NCBI GenBank assembly: GCA_902826945.1 | Contig: CADEGS010000002.1 | Span: forward strand, 1 to 64,000 | Source of the DNA: an uncultured bacterium | GTDB lineage: Bacteria > Planctomycetota > UBA1135 > GCA-002686595 | Reading direction: 5' to 3' | Length of the DNA stretch: 64,000 bases | Notes under the pieces: generated by a model | The model's database searches: none | What the model was told of the DNA's origin: nothing | Seen by the model: the letters and a program-made list of their open reading frames with translations, nothing else | Part shown: positions 1 through 64,000 of the stretch, piece after piece | Position numbering within the stretch: position 1 is the first letter of the stretch | Layout: each line of letters starts with the position of its first letter | Made by a program: the position numbers and the translations under genes

Positions 1-256
1 CGCCGCCGCCCTCGACGCCCGAGCCGCCCTCGAGCGCGCCCTCGACGCCTCCCCTGATTCGGTCCCCGCAATCGTCCTCACCGCGCGCGCCGCTCCCCCC
101 GTCGAGCGCATCGCCGCCTGGGAAGCCGTCCTCGCTCGCCGACCGCACCATGGGGAGGCCCTGGTCCGCGCCTCGCGCGGGCCGGCGGATGCCGGGAGCG
201 AGCGCCGTTCCGCCGAGATCGGGAATCGAGCCCGGGAGCTCGCACCGGAGCGTTAG
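1..256 (+). CDS. C-terminal fragment of a TPR-like protein (5' end outside window)
   Basis: An open frame enters from the left edge (first full codon at base 2) and stops at TAG 254-256, giving the last 84 residues. The first half reads like tetratricopeptide helices: Ala/Leu-rich segments ALERALDASPDS and WEAVLARRPHHGEAL have the spacing and the P-x-x-x-x-A pattern of TPR repeats. The last 30 residues are charged and probably disordered. No start is visible, so the family cannot be fixed. GC-rich codon use fits the rest of the window, unlike the next gene. Confidence 0.5.
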   Translation, partial: AAALDARAALERALDASPDSVPAIVLTARAAPPVERIAAWEAVLARRPHHGEALVRASRGPADAGSERRSAEIGNRARELAPER

Positions 257-410
257 AAGCCAGCAGCTTGAGCCGACTCTGCGCCCGCAGCTCACGAAGC
301 CGGGGCTCTATGGTCGCAAGTCACCGAGGTCGAGTGAGTCCCGAACTGGAGTTGGCTGGCCGCCGGCAGCTTCAGTTCCACTACACCCTCTCGGCGTTCG
401 GTGATGATGC
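257..410. other. Convergent intergenic spacer
   Basis: This stretch separates the end of the TPR-like gene from the end of the convergent minus-strand gene. GC is visibly lower than the window norm and no gene, tRNA or clear hairpin with a T-tract was recognised. Confidence 0.4.
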
Positions 411-1316
411 TCAGAACTGGAAGAGCACCCCCAGCTCCAATTCCACCGCAAAGTCTTCACGAGCAATGGGGCTATCTTGCACATCGCCGCCGAAGTACTG
501 AAATTCCAGGCCCGATACGATTTGAACATGGCTGCCGACAAAGCGCCGATCGACAAGGCGCAGGCCAGAGGAGCGGTATCCCCCGTCCAGGTCCGTCTCT
601 GCAAGTCCGGACGTGGCGGCTTCCGATGAGCTGACTCCGAAGCTTCTGTTCAGGTTGTTGCCATCAGCGAACGTGGAATAGAGAAACGCCTCTGTTCCTC
701 CGCCATCCTGACGGTCCCCGAACCGGTGTCCGGCAAAGAGGAATCCCAGCGCACCGAAATCGCTGTCCCCTACAGAAATCCGGGTGCCGACATAGTTCCG
801 CCACTCTCCATCCAAGGCATACCTCACCTCACCCGTGCCCGTGAACTCATCATCCCTGTCATCAAGGCCGTCCAGCCTCCCGTCATCAGAATCACCGCTC
901 TCGCGTCCCTCATCCAGGCCCAGGTCGACCTGGACATACCATTGATCCTTCAGGCGAGTTGTCCATGAGAGTTCAAGTCCCTCCCAAGAGAAGAGATGGT
1001 TTCCCGTTCTCCACTGGACGGCCCCGCCCAGATCCAGCTCGAACTCATACTCGTCCGAACCAGCGTAGGCGTTCTCGTACTCGACACCCAGACCAAGGGC
1101 AAAGCCCCAGCCACCGCCCCGGGTGAAGTCCGGGGTAAATGGCAGCGGAAACAGCGGCGCCTCGTCTTCGGCTCGAGCTGCCAAGGGACCCACGGCGATG
1201 GTTGCCGTCGCGGCGGGGGCACCCTCGACCGATGCCGAGCCCTCTCGAGGCACCGCCGTAGGGGAGAAGCCCTGGACCACAGCGAAGAGGACAAGAGAAG
1301 CGACGAGGTGGAACAT
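411..1316 (-). CDS. MipA/OmpV-family outer membrane protein
   Basis: 301 residues. The N-terminus MFHLVASLVLFAVVQGFS is a signal peptide, followed by a low-complexity linker. The body alternates short polar and aromatic strands typical of a small outer-membrane beta-barrel and ends in Phe (VLFQF), the usual barrel C-terminus. The strand with GLGVEYENAYAGSDEYEFE, the FGVSSSEAATSGL segment and the closing DSPIAREDF match the MipA/OmpV pattern (Y-x-GSD-x-Y; FGV...SAASGL; DSPIV). MipA scaffolds murein enzymes in E. coli; OmpV is a porin-like antigen in Vibrio. The role here is unknown. Codon third positions are much less GC-biased than in neighbouring genes, so recent acquisition is plausible. 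It stands alone, convergent to the preceding gene. Confidence 0.75.
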   Translation of the reverse strand: MFHLVASLVLFAVVQGFSPTAVPREGSASVEGAPAATATIAVGPLAARAEDEAPLFPLPFTPDFTRGGGWGFALGLGVEYENAYAGSDEYEFELDLGGAVQWRTGNHLFSWEGLELSWTTRLKDQWYVQVDLGLDEGRESGDSDDGRLDGLDDRDDEFTGTGEVRYALDGEWRNYVGTRISVGDSDFGALGFLFAGHRFGDRQDGGGTEAFLYSTFADGNNLNRSFGVSSSEAATSGLAETDLDGGYRSSGLRLVDRRFVGSHVQIVSGLEFQYFGGDVQDSPIAREDFAVELELGVLFQF

Positions 1317-1736
1317 CGGGCGGACCTTCTACAAGGTGGCTTGCTCGCTACAGGAGCTGGGAGTCGAGGGGGGAGAATGACCGGACGTGACGGCTCGCTG
1401 TTCGTCCTTGATGCGGATGTAGATGCACGCGATCCCCGGAGGACGGTGCCAGGCTGGGCGCGGGCGTCCCGACGCTGATCGACACCTTCAGCCGCGAGCG
1501 CTTGGCCCTACAAACAGAGGGCAAGCTTCCCGGCGAAGGGGCGTGATCGCGGTGCTGGACGCAGTCTTCAGGGAAGCGCCTGGCGACGCTGTCCCTCGAC
1601 ACGGAGTCGACTGCGCTACACCGGCCGATCGCTCGGCGTTCCCCCGGGAGCTCGGCGAGGCCATCACGAGCCTCGTCGCCCGCTACCACAAGCCTCCGGC
1701 GTCTGCGGCGGCGTGCACCGCCGGGTCGTCCTCGCC
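1317..1736. other. Intergenic region, no gene recognised
   Basis: About 420 bases lie between the MipA-like start and the stop of the next minus-strand gene. The first 60 bases should hold the MipA-like promoter on the minus strand. The remainder has intermediate GC and only open frames with poor third-position bias. No RNA gene was recognised. Confidence 0.45.
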
Positions 1737-4706
1737 TCAGGTCCGGCGGCGCAGCACCACTGCAACGAGCCCCGCCAGCGCAACGAGGCACGCTACGGTC
1801 GCGAGCGCTCCGACGAGCACGCTGCGCGGGCGGTAGACGAGCTCGACCGCGTGCTCGCCCGCCGCGAGCGGGACGCCGCGGAAGATCATGTCGGCGGTGT
1901 GGAGCGGCGCGGGCTCGCCGTCGACGAAGGCCTGCCAGCCGGGGAAGCTCTGCTCGGTCACGACGAGCAGGCCGTCGCCGTCGAGCGCGACGTCGAGCTC
2001 GACCCGGTTGTTCGTGATGCGGGGCTCGCTCACCTTGGCGCTCGTGTACGGCCGCGCGGGGCGCCAGGCGTCGTCGAGCGAGGCCAGGGCGAGCGGGTCG
2101 AAGGCGGCCGGGTCGCGGCGCACGAGCGCGCCGAGCTCGTCGAGCGAGACGACGCGGGGCACGCAGAAGGCGCGCGGGAGGGGGTCGCGCGCGCGGTAGA
2201 GCCAGGTCTCGCAGGGCGGGTCGTCGCGCGGCGAGGCGACGAGCTCCCAGCCCGGGTGCTCGATCGGCTCCGACAGCGCCAGCATGCCGACGCCGAGCAG
2301 GCGGAAGGCCGGGTGGTCGAGGTCCACGCCGCGCGGGTTCCAGGCGAGCAGCGGGTTCGAGCCCTCGGGCAGCGCGTGCTGGCGGAACTCGTTGAAGGCG
2401 GCGACGTCCATCGCGTCGTAGCCCTCGACGCCGCGCAGGCCGCGCACGAGGCCGGTGTCGGGCGGCAGCACGCCGGGGTCGGAGAAGAAGCGCCACGGCC
2501 CGAGGCCCTCGGCGAGCAGCGCCTCGGTGCGCGTCGGCGGAAAGACCGCCGCGCGCGGCACGGCCGGGTTGATCCCGCGCGCGAAGAGCGCGCCCTGCGC
2601 GAGCGCGAGCAAGACGACCAGCCAGGCGGCGGGCGCGGGCGCGGCCGGCACGAGCGCGAGCGCGACGAGACCCAGCGCGAGCGCGCCGACGCTCGCCGCC
2701 GAGCGCCGCGGCGCGCGCTCGAGCGTCGAGACGCGCACCAGGCGCGTGCCGAGCGTCGCTCCGTCCGCGCCGAGCAGCTCGAGCTCGGTGCGCCAGTGCC
2801 CGTCGGAGAGCTGGCCCGTGAGCAGGAACGGCGTGCGGAACCAGCGCGCGCCGGCGGGCGCGGCGGACACGGCCTCGGGCGCGCTCCGGCGCGCCGCGTC
2901 GGAGGGCGCGTCGAAGAGCGCGAGCTCGACCACGAGCGGCGAGCTCTCCACGAGCCGCCCGGCCTCGTCCACGCGCTCGACGCGCGCGCGGGCGCGCGCC
3001 GCGGGGACGCCCGGCCCCCACCAGCCCTCGAGCGCCGAGTGGCTGCCGTCGATCGCGCGCTCGGGCACGAGCGCGAAGCCGACCAGCTCGTCCGTCTCGG
3101 GCCCGACCGCCACCGACGCGTCGAGCGGCGCCAGGCGCGCGGGCGCGAGCGCCGCCGCGCACAGGGGCGCGAGCGCGACGAGCGCCGCCCAGCGCGCCGC
3201 GCGCGGCGCCGCCTGCAGCGCGTCACCCGCGAGCAGGCCGAGCATCAGCGAGCCGACCGCCGCGAAGCGCACCGTGTCGCCGAGGCCGACCAGCGGCACG
3301 AGGCGGAAGAGCTCGAGCAGGCCCGGCAGCTCGACCGTCAGCAGGAACGAGAGCCCGCCGATCAGCGCCACCAGGCCGCGCCGGCGCAGCGCGCCGCGCG
3401 GCGCGAGCAGGCTCGCCAGCGCGAAGGCGAGCGCCGCGAACGCGACCCACGGGCTCGCGCGCTCGATGTAGTTGCCCTCGCCGCGGTAGCCGCCCGCGCC
3501 CGGGGCGCCGAGCAGGTCGGGCACGAGCGCGAGCGAGGCCGAGGGCCCGAGCCCGCGGCGCGCCAGGAAGACGAGCGCGCCGAGCACGGCCAGCCCGAGG
3601 CCGGCCGCGACGACCGCGCGCGACGGCCCGCGCGGCTCCAGCCGCGCGCGCCCGGCGATCACGACGCCGGCCGCGACGACGAGCACGCCGAGCGCGACGA
3701 GGTCGATGTGCGCCGTCGCCTGCGCCGCCTCGGCCGCGCGCACGGCCTGCGCGGCCGAGCGGCCGAGGTACTCGGTCAACGGCGCCAGCGTCAGCCCGGC
3801 GAGCCCGGTGCCGAGGCCGAGCGCGACGAGCCCGTGCGCCCCGGCGCGGCGCTCCTCGCGCAAGAGCGCCAGCGCCCACAGCCCGCTCGCCGCGCCGACG
3901 TAGAAGGCGGTCTCCGCGTGCCCGCCGTAGATCGCGAGCGCGAGGCACACGGCGACCTTCGCCATCGGCCCGGCCGCCGCGCGCAGGCGCGCGCGCCCGC
4001 GCAGGTCCTCGAGGAAGGCCAGCACCCAGGGCAGGAGCGGCGGCACGTGCCCGAGCGGGTGGTTCAGCCACAGGATCAGGTAGCCGGAGAAGGCGAAGGT
4101 CGCCCCCGCCAGCGCGGCGGGCGCCGGGAGGAGCCCGAGCCGCCGCGCCAGGAGGTACGCGCCGAGCCCCGCCAGCGCCACGCGCAGCCAGGCGACCCAG
4201 GCGAAGCCGGCGTGGAAGAGGTCGAGCCCGCCCAGCGCGTCGAGCAGGACGAGCGCGAGCACCTGCGGGTCGAGCGCTCCCGACTGCGCGTTGCCGAAGC
4301 CCGGCGCGCCGGCGTAGACCAGCGGGCACCAGAGCGGCGGGTCGCCCGCGCGCCAGCTCCGGCTGACCCAGCGGTAGAAGGGATAGAAGCACACGCCCTG
4401 GTCGGAGAGCGCGGGGTTCGCGACCGCGAGGCCACACGCCTCGGGCGTGGCCGACCAGGGCAGCTGGGCGCTGGCGGTGTCGAGCGCGAAGAAGACCGTG
4501 CCCGGCCGCAGGACCGCGCCGCCGACGGCCAGGAGCGCGACCAGGAGCGCGACGGCGAGCGCCGCGAGCGCCTCGCGCCGCGACGGGCGCGCCGCCGCTC
4601 CCCCCGCGCGCGCTGCGGCCTCCCCCCTCGCGCGCGGGCCGGGGCCGGCGTCGCTGCCCGCGTCGCCCTGCATCGGCGCGGATTCTGCCCGCCGGCCGGC
4701 GGCCAT
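1737..4706 (-). CDS. YfhO-like multi-spanning membrane protein (GT-C type)
   Basis: 989 residues. After a polar, Ala/Gly/Arg-rich N-terminal tail there is a membrane helix at about 47-68, then an extracytoplasmic loop containing W-S-x-T-P-E and YRWVSRSWRAGDPPLWCP, then roughly ten more hydrophobic segments to about residue 500, a large extracytoplasmic domain, and a final helix near 960-983 ahead of a basic RRRT tail. The pattern of a luminal loop with D-T-A-S-x-Q-x-P-W after helix 1, and the C-terminal motif PGWxAFVDGEPAPLHTAD near residue 920, are those of the bacterial YfhO family, implicated in lipid-linked glycosylation (YfhO acts in lipoteichoic acid glycosylation in Bacillus). A Met twelve codons in is an alternative start. 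It is divergent from glycosyltransferase genes, which suits a glycan-transfer role. Confidence 0.75.
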   Translation of the reverse strand: MAAGRRAESAPMQGDAGSDAGPGPRARGEAAARAGGAAARPSRREALAALAVALLVALLAVGGAVLRPGTVFFALDTASAQLPWSATPEACGLAVANPALSDQGVCFYPFYRWVSRSWRAGDPPLWCPLVYAGAPGFGNAQSGALDPQVLALVLLDALGGLDLFHAGFAWVAWLRVALAGLGAYLLARRLGLLPAPAALAGATFAFSGYLILWLNHPLGHVPPLLPWVLAFLEDLRGRARLRAAAGPMAKVAVCLALAIYGGHAETAFYVGAASGLWALALLREERRAGAHGLVALGLGTGLAGLTLAPLTEYLGRSAAQAVRAAEAAQATAHIDLVALGVLVVAAGVVIAGRARLEPRGPSRAVVAAGLGLAVLGALVFLARRGLGPSASLALVPDLLGAPGAGGYRGEGNYIERASPWVAFAALAFALASLLAPRGALRRRGLVALIGGLSFLLTVELPGLLELFRLVPLVGLGDTVRFAAVGSLMLGLLAGDALQAAPRAARWAALVALAPLCAAALAPARLAPLDASVAVGPETDELVGFALVPERAIDGSHSALEGWWGPGVPAARARARVERVDEAGRLVESSPLVVELALFDAPSDAARRSAPEAVSAAPAGARWFRTPFLLTGQLSDGHWRTELELLGADGATLGTRLVRVSTLERAPRRSAASVGALALGLVALALVPAAPAPAAWLVVLLALAQGALFARGINPAVPRAAVFPPTRTEALLAEGLGPWRFFSDPGVLPPDTGLVRGLRGVEGYDAMDVAAFNEFRQHALPEGSNPLLAWNPRGVDLDHPAFRLLGVGMLALSEPIEHPGWELVASPRDDPPCETWLYRARDPLPRAFCVPRVVSLDELGALVRRDPAAFDPLALASLDDAWRPARPYTSAKVSEPRITNNRVELDVALDGDGLLVVTEQSFPGWQAFVDGEPAPLHTADMIFRGVPLAAGEHAVELVYRPRSVLVGALATVACLVALAGLVAVVLRRRT

Positions 4707-4759
4707 GCCAGCCGCGCCGATTCGCGCCGCGGCTCGACGGTCCGGGCGCGGGTGTCCGA

Positions 4760-4765
4760 TAGCCT
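4760..4765 (+). promoter_or_regulatory. Candidate -10 element (TAGCCT) for the glycosyltransferase operon
   Basis: TAGCCT lies 42 bases ahead of the first ATG at 4808, in the only AT-containing patch of the divergent 101-base spacer. It resembles the hexamers seen ahead of several other operons here. No convincing -35 element was seen. Confidence 0.3.
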
Positions 4766-4807
4766 GTTCCGGCCCGCCGACGGGCTCCCACCGCGCCGGT
4801 CGCCCCG

Positions 4808-5542
4808 ATGCACGTCCCCGCCCTGAGCCTCGTGCTGCCCGTCTACAACGAGGCGCGCATCCTCGAGCGCAGCCTGGCGGCCATCGTGGCCTGCCTGGAG
4901 GGGCTCGAGCTGGCGCAGGGCTTCGAGATCGTGGCCGTGGACGACGGCTCGCGCGACGCCTCGCGCGCGATCCTCGAGGCCTTCCGCGCGCGCGAGCCGC
5001 GCCTGCGCGTCGTGGCGCTGGCGCAGAACGGCGGCAAGGGCGGCGCCGTGCGCCGCGGCGTGCTCGAGGCGCGCGGCCGCCAGGTGCTCTTCATGGACGC
5101 GGACCTGTCGGTGCCGCTCGAGGAGGTGCGGCCGCTGCTCGAGGCGCTGCGCGAGCACGACGTGGCGCTCGGCAGCCGGCGCGCGCCCGGCGCCCGCATC
5201 ACGCGCCACCAGCCCTGGCTGCGCGAGACGCTCGGGCGCTGCTTCACCGCGCTGGCCCGGGCGCTGCTCGCGGCGCGCGGGATCCACGACTTCACCTGCG
5301 GCTTCAAGGCCTTCCGCGCCGAGGCGGCCGAGCGCATCTTCCGGCGCGTGACGCAGCGCGGCTGGGCCTTCGACGCGGAGGTGGTCGTGATCGCGCGCGA
5401 GCTCGGCCTGCGCATCGCCCAGGTGCCGGTCGCGTGGCGGCACGAGGACGGCTCGAAGGTGCGCGTGGGGAGCGCCGTGCTGCGCTCGCTGCGCGAGGTG
5501 GCGAGGATCCGCTCGAACCAGGTGCGGGGGCTCTACCGGTGA
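4808..5542 (+). CDS. Family-2 glycosyltransferase, dolichyl/polyprenyl-phosphate type
   Basis: 244 residues of a GT-A fold. LVLPVYNEA opens the nucleotide-binding domain; DDGS at 45-48 and the catalytic-metal DAD at 97-99 are both present, and FTCGFKAFR lies in the acceptor half. The order and length match the Alg5/DPM1 group that moves a sugar from a nucleotide sugar to a polyprenyl phosphate on the inner face of the membrane. No C-terminal membrane helix is present, so it is probably membrane-peripheral. Its TGA overlaps the GTG of the next gene, so at least three genes (4808-6968) should be co-transcribed. The sugar donor cannot be read from sequence. Confidence 0.85.
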   Translation: MHVPALSLVLPVYNEARILERSLAAIVACLEGLELAQGFEIVAVDDGSRDASRAILEAFRAREPRLRVVALAQNGGKGGAVRRGVLEARGRQVLFMDADLSVPLEEVRPLLEALREHDVALGSRRAPGARITRHQPWLRETLGRCFTALARALLAARGIHDFTCGFKAFRAEAAERIFRRVTQRGWAFDAEVVVIARELGLRIAQVPVAWRHEDGSKVRVGSAVLRSLREVARIRSNQVRGLYR

Positions 5543-6252
5543 AGGGCGCGCACGGCGTGCACGCGGGCCCCGACGGCCCGTGGGTCGGGACGCAGGGCGC
5601 GCGGCCGCTCGAGCGCTTCGCGCGCGAGCCGCGCCTCGACCGGCTCGCGCTCCTCCTGCAGGAGCGCTTCGGCCCGCAGCGCTGGTGGCCGGCCGCCTCG
5701 CCCTTCGAGGTCGTGGCCGGCGCGGTGCTGGTGCAGAACACCGCCTGGCGCAACGTCGAGCGGGCGCTCGACGCGCTGCGCGCGCTGGACGCGCTCGCGC
5801 CGCGCGCGCTCCTCGCGCTGGGCGAGGAGCGCCTGGCCGGGGCGCTGCGGCCCGCGGGCACGTTCCGCGTCAAGGCGCGCCGGCTGACGGCGGTCGCGCG
5901 CTGGCTCGCGGCGGCCGGCGGGACGGACGCGCTGCGCCGCGCGCCGCTCGCGCCGCTGCGCGCGGCGCTGCTCGGCGTGCACGGCGTCGGCGCGGAGACG
6001 GCCGACGCGATCCTGTGCTACGCCGGCGGGCGCGCGACGCCGATCGCGGACGCCTACGCGCGGCGCGTGCTCGAGGCGCACGGACTGGTGCCCGCGGGGC
6101 TCTCCCCCGCCGCGCTGCGCGCGTGGCTCGCGGAGCGCGTGCTGCCCGAGCCGCTCGCCTGCGAGGAGCTGCACGCGCTCCTCGTGCGGGCCGGGCAGGC
6201 GCTCGGCAAGGCGGCCGCTCCCGCGGCCGGGAGGGCGGCGCCATGCCGCTAG
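5539..6252 (+). CDS. HhH-GPD DNA glycosylase, MagIII-like (endonuclease III superfamily)
   Basis: 237 residues from GTG 5539, which overlaps the previous stop. The helix-hairpin-helix is LLGVHGVGAETADAIL (about 144-159) and the catalytic Asp is D171 in PIADAYARRV. The position of the endonuclease III lyase lysine (G-V-G-x-K) is Glu153, and the C-terminal four-cysteine iron-sulfur loop is missing. Both traits mark the monofunctional branch typified by Helicobacter MagIII, a 3-methyladenine glycosylase, rather than Nth. VLVQNTAWRNVERAL near 65-80 is the usual substrate-pocket helix. Expected role: base-excision repair of alkylated purines, leaving an abasic site for another enzyme. Its position between two glycosyltransferases with overlaps on both sides looks like operon packing rather than a functional link. 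Confidence 0.8.
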   Translation: MKGAHGVHAGPDGPWVGTQGARPLERFAREPRLDRLALLLQERFGPQRWWPAASPFEVVAGAVLVQNTAWRNVERALDALRALDALAPRALLALGEERLAGALRPAGTFRVKARRLTAVARWLAAAGGTDALRRAPLAPLRAALLGVHGVGAETADAILCYAGGRATPIADAYARRVLEAHGLVPAGLSPAALRAWLAERVLPEPLACEELHALLVRAGQALGKAAAPAAGRAAPCR

Positions 6253-6968
6253 ATCGCTCGCTGACCGTCGTCGTCCCCGCCTACAACGAGGAGGAGACGA
6301 TCGCGCAGGTCGTGCGCGAGTTCCGCGAGCCGCGCTGCGTCGAGCGCGTGATCGTCGTCGACAACAACTGCAAGGACGCCACCGCCGAGCGCGCGCGCGG
6401 CGCGGGCGCCGAGGTCGTCGCGGAGAGCGTCCCCGGCTACGGCAGCGCGATCCGCGCCGGGCTCGACCACGCCTTCGCGACGGGCGCCGAGGCCGTCGCC
6501 GTCACCGAGGCGGACGGCTCGTTCCGCGCCGCGGACCTGTGGAAGCTGCTGGCGTACCTCGACGACTGCGACATGGTGCTCGGCACGCGCACGACGCGGC
6601 AGATGGTGGACCAGGCGGGCAACATGGACCGCAAGCTGCGCCTGGGGAACATCGCCATGGCGAAGCTGCTCGAGCTCTTCTGGTTCCTGCCGCACGAGCC
6701 GCGCCTGACCGACGTCGGCTGCACCTACCGGCTCCTGTGGAAGCGCTCCTGGGAGCGCATCCGCTCGGACACGCGCGAGCGCGGCCCGCAGTTCTCGCCG
6801 GAGATGATCTGCGCGGCGTACCGCGCCGGCCTGCGGGTGATCGAGATCCCCGTGCGCTACGGGGCGCGGCTGGGCGGCGAGTCGAAGCACTCGGCCAGCC
6901 TGGCCCAGGTCTCGCGCACGGCCCTGGGCATGTTCCGCACGATCTGCCGAAAGCGTTTCCTGGGCTAG
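6243..6968 (+). CDS. Family-2 glycosyltransferase
   Basis: 241 residues from ATG 6243, ten bases inside the preceding gene. TVVVPAYNEEETI, DNNCKDAT at about 40-47 and TEADGSF at about 88-94 (the metal-binding acidic motif) define a GT-A family-2 enzyme. It belongs to the DPM/DPG-like subset that recognises long-chain prenyl phosphates or glycosylates lipid carriers. SPEMICAAYRAGLRVIEIPVRY is the conserved acceptor-side segment. It is distinct from the 4808 enzyme, so the operon encodes two successive sugar transfers. No membrane helix was found. Donor and acceptor are unknown. Confidence 0.85.
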   Translation: MPLDRSLTVVVPAYNEEETIAQVVREFREPRCVERVIVVDNNCKDATAERARGAGAEVVAESVPGYGSAIRAGLDHAFATGAEAVAVTEADGSFRAADLWKLLAYLDDCDMVLGTRTTRQMVDQAGNMDRKLRLGNIAMAKLLELFWFLPHEPRLTDVGCTYRLLWKRSWERIRSDTRERGPQFSPEMICAAYRAGLRVIEIPVRYGARLGGESKHSASLAQVSRTALGMFRTICRKRFLG

Positions 6969-7101
6969 CGCGAGCCGTCTCGAAAGGATTGTTCGGGTTC
7001 GGTCAAACGGGCCCGCGGGAGCCGATGGAGTACGTAATCCGGGTGCACCCCGCGAGCTAGTAACCGCGCCGATCCAGGGGCGTCCGGCGCGCCCGTCCCA
7101 C

Positions 7102-7107
7102 TACGAT
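7102..7107 (+). promoter_or_regulatory. Candidate -10 element (TACGAT) for the two-component operon
   Basis: TACGAT sits 52 bases ahead of the chosen regulator start at 7160, within a 190-base spacer that is clearly less GC-rich than coding DNA. An in-frame ATG at 7106 overlaps this hexamer, which argues against using it as the start. Confidence 0.3.
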
Positions 7108-7159
7108 GCAGAGCCAAACCACCGTCGGCCGTTCGCAGGGGACGGCGCGCGTTCCCACC

Positions 7160-7849
7160 ATGACCCAACGCATCCTCGTGGTCGAGGACGAGGAGGCGCT
7201 CGCCTACGGCATCCGCGACGCCCTCGTCCACACCGGGTACGAGGTCGACGTCGTGCTGGACGGCCAGGGCGCGCTCGACAACCTCCGCAGCGAGCGCTAC
7301 GACCTCGTCGTCCTGGACATCATGCTGCCGGGCAAGAGCGGCCTGGAGGTCCTGAAGGAGCTGCGCGCCTCGCAGCAGGACATCCGCGTGGTCGTGCTGA
7401 CGGCGCTGGCCGACGAGAGCGACGTCGTGCGCGGGCTCGAGCTCGGCGCGGACGACTACATGGCGAAGCCGTTCTCGCCGCGCGAGCTCTCCGCGCGCGT
7501 GAACGCCCAGTTCCGCCGGCGCGAGATGGACAGCGCCCCGCCCCAGCTCCTCAACCTGCCGCAGGGGATCAAGGTCGACCTGGCGCGCCTGGAGGTGCAC
7601 CGCGACGGCGAGGTCGTGGCGCTCACGCCGCGCGAGGGCGACATCCTCGAGTACCTGATCAAGAACCACGACCGCGTCGTGACGCGCGAGGACCTGCTCC
7701 TCGACGTCTGGCACTACCGCAACGCCAACGTCGAGACCCGCACGGTGGACATCCACATCGTCGGCCTGCGGCGCAAGGTCGAGCCCGACCCCGCCCACCC
7801 CTCGCTGATCCAGACCGTTCGCGGCAAGGGCTACCGCTGGTACGCTTGA
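7160..7849 (+). CDS. OmpR/PhoB-family response regulator
   Basis: 229 residues from ATG 7160. An upstream in-frame Met at 7106 would add 18 polar residues ahead of the receiver domain and is less likely. The receiver is at 1-115 with acidic pair E9/D10, phospho-acceptor D53 (VVLDIMLPG), T81 and K103 (AKPF). The C-terminal winged helix (about 130-229) carries LTPREGDILEYL and the TVDIHIVGLRRK recognition helix, ending in GKGYRWYA. It should bind DNA as a dimer after phosphorylation by the kinase encoded 43 bases downstream. Regulon unknown. Confidence 0.93.
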   Translation: MTQRILVVEDEEALAYGIRDALVHTGYEVDVVLDGQGALDNLRSERYDLVVLDIMLPGKSGLEVLKELRASQQDIRVVVLTALADESDVVRGLELGADDYMAKPFSPRELSARVNAQFRRREMDSAPPQLLNLPQGIKVDLARLEVHRDGEVVALTPREGDILEYLIKNHDRVVTREDLLLDVWHYRNANVETRTVDIHIVGLRRKVEPDPAHPSLIQTVRGKGYRWYA

Positions 7850-7892
7850 GCCCCGACCGCGCGGGCGCCCGGGCGCGCCGCGCGGCGGAGGC

Positions 7893-9749
7893 TTGATCCG
7901 CTCCACCACCACGCGGGGCTCCCTGGGGCTGTACGGCGCGCTCCTCGTGCTGCCGACGCTCGTCTTCGGCTGGCTCTACTGGCGCGAGCTGCTGAAGGAC
8001 TACCAGGAGCAGCTCGAGGCCGTGCCCGCGACGGCCAAGGACGGCGCGCGGCGCATCGCGGCCGGGATGAAGGACACGCTCGACAAGCTGCTCGAGGCGG
8101 AGTCGCGGCGACCCTTCTACCAGTACGGACGGCTGTTCTCGCCCGAGGACGCCGTGGGCGACGAGCTCGCCCTGCAGACCTCGCCCTTGGTCAAGCTGCG
8201 CGCCCCGCGCGGCGTGCTCGGCTGGTTCAACTTCGACCGCAAGGACGGCGCCCAGGGGCCGATCCAGCTCTTCGTCGGGCGCGGGCGCCTGGGCGAGGAG
8301 GAGGAGCTCCTGCGCGCCGACCTGGCGCCGGCGGTCGAGCGCTTCCGCGCGCGCAAGCTGGCCGAGGGCCGGCTGCAGGAGCTGGCGCAGCTCGACGAGG
8401 TCGAGCCCGAGCGCCTGCCGCTGCGCGCGATCGCGATCCACCTGGGCCAGGAGCGCGACCTCGAGTGCGTCAAGCGCTGCTCGCCGCTCCTGCGCGGGCT
8501 CGAGGTCTCGACCGGCGTCTCGCGCTTCCACCTCGACTTCTACGTCGAGGAGGACGGCACCCCGCGCGCCGTCGCCTCGCGGCGCGTGCTCTCGCAGGAG
8601 GGCCTGACCGACCTGCCGCAGGAGGCCGAGTGCCTGCGGCCGCTGGTCCGGGGCTTCGCGCTGCAGCAGGGCTTCTTCCTGGACGTGGACTGGCTGTTCC
8701 AGGAGCTGCCGTTCTTCATCGCCGGGCAGGCGCTGGGCGAGAACGAGGAGCTGATCAGCGCGCCCGGCGCGCTGTCGTACGACAAGATCGACACCGTCTT
8801 CGCCGACATCCTGCCGGCGCGCGACCTCGGCTTCTCGGCCGCTCTTGCGGAGCAGCTCGCCTACGGCAAGCTCGAGGTCTCGATCGACACCGACCACATC
8901 GAGGAGCGCTACCTGAGCCACCTGCGGCGCTTCCTGGGGGTGGCGCTGATGCTGGTGCTCTCGCTCGCGACGGGCTTCACGCTGCTCTACAAGAGCGTGC
9001 AGCGCGAGCTCGAGCAGGCGCGCCGCACGCAGAACTTCGTGGCCTCGGTCACGCACGAGCTGCGCACGCCGCTCTCCACGATCCAGCTCCACGGCGAGAT
9101 GCTGCTCGACGGCTGGGTGGACGACCCCGACAAGCGCAGCGAGTACTACCGGCGCATCGTGCGCGAGACGAAGCGCCTGTCCACGCTGGTCGAGCGCGTG
9201 CTCGAGAAGAGCCAGCTCAAGGAGCGCTCCACCGCGCCCGAGGCCGGCGACCTGAACTCCGCCATCCTGCGCCTGCGCCCGAGCCTGGTGGACGCCTCGG
9301 AGACGGCCGACCTCGTCTTCGACCTGGCGCCGGGCCTGCCGCTCGTGTGGCTGACCCCCGAGGGCGTGGCCGGGATCCTGGGCAACCTGGTCGAGAACGC
9401 CCGCAAGTACGCCCCGGTGCCCGCGCAGGGCGAGCCGATCCGCGTCGCGACCCGGCTCGAGGGCCAGCGGGTGCTGCTCGAGGTGGCCGACCGCGGCCCC
9501 GGAGTGCCCGCCGAGGAGCGGGACAAGATCTTCGAGGCCTTCTACCGGATGGGGAGCGAGGCCACCCGCACGACCACCGGCACCGGGCTCGGCCTGCACC
9601 TCGTGCGCCTGCACGCGGACGTGGCGGGCGCGCGGGCCACGGTCCACGCCCGCGACGGCGGCGGAAGCGTCTTCCGCGTGGCCTACCGCGTCGCGGACGA
9701 GCGCACGGCCAGCGAGCGGCCCCCCGGCCCCGCCGTGAAGGTTTCCTGA
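7893..9749 (+). CDS. Membrane sensor histidine kinase with a large extracytoplasmic domain
   Basis: 618 residues from TTG 7893. A GGAGG lies immediately before the start and no ATG or GTG is available in frame upstream. A first membrane helix at about 10-27 and a second near 347-367 bracket some 320 extracytoplasmic residues resembling no sensor domain I can name. The kinase core follows: phospho-acceptor H388 in SVTHELRTPLSTIQ, N-box LVENARKYA, G1 ADRGPGVP, F-box FEAFYRMG and G2 GTGLGLHLVR. It is the partner of the preceding regulator, with which it must be co-transcribed. The signal sensed is unknown; glycan and envelope genes on both sides make an envelope signal a reasonable guess. Confidence 0.9.
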   Translation: MIRSTTTRGSLGLYGALLVLPTLVFGWLYWRELLKDYQEQLEAVPATAKDGARRIAAGMKDTLDKLLEAESRRPFYQYGRLFSPEDAVGDELALQTSPLVKLRAPRGVLGWFNFDRKDGAQGPIQLFVGRGRLGEEEELLRADLAPAVERFRARKLAEGRLQELAQLDEVEPERLPLRAIAIHLGQERDLECVKRCSPLLRGLEVSTGVSRFHLDFYVEEDGTPRAVASRRVLSQEGLTDLPQEAECLRPLVRGFALQQGFFLDVDWLFQELPFFIAGQALGENEELISAPGALSYDKIDTVFADILPARDLGFSAALAEQLAYGKLEVSIDTDHIEERYLSHLRRFLGVALMLVLSLATGFTLLYKSVQRELEQARRTQNFVASVTHELRTPLSTIQLHGEMLLDGWVDDPDKRSEYYRRIVRETKRLSTLVERVLEKSQLKERSTAPEAGDLNSAILRLRPSLVDASETADLVFDLAPGLPLVWLTPEGVAGILGNLVENARKYAPVPAQGEPIRVATRLEGQRVLLEVADRGPGVPAEERDKIFEAFYRMGSEATRTTTGTGLGLHLVRLHADVAGARATVHARDGGGSVFRVAYRVADERTASERPPGPAVKVS

Positions 9750-9809
9750 GACGCGCCCCCCGGACGCGCTCCGGACCCGCTACGGCTGGCCGCTCCCGCG
9801 CGCCAGCGG

Positions 9810-9815
9810 TATCCT
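9810..9815 (+). promoter_or_regulatory. Candidate -10 element (TATCCT) ahead of the oxidoreductase-methyltransferase operon
   Basis: TATCCT is the best -10-like hexamer in the 176-base spacer before ATG 9926, leaving an untranslated leader of about 100 bases. No -35 was recognised. Confidence 0.25.
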
Positions 9816-9925
9816 GACCTCGCCTTCGCCCGCCGCCGCGCACGGACGTCACCCCGTCGCGCGCTCGATCCACGGTCGCCCGCAGGCCGCGGGCGACCCT
9901 CCGGATCCCGCCTCGCCACCACTCC

Positions 9926-11326
9926 ATGCACGTCGTCGTCCTCGGAGCCGGACTCGCCGGACTCGCCACCGCCTACGAGCTCGTCAAGGCGGGCCACGAG
10001 GTCACGATCGTGGAGAAGGAGGCCTTCGTCGGCGGCATGGCCTGCAGCTGGAAGGTCGGCCCCTACTGGCTCGACCACGGTCCGCACCGCTTCCACAGCC
10101 GCGACAAGGGCCTGATCGACCACCTGTACGAGGTGCTCGACAACGAGGTCGTGATCCGCGAGCGGATGAGCCGGATCTACATGGAAGGCAAGTTCTTCCA
10201 TTACCCGCTCAAGGCCCAGAACGTCGTGCTCAACATGCCCAAGGCGAAGCTCGTCCGGGCGATGTGGGACTACGTCTGGATCCGCCTGCGCCAGGTCTTC
10301 AAGCCGATCCCCGACGACAACTTCGAGAACTGGGTGCTGAAGCGCTTCGGGCGCACGCTGTACGAGCTCTTCTTCGGCACCTACACGGCCAAGGCCTGGA
10401 AGATGCCGTGCTCGCAGATCAGCGCCGACTGGGCCAGCCAGCGCATCAGCCAGGCGAACCTGTGGGACACGATCAAGAAGACGCTCAAGCCGCCGCGCCA
10501 CGGCGAGGTGCGCAGCCTGGTGAGCGAGTTCTGGTACCCGCAGCACGGCGGCATCGGCCAGATCGGGCGCAAGTACGCCGAGAAGATCGAGAGCATGGGC
10601 GGCACGATCCACCTCGAGTCGCCGGTGCGCCGCATCGAGATCGAGGACGGCGTGGCGCGCCGCGTCGTGTGGGAGTTCCGCGGCAAGGAGCGCTCGATCG
10701 AGTGCGACGAGATCGTCAACACGATCCCGCTGCCGCGCATCCTGGAGACGTTCTCGCCCGCGATCGGGCCGGACGTCGTGCACTCGATCTCGCAGCTCCA
10801 GTACTCGTGCATCGTGTTCGTCTACCTGGAGGTGGACAAGCCCAGCGTGTCTCCCGACCACTGGATCTACCTGCCGCAGAAGGACCTCACGATCCACCGC
10901 ATCTCGGAGTTCAAGAACTTCAGCGACGAGGTGGCTCCCGGCGAGTCCACCGTGATCTGCTGCGAGATCACCTGCCGCGAGGGCGACCAGCACTGGAACA
11001 TGACGATGGAGCAGGCCAGCGACGTTGCGCTGACCGACCTGGCCAAGCTCGGCCTGGTCGAGCGCGGCAGCGCGCGCGCCATCGACATGCACAAGCTGCA
11101 CTACGCCTACCCCATCTACGACCTGACGTACAAGGAGCACCTGAACGTGCTCAAGCGCGCGGCCAAGGAGGTGCGGAACCTGCACACGACCGGCCGCCAG
11201 GGTCTGTACCGCTACAACAACATGGACCACTCGATCGCGATGGGGCGCCGCGTCGCCAAGACCATCGCGAAGGGCAGCGACCAGAGGGCGGACGAGGTCG
11301 CCGCCGCGCAGGAGTACTTCGGGTGA
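9926..11326 (+). CDS. FAD-dependent oxidoreductase of polysaccharide-locus type (NAD(P)/FAD superfamily)
   Basis: 466 residues. The Rossmann dinucleotide motif VLGAGLAGLATAYEL (G7, G9, G12) ends in the ribose-binding Glu30. The GPYWLDHGPHRFHS, GKFFHYPLK and FGTYTAKAWKMPCSQISADWASQRI segments are the conserved blocks of a subfamily often found in exopolysaccharide or lipopolysaccharide loci and related to UDP-galactopyranose mutase and protoporphyrinogen oxidase folds. The C-terminal MDHSIAMGRRVAK motif is the second FAD-contacting block. It probably changes the redox state or ring form of a nucleotide- or lipid-linked sugar; the substrate is unknown. Its stop overlaps the next gene's GTG. Confidence 0.8.
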   Translation: MHVVVLGAGLAGLATAYELVKAGHEVTIVEKEAFVGGMACSWKVGPYWLDHGPHRFHSRDKGLIDHLYEVLDNEVVIRERMSRIYMEGKFFHYPLKAQNVVLNMPKAKLVRAMWDYVWIRLRQVFKPIPDDNFENWVLKRFGRTLYELFFGTYTAKAWKMPCSQISADWASQRISQANLWDTIKKTLKPPRHGEVRSLVSEFWYPQHGGIGQIGRKYAEKIESMGGTIHLESPVRRIEIEDGVARRVVWEFRGKERSIECDEIVNTIPLPRILETFSPAIGPDVVHSISQLQYSCIVFVYLEVDKPSVSPDHWIYLPQKDLTIHRISEFKNFSDEVAPGESTVICCEITCREGDQHWNMTMEQASDVALTDLAKLGLVERGSARAIDMHKLHYAYPIYDLTYKEHLNVLKRAAKEVRNLHTTGRQGLYRYNNMDHSIAMGRRVAKTIAKGSDQRADEVAAAQEYFG

Positions 11327-12240
11327 GCGCCGGCTCGGGCCTGGCCGAGCTGCCGGCCAGCGCCTGGAAGCACGTCGACTGCGGCCTGTGCGGGAGCGCA
11401 GAGCGCGAGCTGAAGTTCACCGACGGCCCCTTCTCGGTCGTGACCTGCCGCGGCTGCGGCCTGACCTACGTCACGCCGCGCCTCGAGGACGCGACGCTGC
11501 TCGACACGGTCTACGACGAGAGCTACTGGCGCTCGCAGGCCGCCAAGGAGCACGGCTACACCGACTACCGCGCCGACGAGCCCCTGTACCTGGCCACCTA
11601 CCGCCGCCGCATGGCGGTCGTGCGCCGGCACTTCGCGCGGCCCGGCCGCGTGCTCGACGTCGGCTGCGCCGCGGGCTACTTCCTCAGCGTCATGCGCGAG
11701 CAGGGCTGGCAGGTGCTCGGCCTCGAGCCCTCCGACGCGATCCGCGCGCGCGCGCTCGAGCGCCTGGGGCCCGACGCCGTGCGCGACGGGCTGCTCGGGC
11801 AGGTCGCGCTCCCGCCCGCGTCGTTCGACCTGGTCACGCTGTGGGACGTGCTCGAGCACATCCCCGACCCGGTGTCCGCGCTGCGCGCCGCGCGCGACCT
11901 CTTGCGGCCGGGCGGCAAGCTCCTGATCGAGACGCAGAACGTCGACAGCCGCGCGGCGCGCGTGCTCGGCAAGCGCTGGCAGCACTACAAGCACGCCGAG
12001 CACATCTACCACTTCAACCCGCGCACGCTGGCCGACGTGCTCGGGCGCGCGGGCTTCCGCGTGCTCGAGAACCGGCCCTGGCTGGGCGGGAAGTACGTGT
12101 CGATGGGCTTCGTCGCCGAGCGCGCCGGGCGCCTGCACCCGCTGCTCTCGACGCTGCTCAAGCCCCTGGAGCTGCTGCGCTCGCGCTCGGTCTACGTGAA
12201 CCTGCTCGACGAGATGATCGTCGTCGCCGAGCCCGCCTGA
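11323..12240 (+). CDS. SAM-dependent methyltransferase with N-terminal zinc ribbon
   Basis: 305 residues from GTG 11323, overlapping the oxidoreductase stop. Two CxxC pairs (C20/C23 and C42/C45) form an N-terminal zinc-binding ribbon. The class I methyltransferase fold follows: SAM motif VLDVGCAAG at 110-118, LWDVLEHIPDP as the post-II motif and LRPGGKLLIETQN as motif III. This ribbon-plus-methyltransferase layout is common among sugar C- or O-methyltransferases of surface-glycan and secondary-metabolite loci. It is co-transcribed with the oxidoreductase and a second methyltransferase, so a methylated surface glycan is the likely product. Confidence 0.85.
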   Translation: MSAGSGLAELPASAWKHVDCGLCGSAERELKFTDGPFSVVTCRGCGLTYVTPRLEDATLLDTVYDESYWRSQAAKEHGYTDYRADEPLYLATYRRRMAVVRRHFARPGRVLDVGCAAGYFLSVMREQGWQVLGLEPSDAIRARALERLGPDAVRDGLLGQVALPPASFDLVTLWDVLEHIPDPVSALRAARDLLRPGGKLLIETQNVDSRAARVLGKRWQHYKHAEHIYHFNPRTLADVLGRAGFRVLENRPWLGGKYVSMGFVAERAGRLHPLLSTLLKPLELLRSRSVYVNLLDEMIVVAEPA

Positions 12241-12242
12241 GG

Positions 12243-13001
12243 ATGGAGGCCAACGCCTACCGGCAGTTCCTCGAGCTCGAGGACAGCCACTGGTGGTTCC
12301 GCGGCCGGCGCACGGTCTACTTCGGCCTCCTGCGCCACCACCTGCAGGGCCTGCGCCCCGCGCGCGTGCTCGACCTGGGCTGCGGCTACGGCGGCTTCCT
12401 CGAGGGCCTGGCGCAGATCGGCGCCACCGTCCACCAGTCCGACATCAGCGTCGAGAGCCTGGCCCACTGCGCCGAGCGCGGCTTCCCCCGCGGCGTCGTC
12501 TCCAGCGGCTACGCCCTGCCCTACGCGGACGGCGTCTTCGACCTGGTCTGCCTCTTCGACGCCATCGAGCACATCCCCGACGACGAGCGCGTGATGCGCG
12601 AGGTCGCCCGCGTCCTGCGTCCCGGCGGCCTGGTGCTCGTCACCGTGCCCGCCTACCAGTTCCTCTACGCGAACAACGACCGCGTGGCCCAGCACCAGCG
12701 CCGCTACACGCGCGGCCGGCTGGCCGGCGTCTTCGCCCAGGCCGGGCTCTCGGTCGAGCGCAACACGCACAGCAACGTGTTCCTGTTCCCGCTGATCCTG
12801 CCGACGGTGCTCGCGATCAAGGCCGTCGAGACGCTCTTCCCGCGCAAGCTCGACCCCGAGCACACGAACCTCTCCTGGCCGATCCCGCGCTTCGTCCACG
12901 ACGCGCTGCACGCCGTGTTCGCGGCCGAGCTGCCCTTCACGCGGCGCTTCGACTGGCCGGCCGGCCACTCGATCGCCGCGCTGGCCCGCAAGCCGGGCTA
13001 G
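12243..13001 (+). CDS. Class I SAM-dependent methyltransferase
   Basis: 252 residues from ATG 12243, two bases after the previous stop. The N-terminal YRQFLELEDSHWWFRGRR block is characteristic of a group of glycan-locus methyltransferases. VLDLGCGYGG at 42-51 binds SAM, LFDAIEHIPDDE is the post-motif acidic loop, and LRPGGLVLVTVPAYQFLY is motif III. The C-terminal half contains a hydrophobic stretch (VFLFPLILPTVLAI) that may touch the membrane, so a lipid-linked or membrane substrate is plausible. It ends the 9926-13001 operon. Confidence 0.85.
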   Translation: MEANAYRQFLELEDSHWWFRGRRTVYFGLLRHHLQGLRPARVLDLGCGYGGFLEGLAQIGATVHQSDISVESLAHCAERGFPRGVVSSGYALPYADGVFDLVCLFDAIEHIPDDERVMREVARVLRPGGLVLVTVPAYQFLYANNDRVAQHQRRYTRGRLAGVFAQAGLSVERNTHSNVFLFPLILPTVLAIKAVETLFPRKLDPEHTNLSWPIPRFVHDALHAVFAAELPFTRRFDWPAGHSIAALARKPG

Positions 13002-13056
13002 CCGGATGGGGTGAGAAGGCCGGTCTCCTGCGGGCCAGGCCCGCCGGGGAGGCCCT

Positions 13057-15042
13057 CTACCCGGCCTGGTCCGCCGGCTGCGCCTCGGCGCCGTCCTCGG
13101 CGCCGCTCTCGTCCTCCCGCTCGCCGCGGAAGAAGCGCAGGCCGTAGTGGCTCTCGAGGAACTCGAGCGACGGCGCGGTGGCCAGCTCGGCGCGCCGCTG
13201 GCGCGCCGCGTAGGGCAGGTAGATCGCGTCCAGCTCCCCGGGCGACAGGCGGTCGATCGGGACCGGGCGGCGCTCGGCCAGGCGCACCAGGTAGACGCGG
13301 CCCGACGCGGCGTCCACCAGGGGCGGCGTGACCTCGTCCTGCGTCAAGCTCGCGAGCTGGCGCTGCGCGCGCAGGAAGGCGTTCGTCGCCGCGTCGAGCC
13401 CGGGATCGGTCGGCACGACCTGCGAGCCCGTGTCGAACCAGCCGCGCTCGGCGACGCTCGCGCCGAGGTCCTGCGCGACCTGGCGGAAGGTCTCCGCGCT
13501 CGCGTAGCGATGGCCGTGCTCCTGGCCGGCGACCTCCTCGTGCTCGGGCTCGCCCTCGAGCGGCTCGCTCGCCAGGGCCGCGCGCGCGGCGCTCAGCTTC
13601 TCCGCGGCGAGCGAGCGCTCGCGCTCCTCGACCCACAGCTCGGCGACGCGCGCCTTCACGTCCTCGAAGGGGCGCACGGTCAGCGGCTGGACCTCGGTCG
13701 TGCGCACGACCGACAGCGCGCCGCCGCGCGGCACGACCGAGTACGCGAACTCGCCCGCCGCGGTCTGGAAGACGCGCGCGGCGAACGTGTCGCCCGCGTT
13801 GCGGCGCGCCTCGCGCGCGCCGATCTGGGCGCGCGTCTCGAGCGGGATCGCCTGGTACGTCAGGCCCAGCTCCTGCGCGCGCGCCTGCAGGTCGATCGTC
13901 TCCTGGCTGTCGCGCATGCTCGCCAGCCAGCGCTGCATCGCGAAGTACACCGGCGCCTCCGCCAGCGCGCGCTCCTTCACGTCCTCGAAGCTCTCGTAGC
14001 GCGGCGGTCCGACCTCTTCCACGCCCGGCTCGAGCGGCGCCAGGAAGTGCCAGAAGTAGACCTGGTCGTAGTACTGCTGCGCGCGCTCCTCGGGCGAGAG
14101 CGGCTCGCCCTCCTCGGGCGGCGGCTCGGGGAAGGCGGCCAGCAGCCCGGCGGCCGGCGTCGCGTCGAGCGCGGTGAACGACACGACCTCCGCCGCGCGC
14201 CGCTCCGGCTCCTCGAACTCGGCCTTGCGCGCCTTGTCGAGGCCGTCGTACCAGGCCATGAGCGCCTCGTCGCCGGGCAGCTCGGCGCGCGCCTCGTCGG
14301 CGAGGTCCGTGTAGGCCAGCCACAGGAGCTCGTAGCGCACGTCCTTGTGCGCCTGGGCCCAGAGGTCCTCGATCTGCGCGGCGTCGGGCAAGCCGCCGAG
14401 CATCGACGCCACCTGCAGGTAGCGCTGCACGCGGAGCAGGCGCCGGATCGTCGCCTCGACGTCCGCCTCGCGGCTGCGCAGGCTCTGGATCCTCGCCTTG
14501 TACGTCTCCTTGCCGCCGTACTGCTGCGCGAGCTGGCGCAGGTGGGCGACCAGCGTGACGTCGGGCACGGCCACGCCGCTCTCGGTCGCGAGCTGCTCGA
14601 GGATCAGGAAGCGCGCCAGCGACTCGTCCGACATGTTCCCGCGCTGGTCCGCGCCGACCACCGGCCCCAGGAAGGGGTCGATCTCGAGCGCCGCGCCGAG
14701 CGCGCGCTTCTGGTCGCGGAACGCGACGTAGCCCCGCTGGACCTCCTCGCCGCCGGGCACCTGCCAGCGCACGTAGGTGTCGTCGCCCCGGTCGCCGCGG
14801 AAGGTCCCCTGCAGCGCGTCGGGCACCAGGAAGATGATCAGGAGCACGATCACGAGCCCGATCATCAGCACGAACCGCAGCGGGCTCGTGTTCTTCGGGA
14901 CGTGGACGATCTCGTCGGAGACCTCGAGCGGTCCCACGTGCCGGGCGGGCGCCGCCGGCTCCCCGCCGACCCCGCCGGCCGCCCCGTGCCGCTCCGCGGC
15001 GCTCCCGCCCTTGCGACTCGACTTCTTGGACTTGCTGGACAT
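13057..15042 (-). CDS. PpiD-like membrane-anchored periplasmic chaperone
   Basis: 661 residues. A Lys/Ser-rich cytoplasmic tail precedes one membrane helix at about 52-74 (LRFVLMIGLVIVLLIIFLVP), with the rest outside. The helical body from about 110 to 300 looks like the SurA/PpiD N-terminal chaperone domain, and segment NAGDTFAARVFQTAAGEFAY near 430 resembles the linker after a parvulin domain. I could not find a parvulin active-site pattern, so it may be a chaperone without isomerase activity. It should help fold or hold exported proteins at the membrane. A candidate promoter lies at 15081-15086. The gene is convergent with the methyltransferases. Confidence 0.65.
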   Translation of the reverse strand: MSSKSKKSSRKGGSAAERHGAAGGVGGEPAAPARHVGPLEVSDEIVHVPKNTSPLRFVLMIGLVIVLLIIFLVPDALQGTFRGDRGDDTYVRWQVPGGEEVQRGYVAFRDQKRALGAALEIDPFLGPVVGADQRGNMSDESLARFLILEQLATESGVAVPDVTLVAHLRQLAQQYGGKETYKARIQSLRSREADVEATIRRLLRVQRYLQVASMLGGLPDAAQIEDLWAQAHKDVRYELLWLAYTDLADEARAELPGDEALMAWYDGLDKARKAEFEEPERRAAEVVSFTALDATPAAGLLAAFPEPPPEEGEPLSPEERAQQYYDQVYFWHFLAPLEPGVEEVGPPRYESFEDVKERALAEAPVYFAMQRWLASMRDSQETIDLQARAQELGLTYQAIPLETRAQIGAREARRNAGDTFAARVFQTAAGEFAYSVVPRGGALSVVRTTEVQPLTVRPFEDVKARVAELWVEERERSLAAEKLSAARAALASEPLEGEPEHEEVAGQEHGHRYASAETFRQVAQDLGASVAERGWFDTGSQVVPTDPGLDAATNAFLRAQRQLASLTQDEVTPPLVDAASGRVYLVRLAERRPVPIDRLSPGELDAIYLPYAARQRRAELATAPSLEFLESHYGLRFFRGEREDESGAEDGAEAQPADQAG

Positions 15043-15080
15043 GGATCGGGCCTCGACGGGCGGGAGAAAGAAGGCGGAGG

Positions 15081-15086
15081 AGTGTA
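15081..15086 (-). promoter_or_regulatory. Candidate -10 element (TACACT, minus strand) for the PpiD-like gene
   Basis: On the minus strand the bases read TACACT, 38 bases ahead of ATG 15042, in the short spacer after scpB. It implies that the PpiD-like gene has its own start and is not only read from the pseudopilin operon. Confidence 0.35.
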
Positions 15087-15177
15087 CGGAGCCCCCGGAG
15101 CGGGGCGCAAGGCGAGGCGGAGGCCCCGGGCCCCCTGCCGGGACGTCCGGGCCCGAAAGGGCCGTCCGGCCCGGCGC

Positions 15178-15909
15178 TCAGTCGGCCGTCAGCTCGCCGT
15201 CGCGGGGCAGGTCGCCCAGGCTGGCCAGCCCGAAGCGGTCCAGGAACTCCCGCGTGGTCGCGTACTGCAGGGGCGAGCCCGGCTGCTCGGCGCGACCGGA
15301 GACGCGCACCAGCCCGCGGTCCACCAGCGTGCGCAGGAGCGGCCCCGACTGCACGCCGCGGATCGCCTCGACCTCGGCCTTCGTCACCGGCTGGCGGTAG
15401 GCCACGATCGCCAGGGTCTCGAGCGCTGCGGGGGAGATGCGCTCGGGCCGCGGCTCCTTCTTCAGGCGCGCCAGGACGTCGGCCATCTCGGGATCGCTGA
15501 GCAGCCGCCAGCCGCCGCCGAGCTCGCGCAGCACGATCGGCAGCCCCGACGCCGCCAGGCGCTCCGCCAGGAGCTCCTGCGCGCGCCGCACGCGCTCGGG
15601 CGCGGGGCGCTGGAGGAGCTCGAGCAGCCGGCGCTGCGAGAGCGGCTCCGGCGAGGCGAAGAGCAGCAGGCACAGCTCCTGCGCCAGCTCCAGGTCCGTT
15701 CGCGCCTCGCCTGGACCGCGGCTCGCCGCGCGCTCGTCCTGCTCCTCGGGGGCGCCGTCCTCCGGCCCGTCCGCCGCGGTCTCGTCCCGGGCCTCGCTGC
15801 CCTCGTCGGGGTCCGGCCCGTCCTGGGTGGGCGCCTCGAGCCGCTCGGGCTCGAGCCCGCCGGCGGGTCCGTCGCCCGCCCCGCCGTGCTCCATGGTCGC
15901 GATGTCCAT
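15178..15909 (-). CDS. scpB: Segregation and condensation protein B (ScpB)
   Basis: 243 residues. About 70 acidic, disordered residues precede two winged-helix domains typical of ScpB: ELAQELCLLLFASPEPLSQRRLLELL (first wing) and LETLAIVAYRQPVTKAEVEAIRG (second), followed by the conserved LLRTLVDRGLVRVSGRAEQPG block. ScpB dimers bind the ScpA kleisin of the SMC complex, which compacts and segregates the chromosome. ScpA is not in the window. The gene lies 37 bases after the pseudopilin operon on the same strand and may be read from it. Confidence 0.93.
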   Translation of the reverse strand: MDIATMEHGGAGDGPAGGLEPERLEAPTQDGPDPDEGSEARDETAADGPEDGAPEEQDERAASRGPGEARTDLELAQELCLLLFASPEPLSQRRLLELLQRPAPERVRRAQELLAERLAASGLPIVLRELGGGWRLLSDPEMADVLARLKKEPRPERISPAALETLAIVAYRQPVTKAEVEAIRGVQSGPLLRTLVDRGLVRVSGRAEQPGSPLQYATTREFLDRFGLASLGDLPRDGELTAD

Positions 15910-15946
15910 CGCCGCCCGACGAGCATCCCTCGCGCGCGGCCCCGAA

Positions 15947-16897
15947 TCAAGGCGCTCCGAAGAGCTTGTCCAGCGGACCGAGGTCCACCGGGTGCGCGCG
16001 CCGCGCCGCGAGCTGCCAGGGCACGAACTCCGCGTCGCGCAGCGGCTCCTCCGCGAGCGAGGCCTCGACCGCCTCCCCCACCGCCGACCAGTCGCCGGGG
16101 AGCGGGGCGCGCTCCTCCTCGACGCGCAGGAAGAGCGCGTGGCCGAGGACGCGCACGGGCCCCCCGACCGCGCCCCGCCGCGTCAGGAAGGCGACGCGCG
16201 CGAGCGCCGAGCGCGGGTCGTCCACCAGGTACGCCACCAGGCCGTCGCGCTCGCGGCTGTCGTCCACCGAGAGCTCGCGCACGAGCGCGACGAAGTCCTC
16301 CCCGGCCGCCAGCCGCCGGCGCACCTGGAGCACGGCCTCGCCCTCCGCCGCCCCGCCGTCGGGCGGGCCGGGCTCCTCGACGGCCAGCAGGCGCACCGCG
16401 CGGCTCGGCTGGGCCAGCGTCCAGGCGCGCACCACGCGCTCGATCGTCAGCCGCTCGCGCGTGCGCCGCTCGAGCGCCGCCCACCAGGCCGCGGGCAGGA
16501 CGCCCAGCTCCACGCGCAGGAAGTCCTCCGGCGAGCGCCCGCCCGCGGAGCGCTCGAGCTCGGTCCGGGCCCGCGCTCGCTCCAGGGCGAGCGCCTGCGC
16601 CTCGACCTCGGGATCGACGCGCACGCCCAGCCGCGCCGCCTCGAGCAGCGCCAGGCGCGCGCTCACCAGCCGCTCGGCGAGCAGCCACGGCTCGCGCGGC
16701 GCGCCCTCGTGCCAGGCGCGCAGCAGGTCCTCGGCCGTCAGGTCCTGGCCGGCCACGCGCCCGATGACGCCCGGCGCGGCGGTCCCGGCGAGCGGCTCGA
16801 GCGCGGGCGGAGCGCGCTCCGGCACGCGCGCCTCGCGCGCCGGCGCGGCGCAGGCGGCGAGCGCCGCCAGGAGCGCGAGGGCGCGGCGCGCCCTCAC
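15947..16897 (-). CDS. SurA/PrsA-like parvulin lipoprotein
   Basis: 316 residues from GTG at 16897-16895, overlapping the previous stop by four bases. The N-terminus is a short signal peptide ending in the lipobox LAAC (Cys16), so the protein is probably lipid-anchored outside the cytoplasm. A helical chaperone region (about 40-165) is followed by a parvulin-like domain: GEAVLQVRRRLAAGEDFVALVREL, then SVDDSRERDGLVAYL and AVGGPVRVLGHALFLRVEEE match the A-x-x-l-x-x-G-x-x-F / S-x-D-x-s-x-x-G-G / P-V-x-x-x-G-x-h framework. Last gene of the pseudopilin operon; it may fold pilin-like subunits or exported substrates. Confidence 0.75.
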   Translation of the reverse strand: MRARRALALLAALAACAAPAREARVPERAPPALEPLAGTAAPGVIGRVAGQDLTAEDLLRAWHEGAPREPWLLAERLVSARLALLEAARLGVRVDPEVEAQALALERARARTELERSAGGRSPEDFLRVELGVLPAAWWAALERRTRERLTIERVVRAWTLAQPSRAVRLLAVEEPGPPDGGAAEGEAVLQVRRRLAAGEDFVALVRELSVDDSRERDGLVAYLVDDPRSALARVAFLTRRGAVGGPVRVLGHALFLRVEEERAPLPGDWSAVGEAVEASLAEEPLRDAEFVPWQLAARRAHPVDLGPLDKLFGAP

Positions 16898-18444
16898 CGG
16901 TAGCGGACCCGGCGCACGCGCCCGAGCGTGTGGCAGGTCGGGCAGGGGAAGGTGCCCTCGCCGGCCGTCTGGCCCTCGATCGCGCCGCCGCTGAAGATCA
17001 CCTCGCGCACGCCGCGCCCGCCGCACTCGCGGCAGTTCGCGAAGCGCACGCGCTCGAGCCGGAACACGTCGGAGGACTCGACCAGGTCGGCCAGCAGCCA
17101 CTGCGCGCGCGAGCTCGCGTCCCAGGCGCGCCAGAAGGCCTCGGGGTCCTCGCCCGTGCCCTTGCGCCCCTGGTTCTTGCGCAGCACCTCCTGGTTCTCG
17201 AGGTAGCGGCGGATGCGCGCCTCGAGCCGCTTGCGCGCGTCCTCCTGCGTTCCCTCCTGCGCTGCGGCGGCGGCGTCCGCCTCGGCCTGCGACTCGGGCG
17301 TCGCGAGCGCGCGCTCCTCGCCCAGGAGCCAGGTGCCCAGCCCGTAGGAGGCCTGCCGGAAGCGGCCGCCCGCGCGCTGGTCCCACAGCGCGCGCGCTTG
17401 CGCCGCGGTGAGCGCCGGCGCGATGCGCTGCAGGTCGCCCAGCGCCGCGGCGAAGAGCTCCTCCTCGAAGCGGTCCTCGGCCCAGTCGCGCGCGGCCTCG
17501 AAGCTCGCCGCGGCGCGCGCCGCGTCGCGCGCGAGCCGCTCCGACCAGCGGTGCACGCTCTCGACCACCGCCTCGCGCAGGTCGCGCTCCTGGCTGCGCT
17601 CGAGGCGCCTCCGCGCGCCGTTCCAGTCCTCGAGCAGGGCCGAGCCGGGGAAGCGCTGCGGGAAGGCGTCGAGCAGCGCCCAGGCGCGCTCGTACTGGCC
17701 GCGCGCGCGCCACAGGTCCGCCTCGGCGAGCACGTCCACCTGCTCCTGCACGGCCGCCCTGGCGCCGGCGCGCTCGAGGCCCTGCCCCACGCGCTCGGGC
17801 TGGAAGCCCGGCGCCAGCGCGCGCGCGATCTCCCAGTGCTCGACGGCGTGCGCGTAGTCGAGCATGCGCTCGCACTGCTCGGCCAGCTCCACGTGCGCGC
17901 GCGCGCCGGCCTCGCCGTCGCGCACGAGCTCGGGCGCCAGGCGGCCGGCCAGCTCCTGGTAGAGCTCCGCGCGCGTGTAGATCTCGAGCGCGCTGGCGCG
18001 CACCAGGCCGATCGCCGCCACGCGCTCGCGCGGGACCGGCACCGTGCCGTTCGCGCGCTTGAGCCAGAGCTCCTCGCCGTCGCGCTCGACGATGCGCCCG
18101 ACGAGCGCCGTGCCGTCGTGCAGCACGAGCCGGTCGGCGTCGATCAGGATCTCGTCCTCGCCCTCGTCGACGTACCCGAGCAGGAGCTTCAGCTCGCGCT
18201 CCTGCGCGGGGTCCAGCCAGCCCCAGCCGAGGTGCACGAGCCCGCCGCCCTCCAGGCGCCGCACGCGCAGCTCCTGCTCGTCGTGCGCCTCGATGCGTCC
18301 CCACACGGTGCGGCCGTCGCGCAGCTCGAGGAGCTGCACGCCTCGCGCGGAGTCCTCCGCCGCGGGAGCCGCGCTCGTCTGGGCGCGCGCGGCGGCCGCC
18401 GCCGCCGCCGCCAGGAGAACGAGAAGCGCCGCCAGGATCCTCAT
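16894..18444 (-). CDS. Secreted protein with C-terminal CxxCxGxG-type zinc site, in pseudopilin operon
   Basis: 516 residues, family not recognised. A signal peptide (Ala-rich, cleavage near ARA-QTS) precedes two short beta repeats beginning LLELRDGRTVWGRIEAHDEQELRVRR and LVLHDGTALVGRIVERDGEELWLKR, which look like tandem small barrels. A long helical region (about 150-450) resembles TPR/coiled helices. The C-terminus has two DnaJ-like cysteine motifs, CRECGGRG and CPTCHTLG, about 25 residues apart, so one zinc site is likely. Overlaps of four bases at both ends tie it to the GspI-like and parvulin genes. Function unknown; a periplasmic assembly factor is the best inference. Confidence 0.55.
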   Translation of the reverse strand: MRILAALLVLLAAAAAAAARAQTSAAPAAEDSARGVQLLELRDGRTVWGRIEAHDEQELRVRRLEGGGLVHLGWGWLDPAQERELKLLLGYVDEGEDEILIDADRLVLHDGTALVGRIVERDGEELWLKRANGTVPVPRERVAAIGLVRASALEIYTRAELYQELAGRLAPELVRDGEAGARAHVELAEQCERMLDYAHAVEHWEIARALAPGFQPERVGQGLERAGARAAVQEQVDVLAEADLWRARGQYERAWALLDAFPQRFPGSALLEDWNGARRRLERSQERDLREAVVESVHRWSERLARDAARAAASFEAARDWAEDRFEEELFAAALGDLQRIAPALTAAQARALWDQRAGGRFRQASYGLGTWLLGEERALATPESQAEADAAAAAQEGTQEDARKRLEARIRRYLENQEVLRKNQGRKGTGEDPEAFWRAWDASSRAQWLLADLVESSDVFRLERVRFANCRECGGRGVREVIFSGGAIEGQTAGEGTFPCPTCHTLGRVRRVRYR

Positions 18445-18941
18445 CGTCCGCTCCGCTCGCGCGGCTCGCCCGCGCCCTCGAGGAAGGTCCGTCGCATCCG
18501 CTCGCCGAAGGGCACCTCGCCCAGGAGCAGCGTCGTGAAGCGCCGCGAGCGGCGCGCGCCCGAGGCGCTCCAGGAGAGCTCCACGTCCACACGGTACTCC
18601 AGCGGCGCGCCCGGCGCGGCCTCGGACGCGGGCCGGGCGGTCGCCGAGTAGACCATCCCCGCCACGCCCGGCACGGGCCGCGCGCGCACCTCGCGCGGCG
18701 CGCCCGCGGCGCCCAGCGCCTCGCCGGGGAGGAGCGGGAAGAGCGTCTCCTCCAGGTCCGCCACGACCGCCTCGACCGCCTGCGCGGAGCGCGAGCGCAG
18801 GAGCGCCGTGCGCGCCAGCGAGGCGCCGACCGAGAGGAAGCCCAGCACGGCCGTGATGCCGACGAACAGGATGCCCATCGCGAGCACGACCTCGAGGATC
18901 GTGAAGCCCGCGCGCGGCCGCCCTCTCCCGCGCGCGCTCAT
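18441..18941 (-). CDS. Pseudopilin, GspI-like
   Basis: 166 residues. A short basic leader ends in the prepilin-peptidase site RAG|FTILEVVLAMGIL, with Glu at mature position +5 and a hydrophobic helix of about 20 residues that also serves as the fibre-core helix. The following LLRSRSAQAVEAVVADLE and the small globular tail fit minor pseudopilin GspI/PilV. It lies directly after the GspJ-like gene, as I and J usually pair at the tip of the type II pseudopilus. It needs a prepilin peptidase, which is not in this window. Confidence 0.75.
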   Translation of the reverse strand: MSARGRGRPRAGFTILEVVLAMGILFVGITAVLGFLSVGASLARTALLRSRSAQAVEAVVADLEETLFPLLPGEALGAAGAPREVRARPVPGVAGMVYSATARPASEAAPGAPLEYRVDVELSWSASGARRSRRFTTLLLGEVPFGERMRRTFLEGAGEPRERSGR

Positions 18942-20005
18942 CGCAGCCAGGCCTCGCGCGCGCCGGCCAGCGGGACCTCGAGCGCGAAGGCGCGCCCGTG
19001 GTGCACGAGCGTCCCCGCGGCGTGCGCGCGCTCGACGCTGCCGCGGCGCGCGCGGCGCACGCTGGCCTCGTCGCCGCCGCTCGCCACCAGCTCGATCCAC
19101 TCCTCGTCCACCAGGAGGAAGGTGCCCGGCGCGGGCCAGCGCGCCCTGTCGGTGATGCGCAGGAGCGTCTCGCCCGGCTCGAGCGCGGCGGAGAGCCGCG
19201 GCCGCCATGCGCGCTCGCGCGCGAGCTCGAGCTCGAGCTCCACGCGCGCGCGGCGCGGCAGGAGCGGCGCGTCCCGCGCGGCGAGCAGGCCGGGGGCCGG
19301 CTCGTTGAAGCCCGAGCGCTCGGGATCGGGCCGCCCGCGCGACCAGGCGTCCCAGCTGGCCGCGCTGGCGGAGAGCCCCCCGTCCAGGCGCCAGCCCTCC
19401 TCGAGCGCGGTCGTGGCCGTGGCGAAGCGGAAGGAGAGCCACAGCACGTCCTCCTCGCGCGTCTGCGCGAGCGCGGCCAGCGGGCGCACGTCCCCCGCGG
19501 CGCTCAGCGCGGAAAGGACCCCCGCCGCCGGATCGTCGAGCGCCACCTCGGCGCGCAGGAGCGCGGGCGGCGCCGGCGCGTCGGGCGCGGGGCCGAAGGC
19601 CCACAGGACGAGCGCGCGGTCGCCCGCGCGCGCCGCGCGCAGCAGCCGGTCGCGCGCGGCGAGCGCGTCCGCGTCGCTCGCGCGCGCCGTCTCGGCCGCG
19701 CTGCGCGCGCGCACGAGCAGGAGGCGCGGCAGCACCAGGCCCGGCAGGCCGTCGCCGTCGGCGTCGCGCGTCTCCCAGGCGCACACGAGGTCGCCCGCGG
19801 CACCGGGCTCGAGCGAGCGCAGGTCGCGTCCGAGGCGCTCGAGGAGCGCGCTCGCGCGCTCGGCCTGCTCGCGCCGCAGCTCCGTGTCGCTCCACAGCGT
19901 GAAGCACGTGTCCGCCAGCCGCACCAGCGCCACCATCAGGATCGAGAAGAGGCCCAGCGCGAGCAGGACCTCGACCAGCGTGAAGCCCGCGCGCGCGCGG
20001 CTCAT
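18938..20005 (-). CDS. Pseudopilin, GspJ-like, with an added 'RG..H..G' beta module
   Basis: 355 residues from ATG 20005. Leader RAG|FTLVEVLLALGLFSILM has Glu+5, followed by a helix with the GspJ-type pattern (SDTELRREQAERASALLERLGRDL). GspJ proteins are usually about 200 residues. The extra C-terminal part includes a compact module at about 277-330 (LLRITDRARWPAPGTFLLVDEEWIEL ... RARRGSVERAHAAGTLV) that recurs in the neighbouring GspK-like protein. Four-base overlaps with both neighbours put it in one transcript. Likely part of the tip complex of the fibre. Confidence 0.75.
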   Translation of the reverse strand: MSRARAGFTLVEVLLALGLFSILMVALVRLADTCFTLWSDTELRREQAERASALLERLGRDLRSLEPGAAGDLVCAWETRDADGDGLPGLVLPRLLLVRARSAAETARASDADALAARDRLLRAARAGDRALVLWAFGPAPDAPAPPALLRAEVALDDPAAGVLSALSAAGDVRPLAALAQTREEDVLWLSFRFATATTALEEGWRLDGGLSASAASWDAWSRGRPDPERSGFNEPAPGLLAARDAPLLPRRARVELELELARERAWRPRLSAALEPGETLLRITDRARWPAPGTFLLVDEEWIELVASGGDEASVRRARRGSVERAHAAGTLVHHGRAFALEVPLAGAREAWLR

Positions 20006-23000
20006 CGCTCGACCCTCGCGAGCAGGACGCTCGGCGCGAACCACTCGGCGCCGAGGAGGTGCAGGCGCGGCGTGGTCTTCCAGGCGTGCGACAGGCCCGC
20101 GCGCGGGTCGAACGCGCCCCGCGCGTGGCGCGCGAACACGCGCCAGGTGACGCCGTCGGCCTGGAAGCCGAGCGGCGCGGCGCGGCGCGCGCCGCCGTCG
20201 CCGGCGTCCGGCGCGCCCGCGGAGGACGAGCCGGAGAGCTCCTCCAGGCCGCTCGCGGCGCGCGGCGGGGCGTCCCAGGGGACCTCCGCGCGCGAGCGCT
20301 GCAGGATCCCGAGCTCGGGCCCGCCCCCCGCGGGCTCTTCGACCTCCCAGAAGGCCTGGCGCCAGAAGGCCGCCGGCTGCGCGAGCGAGAGCTCGAGCGA
20401 GGCCAGCTCGGGCGCGTCGGCGCGCTCCGCCCAGCGGTCGGGGTAGCGGAAGGGGAACAGGATCACGGGCACGCCGTCCTGGTGCGCGGCGGGCTCGGTG
20501 CCGAAGCGCCCGCGGAAGAGCCCGGGGCCGCGCCCGTCGCAGCGGCCGGGCTCGAGCGAGGCGCGCGGCATCGCCAGCGCGTCGCCGATCCGGTGGGTGT
20601 AGTGCACGAGCTCGTCCTCGATGCGCACCAGCCCCGACTCGGGGAACCCGCTCGCGTCGGCGAGCGGCACGAGCGCGCTCTCGGGCTCCAGCGCGCCCGC
20701 CAGGCGCGCGACGCGCAGCCCCGGGAGCGGCGTCACCGGCTCGCCCGCCGCGTGCGCCGTCGCCTCGCTGCCGAGCAGGCCGCGGCCGCCGCGCGCGAGC
20801 GCGAGCCGCCCGCCGCCGTCCGCGCGCGCGCACACGATCTCCTGGCCGACGCGCGCCAGGAAGGCGTCGCCCGGGAGCAGCGCCGGCACCGCGCCCGCCA
20901 GCAGGCGCTCGCCCTGCGGCACGAGCAGCCGGTCGGGGTGCACCGTCAGCGCGGCCGTCTCGCCGCGCGCGAGGGGCTGCGCCAGCTCGAGCTGCGCGCC
21001 GCCGTCCTGGATCTGCAGGCGCGGCCGCCCGAAGACGACCTCGTCCGCGAGCGCGTCGGGCACGCCCGAGCCGGCCTGCGCGCTGCCGCCGAGCGCGACG
21101 GTCGCCGCCGCGCGCGGCAGCTCGCCCGCGGGGAAGAGCGTCACGCGCGCCGTGCGCCGGCTGTCCGCGCCGGGCGCCGGCCCCTGCGAGGCGCCGCCGG
21201 GCACGATCGGGACGCCCGGCGGCCCTTGCAGCGCGACGTAGGTGACCGAGACGTCGAAGCCGTCCTCGGTCGCGAGCGTCGAGGGCGCCAGCGGCTCGGT
21301 GCCGAGCGGCACCGCGCGCGAGGGCCGCCAGTGGTGCAGGACGGTGTCGAACGGCCGGTAGGCGTGCTGCACGACGCCGGGGAAGCCCGGCAGCTCCGGG
21401 TCCGCGTCGAACAGCGTGACCGCGTCGAGGCGGCCCGGCCAGCCGCCCTTCTCGCTCTCCGGCGCGACGACCTTCCACACCGGCAGGACGAGCGCGCCGG
21501 CCGGCTGCGCGTGGGAGTGCGTGCCGAGCACGCCGCGGAAGCGCAGCGCGGAGGCGAGCGCGCGCGTCAGCGGCAGGTCGTCGTCCTCGGGCGTCCCGAG
21601 CGCCGGCTGCCACAGGGGCGGCCCGTCGGCGGACGGCGCGCGCGCCGCGCGCGCGGGCGGCGCGGGCGCGGCCGGGTCGGCGCTGGCCTCGGCGCGCGCC
21701 TCGTCCTGCGGGAAGACGACCGGCCCGCCGGGGTCGGTGAACACGACGCGCAGGACGGGCGACTGGGCGTGCGCCTCGGCGCGCACGCGCAGGAGCGTCG
21801 CCGGGTCGTCGCGCACGAGCTCGCCGCCGACGATCTCGTCGTAGCGCACCCACTCGGTGAGGGCCGCGTCGGCGCCCAGGCGCGTGACCTGCGCGAAGTC
21901 GCTCGCGCCGCCCGAGTCGTAGAAGCCGACGCCGCCGCCCTGCACGCCCGCGGCGAGCGAGATCGGCACGATCAGCGTCTGCAGCTCCAGGCGCTCGTCG
22001 GCGTCGAGCTGGCTGCCGTCCACCGACACGCCGCCCGCGCCGTCGTTCCAGTCCACGATCCAGGCGCAGCGCCCGACGATCGGCGAGCCTGCCAGGTTGG
22101 CGAGCTCGGGCACCTGATCGCCGCGCCGGTCGATGTGCAGCGTGTCTCCCTGGCGGCGCGAGTAGTGCACGACCTCGAGGAAGCTCAGCCGGTCGCCCTC
22201 GCTCGTCGTCTGGTCCTCGGGGCCGTAGAAGCCGAGCAGCGCCGCGTAGCCGCCGCGCTCGGAGAAGGCCGCCAGGACGCGCGCCTTGTCCGCGCCCGGG
22301 TCGGCGACGTCGAGCACGAGCGCGGTCACGCGGCTGTTCGCGCCCTTCATGCCCCAGCCGACGTTCGTCGGCTGCGCGTCGCCGATCTGCAGGAAGATCG
22401 GCTCGGGCGGGCTCGGCAGCACGCCGCGCACGCGCGCCACGCCGAACGGGCCGAGCGCGCTCGCCAGCCGCCCGGAGGCCGCCGGGACGCGCTCCGCGAC
22501 CGCCAGGCTGTAGCCGTACAGGGCCACCGCCTCGCCGGCGGCGTGCGTGCCGCCCTTCTCGATCTCGCCCAGGTTCGTCGCCGGGTCGTGGCCGAACACG
22601 ACCTCGCGCGCCAGCCGCCCGCCGAAGCCGGAGAGCTCGCCGGTCTCGTGCGGGACGGCGCGGAAGGTCACGGCGTCCTGGACCACGGCCTCGACCAGCT
22701 CGTGCCCGATCGCGAGCACGCAGCGCTCGGGGAAGCCCTCGGTCGAGCGCACGAGGATGCGCTCGTCCTCCAGGCGCAGCGGCGCGGCGAGCCGCGTCAG
22801 GCCCGTGCCCTCCTCCACCGCGCGTCCGTCCACGAGCAGCGTGACCTGGTCGGGGCGGTCGCCGCGCACGTCGCAGGCGACGTGCACCCACGTGTCGGCC
22901 GGCAGGCCGGGCGAGGCCGGGCCGGCGGCCAGCGGGAGGCGCGCCTCGGTGCGCTCCTCGAAGCGCGTGGCGGGGTGGTCGGGCGCCGGGCCGAGCACGC

Positions 23001-25017
23001 GCAAGACGAGCGCGCCGTCCTCGACGCCGAGCGACACGCGGTCGGAGTCGGAGAACGCGCCGGCGACGTCGAGCAGCAGCGCGCCGCTCGCCAGCGTGCG
23101 CAGGCGGAACCAGCCCTCGAGCGCGAAGGGCGCGAGCAGGCCGTCGTCGTCGAGCCACGCGACCGGCGCCGCGCCCGCCGCCAGGCGCAGCGGCGAGTCG
23201 TCCAGCGCGCGGCCCTCGGGGTCGGGGTCGTCGTCGAAGTGCAGCACGCGCCCCGCGCGCTCGAAGGCCGGCGTGTCGCGCTCGTCGGCGCGCGCCGGCG
23301 CGAGCTGCACCCAGCCCTCCTCGCCCGCGTCGGGGAAGCACGGCGGCCCGGGCGTCGCGGCGTCGCGCGCGCTCGCGCCGGCCTCGCTCGCGCGCCCGCC
23401 CCAGTGCGCGCGCGCCTCGCTGGGCCGACCGAAGCGCTGGCGCGCGTCGGCGCGCAGCGTGTTGCGCGGACCGCTGGTCCAGCCGCCCTGCGCGCCGTCC
23501 AGGCGCGCGGCGGCGTCGAGCTCGCTCTGGCGCGTCCAGGCGCCGAGCAGGTCGCGCTGCGGCACCACCAGCGCGACGTCCTCGCGCTCGCGCGCGCAGA
23601 CCAGCGCTCCGCTCGGCGCGTTGACGGCCGCGCGCAGCTCAAGCGCGTACACGTCGCGCGAGGCGAAGGCGAAGGGCATGGTCGAGAAGGAGAGCGCGGC
23701 GTCGTTCGCGTTGAGGCCGTTGCGGTAGAGCGCCTCCGCGTCGGCGCGCTCGAGGAAGGACGGCGCGTCCGGAGCGCCCGGCGCCGCTTCCTCCTCGCCC
23801 TCGACGGAGAACGACAGGCCCGCGGCGGGCAGCACGACGCGCCGCAGGAAGTCCTCGAAGCCGGCCAGCGGGCGCGCCTCGACCACGCGCCGCGCCAGCT
23901 CGCGCGCCTCGCCGGCGGTGATCCAGCTCGGCGCGCCCACGAGCTGCAGGTTCTCGAAGAGCGCCGCGAGCACCTCGTCGGACGCCGTGTTCAGGTTGAC
24001 CGGCACGCGCGCCAGCGGCGCCACGACGGCGTCCAGCGGCCCGAAGGCGAGGCGCGGCGGCGCGACGAGCTCGACGAAGCCGACGCCCGCGCTGCGCACC
24101 ATCGAGAGCTCGACCCCCGCCGGCCCCTCGATGCGCACGGTCGTGCCGGCGTTGAACCAGCGCGCGTCGTCGAGCTGCAGCCGGCAGCGCTCCTCGCCCG
24201 CGCCCGACGAGAGCACGCGCGCGCCGCGCTGCCAGCGCGCGCCGGCCTGCGCGGCCGCGTGCACGCTGGTCGTGCGCGCCAGGCGCGCCAGCGCGTCGGC
24301 GCCGTCCGCCCCCGCCGCCGCGAGCTCGGCCGCGACGCGGTCCAGGCCGTCGAACGCGCGCAGCCCCTCGGGGCCGAGGCGCCAGCGCGCCAGCGCCCAG
24401 GCCGCCTCGCCGAGGAGCAGCGCGCCGGGGACGTGCTCCGCGGCGGCCGGCCCGCAGGCCGCGAGGTCGGCGGCGACGCCGCGCGCGACGCCCTCGAGCG
24501 CGTCCGGCGCGCGCGCGGACCAGCGCACGAGCTCGCCCTCGAGCCAGCCCAGGCCCGCGGGCGCGAGGCCCGCGCTCGAGGCGACGGGCAGCCGCTCGTC
24601 GTCCGGCCCGACCGCCTCGGACAGCCGCGCCAGGGCGCCGAGCAGGCTCGCGAAGAGCTGCGGCGGCGCGCTGGCGGGGTCGATGCGCCCGGAGAGGTCG
24701 GTCGCGCTCGCGCCCCACATGACGCCGAAGGGGTCGGCGTGGTCGAGGACGGCCGGGTCGAGGCTCCCGAGCGCGAGCTCGTCCGGCCCGTCGCTCGCGG
24801 GCGTGGGGTCGAGCGCCGCGTGCGACGCGCCGAGCAGCGCGCGCGCGTGGCGCGCGGCCGCGTCGAGGGCGAGGCGCGCCTGCGCCTCCTCGGCCAGCCG
24901 CGCGGAGGCCTCGTCGGCCTCGCCCAGGCTGGCGAGGAACGGCGCCGAGAGCGCCAGCAGCGCCGCCAGGACGATCAGCACGGCGACCAGGGCGAAGCCG
25001 TCCTGCGCGCGCGTCAT
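20002..25017 (-). CDS. Giant GspK-like pseudopilin with LamG domain and repeated beta modules
   Basis: 1,671 residues, against roughly 300 for ordinary GspK. The N-terminal helix DGFALVAVLIVLAALLALSAPFL lacks Glu+5, as GspK/PilX-type proteins do. A GspK helix-hairpin-helix region lies at about 339-400 (PVNLNTASDEVLAALFENL ... ARPLAGFEDFL). A concanavalin/LamG-like domain sits near 590-735 (FALEGWFRLRT ... WVHVACDVRGD...VTLLVDGRAV). A short beta module with the pattern d-x-x-x-F-P-x-x-G-x-x-x-I-x-x-E-l-V ... RG ... A-H-x-x-G-x-x-V is seen about five times (near 142-198, 283-335, 750-825, 1362-1435 and 1442-1525). The size rules out a simple tip protein; it probably displays a long adhesive or glycan-binding arm. 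GC-rich codon use is uniform, so I see no fusion scar. Confidence 0.75.
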   Translation of the reverse strand: MTRAQDGFALVAVLIVLAALLALSAPFLASLGEADEASARLAEEAQARLALDAAARHARALLGASHAALDPTPASDGPDELALGSLDPAVLDHADPFGVMWGASATDLSGRIDPASAPPQLFASLLGALARLSEAVGPDDERLPVASSAGLAPAGLGWLEGELVRWSARAPDALEGVARGVAADLAACGPAAAEHVPGALLLGEAAWALARWRLGPEGLRAFDGLDRVAAELAAAGADGADALARLARTTSVHAAAQAGARWQRGARVLSSGAGEERCRLQLDDARWFNAGTTVRIEGPAGVELSMVRSAGVGFVELVAPPRLAFGPLDAVVAPLARVPVNLNTASDEVLAALFENLQLVGAPSWITAGEARELARRVVEARPLAGFEDFLRRVVLPAAGLSFSVEGEEEAAPGAPDAPSFLERADAEALYRNGLNANDAALSFSTMPFAFASRDVYALELRAAVNAPSGALVCAREREDVALVVPQRDLLGAWTRQSELDAAARLDGAQGGWTSGPRNTLRADARQRFGRPSEARAHWGGRASEAGASARDAATPGPPCFPDAGEEGWVQLAPARADERDTPAFERAGRVLHFDDDPDPEGRALDDSPLRLAAGAAPVAWLDDDGLLAPFALEGWFRLRTLASGALLLDVAGAFSDSDRVSLGVEDGALVLRVLGPAPDHPATRFEERTEARLPLAAGPASPGLPADTWVHVACDVRGDRPDQVTLLVDGRAVEEGTGLTRLAAPLRLEDERILVRSTEGFPERCVLAIGHELVEAVVQDAVTFRAVPHETGELSGFGGRLAREVVFGHDPATNLGEIEKGGTHAAGEAVALYGYSLAVAERVPAASGRLASALGPFGVARVRGVLPSPPEPIFLQIGDAQPTNVGWGMKGANSRVTALVLDVADPGADKARVLAAFSERGGYAALLGFYGPEDQTTSEGDRLSFLEVVHYSRRQGDTLHIDRRGDQVPELANLAGSPIVGRCAWIVDWNDGAGGVSVDGSQLDADERLELQTLIVPISLAAGVQGGGVGFYDSGGASDFAQVTRLGADAALTEWVRYDEIVGGELVRDDPATLLRVRAEAHAQSPVLRVVFTDPGGPVVFPQDEARAEASADPAAPAPPARAARAPSADGPPLWQPALGTPEDDDLPLTRALASALRFRGVLGTHSHAQPAGALVLPVWKVVAPESEKGGWPGRLDAVTLFDADPELPGFPGVVQHAYRPFDTVLHHWRPSRAVPLGTEPLAPSTLATEDGFDVSVTYVALQGPPGVPIVPGGASQGPAPGADSRRTARVTLFPAGELPRAAATVALGGSAQAGSGVPDALADEVVFGRPRLQIQDGGAQLELAQPLARGETAALTVHPDRLLVPQGERLLAGAVPALLPGDAFLARVGQEIVCARADGGGRLALARGGRGLLGSEATAHAAGEPVTPLPGLRVARLAGALEPESALVPLADASGFPESGLVRIEDELVHYTHRIGDALAMPRASLEPGRCDGRGPGLFRGRFGTEPAAHQDGVPVILFPFRYPDRWAERADAPELASLELSLAQPAAFWRQAFWEVEEPAGGGPELGILQRSRAEVPWDAPPRAASGLEELSGSSSAGAPDAGDGGARRAAPLGFQADGVTWRVFARHARGAFDPRAGLSHAWKTTPRLHLLGAEWFAPSVLLARVER

Positions 25018-26030
25018 CCGCGCACCTCCGCCCCGCTCTCGAGCACCAGCGTGCGCGCCGCGCCGCGCTCGGAGACGAGCGCGATCGAGACCGCGCGCGG
25101 GTGCGCGGCCGGGTCCAGCCGGCCCTGGCCGTCGAGCTCGAGCACGGCCGGCGTGTCGGGCCCGAAGCGCACGCCGCGCGCGAGCGTCAGGGGCTCGCCC
25201 GCCGCGCGCACCGCGACCGTCAGCGCGTCGAGCGCGCCGCGGAACGGGAGCGCGGGGTCGCTGAGCACGAGCGGCCCCTCCAGCGCCGCGACGCGGCCCT
25301 CCTCGCTGGTCGCCGCGACGACGACGCCGTCGGCAGCGAGCGTCGCGCGCCGCCCGTCGAAGGCGAAGCGCACGCGCGTCCAGCGGCCCGCCGGCGCCGC
25401 GCCCGGCCCCGAGCGCAGCGCGAGCAGCCCGCCGCCCGAGCCCTCGACGCGGCCGCCCGCGCGCTCCTCGGGCGCGAGCGCGACCTCCCCCGCGAGCTCG
25501 CCCGCGGGGCCGACCTCCAGCGCGATCGCGCCGCCGAGCGCGAGCGCGCGCCCGCCGCCCCCGCCCTCCGGCCGCAGGGCGAGGTCGATCGAGAAGCCCT
25601 CGCTCGGGTCGAAGGCCGGGTCGTCGTCGACCGCGACGCCCGCGCTCGAGCCGCGCGTGCCGTCGAAGGCGATCGCGCGCCCGAGCCAGCCGTCCACCCA
25701 GCGCACGCCGCGCGTCGCTCCCTCCAGCCCGAAGGCGCCGCGCAGGTCGCCCTCGCAGTGCCAGGTGCCGACCAGGTGCAGCGACTCGACCCACAGGCGC
25801 GAGCGCGCCGCGTCGATGCGCACGCGCGCGCCGGCGCGCTCCTGGCGCGCGGCGCCCGCGGCGGCGCGCAGCACGGCGCGCAGCGCGGCCTCCGAGCGCG
25901 CCGGCCCCGGGTCGATCGCCGCCAGCGCGCCCAGGCCCGTGCCCAGCACGGCGGCCAGGATCCCGAGCACGAGCAGGAGCTCGAGCAGGGTCAGCCCCGC
26001 GCGGGCGCGCTGCAGGGCGGCGCGCCTCAT
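25014..26030 (-). CDS. Pseudopilin, GspH-like, fused to a LamG/concanavalin-like domain
   Basis: 338 residues from ATG 26030. Leader RAG|LTLLELLLVLGILAAVLG has Glu+5 and a GspH-like region to about residue 85. From about 85 to 300 the sequence is a lectin-like jelly roll: WVDGWLGRAIAFDG, DPAFDPSEGFSIDLALRPE, RWTRVRFAFDGRRATLAADGVVV and GALDALTVAVRA follow the strand order of LamG domains. Known GspH proteins are about 160-190 residues, so the domain is an addition. It overlaps both neighbours by four bases. A carbohydrate- or surface-binding role for the fibre is an inference from the fold. Confidence 0.72.
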   Translation of the reverse strand: MRRAALQRARAGLTLLELLLVLGILAAVLGTGLGALAAIDPGPARSEAALRAVLRAAAGAARQERAGARVRIDAARSRLWVESLHLVGTWHCEGDLRGAFGLEGATRGVRWVDGWLGRAIAFDGTRGSSAGVAVDDDPAFDPSEGFSIDLALRPEGGGGGRALALGGAIALEVGPAGELAGEVALAPEERAGGRVEGSGGGLLALRSGPGAAPAGRWTRVRFAFDGRRATLAADGVVVAATSEEGRVAALEGPLVLSDPALPFRGALDALTVAVRAAGEPLTLARGVRFGPDTPAVLELDGQGRLDPAAHPRAVSIALVSERGAARTLVLESGAEVRG

Positions 26031-26668
26031 CGCTCGAGCGTGCTCACGTCGTCCTCGGTGTCGAAGCGGCCGTCGGGGCCGGCCGAGGAGAGCTGGTAGC
26101 GCGTCGCGCGCAGGAAGCGGCCGGTGTCGGCCTGGCGCAGCGCCAGCGGGAAGCTCGTCTCCTCTTCGCCGGTCGCGGGATCGCGGCAGACGTAGGCGCG
26201 GTCGTGGCGCTCGTAGTCCGCGTGGTGCAGGTAGGAGAGCGGGTTGCCCCAGGCGTCGCCGATCTCGAGCAGCTGGCGCGAGTCGAAGTCGGTGAGCTGC
26301 GCGCTCGAGCGGTCGCCGTCCGCGTTGACCAGGCGGTCGGCGACGTCGTCGAGCAGGCCGCCCGCCTCGCGCCCGCGCGACCACAGCGCCACGACCAGCG
26401 CCTCGACGCCGACGTTCGCGCCGTCGTTGGAGACGCCCTGCTCGGGCGTGAACGAGCTCGGCGGGAAGTCGCCGTGCTCGCGCTCGAAGGCGTCGATGGC
26501 GGCCTCGACGCGCGCCAGCAGCCGGCGCGTCGCCTCGACCTCGGCCACCTCGCGGCCGGCCAGGAGGTTCGTCACGAGCAGCGTCGTGAGGATGGCCAGG
26601 ATGACGAGCACCGTCAGGATCTCGATCAGCGTGAAGGCCGACCGGCGCGTGCGGCGGGGCGCGCTCAT
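26027..26668 (-). CDS. Major pseudopilin, GspG-like
   Basis: 213 residues from ATG 26668. The leader ends in RSA|FTLIEILTVLVILAILTTL with Glu+5; Ala replaces the usual Gly at -1, which some prepilin peptidases accept. The tail has the GspG signature: FEREHGDFPPSSFTPEQG, then DAWGNPLSYLHH and YQLSSAGPDGRFDTEDD, the last giving the acidic residues that bind calcium in GspG. This is expected to be the main shaft subunit. First pseudopilin in the operon order G-H-K-J-I, compared with the canonical G-H-I-J-K. Confidence 0.82.
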   Translation of the reverse strand: MSAPRRTRRSAFTLIEILTVLVILAILTTLLVTNLLAGREVAEVEATRRLLARVEAAIDAFEREHGDFPPSSFTPEQGVSNDGANVGVEALVVALWSRGREAGGLLDDVADRLVNADGDRSSAQLTDFDSRQLLEIGDAWGNPLSYLHHADYERHDRAYVCRDPATGEEETSFPLALRQADTGRFLRATRYQLSSAGPDGRFDTEDDVSTLER

Positions 26669-29355
26669 CGCCGCACCACCGCGGCCGCGTCGTCCAGGCG
26701 CAGCGCCACGCGCCGGCCCGCGTCGCCCTGCACGAACACGCCGGCCTGCAGCGGGCTGGCCGTGCTGCCCAGCGCGGCGAAGGAGGCGTCCTCGATCAGC
26801 GCGATGCCGTCCAGGGAGAGCGTGACGCGCGAGTCCGAGCCGGCGCCCGAGCGCTGGGCGCGCAGGCGCACCCAGCGCCCGACGGGGAAGGGCTCGGGCA
26901 CCTCGACCGTCTCGGGCTCGACGCCCTTGCGCGCGAAGGAGAGCTCCAGCGCGCCGTCCTTCTGGCGCGCGATCGCGACCTCGGCCAGCGTGTCGCTGGC
27001 GTCCTGGCGCACGCGCTCGCGCGCGACGAACAGGCCCGCGCGCGCGGTCGTGGCCGGGTCGATCCACACGTCCACCTCGAGCGAGACGAACCCGGCCGCC
27101 GCGTACTCGCGGAAGACGCCGACGCGCCCGGCCTGCGCGAACACGCCCTGCACGTGCACGACGCCCTCCTGGAGCGTCACGAGCGGTCCCGCGCCCTCGC
27201 GCACCGTCCAGCCGTTGCGCAGCTCGAGGCGCTCGAAGTCGTCGGTCCACTCGACCTTCTCCGCGTGGTCGGCGATGCGCGCGATCTGCGCGCGCGCCCA
27301 GGCGCGGTAGGGGTCGTCCTCGGGCAGCGCGCGGCGCGCGCGGTCGAGGTCGGCGAGCTGCACGCGCGCCTCGGTCGCGTCGCCGTCGAGATACGTGCAC
27401 CAGGCGAGCCCCGCGCGCGCGACCGGGTCGTCCTCCTCCAGCGCCACGGCGCGCTCGAAGGACTCGCGCGCCGCGCCCGCGGCGCCGCGGCGCAGCGCGT
27501 TCCAGCCGCGCAGCGCGTGCAGCGAGGCGCGCGCGCCGTCCCCCTCGAGCGCCAGCGCGCGCTCGAGGTAGCGCTCGGCGCCCTCGAACTCGCCGCGGCG
27601 GAAGGCGGTCTCGCCCAGCGCGACCAGCGCGTCGGCGAAGGACGGCGCCGCCGCCAGCGCCGCCAGGAACGACTCGTGCGCGCCCTCGGGGTCGTCGCGC
27701 GCGAGCAGCAGGCGCCCGCGCTGGTAGAGCGACCAGACGTCGTCGGGCGTGTGCTCGAGCGCGGCCTGCGCGAGGGACAGCGCCTGCTCGGGATGGCCGC
27801 TCGCCTCGGCCAGGAAGGAGAGCGCCGCCAGCGGGCGCTGCGCGCGCAGCGGGTCGGCCGCCAGCGCCTGGCGCAGGAGCTCCAGCGCCTGCTCGCCGCG
27901 CCCCTGGAGCGCGGCCTCGACGCCGCCTGCCAGCAAGAGCTCGAAGCCGCCCTGCGGCGCCGCGGCCGGCGGCGCGGGCACCTCGGGCGCGCGCGCGCCG
28001 CACAGCCGCGCGGAGCGCAGGCCGGCCAGCGCGCGCTCGTTCGTCGGGTCGGCGGCCAGCACCTGCGCGAGCACGCGCGCGGCCTCGTCGGGGGCGCCGA
28101 GCGCCAGGTGGCAGGCGCCGAGCGCCGTGCGCACCTCCGCGCGCAGCGCGAGCGCGCCCGGGTCCTGCGGCAGGTCGAGCGAGGCGCGCGCGAGCTCGGG
28201 CAGGGCCTCGTCCGCGCGCCCGCGCGCCAGCAGGAAGCGCCCCAGCGCCGCGCGCGCGAGCCAGCCCCGCTCGGGCAGCGCGCAGGCGGCGCGCAGGCGC
28301 TCCTCGGCGCGCGCGTCGAGCAGGAAGCGCTCCTCGACGCCGGCCAGCTCGACCTCTGGCTCGGCGTCGCCGGGGTGCGCGTCGGCCAGCGCCTGGAGCG
28401 CGCGCAGCGCACCCTCGAAGTCGAAGCGCGCCGCGGCCACGCGCGCGAGCAGGAGCCCCGGCTGCGCGGCGTCGGGGTCGTACGCGGCGCAGGCGCGCCC
28501 GAGCTCCTCGGCGATCGCCAGCGCGCGCGGGGCCTCGTGGCGCAGCGCGAGCGCGCGCTCGGCCAGCTCCAGCGCCGGATCGAAGCGCGCCGCGTCGATC
28601 GCGGGCTCGGCGCCGAAGCGGCGCCGCTCGAGCTCGAGCGCGTTGGCCGGCGTCTCGGCGAAGCCGAAGGAGAGCACGTCCTCGCGCGCGACGTCGATCG
28701 CGGGCGCGCCCAGGCTGGCGTGCACCTCGCGCCCGGTCTCGGGGTCGACCTGCACGAAGCGCAGCGGCTCCTCGGCGCGCCGCGGCTCGCCCGGCAGGCC
28801 GTAGCGGTCGTCGTTCACGATGCGGCCGTAGACCGTCGTGCCCGAGCGCCGCTGGATCCAGTCGTGGCGCGCGCGGTAGCCGGCCTGGCGCGCGAGCTCC
28901 TGCGCCGGCGTCTCGCGCGGGCGCCCGGCGCCGCCGCCGCGCACGACGTCGCCCTCGACGGCGGGCGCCTGCGGCTCGTCGGGCGGGTCGAAGAGCGCGG
29001 GCGCCTCGAAGCGCGCGACCGGCGCGCGCAGGAGGTCGAAGGCGCGCGGCGCGGGCCCCGGGTCGCAGGGCGGCAAGAGCAGCGCCAGCTCCGCGCGCGG
29101 CGGCTCCTCGGGCGCGAGCGGCGGCAGCGGGTGCGTGTCGCTGGGCGGGACGAAGAGCTCGCGCGCGCCCGCCAGGCGCGCCCCGTCGGGGAGCGCCAGC
29201 TCGGGGCGCGGGACGGCCTGCGCGGGCGGCGGCTCGGGATCGACCGCGCGGCGCGCGCCGCGCAGCGCCGTCGCGCCGCCGCCCAGCCGCAGCGCGCAGA
29301 CGCCCAGGACGACGAGCGTCCCGAGGAAGACGACCTGCTCCTGGCGCACGCGCAC
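26665..29355 (-). CDS. Membrane-anchored TPR protein with C-terminal jelly-roll domain
   Basis: 896 residues. One N-terminal membrane helix (about 8-25) is followed by a Pro-rich linker, then about 450 residues of helical TPR repeats (LARVAAARFDFEGALRALQALADAHPGDAEP, LGACHLALGAPDEAARVLAQVLAADPTNERALAGL and many more). The last 200 residues (about 698-896) form a beta-sandwich with DDFERLELRNGWTV, AAGFVSLEVDVWIDPA, RWVRLRAQRSG and VTLSLDGIALIED, like LamG or 3-keto-disaccharide-hydrolase-type folds. In type IV pilus systems PilF/PilW-type TPR proteins help secretin assembly; a similar role is possible, but the size and jelly roll are unusual. Confidence 0.65.
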   Translation of the reverse strand: MRVRQEQVVFLGTLVVLGVCALRLGGGATALRGARRAVDPEPPPAQAVPRPELALPDGARLAGARELFVPPSDTHPLPPLAPEEPPRAELALLLPPCDPGPAPRAFDLLRAPVARFEAPALFDPPDEPQAPAVEGDVVRGGGAGRPRETPAQELARQAGYRARHDWIQRRSGTTVYGRIVNDDRYGLPGEPRRAEEPLRFVQVDPETGREVHASLGAPAIDVAREDVLSFGFAETPANALELERRRFGAEPAIDAARFDPALELAERALALRHEAPRALAIAEELGRACAAYDPDAAQPGLLLARVAAARFDFEGALRALQALADAHPGDAEPEVELAGVEERFLLDARAEERLRAACALPERGWLARAALGRFLLARGRADEALPELARASLDLPQDPGALALRAEVRTALGACHLALGAPDEAARVLAQVLAADPTNERALAGLRSARLCGARAPEVPAPPAAAPQGGFELLLAGGVEAALQGRGEQALELLRQALAADPLRAQRPLAALSFLAEASGHPEQALSLAQAALEHTPDDVWSLYQRGRLLLARDDPEGAHESFLAALAAAPSFADALVALGETAFRRGEFEGAERYLERALALEGDGARASLHALRGWNALRRGAAGAARESFERAVALEEDDPVARAGLAWCTYLDGDATEARVQLADLDRARRALPEDDPYRAWARAQIARIADHAEKVEWTDDFERLELRNGWTVREGAGPLVTLQEGVVHVQGVFAQAGRVGVFREYAAAGFVSLEVDVWIDPATTARAGLFVARERVRQDASDTLAEVAIARQKDGALELSFARKGVEPETVEVPEPFPVGRWVRLRAQRSGAGSDSRVTLSLDGIALIEDASFAALGSTASPLQAGVFVQGDAGRRVALRLDDAAAVVRR

Positions 29356-29358
29356 GGG

Positions 29359-30135
29359 TCAGCCGCTCTCCTCGCGCGTCTGCGCCGGCAGGCGCGGGAT
29401 CACGATCGTGAGGTCCAGGCGCAGCTCGCGGTCGCGGCCGCGCGCGGCGCCGATCTCGGCCTGCGCGATGCGCAGCACGCGCCCGTCGGCCGGGCGCTGC
29501 GTCGCGCCCAGCACCGCCGTCAGCGCGCGCGAGCTGCCCAGGATCTGGAAGCGCACCTGCGTGCGCTCGATCGCGCCCTCCGCCGCGCGCGCGGCCGGGT
29601 CGGGGTCGAGCCGCACCTGGATGCCCTCCACGCGCCGCGCGCGCGCGGCGATCGCGGCCTGGGCCACGGTCTCGACCACGTCCAGCGCCTCGAGGTAGCG
29701 CTCGATCTCCTCGCGGCTCGTCGGCGAGAGGCGCGGCATGCCCAGGCCGGGCTCGACCGAGACGTTGGCGCGGCCGGCCTCCGTCAGCACGCGCTCGCGC
29801 ACCTCGCTCGAGACGCGCAGGTAGCGGTTGGCCGGCGGGACGGACTCGTCGCCGGCCGCGAGCTCGGGCCGCGGCTCGAAGGCGACCGCCGCGCGCAGGC
29901 GCTCGACGCAGGCGCGCAGCGCGTCGTGCTCGCGCGCGACCTGGTCGCGCTCGGCGGTGCCGTACATCGCCTCGCCGAGCTCGCGCTCGAGGCGCCGCAC
30001 GCGCGTGGCCTCGCGCGCGACGTCGGCGGCCCACAGCGCGTCCACGACGAGCACGCCCAGGCCGAGCGCCGCGGCGCCGAGCCCCACGCGCGCGACGAAG
30101 CCCTTGTTCTCCTGCCAGTAGCCCTCGAGGTCCAC
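29359..30135 (-). CDS. PilO/GspM-like inner-membrane protein
   Basis: 258 residues from GTG 30135, two bases after the PilM-PilN stop. A short cytoplasmic N-terminus, one membrane helix (about 17-37) and a periplasmic coiled segment (ARLVRRLERELGEAM...RDQVAREHDALRACVERLR type heptads) lead into an alpha/beta region like the ferredoxin folds of PilO or GspM. Identity rests on size, topology and position directly after the PilM-PilN gene rather than on sequence motifs. It would pair with the PilN domain to connect the inner-membrane platform to the periplasmic parts. Confidence 0.6.
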   Translation of the reverse strand: MDLEGYWQENKGFVARVGLGAAALGLGVLVVDALWAADVAREATRVRRLERELGEAMYGTAERDQVAREHDALRACVERLRAAVAFEPRPELAAGDESVPPANRYLRVSSEVRERVLTEAGRANVSVEPGLGMPRLSPTSREEIERYLEALDVVETVAQAAIAARARRVEGIQVRLDPDPAARAAEGAIERTQVRFQILGSSRALTAVLGATQRPADGRVLRIAQAEIGAARGRDRELRLDLTIVIPRLPAQTREESG

Positions 30136-30137
30136 GC

Positions 30138-31754
30138 TCAGGCGCCTCCGGCGTCCGCGTCCCCGCCGGGCGCGGAGACCTCCAGGGTGAAGAAGGCGGC
30201 CGTGTCGCCCATGCGCTCCTGGACGCGCAGGCCGTCCAGGCGCGCGCGCAGGTCCGCCACGAAGGCGGCGAACTGCTCGGTCGTGGCCTCGGTGCCCTCG
30301 CGCGCGCGCCCGCTCAGGCGCAGCAGCGGGCGCTCCTCGCCCGCCGCGCCGCGCTCGCGCTCGAGCGTGCTCGTGAGCCCTTCCAGCCAGAACTCGCGCG
30401 GCAGGCTGGCCTCGACCGCGGCCAGCGCGCGCACGAGCGTCTCGCCCGACGCTGCCAGCGCGAACAGCTCGCGCGCCTCGCGCGCCAGGGCGTCGTTCTC
30501 GGCGGCGAGCGCGCGCGTCTCGTCGTGGACGCGCTCGGCGCCGCGCAGGCGCGACTCGAGCCGCGCCGCCTCGCGGCCGAGCGCGCGCGCGCGGGAGCGC
30601 TGCGTCCAGGCGTAGGCGCCGAGGAACAGCACGGCGAGCAGCGCCGCCGCCAGCAGGAAGACGCCGCGCTCGCGGAAGGCGCGCCGGCGCTCCAGCGACT
30701 CCGGCAGGATCTCGATCGAGTAGGCCTCGGGGTCCGAGCCGGAGAGCGCCAGCCCGAGCGCCACGACCGACTCCAGGCGCCGCGCCTCGAGCGCCTCGCG
30801 CTGCGCGCCCGGCAGCCTCGAGACGTCCACCAGCGCGAACGGGTCGAAGCGCTCGACCGGCACGCCGAGCGCCGCGCGCAGGTGCTCCGGCAGCCCGTCC
30901 AGGCGGGCGCCGCCGCCGCACACGAGCACGCGGTCGAGCTTCAGGGACGAGACGCGCAGCTGCGCCTTGCAGAAGGAGAGCGTCGAGGCGAGCAGGCTCG
31001 CGACCTGCTCGGCCGGCGCCAGCAGCGCCTTGTAGGCCTTCTCCTGGTTCGCGTCGCGGAAGGGCGCGCCGCGCAGGCTGGCCTCGGTCTCCTTGTAGCG
31101 CGCGGCGCGCTCGGGCGGGACGCCGAAGCGCTCGGCCAGCGCCGCGTCGAAGAGCTCCGAGCCGCCGCCCAGGTTGCGCGCCAGGAGCAGGTCGGTGCCG
31201 CGCGTCAGCACGACGTCGATCGAGCTCGCGCCCAGGTTGGCGACCAGCACCGTCTCGTCGAGCACGGAGCCGAAGCGCAGGAAGGCGTTGTAGAGCGCGA
31301 TCGCGTTGGGCGTGAACGCGTCCAGCGTGCCGCCCGCCGCGCGCAGCCCCCGCTCGTGCTCCTCGAGCAGGCTCTCGCGCGCCATCGCGAGCAGCACGAC
31401 GTCCTCGCCCTCCAGCTCGGGGATCTCCGCCAGGACGTTGAAGTCGGAGGCCACCGGCGCCTCGGACTGCTGGCCGATCTCGCGCGCCTCGAAGCGCACC
31501 AGGCGGCGCAGCTGCCAGTCGGCCACGCGCGGCACGCGCGTGTAGCGCACGTTCACGTCGCGACCCGTCAGCCCCACGCGGCAGGCGCGCGGGCGCAGGT
31601 GCGCGGCCAGCGCGCCCCAGCCCGCCGCGGGCGTGCCGTCCGGGTTCTCCGCCGCCGCGAAGGCCGTGGCGACGAAGCCCGTGCCGTGCGCGTGCCCCGC
31701 GAGCGCGCGCACGCCGCTCGTGCCCACGTCCACGCCGGTCGCGCGCCGCGCCAT
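30138..31754 (-). CDS. PilM-PilN fusion (GspL-like assembly platform protein)
   Basis: 538 residues. Residues 1-340 are an actin/FtsA-like PilM: GVDVGTSGVRAL (phosphate-1 loop), FEAREIGQQSEAPVASDFNVL (SHS2 region), LVANLGASSIDVVL (phosphate-2) and RVLVCGGGARLDGL (adenosine loop). A membrane helix at about 364-383 is followed by a coiled coil and an alpha/beta domain with the PilN pattern (LRALAAVEASLPREFWLEGL). PilM and PilN are usually separate proteins; GspL is naturally a fusion of the same two parts. The single chain therefore looks GspL-like while keeping an intact PilM nucleotide fold. ATG 31754 shares one base with the FHA stop. Confidence 0.85.
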   Translation of the reverse strand: MARRATGVDVGTSGVRALAGHAHGTGFVATAFAAAENPDGTPAAGWGALAAHLRPRACRVGLTGRDVNVRYTRVPRVADWQLRRLVRFEAREIGQQSEAPVASDFNVLAEIPELEGEDVVLLAMARESLLEEHERGLRAAGGTLDAFTPNAIALYNAFLRFGSVLDETVLVANLGASSIDVVLTRGTDLLLARNLGGGSELFDAALAERFGVPPERAARYKETEASLRGAPFRDANQEKAYKALLAPAEQVASLLASTLSFCKAQLRVSSLKLDRVLVCGGGARLDGLPEHLRAALGVPVERFDPFALVDVSRLPGAQREALEARRLESVVALGLALSGSDPEAYSIEILPESLERRRAFRERGVFLLAAALLAVLFLGAYAWTQRSRARALGREAARLESRLRGAERVHDETRALAAENDALAREARELFALAASGETLVRALAAVEASLPREFWLEGLTSTLERERGAAGEERPLLRLSGRAREGTEATTEQFAAFVADLRARLDGLRVQERMGDTAAFFTLEVSAPGGDADAGGA

Positions 31755-33673
31755 CAGCCGCCTCCCGTCGCGGTCGCGCGCAGCCGCGCGAGCTCCTCGC
31801 GCAGGCGCCCGGCGAGCGTCGGCGCCCCGGCCAGCGCGCGCGAGTCCAGGAGCGCCTCGAGCCGGCCGGCGCGCTCGCCGGCGCGCGCGCGCTCCCAGGT
31901 CGCGAGCTCCGCCTCGAGCTCGCCGGCCAGGCCGTCGGCGAGCGGCTGCACGTCCGTCCCGCCGTACGCGCCGGCGAGCGCCCGCGCGCGCCGCAGCGTC
32001 TCGCGCAGGAGCGCCGGCAGCCCGAAGAAGCGCGCGCGCTCCAGCTCGCGGCGCACCTCCTCGACCTCCTGCAGGCCGGCGGAGACGAGCCGCGCGCTGG
32101 CCGCCTGCGCCTCGCGCACGAGCGCGCCGCGCAGCGGGACGCGCGCGAGGAGCTCGTCCCAGGAGGCCAGCGCCGCGGCGGGATCGTCGCGTCCCTCGGC
32201 CGCCAGGGCCTGCTCGCGCAGGAGCTCCGCCTGCGCCAGCTCGTCGCGGAAGCGCAGCTGGACGCGCAGCGAGGCGCCGTCCTCGCAGGGCGCCTGGGCG
32301 CGCAGGCTCGCGCCCGCGAGGTCGCCGCGCAGCGGCCGCGGCGGGTCGAAGCGCACGCGCAGCGTCTCGACGCCCGCGCCCAGGATCAGGTCGCTCGCGC
32401 CCTCGACGGCGAGCTCGCCCGCGTGCGCGCGGAAGCCCGCGGCGCCCAGCGTGGCGGCCCAGGGCTCCTCGCCGCTCGCGCGCAGGAGCAGCGCCAGCGC
32501 GGCGCCCGTGCCGGAGCCGCGCGCGCCGACGCGGAAGCCGTCGTCGAGCGTCTCCGCCTCGAGCCAGCCCGTGCCCGGCCCGCGCAGGCCGTCCTGGCCC
32601 CAGCCCGCGAGCGCCAGCTCGAGGACGGTGCGTCCGCCGCGCACGATCGAGAGCGCGGTCGGGCGCTCGCCTGCGCCCAGGAGCTCGTCCTCGAGGAAGC
32701 GCGCGCGCGGCGGCGGCGGCGGCACCGCGACGACGCTCGCGTCGTCGAGCGCGAAGGCGCCCGGACCGCGCGCTGCGGCGACCACGCGCGCCTCCTCCCA
32801 GCCCGGCGCGATCGGCACGACGAGCTCGAGCTCCTGGAAGTCCGGCGCGCTCGCGGCGGGCATCGACCACGCGATCAGGCGGCGGCCGTCGGCTGCCTGG
32901 CGCTCGATCCCGACGCGCATGGGGCCGGGGGGCGACGCCGGGTCGGGCGCGCTCGCGCGGGCGCGCAGCGCGACGCTGAGCCGCAGCGCGCGCGCGCCGC
33001 GCAGCGCGAAGGCGGGCGAGCGCACCAGGCTCCACTCCTCCGGGCCGAGCTCGACGCCCAGCCCGGCGGCGCCGCTGCGCGCGTGCTGCTCGCCGCGGCG
33101 CAGGGCGCGCGGCACGGACGCGGGCGCCTCCCAGGCGGGAGCGCCCTCGTCCTCGAAGGAGCCGCCCGGGAGCAGGTCGCCCGGCACCGCCTGGGGCGCG
33201 CGCGCCGCGGGTCCAGGCTGCGCGTCCCCTCGCGCGCGCGCGCGCAGGCGCACGAGGGCGAACGCCGCCAGCGCGAGGAGGGCCAGCGCGAAGAGCGCCC
33301 ACGGTCGCCGCGCCGGCGCGGGCGGCGGCGTGCGCGCGGCGGACGCGTCGTCGGGCGCGGCGAGCCGCTCCTCGAAGCGCCGGTCCACCAGCACGAGCTC
33401 GACGTTGCCGACGTGGAGCCGGTCGCCGTGCGCGAGGCGCGCGCTCTCGACGCGCCGGCCGCCGACGCGCGTGCCGTTCGTGCTCTCGAGGTCGACCACG
33501 CGCACGCCGTCGTCCTCGATCTCGAGCCGCGCGTGCGCCGCGGAGACCGAGGCGTGGGCCAGACGCAGCGCGCTGCCGGGGCCCCGTCCGATCACGTGCC
33601 GGCCCGGCTGGAGCGCGACCCGCTCGCCCGCCCGCTCCCCGGACGCGAAGCGGAGCTCGAAGCGCGTGTCCAT
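31754..33673 (-). CDS. FHA-domain membrane protein, first gene of pseudopilin operon
   Basis: 639 residues. An FHA fold occupies 1-96: GRHVIGRGPGSALRLAHASVSAAHARLE and LESTNGTRVGGRRV carry the phosphothreonine-binding Gly-Arg, Ser-x-x-His and Asn-Gly residues. A Pro-rich linker and one membrane helix (about 124-143) follow, so FHA is cytoplasmic and some 490 residues are outside. The outer part includes a beta-rich carbohydrate-binding-like region (PGGSFEDEGAPAWEAP; ALRLSVALRARA; DFQELELVVPIAPGW) and a C-terminal helical tail. It may link Ser/Thr phosphorylation to the secretion machine; a soluble Ser/Thr kinase is encoded at 37109-38164. The order fha-pilMN-pilO is strict, with 1- to 3-base joins. 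Confidence 0.72.
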   Translation of the reverse strand: MDTRFELRFASGERAGERVALQPGRHVIGRGPGSALRLAHASVSAAHARLEIEDDGVRVVDLESTNGTRVGGRRVESARLAHGDRLHVGNVELVLVDRRFEERLAAPDDASAARTPPPAPARRPWALFALALLALAAFALVRLRARARGDAQPGPAARAPQAVPGDLLPGGSFEDEGAPAWEAPASVPRALRRGEQHARSGAAGLGVELGPEEWSLVRSPAFALRGARALRLSVALRARASAPDPASPPGPMRVGIERQAADGRRLIAWSMPAASAPDFQELELVVPIAPGWEEARVVAAARGPGAFALDDASVVAVPPPPPRARFLEDELLGAGERPTALSIVRGGRTVLELALAGWGQDGLRGPGTGWLEAETLDDGFRVGARGSGTGAALALLLRASGEEPWAATLGAAGFRAHAGELAVEGASDLILGAGVETLRVRFDPPRPLRGDLAGASLRAQAPCEDGASLRVQLRFRDELAQAELLREQALAAEGRDDPAAALASWDELLARVPLRGALVREAQAASARLVSAGLQEVEEVRRELERARFFGLPALLRETLRRARALAGAYGGTDVQPLADGLAGELEAELATWERARAGERAGRLEALLDSRALAGAPTLAGRLREELARLRATATGGG

Positions 33674-33896
33674 TGCGTCGGGGGAGTGGGGCGAGGGGCG
33701 TCGCGGGGTCGCACGGCCGCGGTCCGTCCCGGGGGTTAGCCGTTTCCCCGGCGCGGGTTACCGGCGGCGGGCGGCCCGCCAGCCGCCTCTCGGAGCGTCC
33801 GCCGTCGTCGCGACGTCGATCCTAGGTCGCCCCCGACGCGCCTGCAATTTGCCCGCGCGCGCCGCGCGGGCCGCGCCAGGGCTAGAATCCCCCGCG
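33674..33896. promoter_or_regulatory. Divergent promoter region between the pseudopilin operon and rsmE
   Basis: This 223-base spacer must drive the 18-kb minus-strand operon and the plus-strand rsmE. On the plus strand, TAGAAT at 33883-33888 is followed eight bases later by the rsmE ATG, so its transcript may be leaderless. On the minus strand, TAACCC-like patches near 33740 and 33770 are the only AT-containing stretches; no confident -10/-35 pair was seen. Confidence 0.4.
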
Positions 33897-34688
33897 ATGG
33901 AGCCGGAGCGGCGGGAGGGCGGGAGCGCGCTCCCCTGCTTCTTCCTGGCCGAGCCCCCCGAGGGCCGGCCCGCACGCCTGTGGGAAGGCGAGGCGGAGCA
34001 CGCCCTGCGCGTCCTGCGCCTGCGGCCGGGGGACCTGTGCGAGGCGATCGACGGGGAGGGCGGCCGCTGGCGCCTGCGCATCGTCGCGGCCGGCGCGCAC
34101 GGGCTCGGCCTCGAGCCGCTCGGGCCGCCCGCGCGCGAGCCCGCGCCCGGCGAGCCGGACGCCCCCCTGCCCTGGATCGAGGTCGTGGTGTCCTGGCCGC
34201 GGCGCGCGCGCGGCGAGGAGATGCTCGGACGGCTCGTGCAGCTCGGGGCCGGAGGCGTGCGGCCGCTCCTCGCGCGCCGGCGCGGCCCGGGCGAGTGCCC
34301 CGCGGGCCCGAGCGAGCGCTGGTGGCGCATCGCGCGCGAGGCGGCCAAGCAGTGCGGGCGGAGCTGGCTGCCCGAGCTCGGCGAGCGCACCTCCCCCATC
34401 GCGCTGGCCTTCGAGCGGCGCGGCCTCCCGATCGCGCTGCTCGACCCGCGCGGCGGGATGGCGATGGACACGTGGGTGCGCTCGCTCTTGCCGCTGCCCT
34501 TCGGGATCGGCACGCGCGAGCGGCCGATCGTGCTCGCGGTCGGGCCGGAGGGCGGCTTCGACGACGAGGAGCGCGAGGCGCTGCTCCTCGCCGGGGCGAC
34601 CACGGTCAAGCTGACGCCGCACGTGCTGCGCGTCGAGACCGCGGCGGAGGCCGCGCTGGCGGTCACCGCGACCATCCTGGCGCGCTAG
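33897..34688 (+). CDS. rsmE: 16S rRNA (uracil-1498-N3) methyltransferase RsmE
   Basis: 263 residues from ATG 33897. An N-terminal PUA-like barrel (HALRVLRLRPGDLCEAIDGEG) precedes a SPOUT trefoil-knot domain. The knot motifs IVLAVGPEGGFDDEE and the C-terminal TPHVLRVETAAEAAL are the RsmE signatures for SAM and dimer contacts. It methylates U1498 of 16S rRNA in the decoding centre of assembled small subunits. The central ARGEEMLGRLVQLGAGGVRPLLARRR block is also conserved in the family (usually K-x-x-R-x-E-x-x-x-x-K-x-x-E-L-G). It stands alone, with an apparently leaderless start. Confidence 0.92.
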   Translation: MEPERREGGSALPCFFLAEPPEGRPARLWEGEAEHALRVLRLRPGDLCEAIDGEGGRWRLRIVAAGAHGLGLEPLGPPAREPAPGEPDAPLPWIEVVVSWPRRARGEEMLGRLVQLGAGGVRPLLARRRGPGECPAGPSERWWRIAREAAKQCGRSWLPELGERTSPIALAFERRGLPIALLDPRGGMAMDTWVRSLLPLPFGIGTRERPIVLAVGPEGGFDDEEREALLLAGATTVKLTPHVLRVETAAEAALAVTATILAR

Positions 34689-34722
34689 CGCCGGCCTGGT
34701 CGCGCATGGCCGCGGCCGGCGC
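34688..34722. terminator. Hairpin between convergent rsmE and radC
   Basis: Arms GCGCCGGCC (34688-34696) and GGCCGGCGC (34714-34722) form a 9-bp perfect stem with a 17-base loop, starting at the last base of the rsmE stop. There is no T-tract on either strand, so it may slow polymerase or protect 3' ends rather than act as a classic intrinsic terminator. Confidence 0.35.
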
Positions 34723-34745
34723 GCAGCACGCGCCGCGCTCCCCGC

Positions 34746-35465
34746 TCACCCTCCGCCGCCGCGGAACAGCCCGCCGAGCCGCTCGCGCAGCGACACGAAG
34801 CCTTCCTCCGCGACGACGACGTGGTCGAGCAGGGGGATGCCGAGCAGCGCGCCCGCGGCGTGCAGGCGGCGCGTGACCTCGAGGTCCTCGGCGCTCGGCT
34901 CGGGGTCGCCGCTCGGATGGTTGTGCACGACGATCAGCGCGCCCGCCGCCTCGCGCACGGCCTCGGCGAAGACCTCGCGCGGATGGACGAGCGAGCTCGT
35001 CAGCGTGCCCTGGCTGACCTCGACGACGCGCAGCAAGCGGTGGCGCCCGTCGAGCAGGAGCGCGAGGAAGCGCTCGTGCTCGAGGCGCGCGACGAGCGGC
35101 GCGCAGCGCTCGTGCACCGCGCGCGCGCTGTCCAGCGCGAGCCGCCGCGGCCGCCGCTCGCGCTGCAGCGCGCGCGCCAGCGCGAAGGCCGCGACGACGC
35201 GCGCGGCGCGCGCCGGCGGCAGCCCGAGCTCGCGCGCCAGCCGGCGCGCGCTCGCGCCGGCGAGCCCGCGCAGGTCGTGGCGATCGAGCGCGGCCCGCGC
35301 GCGGGCGAGCCAGGCGCCCGGCGGCGGACCGAGCAAGAGGGCCAGCCAGTGGTGGTCGGAGAGCGCCGGCGCGTCGGGCACGAGCTCGCCCCAGGCGGGC
35401 GGCCGCCAGGTGCTCCCCGCGGGCGGGAGCTCGCCCCTGGGACCGCTCGCGAGGCTCGATTCCAC
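34746..35465 (-). CDS. radC: RadC/JAB-domain protein
   Basis: 239 residues from GTG 35465, chosen because it places about 35 residues before the conserved ALSDHHWLALLLG (family: ALSDAELLALLLG). An AGGAG sits almost against this GTG, so its support is weak. A helix-hairpin-helix region (ARELGLPPARAARVVAAF) precedes the JAMM metalloprotease-like core: EVSQGTLTSSLVHPREVF, HNHPSGDPEPSAEDLE (about 179-194) with the His-x-His...Asp metal ligands, and LLDHVVVAEEGFVSLRE. RadC proteins carry a DPN/JAB fold; the repair role once claimed is doubtful and the true function is unsettled. It is convergent with rsmE. Confidence 0.9.
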   Translation of the reverse strand: MESSLASGPRGELPPAGSTWRPPAWGELVPDAPALSDHHWLALLLGPPPGAWLARARAALDRHDLRGLAGASARRLARELGLPPARAARVVAAFALARALQRERRPRRLALDSARAVHERCAPLVARLEHERFLALLLDGRHRLLRVVEVSQGTLTSSLVHPREVFAEAVREAAGALIVVHNHPSGDPEPSAEDLEVTRRLHAAGALLGIPLLDHVVVAEEGFVSLRERLGGLFRGGGG

Positions 35466-35892
35466 GCTCCTAGCCAGACGGCGGGGGGAGCGCGCGGTTT
35501 CCTCCCAATGGAAGGGAAGGCCTGCGAAGGGCGGGAAAAAGTTGGCATGAAGACGGCCGGAAGCGGTCCCGGACGGCCGATGGGACCTGTGGATGGTCGG
35601 TCGGGCGCAAGCCCGCGCCGGCCCTCCGGGCGGGGCGCAACCCGGGCGCTCGCGCGCCCGAGGGCGCTCTCCGCTCCGTTTGGGTGGCAAGAAACGTCAT
35701 GTTCCTCCTGAGTGGCGGGCCGGTCGTCCTCGCGGGCGACCGCGCGGTCGGGCGCCTCACCTGATCGCAGCCCGCCGAAGCGCGTGCGACCGCTCTCTCG
35801 CGCGCGCGGTGTGAGCGGCCGTGCTCCGGCACGGCCGCTCACGTTGCTTTCCGGGGCGGCTCCCGCGCGAGCGACGCGGCGCCGCTAGCCGG
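35466..35892. other. Intergenic region upstream of radC with a strong hairpin
   Basis: This 427-base non-coding stretch lies on the radC side of a minus-strand gene pair. It contains the perfect hairpin at 35811-35842 and several G/C-rich inverted segments near 35610-35670. A 76-codon frame at 35470-35700 has a good AGGAGG but poor third-position bias and was not called. No known RNA family was recognised. Confidence 0.45.
35811..35842. terminator. Perfect 14-bp hairpin with TCCG tetraloop
   Basis: GTGAGCGGCCGTGC (35811-35824), loop TCCG, then the exact complement GCACGGCCGCTCAC (35829-35842). It sits about 50 bases downstream of the minus-strand stop at 35893, so it is well placed to end the kinase-gluzincin transcript. 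On the plus strand it is followed by GTTGCTTT; on the minus strand there is no T-run. Confidence 0.6.
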
Positions 35893-37095
35893 CTAGCGCT
35901 CGAGGTAGCGCGCCAGGTCCTCGGCGACGAAGGCCAGCGGCACGCCCGTCGCGCGCTCGAACGACGCCGCCGGCGGCTCGCCGCGCCCGCAGCCCTCGAC
36001 CATCGCGAGCAGCGCCGACTCGCCGTAGTGCTCGGCCACGTGCGCCACGAGCGCGAGCGACTGCGCGTAGGCGCGCGCGATCTCGCGCGGGTCCTTCCAG
36101 CTCGCCAGGCTGCCCGCGAGGCGCTCGAGCGGGAAGAGCTCCGCGCGCGCCAGGCCGGCGCGCGCGCGCGCGGCGCGCGCGGGCGCGTCGTCCGCCTCGA
36201 GCCACTGCGCCAGCCCCTCGTTCAGCCAGCCCGGCACGCCCGCGCCGCCGACCTCGCGCAGGAAGGCGTGGCACAGCTCGTGGCGCGCCACGCGCGGCCA
36301 GCGCTCGCGCTCGCGCTCGAGGTCCTCGACCGAGATGCGCACCGTGCCGTCGAAGGCGCCCGCGGCCCAGTCGCCGAGCCCCGTGAGCGCGTCGAAGTCG
36401 CGCGGCGCGTAGAGCACGACCTGGATCGGCGCGCGGCCGTCCTCGACGACCGGGTCGCGCCCGAACCACTCGCGCAGGTCGCCGTAGTCGCGCTCGAGCA
36501 CCGCCAGCACCCGCGCCGAGCGGTGCAGCACGTCGTCGCGGCCGGCGTCGTAGATCAGCTCGAAGTAGCGCGAGGAGTCGGTCGTCTCGCCGAGCGAGAG
36601 CTCCGCCTCCTTGCGCCAGCGCGCGAGCGTCTCCGCGAGCGCCGCCGCGTCCTCGCGCCCGGGCGCGAGCTCGAGCACGCGCGCCAGCTCCTCGGCCGCC
36701 AGCGCCATGCGGCGCTCGTCGCGGTGGCGCCGCGCCAGGCGCGCCAGCGCCTCGGCCAGGTTGCTCGCGAAGACCGCGTCGTCGGGGCGCGCCGCGTGGC
36801 AGCGCTCGAAGCGCTCGACCGCGGCCTCCAGCTCGCCGGCGTCGAGCAGGTCGGCGGCCTCGTTGTTCAAGAGCACGAGCGCGACGCGCTCGGGGTCGCG
36901 CGGCCCGCTCCCCGGCTGCGGCACGAGACGGCGGCGGCCGAGCTCGAACGCCGCCAGCGGCGGGCCCTCCGGCGCGGGCTCCTCGGCCTGCGCCGGCGGC
37001 GGCGCGGGAAAGGCGCGCTGCGCGCGCATCCACAGCGCGGCGCCCGCCGCGCCCAGCGCGAGCGCCAGGCCTTGCAGCACGCGTCGCAGGTTCAC
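35893..37095 (-). CDS. TPR-containing peptidase-MA-family metalloprotease (gluzincin)
   Basis: 400 residues. An N-terminal membrane helix or signal anchor (about 6-24) is followed by two or three TPR-like repeats (about 65-145) and a zinc-protease domain. RHELCHAFLREVGGAGVPGWLNEGLAQWLE (read in two parts) gives the HExxH zinc site H272-E273-x-x-H276 and the third ligand E293, the gluzincin layout of the peptidase MA-like family. The chain ends with a helical cap. It lies 13 bases after the Ser/Thr kinase gene on the same strand, so the two should be co-transcribed. It is probably extracytoplasmic. Substrate unknown. Confidence 0.8.
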   Translation of the reverse strand: MNLRRVLQGLALALGAAGAALWMRAQRAFPAPPPAQAEEPAPEGPPLAAFELGRRRLVPQPGSGPRDPERVALVLLNNEAADLLDAGELEAAVERFERCHAARPDDAVFASNLAEALARLARRHRDERRMALAAEELARVLELAPGREDAAALAETLARWRKEAELSLGETTDSSRYFELIYDAGRDDVLHRSARVLAVLERDYGDLREWFGRDPVVEDGRAPIQVVLYAPRDFDALTGLGDWAAGAFDGTVRISVEDLERERERWPRVARHELCHAFLREVGGAGVPGWLNEGLAQWLEADDAPARAARARAGLARAELFPLERLAGSLASWKDPREIARAYAQSLALVAHVAEHYGESALLAMVEGCGRGEPPAASFERATGVPLAFVAEDLARYLER

Positions 37096-37108
37096 GCGCC
37101 TCGCGCGC

Positions 37109-38164
37109 TCAACGGCGCGGCCGGAAGCGGCCCGACTTCGAGCGCAGCTCGGCGCGCATGCCGTCCAGGTCGAGGTCCTCGCGCCCCGCGAGCTGCTGGC
37201 GCACGTCGGCGATCAGCTCGGACCAGCACTGGTAGCGGTGGTCGGCCTCCTTCGCGACCATCTTCTCGATGAAGTACTGCAGGTGCGGCGAGATGCCGCG
37301 GCCCTTCAGCTCGGGCGAGCTGAGCGAGTCCATGACCTGCATGCGCAGCACCTCGCGGTCGTCGGAGCTCGCGAAGGGCAGGCGCCCGACGACGACGTGG
37401 AACAAGGACAGCCCCAGGCTGTAGATGTCGGAGCGGCTGTCGGCCGCCGCGCCGCCGCGCGCCTGCTCCGGCGAGAGGTAGGCGACCGTGCCGACGGTCG
37501 AGTCGGCGCTCGCCTGCGCGCTGCCCTCGGAGGCGGCGAAGCCCAGGTCGATCAGGATCGCGCGGCCGTCGGCGCCGAGCATGACGTTGCCGGGCTTGAC
37601 GTCGCGGTGCACGACGCCCTGCGACTCGAGGTACTCCAGCGCCTCGGCGACCGCGAGCACGATGCGCAGCGCCTCGGCCTCGCCGAAGGCGCGCCCGCCG
37701 TCGAGCTCCTCCAGCAGCGTGCGACCCTCGATCAGGTCCAGGCGCGAGAAGTACGTCGCGCCGCTGCGCGCCACGCCGTGGCAGCGCACGAGCCCGGGGT
37801 GGCGCAGGCGCTCGAGCAGGCGCGCCTCGGCGACGAACGCGCGCCGCGTCGGCTCGTGGCGCGTGGCGCCCGGGTTCAGGATCTTGAGCGCCAGGGCGGC
37901 GCCGGTCTTCTTGTCGCGCGCGCGGAACACGTCGGCCGTCCCGCCGCTGCCCAGGCGCTCGCCGATCTCGTACCCGGGGATCTCGGGCTGCTCGCCGCAG
38001 CGCGTGCGGCGCAGGCGGCGCACCTCGGCCTCGTCCCAGCCCAGCTCGCCCACGAGCAGCGCGTCCAGCGCGGCGCCGTCGAGGCGCGCGACGAGCGCCT
38101 GCGCCCGCTCGTGGTCGAGCAGGCCGCGATGCACCAGGAGGGCCAGGAAGTCGAGGTCGCGCAT
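37109..38164 (-). CDS. Hanks-type Ser/Thr protein kinase
   Basis: 351 residues from ATG 38164. A helical leader (1-55) precedes the kinase domain (about 63-320): Gly-loop LGSGGTADVF (71-80), catalytic Lys94 (LALKIL), helix-C Glu113, HRDVKPGN (186-193), DLG at 206-208 replacing DFG, and GTVAYLSPEQ as the activation/APE block. All catalytic residues are present. There is no membrane segment or PASTA/sensor tail, so it is a soluble kinase. It is co-transcribed with the MA-type protease. The FHA protein at 31754-33673 is a possible phospho-reader. TATGGA near 38201 on the minus strand is a possible -10. Confidence 0.92.
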   Translation of the reverse strand: MRDLDFLALLVHRGLLDHERAQALVARLDGAALDALLVGELGWDEAEVRRLRRTRCGEQPEIPGYEIGERLGSGGTADVFRARDKKTGAALALKILNPGATRHEPTRRAFVAEARLLERLRHPGLVRCHGVARSGATYFSRLDLIEGRTLLEELDGGRAFGEAEALRIVLAVAEALEYLESQGVVHRDVKPGNVMLGADGRAILIDLGFAASEGSAQASADSTVGTVAYLSPEQARGGAAADSRSDIYSLGLSLFHVVVGRLPFASSDDREVLRMQVMDSLSSPELKGRGISPHLQYFIEKMVAKEADHRYQCWSELIADVRQQLAGREDLDLDGMRAELRSKSGRFRPRR

Positions 38165-38357
38165 GCGCGGCGCCCGCCGGGGGCGGGAGCGCCCATTCCA
38201 TATCGGAGGCGGTCCCGCCCGCAATCGACAGCCGGCCGGGAGAGGAGTCCCGGCAGGCAGGGCACCGGGCTTCCTGGGACGGCGCCGGGGATGCCTCAAG
38301 ATCGGATCCGAGCGCCACCGACAGGAGCGCGCGGAGCGTCCCCGCTCCCCCTCCCCC

Positions 38358-39683
38358 GTGGATCCCGTCTCCGACCGCGCCGTGCACCGCTGGCTCGCGC
38401 CCGCCGGGCGCTTCGTGCGCATCGAGGCCGGGGCCGGCGCGCCGCTCGCGACGGCCGCCGAGATCGCGCGCATGGACCGCGCCGGCTACCGGCGCGCGCT
38501 GCTCGCCGCCCTGGTGGCGGGCTTCGAGGAGGAGCTCGAGCCGCAGCTCGGCGCGCGCCCGGCGGACGAGCGCGAGGCCGCGCTCGAGGCCCTCTACGCC
38601 CTGGTCTGCGCGGCCCACCCCGGGCTCGCGATCGAGGCCGTGTGCCTGGCTCCGGCCGGCCCGACGAGGCCGCACGTCCGGCGCGCCGGACGGCGCGCGG
38701 GGAGCCAGGACGAGCCGGCGGCGCCGGTCGATCGCGCGCCCGCCGAGCGCGCCCTGCGCCGCCTCGCGCCGCACGCCGCCCGGCGCCTGGCCGAGCGCGT
38801 GCTCGGCCAGCCGCAGGCGATCGAGACCGTGGCGCGCGCCGTGCGGCGCGCGGCGAGCGGGCTGCCGCGCCGCGGGCCGCTGGCCTCGCTGCTGCTGCTC
38901 GGCCCGACGGGCACCGGCAAGACCGAGCTCGCGCGCTCGCTGGCGGAGGTCCTGGGCCGCCCGTTCGAGCTCTTGCGCGTGGACGGCTCGGAGCTCGCCG
39001 CGGCGCACGAGTACAGCCGCCTGATCGGAGCGCCGCCCGGCTACGTCGGGCACGAGCGCGGCGGCTCGCTGACGGAGCGCATCCTGGCCGCGCCGGACGC
39101 GGTGGTGCTGATCGACGAGGTCGAGAAGGCGCACCCGAGCCTGCACCGCCTGCTCCTGCAGCTCCTGGACGAGGCGCGGCTGACCGACGGCAAGGGGCGC
39201 ACGGCGGACTTCTCGCGCGCGTTCGTGCTCCTGACCTCGAACTGCGGCACGCGCGACCTGGCGCGCGCGCGCGAGGGCCTGGGCTTCGGCGCGCGCCCGC
39301 CGGACGGCGTGGCCGAGGACGAGATCCTGCGCCGCGCGCTCGCGCACGCCTTCGCGCCCGAGTTCCTGGCGCGCCTCGACTCGGTCGTCGCCTTCCGCGG
39401 GCTCTCGGCACAGGACGCCGAGCGCGTCGCCGGGCGCAAGCTCGCCGCGCTGGCGCGCGACGTGCGCGCGCGCCGCGCGCGCCTGTCCTGGACGCCGGCG
39501 GTCGCGCGCTGGGTCGCGCGCCAGGCCGACGTCGGCGGCGAGGGCGTGCGCGGCATCGAGTCGGTGCTGGCGCGCGCGGTCGAGCCGGCCGTCGTCGATG
39601 CGCTGCTCGACGCCTGCGCCGGCGAGTGGCTGCGCCTGAGCGTGCGCCGCGGCCGCCCGACCGTCGTGCGCGAGCGGGCCTGA
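38358..39683 (+). CDS. Stand-alone ClpB/ClpA-D2-like AAA+ ATPase
   Basis: 441 residues from GTG 38358. About 150 N-terminal residues of unknown fold lead into one AAA+ module of the Clp D2 class: Walker A GPTGTGKT (182-189), pore loop GYVG (228-231), Walker B VLIDEVE (250-256), sensor-1 LLTSNCG, and the D2 small domain with a sensor-2-like GGEGVRGIESVL. ClpB, ClpA and ClpC have two AAA rings and a Clp-N domain; this protein has one ring and no Clp-N or M-domain. No ClpP-binding IGF-type loop was noticed, so it is more likely an unfoldase or disaggregase working alone. Confidence 0.8.
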   Translation: MDPVSDRAVHRWLAPAGRFVRIEAGAGAPLATAAEIARMDRAGYRRALLAALVAGFEEELEPQLGARPADEREAALEALYALVCAAHPGLAIEAVCLAPAGPTRPHVRRAGRRAGSQDEPAAPVDRAPAERALRRLAPHAARRLAERVLGQPQAIETVARAVRRAASGLPRRGPLASLLLLGPTGTGKTELARSLAEVLGRPFELLRVDGSELAAAHEYSRLIGAPPGYVGHERGGSLTERILAAPDAVVLIDEVEKAHPSLHRLLLQLLDEARLTDGKGRTADFSRAFVLLTSNCGTRDLARAREGLGFGARPPDGVAEDEILRRALAHAFAPEFLARLDSVVAFRGLSAQDAERVAGRKLAALARDVRARRARLSWTPAVARWVARQADVGGEGVRGIESVLARAVEPAVVDALLDACAGEWLRLSVRRGRPTVVRERA

Positions 39684-39716
39684 CGAGCGCCCTTCGCGCG
39701 GCGGCGCGCCCGGGGC

Positions 39717-39722
39717 TATCCT
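39717..39722 (+). promoter_or_regulatory. Candidate -10 element (TATCCT) just ahead of the SurA-like gene
   Basis: TATCCT ends six bases before GTG 39729. If it is the -10, transcription begins at or beside the start codon, giving a leaderless message for the SurA-like gene and the following microcompartment genes. Confidence 0.35.
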
Positions 39723-39728
39723 GCCGGC

Positions 39729-41144
39729 GTGCGACCCCGCTCCCCCGGTGCCCGCCTGCGCGGGCTCGCGCTGGCCCTGGCGCTCCCCGCGCTCGCCCCC
39801 TTCCTCGCGGGGCCGGTCGCGGGCGCGCAGGACGCCGCCGCGCGCGTCGTCGCGCGCGGACGCCAGCTGGAGCTCACCGCGTCCGAGCTCGAGCGCACGC
39901 TGGTCGCGCGCTACGCGCACTCCGACGAGGGGCGCGACGTGCTGAAGCTCCTGCTGCACTCGCGCGTGATCGAGCGCCTGGCGAGCGAGCAGGGCCTGAG
40001 CGCGAGCGCCGAGGACGTGGACCGCCTGTGGCGCAAGCTCGACCTCGAGACGAAGGCGCGCGGCGAGGCGCAAGGGCTCGCGGCGGAGCTGCGCCGCAAG
40101 GGGCTGGCCGAGGGCGAGTTCCGCGACTACCTGCGGCTCTCGATCCTCCAGGAGCGCCTGGCGCGCGCCGCGCTGGGCGTGGCGGAGGACGCGCCGGTCA
40201 GCGGCGACCAGCAAGAGGTCTGGCTGCAGCAGGCGATGGAGGAGCGCGGCACGAGCCTGCCCGCGCGGCCCTGGCCCGACGGGATCGTCGCGCGCTGCGG
40301 CGAGGTCGTCGTGCGCGAGGCGGAGCTCGGCGCGGCCCTGCGCAGGCGCCTGCCGGCGGCCGACGTGCGCGAGACCGCCTGGCACCTCTTGCTGCTGCAC
40401 GGGATCGAGCGGCGCATGCCCGACCTCTCGGCCGAGGCGCGCGAGCGCGCGATCGACGCCGAGATGGCGCGGCGCCGGGCCGAGGTCGAGGGCCAGAGCG
40501 CCGCCCAGGGCGTGCGCTTCGAGCAGATCGTCGGCGCGCGCGGCACGACGCTGGAGGCGCTGCGCGCGGACCCCTCGGTGCGCATCGCGGCGCTCTCGCG
40601 CCTGTGGGTGGACCGCACGCGCGGCGCGGACGGGCTGCGCGCCGCGTACGAGGCCGAGCGCTCGCTCTTCGAGGGCCTGCACGGGCGCTCGGTCGCCGCG
40701 CGCCTGCACTTCCTGAAGGCCGCCAAGTACGCCAACGAGCTGAACCCGCGCACCTTCGACGAGGCCGAGGCCGAGCTCGCGCGCCTGGGGCGCACGCTCG
40801 CCAGCGACGCCGACCTCGAGGCCTGGGCGCGCCAGTACTCCGAGGACCCCGCCTCGCGCGCGAGCGGCGGCGACCTGGGCTGGGTCACGCGCCGCGACCC
40901 GCGCGTGCCGGCGGCGGTGCCGGCGGCCCTGTTCCGGTTCCTCGACACCGGCGGCACGCTGCCGGCGGGCGGCAAGGCCATCGGGCCGGTGCGGCTCGAG
41001 TCGGGCTCGGCCTTGCTCTGGATGCGCGACGTGCGCGAGTCGCCGCCCTGGGAGCAGATGGCCGAGCACGTGCACGAGGAGCTGCGGCGGCGCTTCCTGA
41101 GGGACGTCCTGCCGCCCGGCGAGCTGGAGCTCCTCGCCCCCTGA
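39729..41144 (+). CDS. SurA-like periplasmic peptidyl-prolyl isomerase
   Basis: 471 residues from GTG 39729. A signal peptide (basic start, LALALALPALAPFLAG, cleavage after AGA) precedes two helical chaperone regions. The C-terminal part has a parvulin domain: ASDADLEAWARQYSEDPASRASGGDLGWV matches the S-x-D-x-x-x-x-x-G-G-x-L-G-W core, followed by FLDTGGTLPAGGKAIGPVRLESGSALLWM. A second, weaker repeat at about 155-200 (WPDGIVARCGEVVV...) could be an inactive relative. It should assist folding of exported proteins. Whether it belongs with the microcompartment genes starting three bases downstream is doubtful; that link is probably only transcriptional. Confidence 0.75.
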   Translation: MRPRSPGARLRGLALALALPALAPFLAGPVAGAQDAAARVVARGRQLELTASELERTLVARYAHSDEGRDVLKLLLHSRVIERLASEQGLSASAEDVDRLWRKLDLETKARGEAQGLAAELRRKGLAEGEFRDYLRLSILQERLARAALGVAEDAPVSGDQQEVWLQQAMEERGTSLPARPWPDGIVARCGEVVVREAELGAALRRRLPAADVRETAWHLLLLHGIERRMPDLSAEARERAIDAEMARRRAEVEGQSAAQGVRFEQIVGARGTTLEALRADPSVRIAALSRLWVDRTRGADGLRAAYEAERSLFEGLHGRSVAARLHFLKAAKYANELNPRTFDEAEAELARLGRTLASDADLEAWARQYSEDPASRASGGDLGWVTRRDPRVPAAVPAALFRFLDTGGTLPAGGKAIGPVRLESGSALLWMRDVRESPPWEQMAEHVHEELRRRFLRDVLPPGELELLAP

Positions 41145-41147
41145 GCC

Positions 41148-41435
41148 ATGCGCATCGGCAAGGTGGTCGGCAGCGTGGTCGCCACGCAGAAGGACGAGGG
41201 CCTGGCGCAGCTCAAGCTGCTCGTGGTGCAGGTCCTCTCGCACGCGAACGAGCCGCTCGAGGACTACGTCGTGGCGGTGGACGCCGTGCAGGCCGGGACG
41301 GACGACCTGGTGCTGTTCGCCACCGGCTCGAGCGCGCGCCAGACCGCCTTGACGCGCGACAAGCCGTGCGACGCGGTCGTGATGGCGGTGATCGACTCGT
41401 GGGACGTCGAGGGCGCGCAGGTCTACCGGAAGTGA
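41148..41435 (+). CDS. Bacterial microcompartment vertex protein, EutN/CcmL type (first of three)
   Basis: 95 residues. MRIGKVVGSVVATQKDEGL is the hallmark N-terminal strand-loop of the BMC-P family, followed by KLLVVQVL, the GTDDLVLFATGSSARQT loop and the closing CDAVVMAVIDSWDV strand. Five copies form a pentamer that caps the vertices of an icosahedral protein shell. Length matches the family (85-100). It starts three bases after the SurA-like gene and four bases before the next paralogue. Confidence 0.93.
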   Translation: MRIGKVVGSVVATQKDEGLAQLKLLVVQVLSHANEPLEDYVVAVDAVQAGTDDLVLFATGSSARQTALTRDKPCDAVVMAVIDSWDVEGAQVYRK

Positions 41436-41439
41436 GCCC

Positions 41440-41712
41440 GTGTACCTCGCGCGCGTGATCGGGCGCGTCGTGGCGACGCGCAAGGCGGAAGGGCTGGCTG
41501 GGCTGGCGCTGCAGTGGATCCAGCCGCTGGACGAGGCGCGCCGCGCGGAGGGGGCGCCGCTCGTCGCGGCGAGCGTGGTCTCGAGCGGCCCGGGCGACCT
41601 GGTGCACTTCGTGGACGGCCGCGAGGCGGCGCTGGCCTGCCCGGAGCCCTTCGTGCCGGTGGACGCGACGATCCTGGGCGTGGTCGAGCAGGTCGCGCTG
41701 GGCGGGGGCTGA
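41440..41712 (+). CDS. Bacterial microcompartment vertex protein, EutN/CcmL type (second of three)
   Basis: 90 residues from GTG 41440. MYLARVIGRVVATRKAEGL and GPGDLVHFVDGREAAL align with the preceding protein, as does VPVDATILGVVEQV at the end. It is divergent enough from its neighbours to be a distinct paralogue rather than a recent copy. In planctomycete and verrucomicrobial compartments three different vertex proteins are typical, and this triplet fits that. Confidence 0.92.
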   Translation: MYLARVIGRVVATRKAEGLAGLALQWIQPLDEARRAEGAPLVAASVVSSGPGDLVHFVDGREAALACPEPFVPVDATILGVVEQVALGGG

Positions 41713-41714
41713 GC

Positions 41715-42023
41715 GTGTTCCTGGCGCGCGTCGTGGGCACGGTGGTCGCGCCGGTGCAGCACCCCGCGCTGGACGGGCGGCGGCTCCTGCTCGTGCGGCC
41801 GGTGGACCCGCTCGGCCGGCCGCGCGGGCGCGCTCGCATCGCGATCGACCACGCGCGCGCGGGCGTCGGCGAGCGCGTGCTGGTGGCCGACGAGGGCAAC
41901 GCGGCGCGCGCCGCGCTCGGCCTGCCCGGCGCGCCGGTCAAGACGGTCGTGCTGGCCGTGGTGGACTCGCTCGCGCTCCACGGCCGCACCTGCTACGACC
42001 ACCGCTGGCAGGACGTAGACTGA
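41715..42023 (+). CDS. Bacterial microcompartment vertex protein, EutN/CcmL type (third of three)
   Basis: 102 residues from GTG 41715, two bases after the previous stop. VFLARVVGTVVAPVQHPALDG opens the fold, VGERVLVADEGNAARAALGL replaces the usual D-D-L-V-L-F-x-x-G loop, and VKTVVLAVVDSLAL closes it. A 12-residue tail (RTCYDHRWQDVD) is extra. A candidate -10 for the aldolase (42016-42021) overlaps its stop codon. Confidence 0.9.
   Translation: MFLARVVGTVVAPVQHPALDGRRLLLVRPVDPLGRPRGRARIAIDHARAGVGERVLVADEGNAARAALGLPGAPVKTVVLAVVDSLALHGRTCYDHRWQDVD
42016..42021 (+). promoter_or_regulatory. Candidate -10 element (TAGACT) for the aldolase
   Basis: TAGACT ends nine bases before ATG 42031 and includes the first base of the preceding gene's stop codon. 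This spacing would give a leaderless aldolase message in addition to read-through from the vertex-protein genes. Confidence 0.35.
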
Positions 42024-42030
42024 GCGGCCC

Positions 42031-42747
42031 ATGGACGAGCGCGCCGCCTTCCCGCCCGACGAGGCGCGCCTGCGCCAGGCGCTGTGCCGCGTCGGCGCGC
42101 TGTGCTACCAGAAGGGCTTCATCGCCGGCGCCGACGGCAACCTCTCGGCGCGGCTGGCGGACGGCAGCCTGCTCGTCACGCCCGCGGGCGCGATGAAGGG
42201 CTTCCTCGAGCCGCACCACCTGGCGCACGTGGACATGCAGGGGCGCACGCTCGACGGCGGGGCGCGCGCGTCGAGCGAGATCGGCATCCACCTGGTCTGC
42301 TACCGCGAGCGGCCCGACGCGCGCGCCGTCGTGCACACGCACCCGCCGCACGCGGTGGCGCTCTCGATCGCCGGCGTGGACATGCAGCTGCCGGTGATTC
42401 CGGAGACGATCGTGAGCATCGGCGGCACGCCGACGGCGCCCTACGCGACGCCGGGCACGCCCGAGCTGCCCGAGTCGATCCGCGCGCTGGTGCGCTGCTC
42501 GGACACGCTGATCATGAAGAACCACGGGGCGGTGTGCCTGGGCGCCAACCTGATGGACGCGTTCAAGAAGCTCGACATGGTCGAGCACACCGCGCGCATC
42601 CTGTGGCTGGCGCACGCGCTGCGCGGCGAGGTCGAGCCGCTCCCGCGCGAGGCCGTCGCGAAGCTGCTGGCCACGCGCGCGGCCCTGGGGCTGCGGGGCG
42701 TGAACACGCTCGAGACCGCCTGCGGGAACCCGCCGCAGGGGCGCTAG
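42031..42747 (+). CDS. Class II aldolase, fuculose-phosphate-aldolase-like
   Basis: 238 residues. Zinc and catalytic residues sit at E83 (SSEIGIH), H102 and H104 (HTHPPH) and H165 (KNHG), the same spacing as E73/H92/H94/H155 of E. coli FucA. The phosphate-binding DGNLSAR (35-41) and SS at 81-82 are intact. These enzymes cleave L-fuculose- or L-rhamnulose-1-phosphate to dihydroxyacetone phosphate and L-lactaldehyde. In planctomycetes a class II aldolase of this kind works with a microcompartment that confines lactaldehyde. Position eight bases after the vertex-protein triplet supports that role. Aldehyde dehydrogenase and hexameric shell genes are not in this window. Confidence 0.88.
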   Translation: MDERAAFPPDEARLRQALCRVGALCYQKGFIAGADGNLSARLADGSLLVTPAGAMKGFLEPHHLAHVDMQGRTLDGGARASSEIGIHLVCYRERPDARAVVHTHPPHAVALSIAGVDMQLPVIPETIVSIGGTPTAPYATPGTPELPESIRALVRCSDTLIMKNHGAVCLGANLMDAFKKLDMVEHTARILWLAHALRGEVEPLPREAVAKLLATRAALGLRGVNTLETACGNPPQGR

Positions 42748-42757
42748 CCCGCCCGGT

Positions 42758-42783
42758 GGGCCTCCCCGGAGGCCGCTCTTTCC
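42758..42783 (+). terminator. Candidate terminator after the microcompartment-aldolase genes
   Basis: GGCCTCC (42759-42765) and GGAGGCC (42768-42774) form a tight stem 12 bases after the aldolase stop, followed by GCTCTTTCC, a short T-containing tract. The very small loop means only part of the stem can pair in practice. Confidence 0.4.
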
Positions 42784-42792
42784 GGCCGGGGG

Positions 42793-42798
42793 TAGACT
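42793..42798 (+). promoter_or_regulatory. Candidate -10 element (TAGACT) for the YejM-like gene
   Basis: TAGACT is identical to the hexamer before the aldolase. It lies 29 bases before ATG 42828 and 41 before the alternative ATG 42840. Confidence 0.3.
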
Positions 42799-42827
42799 CA
42801 CGCGCAAGGATTCCGCCCTCCTTCCCA

Positions 42828-44738
42828 ATGGAATCCAGCATGCGCCCGACCCCGTCCACCACGCCCGCCGAGCGCCGCCGCGCGGTCCTCACGCTGTGGC
42901 TGGCGAACATCGCCATCGGGACGGGCCTGGGCGCGAACTGGCTGGTGCACGTCCCGCGCGGCGACGAGTGGCGGCTGCTCGCCTTCGCGCTGCCGGCCCT
43001 GCTCTCGACCCTCGTGAGCCTGACGGCGCTGCCGGGCGTCGCGTTCGTCGTGGCGGCGCCGCTCGTGCGCTCGACGCGCCTGCTGGGGCTCGCGCAGAGC
43101 GCGCTGTGGACCGTGTTCCAGGTGCTGCTCTTCGCCGACACGCGCATCTACAACGCCTTCGGCTACCACTTCAACGGCCAGGTCTGGAACCTGATGTACA
43201 CGCGCGGCTCCGAGGACGCCGTGCACCTGGGCTGGCACGTGTGGGCGACGATCGCCGCCGGGCTGGTCGGCGTGGGCGCGGCGCAGGCCTGGATCTGGCG
43301 CCGCTCGCTGGCGCTGGCGCTGCGACCGGCGCGGCGCACCTGGCTGCGGCCCTCGCTCGTGTGGTCGTTCGTGCTGCTGCCCGCGGTGTTCGTGGAGAAG
43401 ACGATCTACGCGCAGGCCGACCTGAGCCGCGACCGCCAGATCACCGCGCTGGCGAAGCTCTTCCCGCTCTACGCGCGCGTGCCGATGGAGGACCTGGCGA
43501 GCAAGGTGTTCGGCGTCGAGGTCGAGCGCCCGCCGCGCGTCGAGCTCGAGGGCTACGCGCTCGACTACCCGCTGGAGCGTCCGCGGCTCGACCCGCACGG
43601 CGCGCGCCCGAGCGTGCTGGTCGTCGTCGTGGACTGCCTGCGGCGCGACATGCTCACGCCCGAGACGATGCCGCGCGTGACGCGCTGGGCCGGCCAGGAC
43701 GTGCGCCGCTTCGACGACCACGTCAGCGGCGGCAACTCGACGCGCTACGGGATCTTCTCGATGCTCTACGGGCTGTACGGCTCGTACTGGTTCCCGGTGC
43801 TGGCGGAGGAGCGCGGACCGGTGCTGCTCGACGTCCTGCGCGACGAGGGGTACGACTTCGGCGTGTTCTCCAGCGCCACGATGAACTACCCGGAGCTGCG
43901 CTCGACCGCCTGGAGCGCGATCCCGGGCAGCGTGCACGACGCGTTCCCGGGCGAGGAGCCCTGGCAGCGCGACGAGCAGGCCGCGCGCGCCTGCGCCGAC
44001 TGGCTCGCCGGACGGCCGCGGGGGCGGCCCTTCTTCGGCTTCCTGCTGCTCGACTCGCCGCACCAGACCTACAGCCATCCGCCGGACGCGCGCCCGTTCG
44101 CGCCTTCCGCGGACGAGGTGGACTACCTGGCGATGACGCGCAACGAGCCCGATCCCGCGCGCATCGAGGCCGTGCGCAACCGCTACAAGAACGCGGTCCG
44201 CCACGCCGACGGTGTCGCCGCGGGCGTGCTCGAGGCGCTCGACGCCGGCGGCCTGGGCGCGGACACGATCGTGTTCGTCACCGGCGACCACGGCGAGGAG
44301 TTCCGCGAGTGCGGCTTCTTCGGCCACACGAGCGCCTACACGCGCGAGCAGATCGCCGTGCCGCTGATCGTGCGCGGGCCGGGCTTCGCGCCGGGCCACG
44401 AGACCCGCCCGACCTCGCACCTCGACCTGGCGCCGACCTTGCTCGAGCTGATGGGCGCCGACCCCGCGGCGCGCGCGCGCTGGACGCTCGGCGCCAGCCT
44501 GCTCGACCCGCCCGAGGGGCGCCGGCGCGTGATCTCCGGCTGGAACGAGCTGGGCGTGTGGACGCCGGAGGGGATCGTGCGCGTGCCGCTGGGCCTGCTC
44601 GAGTTCGACCTCGAGGTCTACGACTACCGCTGGCAGCTCGTCCCCGACGACGTCGCGCTCCTGGACGCCGAGCGCGGCACGCTCGAGGCGCTGGGCGCCG
44701 ACTGCAACCGCTTCCTGCTCAAGCCGCCCACACGCTGA
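42828..44738 (+). CDS. YejM-like membrane protein with alkaline-phosphatase/sulfatase-fold domain
   Basis: 636 residues from ATG 42828; ATG 42840 is an alternative. Five hydrophobic segments (to about residue 200) form a membrane domain, followed by an extracytoplasmic hydrolase domain with metal ligands in VVVVDCLRRDML, TGDHGEEF and FFGHTSAY. The nucleophile region GGNSTRYGIFSMLYG has Thr and lacks the C/S-x-P-x-R formylglycine motif, so this is not a true sulfatase. Architecture and motifs fit YejM/PbgA (cardiolipin and LPS-level control) or phosphoglycerol-transferase relatives. HQTYSHP lies in the metal-site loop. Likely role: outer-membrane lipid homeostasis or headgroup transfer. Confidence 0.8.
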   Translation: MESSMRPTPSTTPAERRRAVLTLWLANIAIGTGLGANWLVHVPRGDEWRLLAFALPALLSTLVSLTALPGVAFVVAAPLVRSTRLLGLAQSALWTVFQVLLFADTRIYNAFGYHFNGQVWNLMYTRGSEDAVHLGWHVWATIAAGLVGVGAAQAWIWRRSLALALRPARRTWLRPSLVWSFVLLPAVFVEKTIYAQADLSRDRQITALAKLFPLYARVPMEDLASKVFGVEVERPPRVELEGYALDYPLERPRLDPHGARPSVLVVVVDCLRRDMLTPETMPRVTRWAGQDVRRFDDHVSGGNSTRYGIFSMLYGLYGSYWFPVLAEERGPVLLDVLRDEGYDFGVFSSATMNYPELRSTAWSAIPGSVHDAFPGEEPWQRDEQAARACADWLAGRPRGRPFFGFLLLDSPHQTYSHPPDARPFAPSADEVDYLAMTRNEPDPARIEAVRNRYKNAVRHADGVAAGVLEALDAGGLGADTIVFVTGDHGEEFRECGFFGHTSAYTREQIAVPLIVRGPGFAPGHETRPTSHLDLAPTLLELMGADPAARARWTLGASLLDPPEGRRRVISGWNELGVWTPEGIVRVPLGLLEFDLEVYDYRWQLVPDDVALLDAERGTLEALGADCNRFLLKPPTR

Positions 44739-44961
44739 ACAGCGCGAGCAGGAGGGCCAGGTTGACCGGGTCGAGGAAGGTGGCGCGCAGCATCATCGTG
44801 AGCACCTGACGCCAGAGCCAGGCGCGCTCGATGCCGAGCGGCCCGAGCCGGCGCTGCCAGCGCTCGACGAAGCGCAGCGAACGCCACAGCGAGCGCAGCG
44901 TCCAGAAGGTCGCCATCGAGAAGGTGACGGAGCGGATGAAGGGGTAGGGCTCGAGCCTCAC
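44719..44961 (-). CDS. Small membrane-associated protein, unknown family
   Basis: 80 residues from GTG 44961, which overlaps the stop of the upstream gene. The N-terminal two thirds are amphipathic and Arg/Trp-rich (FWTLRSLWRSLRFVERWQRRLG), and the end is a hydrophobic helix (PVNLALLLALFSVW). Its last 20 bases overlap the convergent YejM-like gene. Codon bias is normal and the overlap with its partner is tight, which supports a real gene. Function unknown. Confidence 0.5.
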   Translation of the reverse strand: MRLEPYPFIRSVTFSMATFWTLRSLWRSLRFVERWQRRLGPLGIERAWLWRQVLTMMLRATFLDPVNLALLLALFSVWAA

Positions 44962-45428
44962 GGGGCGTTCCCCTTCGCGAACCAGTCGAGCAGGAAGTAG
45001 ACCAGCGCGGCGGTCAGGAGCACGAGCAGCGACAGGCGCACCTCGCGCTTCTTGACCGCCACCGCGTGCTCGATGACCTCCTTGAAGCGCTGCGCTTCCT
45101 CCGAGAGCGCGCGGCGCATGGCGCGCACCGCGCGCTGCTCCATGTCGTCGGCGCGCTCCTGGTAGGCCGAGCTGACGGCGCGCCGCGCGCGCTCCTGCAG
45201 GTCGTCGGCCTGCTTCCTGTAGAGCGCGGCGAAGACCGTGGTCGCGCGCCGCTCGACCCAGCCGGACAGGCTGCGGCGCCAGCGGTCGCGCTCGGCGCGC
45301 GGCGGGTCGGGCGGGAGCTCGGGCAGGCCCTCGAGGGGCAGCTCGGCGGCCGGACCGCCGGGCGCGTCCGCGTCGTCCTCGCGCGGCGCCCAGGGGTGCA
45401 GAGCCGCCAGAGGATGCGAGCCGCGCAT
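44958..45428 (-). CDS. Tail-anchored coiled-coil protein, unknown family
   Basis: 156 residues. A Pro/Asp-rich start (to about 50) is followed by a long charged helix with heptad-like spacing (ADDLQERARRAVSSAYQERA, then DDMEQRAVRAMRRALSEEA) and one C-terminal membrane helix (LSLLVLLTAALVYFLLDWF), leaving five residues outside. Tail-anchored topology with the coil in the cytoplasm is the simplest reading. It is paired by a four-base overlap with the small membrane protein after it. No family was recognised. Confidence 0.55.
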   Translation of the reverse strand: MRGSHPLAALHPWAPREDDADAPGGPAAELPLEGLPELPPDPPRAERDRWRRSLSGWVERRATTVFAALYRKQADDLQERARRAVSSAYQERADDMEQRAVRAMRRALSEEAQRFKEVIEHAVAVKKREVRLSLLVLLTAALVYFLLDWFAKGNAP

Positions 45429-45438
45429 GGACCTCCGG

Positions 45439-46329
45439 TCAGTCGAGCCGGACCGGCGAGACGAAGCCCTCGGGCTTGACGGCGAGCAGCGAGCAGGCGA
45501 CCCGGTCGAGGAGCTTCTCGGCCGTGTTGCCGACCAGCAGCCCCGACACGCCCGTGCGCGACACGGTGCCCATCACGAGCAGGTCGGGGTCGAGCGCCTC
45601 GACGCCGTCCAGGATCGCGCGCGAGGGCGAGTCGCAGCGCACGTGCAAGGTCGCGGGGCGCCCGCCCGTGGCGCGCCGCACGTCGGCCTCCAGGCGCTCG
45701 CGCGCCTCGCGCTCCAGGCGCTCGCGGTCGTGCTCGTGGCCGGAGCCGCGGCCCATCTGCACGGCCATCGGCACCTGCCAGGCGTGCACGACGTGCAGCT
45801 CGCAGTCCTGCGCCCGGGCGACGAAGGCGGCGTAGTCCAGCACGCGCTGGCCGACCGGCGTCAGGTCGGTCGCCGCCAGCACGCGCGCGTGCACGAGCGG
45901 CGCGTCGGGCTTGACCACCCACACCGGCGCCGGGCACTTGGCGAGCAGCTTGCGCGAGACGCTGCCCAGGCGGTCCTGGCCCGGCTCGTTGCGCCGGGCG
46001 ACGAAGACGATGTCGCCTTCGCGGCGCAGCACGCGCTCGACCAGGTCCTTCCAGGGGCGCTCGTCGGAGTGCGCCAGGCGCAGCTCGGCGCCGCTCGCCT
46101 CGTACTCCCGCAGCAGCCCCTCGAGCGCGCCGCGCGCGCGCTCCGGCCGGTCGGAGCGGACGGGCTCCTCCTCGTCGTCCGACCAGCTCGAGTGGACGAA
46201 CGTGACCGAGGCGCCGATGCGCTGCGCCAGCCACTGCGCCTGCAGCGCCGCGCGCCGGCTGCCCGTCGTCAGCGCCGCGCCGTCCGGCGTCAGCGCGATC
46301 CCGACCAAGATCCTCTGGAACCCCTTCAT
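45439..46329 (-). CDS. Tandem universal stress protein (UspE-like)
   Basis: 296 residues with two Usp alpha/beta domains. Domain 1 starts ILVGIALTPDGAAL and ends CPAPVWVVKP; domain 2 starts VLAATDLTPVGQRVLDYAAFVA and has the ATP-type loop LLVMGTVSRTGVSGLLVGNTAEKLL ending CSLLAVKPEGF. The second domain keeps the G-x-x-x-x-G...G-N/S-T nucleotide pattern; the first is degenerate, as in UspE. A GGAGAGG ribosome site lies six bases before the ATG. It lies ten bases upstream of the tail-anchored pair on the same strand, so all three may be one transcript. Likely stress-linked nucleotide-binding protein. Confidence 0.88.
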   Translation of the reverse strand: MKGFQRILVGIALTPDGAALTTGSRRAALQAQWLAQRIGASVTFVHSSWSDDEEEPVRSDRPERARGALEGLLREYEASGAELRLAHSDERPWKDLVERVLRREGDIVFVARRNEPGQDRLGSVSRKLLAKCPAPVWVVKPDAPLVHARVLAATDLTPVGQRVLDYAAFVARAQDCELHVVHAWQVPMAVQMGRGSGHEHDRERLEREARERLEADVRRATGGRPATLHVRCDSPSRAILDGVEALDPDLLVMGTVSRTGVSGLLVGNTAEKLLDRVACSLLAVKPEGFVSPVRLD

Positions 46330-46363
46330 GTCGCCTCTCCGGCTCTCCAGCCTAGCAGCCGCC

Positions 46364-47752
46364 TCACACCGCGCGCACGCGGCGGCGCGACGCGGCCTCG
46401 ATCTCCTGACGGCGTCGCTCGTAGCCGCTGCGCCCCATCAGGGCGTAGGCCGCGATCTTGCCCGCCTCGACGCCGGGCTGGTCGAAGGCGTCCACGTCGT
46501 AGTGCTCGCCCATGACCGCCACCGAGAGCTCGAGCAGGTAGACGAGCTGCCCGATCGAGTGCGCGTCCACCATCTCCATCGAGAGCATCGCGTTGGGCCG
46601 CCGCGCCTCGGTCAGCGCGATGCGCGTGCCCTCGCGCTCGGCCTGGAACAGCTCCTTGAGCGTGCGGCCGCCCAGGTAGGCGATGCCCTCGCTCTCGGGA
46701 TAGGCCTCGGGGATGCGCACGCCGTGGTCGGGCTCGTCCACCGCCAGCAGCGTGAACCACTTGTCGTGCGGCCCCTCGGTGTAGAGCTGCACCTGGCTGT
46801 GCTGGTCGGTCACGCCAACGGCGCGGATCGGCGTGGGGCCGCGGTGCACGACGGCCCCGCGGCGGTCGTGCTTCTTGCCCAGCGACTCGGCCAGGAGCTG
46901 CGCGTACCAGTCGCCCATGTCGCGCAGGCGGTGCGAGTAGGCGAAGGTGACCGACATCGGCTTGGCGCGCCGCGTGTGCAGCAGGAACTGCACGGCGGCG
47001 TGCAGGAGCGCCGGGTTGTCGAAGAGCTCGGTCGTGCGGCAGCGCTCGTCCATGGTCGCCGCGCCGCGCAGCAGGCCGCGCACGTCGATGCCGACCAGCG
47101 CCGAGGACACGAGCCCCACGGGCGAGAGCACGCTGAAGCGCCCGCCCACGCCGTCCGGCACCTCGAAGGCGCGGTAGCCCTCCTGGCGCACGACGTCGCG
47201 CAGCACGCCCTTCTTGGCGTCGGTCGTGACGACCATGTGCTCCCTGTGCGCGTCGCCCAGGCGCTCGCGCAGCGCCTCCTGCGCCAGCAGGAACTGGCTC
47301 ATCGTCTCGGCCGTGCCGCCCGACTTCGAGATCGCGTTGAAGAGCGTCTCGGCGGGGTCGATGCGGTCGAAGAACTCCCCCACCAGGTCCGGGTCGACGT
47401 TGTCGAGCACGAACAGGCGCGGGATGCCGGCCGGCGGCGCGAGGTTGTGGTAGGGGCTGTTCAGCGCCGTCTGCAGCGCGATGTTGCCCAGCGCCGAGCC
47501 GCCGATCCCGAGCACGCACACGTTGCGGAAGCGCCCGCGCACCGAGTGCGCGAACTCGACGATCTCCTGGCACGACTCCTCCTGGTAGGGCAGGTCGAGC
47601 CAGCGCAGGTCCTTCGTGCGGCGGCCGAGGACCGCGCCCAGCGCCTTGGCCGAGGGACCGCGGAAGGCCTCGAGCTCCCGCTCGGAGAGGCCCTGCTCCT
47701 CCCCGACGGCGTCGGCCATGACGTTCGTGTAGTCGAAGCGGATCGCGCTCAT
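46364..47752 (-). CDS. pgi: Glucose-6-phosphate isomerase
   Basis: 462 residues, near the usual length of the shorter bacterial Pgi. Sugar-phosphate loops VLGIGGSALGN and SKSGGTAETMSQF, the catalytic-region DQHSQVQLYTEGPHDKWF, and the C-terminal family pattern DQPGVEAGKIAAY are all present. It interconverts glucose-6-phosphate and fructose-6-phosphate in glycolysis and sugar-nucleotide supply. It lies 34 bases upstream of the Usp gene on the same strand. A start two codons from a clear family N-terminus (IRFDYTNV) makes ATG 47752 secure. Confidence 0.95.
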   Translation of the reverse strand: MSAIRFDYTNVMADAVGEEQGLSERELEAFRGPSAKALGAVLGRRTKDLRWLDLPYQEESCQEIVEFAHSVRGRFRNVCVLGIGGSALGNIALQTALNSPYHNLAPPAGIPRLFVLDNVDPDLVGEFFDRIDPAETLFNAISKSGGTAETMSQFLLAQEALRERLGDAHREHMVVTTDAKKGVLRDVVRQEGYRAFEVPDGVGGRFSVLSPVGLVSSALVGIDVRGLLRGAATMDERCRTTELFDNPALLHAAVQFLLHTRRAKPMSVTFAYSHRLRDMGDWYAQLLAESLGKKHDRRGAVVHRGPTPIRAVGVTDQHSQVQLYTEGPHDKWFTLLAVDEPDHGVRIPEAYPESEGIAYLGGRTLKELFQAEREGTRIALTEARRPNAMLSMEMVDAHSIGQLVYLLELSVAVMGEHYDVDAFDQPGVEAGKIAAYALMGRSGYERRRQEIEAASRRRVRAV

Positions 47753-47923
47753 GGGCCAACCTCTGCCTTCGAGGAGGCTTGTCGGGGAGTCCGGTGGGCG
47801 CCTCGTCTCGCGCCGGCACCTCCTGGACGGGAGGAGCGCGAGAGCCTACGGGAGCCCCTGGGACGGGGCAATGCGCCCGCCGGCGGAGGCCCCGTCCCGG
47901 CCGGGTGACCGGCCTCCGTCCGG

Positions 47924-48610
47924 CTAGCGGCGGTCCTGGGCGCGCAGGATCAGGTAGACGAGCTGCAGGATGCTCGACAGCGCCGCGGCGACGTAGGTCA
48001 TGGCGGCAGCGTCGAGCACGCTCTCGACGCCCTTGGCCTCGTCGGAGGTCGTCACGATGCCGGCGCTCGCCAGGACGGCCTTCGCGCGCCGCGAGGCGTC
48101 GAACTCGACCGGCAGCGTGACGAGCTGGAAGACGACCACCAGCGCGAAGAGCACGATGCCGAGCTGGACCAGCGCGAGCTGGTTCAGCATCAGGCCCAGC
48201 ACGAAGGGCAGGAACCACAGCCGCGCGCCGAGGCTCGTCACCGGCACCATCATGGAGCGGAAGCCCAGCATCGCGTAGCCGACCTTGTGCTGGATCGAGT
48301 GCCCGGCCTCGTGCGCCGCGACCGCCACCGAGGAGATCGAGCGGCCGTCGTAGACGTCGGGCGAGAGGCGCAGCGTGCGCGTGCGCGGGTCGTAGTGGTC
48401 GGAGAGGAAACCCTGGTGGCGCTCGATCGTCACGTCGTGCACGCCGGCCGCCCGGCACACGGCGCGCGCCGCCTCGACCCCGCTCAGGTCCGAGCGCAGG
48501 CCGACCCGCGAGAAGCGCGCGAAGCGGCTCTTCACGCGCGCCTGGGCCCAGAGGGTGACGGCGAGGCCGATGCCGGTCAGGACGAGGTAGAGCGGATCGA
48601 AGTAGAACAT
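47924..48610 (-). CDS. YugP-like membrane zinc metallopeptidase
   Basis: 228 residues. N-terminal membrane helix (about 7-24), then the zinc site HEAGHSIQH with H100 and H104, then two or three further helices (about 120-165 and 205-222). LSPDVYDGRSISSVAVAAHEAGH is the conserved signature of the YugP/neutral zinc metallopeptidase family. It is an integral membrane protease of unknown substrate. TATGAG on the minus strand (48621-48616) ends only five bases before the ATG, so the message may be leaderless. Confidence 0.9.
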   Translation of the reverse strand: MFYFDPLYLVLTGIGLAVTLWAQARVKSRFARFSRVGLRSDLSGVEAARAVCRAAGVHDVTIERHQGFLSDHYDPRTRTLRLSPDVYDGRSISSVAVAAHEAGHSIQHKVGYAMLGFRSMMVPVTSLGARLWFLPFVLGLMLNQLALVQLGIVLFALVVVFQLVTLPVEFDASRRAKAVLASAGIVTTSDEAKGVESVLDAAAMTYVAAALSSILQLVYLILRAQDRR

Positions 48611-48874
48611 GCCGTCTCATACGGGTTCGGGGGTCGCGGATTCAAGGGCGGGCGGCCCGGGGCAGACCGGGGGGCCTGCCGGGACCTCGCGCCTTCGCCC
48701 CTCGAAAGGGGAAGAAGTGCGGTCCAGGAGCGTCCCAGGCAGGTTCTGAGCGCCGGACCGCCCGTCTCCCGGGCCGGACGGCCGGCCGGCTCCCGCCGGC
48801 GCCCCCCATTCCCCCCCAGGGTAGGATTCGGAGTTCCGCCGTCCGCCCGCTTCACCCCGACCGCTTCCGTCCCA
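48611..48874. promoter_or_regulatory. Divergent intergenic region, YugP-like gene and repeat-protein gene
   Basis: 264 bases. On the minus strand TATGAG (48621-48616) lies right before the YugP-like start. On the plus strand TAGGAT at 48822-48827 lies 47 bases before ATG 48875. An inverted pair CCTTCGCCCC TCGAAAGG GG-type patch occurs near 48690-48710. No RNA gene was recognised. Confidence 0.35.
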
Positions 48875-50878
48875 ATGCGACCGATCGCCGTCCTGATCCT
48901 CGTTCTGGGGGCCGCCGCCGCCCTTTTCTTCGCGCTGACCTCCATCATGGGGTCGGACGCGCGCTCCTCGGACGGGGTCGTCTCCCCGGTCGTGCGGCCG
49001 GTCCAGGCCGCGCCCCCCGCCGAGACGGTGGACCGGGTCGTCCAGCCCGACGTGCCGGTCGAGGCCGCGAGCGCGACGCGCGACGAGGTCGAGGTGGCCG
49101 CCGGCTCCACGGAGCAGGTCCGCGGGGCCTTCTCGAACTGGCTCGAGGGCACGGTGCTGAGCCCCGACGGCCTCCCGGTCGTGGGCGCCCAGGTGGACCT
49201 CTACGAGCGGCCCGTGGTCTCCCAGTTCGCCGACGTCCTGCGCGCGATGAACGGCGCGCCGGCGACGACGCCGCTCAAGCGCACGAAGACCGACGGCGGC
49301 GGCGGGTTCCGCTTCGGCACGCTCAAGCCCGGCCGCAACTGGGCGCTGGTCGTGACCTCCGACGACTACTGCCGCAAGGAGGTCGGCCCGATCGACGTGC
49401 CCGAGGAGGGCGGCCAGAAGGAGCTGATCCAGCTCGACGCCGGCTACGTCGTGCAGGGCCACGTGCGCGACGAGCAGAGCGGCGCGGGCGTGGCGCGCGC
49501 CAAGCTGACGCTGCTCAACCCGGGCATGACCTTCGCCACGCCCGCGCAGCGCGCGGTGGGCGACACGATCCAGGCGGTCTCCGACGACAACGGCTTCTAC
49601 CGCTTCGCGCACGTCTCGCCGGGCCAGTGGGCGCTCGAGTGCCTGGCGCAGGGCTACGGCAACCAGCTCAAGCTCAACGTCGCGCTGGCCAACGCGCAGA
49701 ACAAGACGCTCGGCGAGGACTTCGCGCTGCAGCCCGCGATGCTGATCGCGGGGCGCGTGGTGGGACCCGACCGCGCCGGGATCGAGGGCATCGTGATCGA
49801 CGCCTACGGCAACGCGCAGGAGCCGAGCTGCCACTCGACCGCCACGTCGAAGGGCGGCGGCGAGTTCGTGGTCGACAACCTGAACAAGGGCTTCTACACG
49901 CTGAAGGTCACGGCGCCGGGCTTCGACGTCGAGCCGATCATGCGCATCGAGGCCGGCGCGACGGACGTCGAGATCCAGCTCTACGAGCAGGGCGGCGTGC
50001 TCGGGCGCGTCGTGGACGGCGCCTCGGGACGGCCGATCACCGACTTCACCTGCACCGTGCGCAAGGCGAGCAAGCAGAGCAAGGCCTGGGGCGCGCAGAT
50101 GGCGGTGTCGCAGTTCCACGGGCGCAGCGACGGCACGTTCCAGATGAGCGGCGTCTCCGACGGCCAGTACGTCGTGCAGGCCGACGCGCGCGGCTACGCC
50201 TCGAGCTTCAGCGCCGAGTTCACCGTCACGCAGGGCCTCGTGACGCCCGACGTCGAGGTGCGCATGACGCGCGGCGGGACGCTCAAGGGGCGCGTGGTGG
50301 ACGGCACGGGCGAGCCGGTGGCCCACGCCCAGGTCGCGACGAACGACAACAACCACATCGACAGCGACTTCACGAACCTGCTGTCGAACCTGCAGCCGAG
50401 CGCGCTGACGCGCGCCAGCGCCTGGACGGACGAGGAGGGGCGCTTCGAGCTCAAGCTGCTCACGCCCGAGACCTACCAGGTGAAGATCGTCGCCGGCGAC
50501 TACACGCAGTACGTCCAGAACGACGTGCGCGTGGGCGACGGGCTGCCGACCGACCTGGGCCTGGTGCGCCTCGCGCAGGGGGCGCTCGTCACGGGCGTCG
50601 TCATCGGGGCGAACGGCGAGCCCGCGGCGGGCTGCACCGTGTCGCTGACGAGCACCAGCGGCAAGCTGTGGAGCAACATCCAGGCGCGCAGCGACGCCAG
50701 CGGACGCTTCGAGCTGCGCAACGCGCCCTCGGGCGACTACCGGCTCGCTGCCTCGCGGCCGCGCGACGGCCAGGAGAACCCCTTCATGTCGATCCTCGAC
50801 ATGAAGAACTCCGAGGTGCAGATCTCCCTCGCCGACGGCCAGCGGTTCGAGCAGAACCTGTACCTCGCGCCCCAGTGA
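48875..50878 (+). CDS. Exported protein with repeated carboxypeptidase-regulatory-like domains
   Basis: 667 residues from ATG 48875. An N-terminal signal anchor (AVLILVLGAAAALFFALTSIM) and a 60-residue linker lead into about six Ig-like beta-sandwich repeats, each with the CarboxypepD_reg pattern: G-x-V-x-x-x-x-G-x-P-V-x-G-A-x-V ... T-D-x-x-G-x-F-x-x-x-x-L-x-P-G-x-W. Examples are LEGTVLSPDGLPVVGAQVDLYE, IAGRVVGPDRAGIEGIVIDAYG, LKGRVVDGTGEPVAHAQVATND and VTGVVIGANGEPAAGCTVSLTS. No catalytic domain is present. It is probably a surface or periplasmic structural protein. A related gene follows after 28 bases. Confidence 0.8.
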   Translation: MRPIAVLILVLGAAAALFFALTSIMGSDARSSDGVVSPVVRPVQAAPPAETVDRVVQPDVPVEAASATRDEVEVAAGSTEQVRGAFSNWLEGTVLSPDGLPVVGAQVDLYERPVVSQFADVLRAMNGAPATTPLKRTKTDGGGGFRFGTLKPGRNWALVVTSDDYCRKEVGPIDVPEEGGQKELIQLDAGYVVQGHVRDEQSGAGVARAKLTLLNPGMTFATPAQRAVGDTIQAVSDDNGFYRFAHVSPGQWALECLAQGYGNQLKLNVALANAQNKTLGEDFALQPAMLIAGRVVGPDRAGIEGIVIDAYGNAQEPSCHSTATSKGGGEFVVDNLNKGFYTLKVTAPGFDVEPIMRIEAGATDVEIQLYEQGGVLGRVVDGASGRPITDFTCTVRKASKQSKAWGAQMAVSQFHGRSDGTFQMSGVSDGQYVVQADARGYASSFSAEFTVTQGLVTPDVEVRMTRGGTLKGRVVDGTGEPVAHAQVATNDNNHIDSDFTNLLSNLQPSALTRASAWTDEEGRFELKLLTPETYQVKIVAGDYTQYVQNDVRVGDGLPTDLGLVRLAQGALVTGVVIGANGEPAAGCTVSLTSTSGKLWSNIQARSDASGRFELRNAPSGDYRLAASRPRDGQENPFMSILDMKNSEVQISLADGQRFEQNLYLAPQ

Positions 50879-50906
50879 CCCGGCGCCGCTCGCACGCCGG
50901 GCGATC

Positions 50907-52769
50907 ATGAAGGGCGCGCTGGCGATCGCAGGCCTGGCCGTGCTCGGCCTGGCCCTGTTCGTCTTCCTGCGCGGCGACGAGCCGCGCGGAGCGCAGACGC
51001 TCGCGCCGGGCCGGGCCGCGATCGCGCCGACCCCGAGCGGGGCCGCCGGCGGCGCCCAGACGGCGCCGCTCAGCCCCTCGCGCCGCCCGGAGACGGCCGC
51101 CGCCGAGCCCGCCGCTCCCGCGACCGGCGCGGCGCGCACCGCGGTCGCGCCGCCGCGCGCCGAGCGGCCGAGGCCCGACGCCCGCGCGCGCTTGACCGGC
51201 TTCCTGATGAGCGCGTCGGGCCCCGTCGAGGGCGGACGCGTCGTCTACCAGAGCACCGGCCGCCCGCCGCTCGAGACGCAGAGCGACCGGCGCGGCACCT
51301 TCGAGATCGTCTTCGACCTCGAGCAGGAGCCCGGCATGCTGTGCGTGCGCGCGCGCGGCTTCGCGCTGTTCGAGCTGGGCGTCGGCAAGCTGCGCCCGGG
51401 CGAGAACCGCGCGCTCGGCAACCTGAACCTGGCCGAGGGCGTCACCCTCGTCGGCCGCGTCGTGGACGGCGGCGGCCGAGGCGTGCCGGACGCGACGGTC
51501 GGCGCCGCCAGCACGCACACGACCGTGCGCGACCACCGCCCGCTGCTCGCCGCGACCACCGCGAGCGACGGACGCTTCCGGCTGGAGGACGTGCCGCGCG
51601 GCAACGTGCGCCTCGACGTCTCGGCGCGCGGGCTCGGCTCGCGCTCCGTGGAGGCCCTGTCGCCCTCGGCGGACCTCGTGATCGAGCTCGCGCCCGGCGC
51701 CTCCTTGGAGGTCCGGCTGCGCGACCAGGCCGGTCCGGTCGCGGGCGCCGCCGTGCGCCTCGAGCCGCTGGAGGAGGGATCGCCCTCCGAGGTCGAGACC
51801 AGCGATGCCACGGGCCTGGCGCTCTTCCAGGGCCTGGGGTCGTCGCGCTGGACCGTCGTGGTCAGCTCCGAGGCCTACCGCCCGCTCTCGCTCGAGCACC
51901 GCGTCGAGGAGGGCCGGCTCGAGCTCGAGCTCGTGCCCTGGCCCTGCGTGGCGGGGCGCGTCGTCGCTCCCGACGGCGGGCCGCCGCCCGCCGGCACGCG
52001 CGTGTGGGCCTCGCACCGCACGCAGGCGGGCGGCCGCGCCGCGCCGCAGGGCGAGGGCAGCGTGCCCGGCCCCGACGGCGGCTACCGCCTGTGCCCGGTC
52101 TATCCCGGCGCGTACGAGGTGATCGCCGAGGCGCCGGGCTTCGCGCGCACGCGCTCGCCCGAGCTGCGCGTGCCGCTCGAGGGCGACCTGCAGGCGGGGA
52201 CGCTCGTGCTCGAGCGCGGCGGCCGTCTGATCGTTGTCGCCGACCTCGACGGCGCCCCGCCGGCGGACGCGCGCGTCGAGCTCTACTCGAGCGAGCCGCA
52301 CGCGGGCGCGATCTGGAACGCGGCCGAGGAGAGCCCCTTCCTGCTCGCCGCCGAGGAGCTCGGCGCCGACGGCACGCTGCGCCTCGAGGGGCTGGAGACC
52401 GGCACGGTCTGGCTCGTGCTGCGCGCGCCGGACTTCCTGCCGCTGCTCGCCGGTCCGCTCGGCATCGCGAGCGAGCGCGAGCTCTTGGCCCCCGTGCTGC
52501 GCCCGGAGCGCGGCGGCCGCATCGGCGGCCGCGTGACCGTCGGCGGCGACCCGGTCTCCGACGCGACGGTCCTGATCCGCGGCGGCACGATGCCGAGCGT
52601 CGTGCGCTGCACGACCGACGCGCGCGGCGGCTTCCTCACGCCGGCCCTGCCCGAGGGCACCTACCGCCTGTGGACGCGCGTGACGCGCTCGGGCGCGAAG
52701 CCGCTCGGCACCGAGCTCGACGTCGGCGTCAGCGTCTCGAAGACGACCTCGATCGAGGTCCCGCTGTAG
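50907..52769 (+). CDS. Exported protein with repeated carboxypeptidase-regulatory-like domains (second)
   Basis: 620 residues. A signal anchor (IAGLAVLGLALFVFLRG) and an Ala/Pro-rich linker of about 70 residues precede roughly six repeats of the same Ig-like type: FLMSASGPVEGGRVVYQ, LVGRVVDGGGRGVPDATVGAAS, VAGRVVAPDGGPPPAGTRVWAS and IGGRVTVGGDPVSDATVLIRGG. It has the same architecture as the preceding gene and follows it by 28 bases, so the two are probably co-expressed and may have arisen by duplication followed by strong divergence. No enzyme domain was seen. Confidence 0.78.
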   Translation: MKGALAIAGLAVLGLALFVFLRGDEPRGAQTLAPGRAAIAPTPSGAAGGAQTAPLSPSRRPETAAAEPAAPATGAARTAVAPPRAERPRPDARARLTGFLMSASGPVEGGRVVYQSTGRPPLETQSDRRGTFEIVFDLEQEPGMLCVRARGFALFELGVGKLRPGENRALGNLNLAEGVTLVGRVVDGGGRGVPDATVGAASTHTTVRDHRPLLAATTASDGRFRLEDVPRGNVRLDVSARGLGSRSVEALSPSADLVIELAPGASLEVRLRDQAGPVAGAAVRLEPLEEGSPSEVETSDATGLALFQGLGSSRWTVVVSSEAYRPLSLEHRVEEGRLELELVPWPCVAGRVVAPDGGPPPAGTRVWASHRTQAGGRAAPQGEGSVPGPDGGYRLCPVYPGAYEVIAEAPGFARTRSPELRVPLEGDLQAGTLVLERGGRLIVVADLDGAPPADARVELYSSEPHAGAIWNAAEESPFLLAAEELGADGTLRLEGLETGTVWLVLRAPDFLPLLAGPLGIASERELLAPVLRPERGGRIGGRVTVGGDPVSDATVLIRGGTMPSVVRCTTDARGGFLTPALPEGTYRLWTRVTRSGAKPLGTELDVGVSVSKTTSIEVPL

Positions 52770-52796
52770 CGGCCGCCCCGCGGGAGGCCGGGTGCG

Positions 52797-53522
52797 CTAG
52801 AGGCCCGTCTGGTCGGGCTCCATCGCCCCGAGCAGGCACGTCCCGAGCACGTTCCCGCCGAGCGTCTCGACCATCGAGTAGGCCTCCTCGACGTACTGGC
52901 GCGGCGTCGCGCCGCGGCGCACGACGATCAGCACGCCGTCGGCCACGGTGCCCATCACGCTCGGCTGGTTCGCCGCCAGGACGGCCGGCGAGTCGATCAG
53001 GACGTAGTCGTAGCTGCGCTTGACCGTGTCGATCACGGCGCGCATGCGATCGACGTTGAGGAAGTCCGAGTGCATCGCCGGCGCGCCGCCGGTGCCGAGG
53101 ATGTCCAGGCGCTCGACCGACGTGCGGCGGATGGCCTGGTCGAGCGTCAGCTCGCCCTGCAGGAGCTCGTAGAAGCCCTGGCGCCGCGGAAGGCCGAGGA
53201 AGTGCTCGATCGAGGGGTTCTGCGTGTTCGCGTCGATCACGAGCACGCGGATCCCCGGCAGCTCGGCCAGCGCCAGCGCCAGGTTGAGCGTGGCGACGGT
53301 CTTGCCCTCGCCGGTGAGCGCGCTCGTCACGAGCACCGAGCGCGCGGCCCCGTCGGGGTTCAGCGCGTGCAGGTTGTTGCGCAGGCGGCGGAACTGCTCG
53401 GCCTGCTGCGAGGTCGGCCGCTGCACGAGGACCAGCTCCTCGTGCACGATCGGGATCTCGCGTCCTTCCCCCGGCTTGGCGGGCTCGAGCTCGGGCGTCT
53501 TCGTTTCGCGGTGGCCGAACAT
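52797..53522 (-). CDS. BY-kinase-like (CpsD/CapB) P-loop ATPase without tyrosine tail
   Basis: 241 residues. EQFRRLRNNLHAL is the helix that precedes the core in BY-kinases. Walker A SALTGEGKT (67-75), Walker A' VLVIDANTQNPS (about 93-104) and Walker B DYVLIDSPAV follow. The C-terminus ends MEPDQTGL without the tyrosine cluster that autophosphorylating CpsD/Wzc proteins carry, and A' has Asn-Thr-Gln-Asn in place of Asp-Leu-Arg-Arg. No chain-length (Wzz) membrane partner lies beside it. It may regulate polysaccharide export in trans, or be a MinD/ParA-like switch. Confidence 0.8.
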   Translation of the reverse strand: MFGHRETKTPELEPAKPGEGREIPIVHEELVLVQRPTSQQAEQFRRLRNNLHALNPDGAARSVLVTSALTGEGKTVATLNLALALAELPGIRVLVIDANTQNPSIEHFLGLPRRQGFYELLQGELTLDQAIRRTSVERLDILGTGGAPAMHSDFLNVDRMRAVIDTVKRSYDYVLIDSPAVLAANQPSVMGTVADGVLIVVRRGATPRQYVEEAYSMVETLGGNVLGTCLLGAMEPDQTGL

Positions 53523-53606
53523 GCGGGGGCGCGATGGGTCGCTTGCCGGCGGCGGCGGGAACTCCGGGTTCGCTATCGGACCGGAGGGACCAAGACCGTA
53601 GCGCTT

Positions 53607-55667
53607 TCAGCGCCCGAGAGCAGCGGGGTCGGGGCGCCTCTCGCGCCAGGCCAGGGGCCAGGGCGCCGCGCGGGGCGGCGCCGGGAAGCCGCGCTGCAGG
53701 AGCTCGCGCGCCAGCGGCGAGCGCTCGTAGGAGTCGAGCAGGCGCCGCGCGAGCGCCGCCAGGCGCACGGCCTCCGCGTCCCGGCCTGCCGCGAAGAGCC
53801 CGGCCAGCGCCTCCTCGACCGAGCGCGCCAGCGCGGCGTGGAGCGCCTCGCCCTCCCCGCCGCCCAGCGCCTCCTGCAGGCGCGCGAGCAGGAGCTCCTG
53901 CGCCTGCGCCGGATCCGGGCCGCGGACCGCCCAGGCGCCGAGCAGGCCGTCCGGCAGCGCGACGACCGGCCCGCGCGCGTCCAGGAAGGCCTGCAGCGCC
54001 TCGCCCTGGAGCAGCCCGAGCCGAAATGCGATCTCGTCGAGCGGGCCGCGCGCGTCGCCCGCGAGCGCCGCGGCGCGGGCGAGCGCTGCGGCCGCGCGCG
54101 GCCCCTGCCCGCGTCCGACGAGCCCGTCCAGGAGCTCGCGCGCCCGCTCGCCCGCGCCGCCCGCCACCGCCTGGACCAGGCTCCTCGCCGCCGGCTCGAG
54201 CGCCTCGCCCGCGAGCTGCCAGGCGGCCGCCAGCGCGGCGCCCTCGGCGTCCGGCGCGCGCCAGGCCTCGTCCGCGGCGACGCCGGCGCGCTCGAGGAAC
54301 GCCAGCAGCTCGGCCGCGCGGTCGGGGCGGCGCGCGGCCGCGACGAGCGCGTCGCGCCCGGCCAGCGCGGGCGGCGCTCCCCCCGCGTCGAGCGGGACCA
54401 GCGCGGGCTCGAGCGCGCACCAGGCGGCGAGCGCCTGGAAGCGCACGGCGGCGGGCGTGCCGGGCGCATCGAGCAGCTCGCGCAGCAGCGCCTCGCAGCG
54501 CGCCTCCGCGCCGCTGGCGCAGCCGGCGAGCTCGAGCACGGCCAGCCGCCACCAGCGCTCGCGCGCGCCGCACGCGTCCCAGCCCTCGAGCAGGACCGGC
54601 GCGAGCGGCGCCCCGCGCGCGTCGAGGCAGCCGAGCGCCCCGGCGGCGTGCACGAGCTCGCTCGCGCGCTCGACGGCGTCCGCGCCTGCCGGGCCGGGGA
54701 CGGCCTCGGCCAGCGCCCGCGCCGCGCGCTCGCGCAGCGCGCGCAGGCCCTGCTCGCTCGCCAGCGCAGGCGCCACGCGCCCGACCGAGGCGGCGAGCAC
54801 CAGCCCCTCGAGCGCCGCCTCGTCGGCGCGCTCGCGCCACAGCTCCTCGAGCCAGGCGACGGCCGCCGGCCAGCCGCAGGCGGCGAGCGCGCGCGCGGCC
54901 GCGCGGCGGCGCTCGAGGTCGCCAGGCTCGGCGACGCGCAGGCACCAGCGCACGAGCAGCGCGGCGCCGGTCTCGCGCCCGGCGCCGCGCAGCGGCGCGA
55001 GGCGCAGCCAGCGCCGCGCGGCGGGCGCGGGCTGGTCGAGGTCCTCCAGCCCGAAGCCCTCGAGCGCGACGCCGTTGTCGCGCGCGAGCGCGAGCAGCAC
55101 GCGGTCCCAGGCGCCGCCGAACGGCCGCTCGAGCGCCGCGGGGTCGGGCGGCCGTGGGCCGACGTCGGGGTCGAGCACGAGGCCCGCGGAGAGCCCGCCG
55201 CGGCGGCGCAGGAGCCCGACGCCGGTCTCGAGCGGCCGCGCGAGGTCGAGCAGGAAGGGCGCGCCGGCGCCGCGCTTCGCGAGCCGCGCCAGGCGCCGCT
55301 CGAGCTCGACGCCGGTGAGCGGCGTCCGCGCCAGCTCCTCGCTCCAGCGCAGCGCCGCGTCCTCCAGCGCGCCGCGCCCGATCGCGGCCAGCTCGGGCGC
55401 GCTCTCGAGCGCGAACAGGACCGCGAGGCCGACGTGACGGTCGTCGGTGGCGAGCGCCCGCGCCAGGCGGCCGCGCCCCTCGGCGTCGGCCGCGCGGGCG
55501 GCGGCGGCGAGGCGCGGGAAGTCCTCGCGGCGCGCGTGCAGCCCGATCCAGGCCTGCGCGCGCGCGCGCTCGAGGGCCGAGGGCGCGCCGAGGCGCTCGA
55601 GCGCGCCCGCGAGGTCGCCCTGGACGGCGCGCGCGCCGAGCAGGGCCAGGACGAGGGCGAGCAGCAT
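53607..55667 (-). CDS. Secreted helical-repeat protein, unknown family
   Basis: 686 residues. A signal peptide ([17 protein letters not shown]) is followed by Ala/Leu/Arg-rich helices along the whole length, with HEAT-like pairs such as [29 protein letters not shown] and [24 protein letters not shown]. No catalytic motif was recognised. The ordinary GC3 bias over 2 kb supports a true gene. Its start is divergent from the acyl-CoA carboxylase operon. A periplasmic scaffold or HEAT-repeat lipoprotein-like role is only a guess. Confidence 0.6.
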
Positions 55668-55765
55668 CCCCGCAAGATACGGCGGCGGCGGGCCGGCCGC
55701 CCGCGCTCCAAAAGCCCGCCCGCCCCGGGTACCTTCTCCCGCCCGTCGATGCGGCGCTCCTCCCC

Positions 55766-58869
<3,104 letters not shown>

Positions 58870-58873
58870 GGCG

Positions 58874-59452
58874 ATGGAGCGCGAGCGCCGCCTCGAGATG
58901 CACGTGCTGCGCCGCGACGGGCGCACGCTGCTCGTCTCCCCCACCGTGGGCGTGTTCACCTGCGCGCGCTTCCCGGGCGAGGTGCTCGTGCCCGGGCAGC
59001 CCGCCGGCGCGCTCGAGAGCCTCGGCGTCGCCTACCAGCTCGTCGTCCCGGCCGGCGTGTCGGGGCGCATCGTCTCGCCGCCGCCCGAGCGCGTGCACGA
59101 GCCGGTCGGCTTCGGGAGCGAGCTGTACGAGCTCGTGCCGCTCTCCGCCGAGCGCGAGGCTCCCGCCGCGGACGGTTCCGCCGGCGCGCCCCCGGCGCTG
59201 GCCGTGCGCGCGCCCTACAGCGGGCGCTTCTGGCACCGCGCCTCGCCCGCCGACCCGCCTTTCCTGCGCGTCGGCGACGTGATCGCGGCCGGCCAGCGCC
59301 TGGGCCTGATCGAGGTCATGAAGACCTTCACGCACCTGACCTACGAGCCCGGCGCGAGCCTGCCCGCGCGCGCGCGCGTCGTGCGCCTGCTCGCCGCCGA
59401 CGGCGACGAGGTGGCGGGCGACCAGCCGCTGATCGCGATCGAGGGCGAGTGA
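58874..59452 (+). CDS. Biotin carboxyl carrier protein with a degenerate second biotinyl-like domain
   Basis: 192 residues. The C-terminal biotinyl domain (about 108-190) has the attachment lysine K150 in EVMKTF (family E-A/V-M-K), with the hammerhead strands [11 protein letters not shown] and [13 protein letters not shown] on either side. Residues 20-90 ([26 protein letters not shown]...[11 protein letters not shown]...GSELYELVP) look like a second barrel of the same kind lacking the lysine. It carries CO2 between the biotin carboxylase and the carboxyltransferase encoded upstream. A biotin ligase must act on it; none is in the window. Confidence 0.85.
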
Positions 59453-59488
59453 GGGGCGCGCCCGTCGCGCGCGGCCCGACCTCGTCGC

Positions 59489-60460
59489 TCAGGCGCGCGT
59501 GACCGCGCCCGGCCGCAGCTCGGGCGGCAGGTGGAACACCACCGACTCCTTCTCGCCGTCCATCTCCGCGACGTCCCGGATGCCGAGCTCGGCCAGGCGC
59601 GCGACGACCTCGCGCACGAGCACCTCGGGCGCCGAGGCGCCGGCCGTGACGCCGACGCGCTGCCCGGGACGGACCCAGCCGGGATCGAGCTCGCTCGCGC
59701 TGTCCACGCGATGCGTCGGCACGCCCAGCCGCAGCCCCAGCTCGAGCAGGCGGCTCGAGTTCGAGCTGTTGCGCGAGCCGACCACGATCAGGACGTCGAC
59801 CAGGCCCGCCAGCGCCTTCACGGCGTTCTGGCGGTTCTGCGTCGCGTAGCAGATGTCGGCCAGGTCGGGCCCCTTGATCGAGGGGAAGCGGCGCACGAGC
59901 GCCTCGACGACCGCGCGCGTGTCGTCCACGCTGAGCGTGGTCTGGGTGACGTACGCCAGGCGCTCGGGGTCGTCCACCTGCAGCGCCAGGACCTCCTCGA
60001 CCGTGCACAGGACGTGCACCTTCGCGCGCGTGCGGCCGCGCGTGCCCTCGACCTCGGGGTGCCCCTCGTGGCCGACCAGGACGAGCTCGCGCTCCTCGCC
60101 CTCGTAGCGGCGCGCCTGCAGGTGCACCTTCGTGACGAGCGGGCAGGTGGCGTCGATCACGCGCAGGCCGCGCTCGGCGGCCGTGCGCTCGACCTCGTGC
60201 GAGACGCCGTGCGCGCTGAAGATCGCGACCGAGCCCGGCGGGACGTTCCGCAGGCTCTCCACGAAGTGCACGCCGCGCGCGCGGAAGCCGTCGAGCACGT
60301 GGCGGTTGTGGACGATCTCGTGCAGCACGTAGACCGGGCTCCCGTACAGCTCGAGCGCGCGCTCGACGATCTCGACCGCGCGCTCGACGCCGGCGCAGAA
60401 GCCGCGCGGCGAGGCCAGCAGCACGCCGCCCGGGCCGGCGGCCGGACCGGGCGCGCTCAC
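59489..60460 (-). CDS. ispH: 4-hydroxy-3-methylbut-2-enyl diphosphate reductase (IspH/LytB)
   Basis: 323 residues from GTG 60460. The three iron-sulfur cysteines are C22 ([10 protein letters not shown]), C106 ([11 protein letters not shown]) and C204 ([11 protein letters not shown]). Diphosphate-binding residues H52, H84, H134 ([11 protein letters not shown]), E136 and the NSSNSSRL block are present. IspH makes IPP and DMAPP in the last step of the non-mevalonate isoprenoid pathway, with an oxygen-sensitive [4Fe-4S] cluster. Its GTG overlaps the stop of the preceding lipoprotein gene. Isoprenoids also feed the polyprenyl carriers used by the glycosyltransferases seen here. Confidence 0.95.
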
Positions 60461-60987
60461 GAGCGGCCTCCGTCGATGCGCACCAGATCCATGCGGGCCA
60501 CCTCGACGGTCTCTCCGCCGTCCACCAGGGTCCAGGCCGCCTGCAGCCGGTCCTCGCCCACGAAGGTGAAGACCGCGCGGTGCATGTGCAGGCCGTCCTC
60601 GCGCACGTTCGACCCGCCGCTGCAGCGGAAGTCGACGCTGCGCTCGCCTTCGGGAGCGGGCTCGGCCGAGGCGCGCAGGCGCGGCTGGTTCCCCAGGCTG
60701 CAGAAGTGCGTCAGCAGGAGGCCGTCCCCGTCGCGGTGGACCGTGCTCATCATCTCCTCCTCGCCCAGGGGCCGGATCGTCTCCACCAGCACGCTGCCGC
60801 CGGCGGTCAGCCGGTAGCTCACCTCGGTGCCGGGCTGGGAAGACTCCTCGGTCGCGACCCACGTGCCGGGCAGCCCCTGGAACCACGCGAAGCGCGGGTC
60901 CTCGCGCACGGCGGGCGCCGTGGGCGGTGCCGAGGAGCAGCCGGCCAGGCCGGCCGCGAGGAGCGCGAGGAGCGGCGAGAGGCGCAT
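60457..60987 (-). CDS. Small lipoprotein, lipocalin-like beta-rich, unknown family
   Basis: 176 residues from ATG 60987 ([17 protein letters not shown]). An in-frame ATG four codons upstream at 60999 is less likely, because TATCAT (61003-60998, minus strand) overlaps it and would act as the -10, placing transcription start near 60987. A signal peptide with lipobox LAGC predicts lipid anchoring. The remaining beta-rich sequence ([54 protein letters not shown]) resembles lipocalin-like DUF folds that bind small ligands. It is co-transcribed with ispH by a GTGA overlap; a functional link is not established. Confidence 0.7.
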
Positions 60988-60997
60988 CGAGCGGCCC

Positions 60998-61003
60998 ATG
61001 ATA
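60998..61003 (-). promoter_or_regulatory. Candidate -10 element (TATCAT, minus strand), leaderless promoter
   Basis: On the minus strand TATCAT ends ten bases before ATG 60987. It also contains the first two bases of the upstream ATG at 60999, which would then be untranscribed. This supports the shorter start for the lipoprotein. Confidence 0.4.
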
Positions 61004-61045
61004 GCGGCGCGGGAGTCCCCCTCGCGCGGAGTCCCGCCACGGCGC

Positions 61046-62095
61046 TCAGCCCGGCGCTTGCACGAGCCCCAGGAGCTCGCGCGCGATCGCCTCGGCCATG
61101 CAGCGGTTGGCGCTCGGACGGTAGTGGCCGTCGTAGGGCAGGACGGGCGTCTCGCCCAGGCGACCGGTGAGCGCGCGCAGCGGCGGGAGCAGCTCGATCA
61201 CCGGCAGCCCGCGCTCGCGCGCCAGCCGCGCCGCGCGCTCCTCGAGGGCGGCCGTGACGGAGGAGGCCCCGAGGCGCCCGGGGTCGGGCACGATCGCGAC
61301 GACGGGCCGGAAGCCGTGGCGCGCGGCCAGCTCCTGGTAGCGGTCGAGGTAGCGGCCGAGGCGCTGGAAGCCGCGCTCCGCAGCCCCCGGCTCGAGCGGG
61401 CGCGCCAGCGCGGCGCGCAGCCGGTCGTGCAGGAACATCACGAGCGCGCTCCGCCGCAGGAGCTGGCGCGCGCGCCACTCCAGGCGCGAGAGCGCGTCCA
61501 GCCCGTCGCCGGTGTCGTAGCACTGCGGCCCCGAGCCCGACAGGCGCGCGTAGGTCGGCGGGATCGGGTGCTCGAGCAGGTCGTTCCAGTACCAGAAGAG
61601 CACCACGACGTCGGGCTCGACGCGCGGCGCGAGCTCCTCGATCAGGCCCAGCTCCTGGCGCGTGTCGTAGCCGCGCAGGCCGCCGTTGACGACCGTCCAC
61701 GGGCGGCCGGAGGCCTCCGTGCGGCGCAGCTCCTGCTGCAGGTACGCGGGCAGCGTCTGGCGCTCGCCGACGCCCTGGCCGTAGACCAGGCTGTCGCCGA
61801 CCGCGAGCACGCGCGTCTCGCCCGGCTGCCGCGGACCGAGCTCCTCGCCGCGCAGCCCGAGCTCGTTCACGTGCGCGGCGTGCCGGTAGGTGTAGTGCAG
61901 GCCCGGCACCATCTCGAAGCCTCGCAGCGGGTTCGCGCGCACGACGAGCAGCGGCAGGCGCTCGCGCAGGGGCACGCCGGCGCGGCTGCGCACGAGCGCC
62001 TCGGCGGCCACCAGCCCCGCGGCCAGGATCGTCCCGGCGAGGAGCAGGCGCACGCGCCAGCGCGGACGGCGCGGAGGAGGGCAGGGCTGCGACAC
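61046..62095 (-). CDS. SGNH/GDSL-family esterase or acyltransferase-like protein
   Basis: 349 residues from GTG 62095. One N-terminal membrane helix (about 15-33) anchors an extracytoplasmic SGNH domain. Block I is AVGDSLVYGQGV with nucleophile S102; block III-like VVLFWYWND carries Asn; block V is PYDGHYRPSANRCMAEA with the D-x-H dyad near 322-324. NELGLRGEELGPRQPGETRVLAVGDS is the layout seen in many planctomycete SGNH proteins. Such enzymes add or remove acyl groups on surface glycans. It is divergent from acpS; the two probably share a 80-base promoter region. Confidence 0.85.
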   Translation of the reverse strand: MSQPCPPPRRPRWRVRLLLAGTILAAGLVAAEALVRSRAGVPLRERLPLLVVRANPLRGFEMVPGLHYTYRHAAHVNELGLRGEELGPRQPGETRVLAVGDSLVYGQGVGERQTLPAYLQQELRRTEASGRPWTVVNGGLRGYDTRQELGLIEELAPRVEPDVVVLFWYWNDLLEHPIPPTYARLSGSGPQCYDTGDGLDALSRLEWRARQLLRRSALVMFLHDRLRAALARPLEPGAAERGFQRLGRYLDRYQELAARHGFRPVVAIVPDPGRLGASSVTAALEERAARLARERGLPVIELLPPLRALTGRLGETPVLPYDGHYRPSANRCMAEAIARELLGLVQAPG

Positions 62096-62175
62096 GGCAT
62101 CTGGGCGTCCCCCGCCGGGCCGCCCGGGATCCCTATCGTCTAGGATGCCCCTCCGCGTGGAGGAACCCCCCCGCC
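62096..62175. promoter_or_regulatory. Divergent promoter region for acpS and the SGNH gene
   Basis: TAGGAT at 62141-62146 (plus) and a TAGGGA-like hexamer on the minus strand within CCCTATC (62131-62137) are back-to-back -10 candidates. GGAGGA at 62159-62164 is the acpS ribosome-binding site, 11 bases before ATG 62176. Confidence 0.4.
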
Positions 62176-62559
62176 ATGGGAATCGTCGCCCTGGGCCTGG
62201 ACCTGATGCAGATCGAGCGCCTGGAGCAGGCCATGACGCGGCGCGGGGAGCGCTTCCTCGAGCGCGTCTTCACCCCCGGCGAGCGCGCCTACTGCGACCG
62301 GCGGGCCGCCCGCGGGGCGCACTACGCCGGCCGCTACGCCGTGAAGGAGGCCGTGATGAAGGCGCTCGGCACCGGCTGGGCGCGCGGCGTGCGCTGGCGC
62401 GACATCGAGGTCGAGCGCTCGGGCGGCGGCGCGCCGACCGTGCGGCTCCACGGCCGCACGCTGGAGATCGCGCGCGAGCGCGGCATCGCCCGCATCCTGA
62501 TCTCGATCACGCACGACGCCGGCGTCGCGGCGGCGGTGGCGGTGGCCGAGAGCGCGTGA
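62176..62559 (+). CDS. acpS: Holo-[acyl-carrier-protein] synthase
   Basis: 127 residues, the usual length. D9 (LGLDLMQIERL) and E58 (AVKEAVMKAL) are the conserved magnesium ligands of AcpS, matching D8 and E58 in Bacillus. FTPGERAYC and ILISITHDAGVAAAVAVAES complete the family framework. It moves phosphopantetheine from CoA to a Ser of apo-ACP, needed for fatty-acid synthesis. It has its own promoter and ribosome site; GGAGGA is one of few clear Shine-Dalgarno sites here. Confidence 0.95.
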   Translation: MGIVALGLDLMQIERLEQAMTRRGERFLERVFTPGERAYCDRRAARGAHYAGRYAVKEAVMKALGTGWARGVRWRDIEVERSGGGAPTVRLHGRTLEIARERGIARILISITHDAGVAAAVAVAESA

Positions 62560-62573
62560 GCGCGCGCGCTCAC
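62556..62573. terminator. Perfect 18-base palindrome spanning both convergent stop codons
   Basis: GTGAGCGCGCGCGCTCAC reads the same on both strands and contains the acpS TGA (62557-62559) and the TGA of the convergent CoA-binding gene (62572-62570). With only ten bases between the genes it may act as a shared, bidirectional 3'-end structure, though a hairpin would need a small loop. GC-rich coding bias alone could explain part of it. Confidence 0.35.
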
Positions 62574-62983
62574 TCGCGGTAGCCGAGGGCGACGAGCAGG
62601 CACGGGCCGCCGGCGATCGGCTCCAGGCCGAGCGCGCGCGCCCGCGCGAGCACGTCCTCGTCCTCCGCGCCGGGCTGCAGCCACAGGTGCTCGATGCCGA
62701 GCGCCGCGGCCTCCTGCACGACCGCCGCGCTGACCGCGGGCGGCGTCACGATCGAGACCGCGCGCGGGCGCTCGGGCGTCGCGGCGAGCGCGCGGAAGGC
62801 CGGCTCGCCCTCGACGGCGGCCTCGCGCGGGTGGATCGGCCAGACCGGACGCTTGCCGTTCTGCAGGTAGCAGCGCAGGACCTTGTTCCCGTACTTGGCG
62901 CGGTCGCGCGAGGCGCCGACGACCGCCCACGGGCCCTCGGCCAGGAAGTCGGCGACGCGCTCGGCGAGCGGGCGCGCGCTCAC
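62570..62983 (-). CDS. CoA-binding domain protein (YccU-like)
   Basis: 137 residues from GTG 62983, overlapping the aminopeptidase stop by four bases. A Rossmann-like fold matches the CoA-binding family: WAVVGASRDRAKYGNKVLRCYLQNGK, PVWPIHPREAAVEGEPAFRAL, VSIVTPPAVSAAVVQEAAALGIEHLWLQPGAED and PCLLVAL. Such proteins bind CoA or NAD-like ligands and have no settled role. Co-transcribed with the M1 aminopeptidase. Confidence 0.85.
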   Translation of the reverse strand: MSARPLAERVADFLAEGPWAVVGASRDRAKYGNKVLRCYLQNGKRPVWPIHPREAAVEGEPAFRALAATPERPRAVSIVTPPAVSAAVVQEAAALGIEHLWLQPGAEDEDVLARARALGLEPIAGGPCLLVALGYRE

Positions 62984-64000
62984 GGCTCGCGCCGGAGGAT
63001 CCAGCGCTCGGGGTCGAGCTCGAACGGCTGCCCCTCCAGCGCGAGCGAGCCGCGCCCCTCCTCCATCGGGACGACGCGCGTCGCGTCTCCCACGCGCACC
63101 GCGACCGGCATCGGGAAGGGCAGGTCGCCCGGGACCTCCCAGGAGAGCCGCAGCACGCCGTCCACGACCTCGTGGCGCAGGACGGGCAGCGCCGGCTGGC
63201 GCAGGTAGACCTCGAAGAACCAGCCGAGCTCGCGGCCCGCGACGCGCTCGGCGATCGCGAGGAGCTCGTCGGTCGAGCTGGTGCGGCAGGCGCTGCCGTC
63301 GGTCGTGCGCTCGAGCGCCGGATCGGGGTAGGCCATGCGCCGCAGCACGCGGAAGAAGGTCTCGTCGCCGAGCACCCAGCGCAGCGCGTGCAGCACGCAG
63401 GCGCCCTTGTTGTAGATGTCGCCGCCGGGCGAATCTCCCTCGCGGCCGAAGTAGACCTCCTGCGAGTCCATCGTGCGCCGCGGCGCCACCGGGCCGCGGT
63501 TCGCGTGGCCCTTGGCGTAGTAGGCCATCTGCTCGCGGTAGCCCTCGGCGCCGTAGAGCTTCTCGACGTACAGGGCCTGCGCGTAGGTGCCGAAGCCCTC
63601 GTGCAGCCACATGTCCTCCCAGCTGCGCGCCGTCACGAGGTTCCCCCACCACTCGTGCGCCAGCTCGTGGTGGTGCAGCGAGTCGAAGGCGAACTTCTTC
63701 GGCCCCCAGATGTTGCCGTGGAACTCGTTGCCGTAGGCGATGATCGTCTGGTGCTCCATCCCGAGGTGCGGCGTCTCGGCCACGCCGTACTTGTCCGCGC
63801 GGAAGGGGTAGGGCCCGAACGTCTCCTCGTGGAAGCGCAGGTGCCGCAGGATCTCCTCGAACAGCGCCCGGCCCTGCTCGAGGTGCTCGGGCAGCACCCA
63901 GAAGGTGACCGGGAAGACGTCGCCGGCGGTGCTCGTGTAGTCGCGCGTGATCGTCTCGTAGGCGGCGATGTTGAGCGCCACGCCGTAGTTGTTGATCGGC
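62980..64000 (-). CDS. M1-family zinc aminopeptidase, C-terminal part (5' end outside window)
   Basis: At least 340 residues are visible; the frame stays open to the right edge (PINNYGVALNIAAYET). GMEHQTIIAYG is the G-x-M-E-N-like exopeptidase motif. HHELAHEWWGNLVT carries the HExxH zinc site and MWLHEGFGTYAQ gives the third zinc ligand Glu. LGWFFEVYLRQPALPVL begins the C-terminal beta-domain (after about residue 250 of the visible part). It removes N-terminal residues from peptides. The start lies beyond base 64000, so signal-peptide status is unknown. Confidence 0.92.
   Translation of the reverse strand, partial: PINNYGVALNIAAYETITRDYTSTAGDVFPVTFWVLPEHLEQGRALFEEILRHLRFHEETFGPYPFRADKYGVAETPHLGMEHQTIIAYGNEFHGNIWGPKKFAFDSLHHHELAHEWWGNLVTARSWEDMWLHEGFGTYAQALYVEKLYGAEGYREQMAYYAKGHANRGPVAPRRTMDSQEVYFGREGDSPGGDIYNKGACVLHALRWVLGDETFFRVLRRMAYPDPALERTTDGSACRTSSTDELLAIAERVAGRELGWFFEVYLRQPALPVLRHEVVDGVLRLSWEVPGDLPFPMPVAVRVGDATRVVPMEEGRGSLALEGQPFELDPERWILRREP

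Follow-up and report, generated by a model that had tools for sequence, protein, structure and literature searches.

Eleven consecutive genes from an uncultured member of the Planctomycetota encode pseudopilin-type subunits, a platform and lectin-like domains, which raises the question of what machine they build: a second type II secretion (T2SS) pseudopilus, an accessory of an ordinary type IV pilus (T4P), or a type IV filament (T4F) of their own whose motor lies elsewhere. They are located in the window, the whole stretch of DNA analysed here (64,000 nucleotides, from position 1 of contig CADEGS010000002.1).

Layout and products of the operon

All eleven genes (Table 1) lie on the minus strand from 33673 down to 15947, and each frame shows codon-position bias. 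At ~79% GC, the operon region contains long spurious ORFs in its other frames, and gene calling therefore relied on codon-position bias together with a codon model trained on the called genes. Of the ten junctions, seven are overlaps of 4 bases and one (FHA/PilMN) is an overlap of a single base; PilMN stands 2 bases from the PilO-like gene, which in turn is 3 bases from the TPR gene. Junction measurements and codon-position bias thus bear out the near-seamless arrangement on one strand described in the initial annotation. Same-strand gaps or overlaps of a few bases also occur at several other junctions within the window, so seamlessness alone is weak evidence; it is the conservation of gene order, not seamlessness, that is above chance.

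Downstream of the operon, scpB is followed by a PpiD-like gene, while an rsmE-like gene (plus strand; named by reading), radC, a peptidase-MA-like gene and a protein kinase gene lie upstream. The kinase, peptidase-MA-like and RadC genes (34746-38473) are kept upstream of the FHA gene in 39/51, 37/51 and 41/51 loci respectively, counting only loci with enough upstream sequence. Parvulin-type proteins occur three times in the window (13057-15042, 15947-16897 and 39729-41144), with the operon's copy being a below-cut-off match. Rfam and tRNA scans returned no matches.

Table 1. Operon genes in order from 33673 to 15947, the repeated GspK module and the next gene downstream (window positions; E-values from Pfam models).
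Feature	Position	Strand	Length (aa)	Evidence
FHA protein	31754..33673	-	639	FHA domain, residues 8-97 (FHA E 5e-15; Yop-YscD_cpl E 4e-16); one TM, jelly-roll-like region after it (both by sequence reading)
PilM-PilN fusion (PilMN)	30138..31754	-	538	PilM actin-like domain (PilM_2 E 1e-13), IEILPE motif, TM, coiled coil
PilO/GspM-like protein	29359..30135	-	258	AlphaFold2 model (pLDDT 85) and Foldseek; Pfam search without match
TPR protein with C-terminal LamG-like jelly roll	26665..29355	-	896	N-terminal TM (by reading); TPR E 7e-23; Laminin_G_3 E 0.023 at residues 761-873, below cut-off
GspG-like pseudopilin	26027..26668	-	213	N_methyl E 1e-5, over cut-off; T2SSG E 0.006, below
GspH-position pseudopilin with LamG module (residues 127-273)	25014..26030	-	338	Laminin_G_3 E 3.5e-5 and N_methyl E 0.001 (18.9 vs 21.2 bits), both below cut-off
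Giant GspK	20002..25017	-	1671	T2SSK helix-hairpin-helix, residues 340-367 (T2SSK E 6e-6, over cut-off); ConA/LamG-like domain (LamG E 0.002, below cut-off); repeated ~64-aa module
~64-aa module, five copies in GspK (20461..24603)	24421-24603, 22525-22767, 21487-21570, 20734-20865, 20461-20673	-
GspJ-position pseudopilin	18938..20005	-	355	N_methyl E 1.8e-6, over cut-off; alignment
GspI-position pseudopilin	18441..18941	-	166	N_methyl E 2e-4 (21.0 bits), just below cut-off; alignment
Secreted-looking CxxC protein	16894..18444	-	516	Paired CxxC motif at C-terminus; Pfam search without match
Parvulin-like lipoprotein	15947..16897	-	316	Rotamase E 0.013, below cut-off; lipobox by reading
scpB	15178-15909			Next gene downstream, 37 bases beyond the parvulin gene

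Pilin-type subunits with class III signal peptides are present, the N_methyl model matching over its cut-off in GspG and GspJ and under it in GspH and GspI; 15 of 18 GspJ members match it at E <=0.05. The pseudopilin letters were assigned from gene order and the N-terminal motif, and the Pfam models for the H, I and J pseudopilins matched none of the operon's proteins. Of the two last genes, the CxxC motif is missing or degraded in some of 14 aligned sequences (L135, L115), and the parvulin-like lipoprotein is represented by an alignment of 7 sequences.

A platform of the type IVa PilM and PilO kind is also present, as indicated by Pfam, hhalign and the PilO fold. PilM_2 matches all 29 aligned PilMN members and the Pfam PilN model none of them; hhalign relates PilMN to T4P PilM (98.6%) and its residues 352-410 to the PilN N-terminus, comprising the motif and TM (36.7%, E 4e-4). 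The model of the PilO-like protein finds Amuc_1100 of Akkermansia as its best solved-structure match by Foldseek (E 3e-8 to 2e-6; identity 10-14%), followed by PilO 2rjz (E 0.002). Amuc_1100 is the PilO-like protein of an Akkermansia pilus cluster.

GspK is a giant, ordinary GspK being about one-fifth of its size. An iterated HMM of its ~64-aa module detects 333 copies across 67 GspK proteins, and one copy near the C-terminus of GspJ (E 3e-6, with a profile itself seeded from GspJ columns). Six matches at E <=0.001 were obtained for the GspK model against the PDB with Foldseek, all of them LamG-type proteins, at query TM values (0.06-0.08) that are low because the model is so long; the ConA-like fold is clearer by VIA-align. 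A pilin module is joined to a carbohydrate-binding-like domain in GspK (by fold) and in GspH (by a LamG match below cut-off); the LamG matches of GspH, GspK and the TPR protein are all three under the Pfam cut-off. Judging from their fold, these lectin-like modules may bind sugars.

Conservation across Planctomycetota

The operon is widely shared within the phylum. Among the best 120 of 601 PilMN homologues, those named by organism belong to Planctomycetota. A scan of species genomes gave 131 related stretches, the best 80 of which were used as near loci; with each gene scored over those loci that extend far enough to include it, PilMN is accompanied by FHA in 78/79, PilO in 74/78, TPR in 67/67, GspG in 66/66, GspH in 60/60 and GspK in 58/58, with all six in 56/58 and median junction lengths of -1 to 22 bases. 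In the complete genomes Pla86, Poly30 and Pla163, GspJ, GspI, CxxC, parvulin and ScpB then follow in identical order. A PilMN profile matches in 170/199 genomes of the phylum, many of these matches being weak or due to other PilM proteins.

In 20 hand-chosen distant genomes (locus GC 0.52 to 0.74), PilMN, TPR and GspG are found in all 20 loci, GspH in 19 (a 20th being a cross-hit in L148), FHA in 18, GspK in 18 and PilO in 17, and GspJ in 16, GspI in 15, CxxC in 12 and parvulin in 8, these last counts partly limited by stretch ends. L148 (G139) lacks every gene past GspG within its stretch, and in L144 (11677-14114; G016) GspH and GspJ occur without a giant GspK between them. The same gene order, which the initial annotation had proposed to look for in other planctomycetes, is found in near relatives and, for most of the operon, in most of the distant genomes read.

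Candidate motor and secretin genes

Profile searches of the window, the 80 near loci and three downstream stretches turned up no motor or secretin gene of full length, and in the 20 distant loci a profile for E, F or D was never the best match. In two relatives, the E2 profile of the cassette described below matches in part (44-46 bits) upstream of the operon, at L016 (3564-5051) and L037 (4001-5938), perhaps in MshEN-only proteins. From the original proposal of a hybrid fibre with carbohydrate-binding parts whose secretin, ATPase and GspF lie elsewhere, the T4F parts and the lack of a motor or secretin gene at the locus stand; the carbohydrate binding is suggested by fold, the link to a motor is indirect and the secretin is a candidate.

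The filament systems of Pla86, Poly30 and Pla163 were listed by GspE, secretin, GspF, N-methyl, T2SSK and PilM families, with many loci read. Besides the pseudopilin operon, each genome has a separate gspD-E-F-G-H-I-J cluster; near pnp, a secretin adjoining a gene weakly assigned as K-like (in Pla86, T2SSK E 0.002, under the cut-off); an L-like gene elsewhere (T2SSL over cut-off in Pla86); loci for the T4P motor and for PilM/PilQ (read in Pla86, placed from coordinates in Poly30 and Pla163); and a PilB-PilT-PilB-PilC cassette without a pilin gene nearby. In Pla86, PilA and PilQ sit outside the operon at other loci (L117, L124); genes for type IVa pili are usually scattered, as Denise 2019 states (PMC6668835), a paper whose main text does not contain the string 'planctomycet'. 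Pla86 has exactly three GspF and three PilM genes, of which T4P and T2SS use two each, so that the cassette F and the operon's PilMN are each other's leftover.

Several other loci were observed in these genomes. These include a further T2SSK match in Pla86 (1436112, 1153 aa), a compact extra filament system (secretin, E, F, pilin) that Poly30 and Pla163 have (L108:3376-12047, L109:4421-12245) and that was not seen in Pla86, and Tad-like genes in Pla163 (named by reading). In all three and in G077, two secretin-domain proteins of ~830-915 aa flank ExbB/ExbD-like genes (by reading), and a large protein lies alongside (L118:5170-19768, L119:2468-15789, L120:2606-16800, L192:5309-16777), an unusual proton-motor-like combination.

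The cassette, PilB(E1)-PilT-PilB(E2)-PilC(F), is seen in the window's relatives and is unlinked to the operon. Among the matches listed, it is intact in 11 of 16 operon-bearing genomes, namely the three complete ones and 13 more. Among the matches listed for these 13, eight show E-T-E-F, one E-E-F (G138, without T), two E-T-E without an adjacent F (G174, G059) and two no intact cassette (G084, G139); the first eleven were confirmed by profile, and the classification of the last two comes from coordinates alone. Neither profile nor motif scan found a pilin beside the cassette in operon-bearing genomes. Both cassette PilB proteins of Pla86 have an MshEN domain, a domain that can bind c-di-GMP.

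The cassette is not confined to genomes with the operon, and exclusive co-occurrence was rejected: 29 genomes have no PilMN match, and of 20 of these that were searched at least eight have E-T-E, with F adjacent in all eight. In five of these eight, F is directly followed by pilin-like genes, four or five in number and recognized by motif or reading, and a K-position protein of 1562-1664 aa comes next in four of the five, the fifth contig ending inside the gene. The remaining three have the cassette without a pilin alongside, and a PilM_2 search found other PilM genes in each of the eight. No sequence homology of these giant K proteins to GspK was detected (hhalign probability <=0.7%, no 64-aa module), and the likeness between the two cassette contexts is therefore positional. 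Specific homology of the accompanying pilins to GspG or GspH was also rejected, as their scores match or barely exceed those of generic pilins (GspG profile up to 57 bits vs 34-45 bits for unrelated pilins). In trees, the cassette E proteins (n=44) form one clade (support 0.998), with clades for E2 (0.997) and E1 (only 0.374), and the F proteins (n=20) form another (0.841). Cassettes of operon-bearing and operon-lacking genomes share these clades, apart from the six comparison sequences (three T2SS, one T4P and two extra-system). The neighbourhood in PilMN-negative genomes is the main evidence, of an indirect kind, for the cassette driving a filament of the pseudopilin type; from this neighbourhood and by elimination, we infer that this filament is the one encoded by the operon.

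For the secretin, a profile (D_pnp) of the short orphan gene near pnp was made from its copies in the three complete genomes; one candidate was picked in each of nine further operon genomes, and all nine matched this profile best. A K-like gene is adjacent in five of the nine (one weakly) and a few kilobases away in one more; candidates from G174 and G059 were set aside as PilQ-like. This K-like gene, of 470-545 aa, lies with the secretin between pnp and purA (L110:6570-10335, L112:7442-10532, L127:5967-9492, L183, L184, L187). The short secretin may serve the operon's filament or be the T2SS's own, and the K-like gene beside it is a candidate for the missing K of the T2SS.

A proposed split filament and its alternatives

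The operon probably supplies one half of a type IV filament system that is split between loci, occurs phylum-wide and is probably able to retract. The reading preferred here, held with moderate confidence, is that its products are the filament and the inner-membrane platform of a T4F machine distinct from the T2SS and T4P of the same cells, with the unlinked cassette as its motor and a lectin-like tip for binding glycans or surfaces followed by retraction. GspG would form the shaft, while H, I, J and the giant K would together make up a bulky lectin-like tip, from which K would project its ConA-like domain. PilMN and the Amuc_1100-like PilO would be the platform that couples the fibre to cytoplasmic ATPases, so that PilB and PilT, via PilC and PilMN/PilO, could add or remove GspG subunits beneath the tip. 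The FHA protein would pass phospho-signals to this platform, and its occurrence with an upstream kinase suggests phospho-control. The fibre would exit via a secretin, bind an extracellular glycan or surface and then retract, retraction being implied by PilT in the cassette.

With T4aP, the operon and its candidate motor share a PilM-type domain, an INLLP-like link to a putative PilN part, the PilO fold and a PilB/PilT/PilC-type cassette. However, PilM and the putative PilN are fused, the proposed shaft is pseudopilin-like rather than PilA, the cassette has two PilB-type ATPases, and FHA and TPR-lectin proteins form part of the operon.

An unlikely alternative is a second, divergent T2SS pseudopilus that exports proteins by borrowing GspD, GspE and GspF from the resident T2SS. 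The operon does resemble a T2SS in its five pseudopilin-type genes, the T2SSK helix-hairpin-helix of its K and its GspL/M-like platform, PilMN being a GspL-like fusion of actin-like and periplasmic parts; in GspL these parts are likewise fused. The parvulin and CxxC proteins could, in addition, handle cargo. However, D, E and F were not found at the locus, K is ~5 times the normal size and the likely motor includes PilT. Genome-wide profile searches for T2SS and T4P components, another check proposed at the outset, revealed that the resident gspDEF cluster of the three complete genomes coexists with the operon and owns pseudopilins G, H, I and J, with an L-like gene elsewhere; the separate PilT-bearing cassette, for its part, has no other evident partner in Pla86.

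It is less probable still that the operon supplies accessory minor pilins and a platform, for priming and as a tip, to an ordinary type IV pilus driven by the T4P motor. T4P PilM is the closest relative of PilMN, and H-I-J-K sets are described in part of PMC9934059 as interchangeable between filaments in promoting assembly, yet the operon has its own GspG-like protein, PilM and PilO. In G077, moreover, where the operon is present, all five GspE-family and all three GspF-type genes fall in the cassette or in two secretin-bearing clusters and a separate T4P motor is not evident, in a 2.5 Mb genome that may be incomplete. A DNA-uptake (competence) pseudopilus is very improbable: in other bacteria, DNA is taken up with the help of short T4F that retract, but the modules found here are lectin-like rather than DNA-binding, and reading of the neighbourhoods brought no competence gene to notice.

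The open-access literature searched yielded no paper recognizable by its title or the start of its abstract as describing the operon. The lectin-like tip of the preferred reading has a precedent in modular pilins. In Streptococcus sanguinis, PilC is described in parts of PMC9934059 as a ConA-like modular lectin pilin that is modelled at the tip and binds glycans. As here, such pilins combine a pilin module with a ConA-like lectin module at a proposed tip (parts of PMC8179133 and PMC9934059); they differ in that K itself is giant here, with LamG-like modules also in GspH and the TPR protein. In planctomycetes, the crateriform structures carry pili-like fibres of 12 nm to which dextran binds, and the uptake system is described as awaiting characterization, according to passages of PMC5394234, the main text of which contains neither 'type IV' nor 'type II secretion'. 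Taken together, the glycan-binding modular pilin and the dextran-binding fibres suggest that the retracting fibre may capture glycans. A more far-reaching proposal is doubtful and put forward tentatively: that the operon represents a distinct, phylum-wide class of retractable T4F, its motor having two PilB proteins and its tip a giant lectin K, and that it is, or lies within, the dextran-binding fibre of crateriform structures, capturing polysaccharide and drawing it into the periplasm.

Named homologues of the giant K of the pilin-linked cassette include Thalassoglobus, Maioricimonas, Planctomicrobium and Rubinisphaera; of these, Thalassoglobus and Rubinisphaera share a family with the genetically tractable Planctopirus limnophila, a species from which three pilQ-like genes have already been deleted (PMC11958385). 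Cultured strains that carry the operon include Engelhardtia mirabilis and Saltatorellus ferox. The operon and its candidate motor cassette provide a concrete gene set with which to test the question of the planctomycete dextran fibre.
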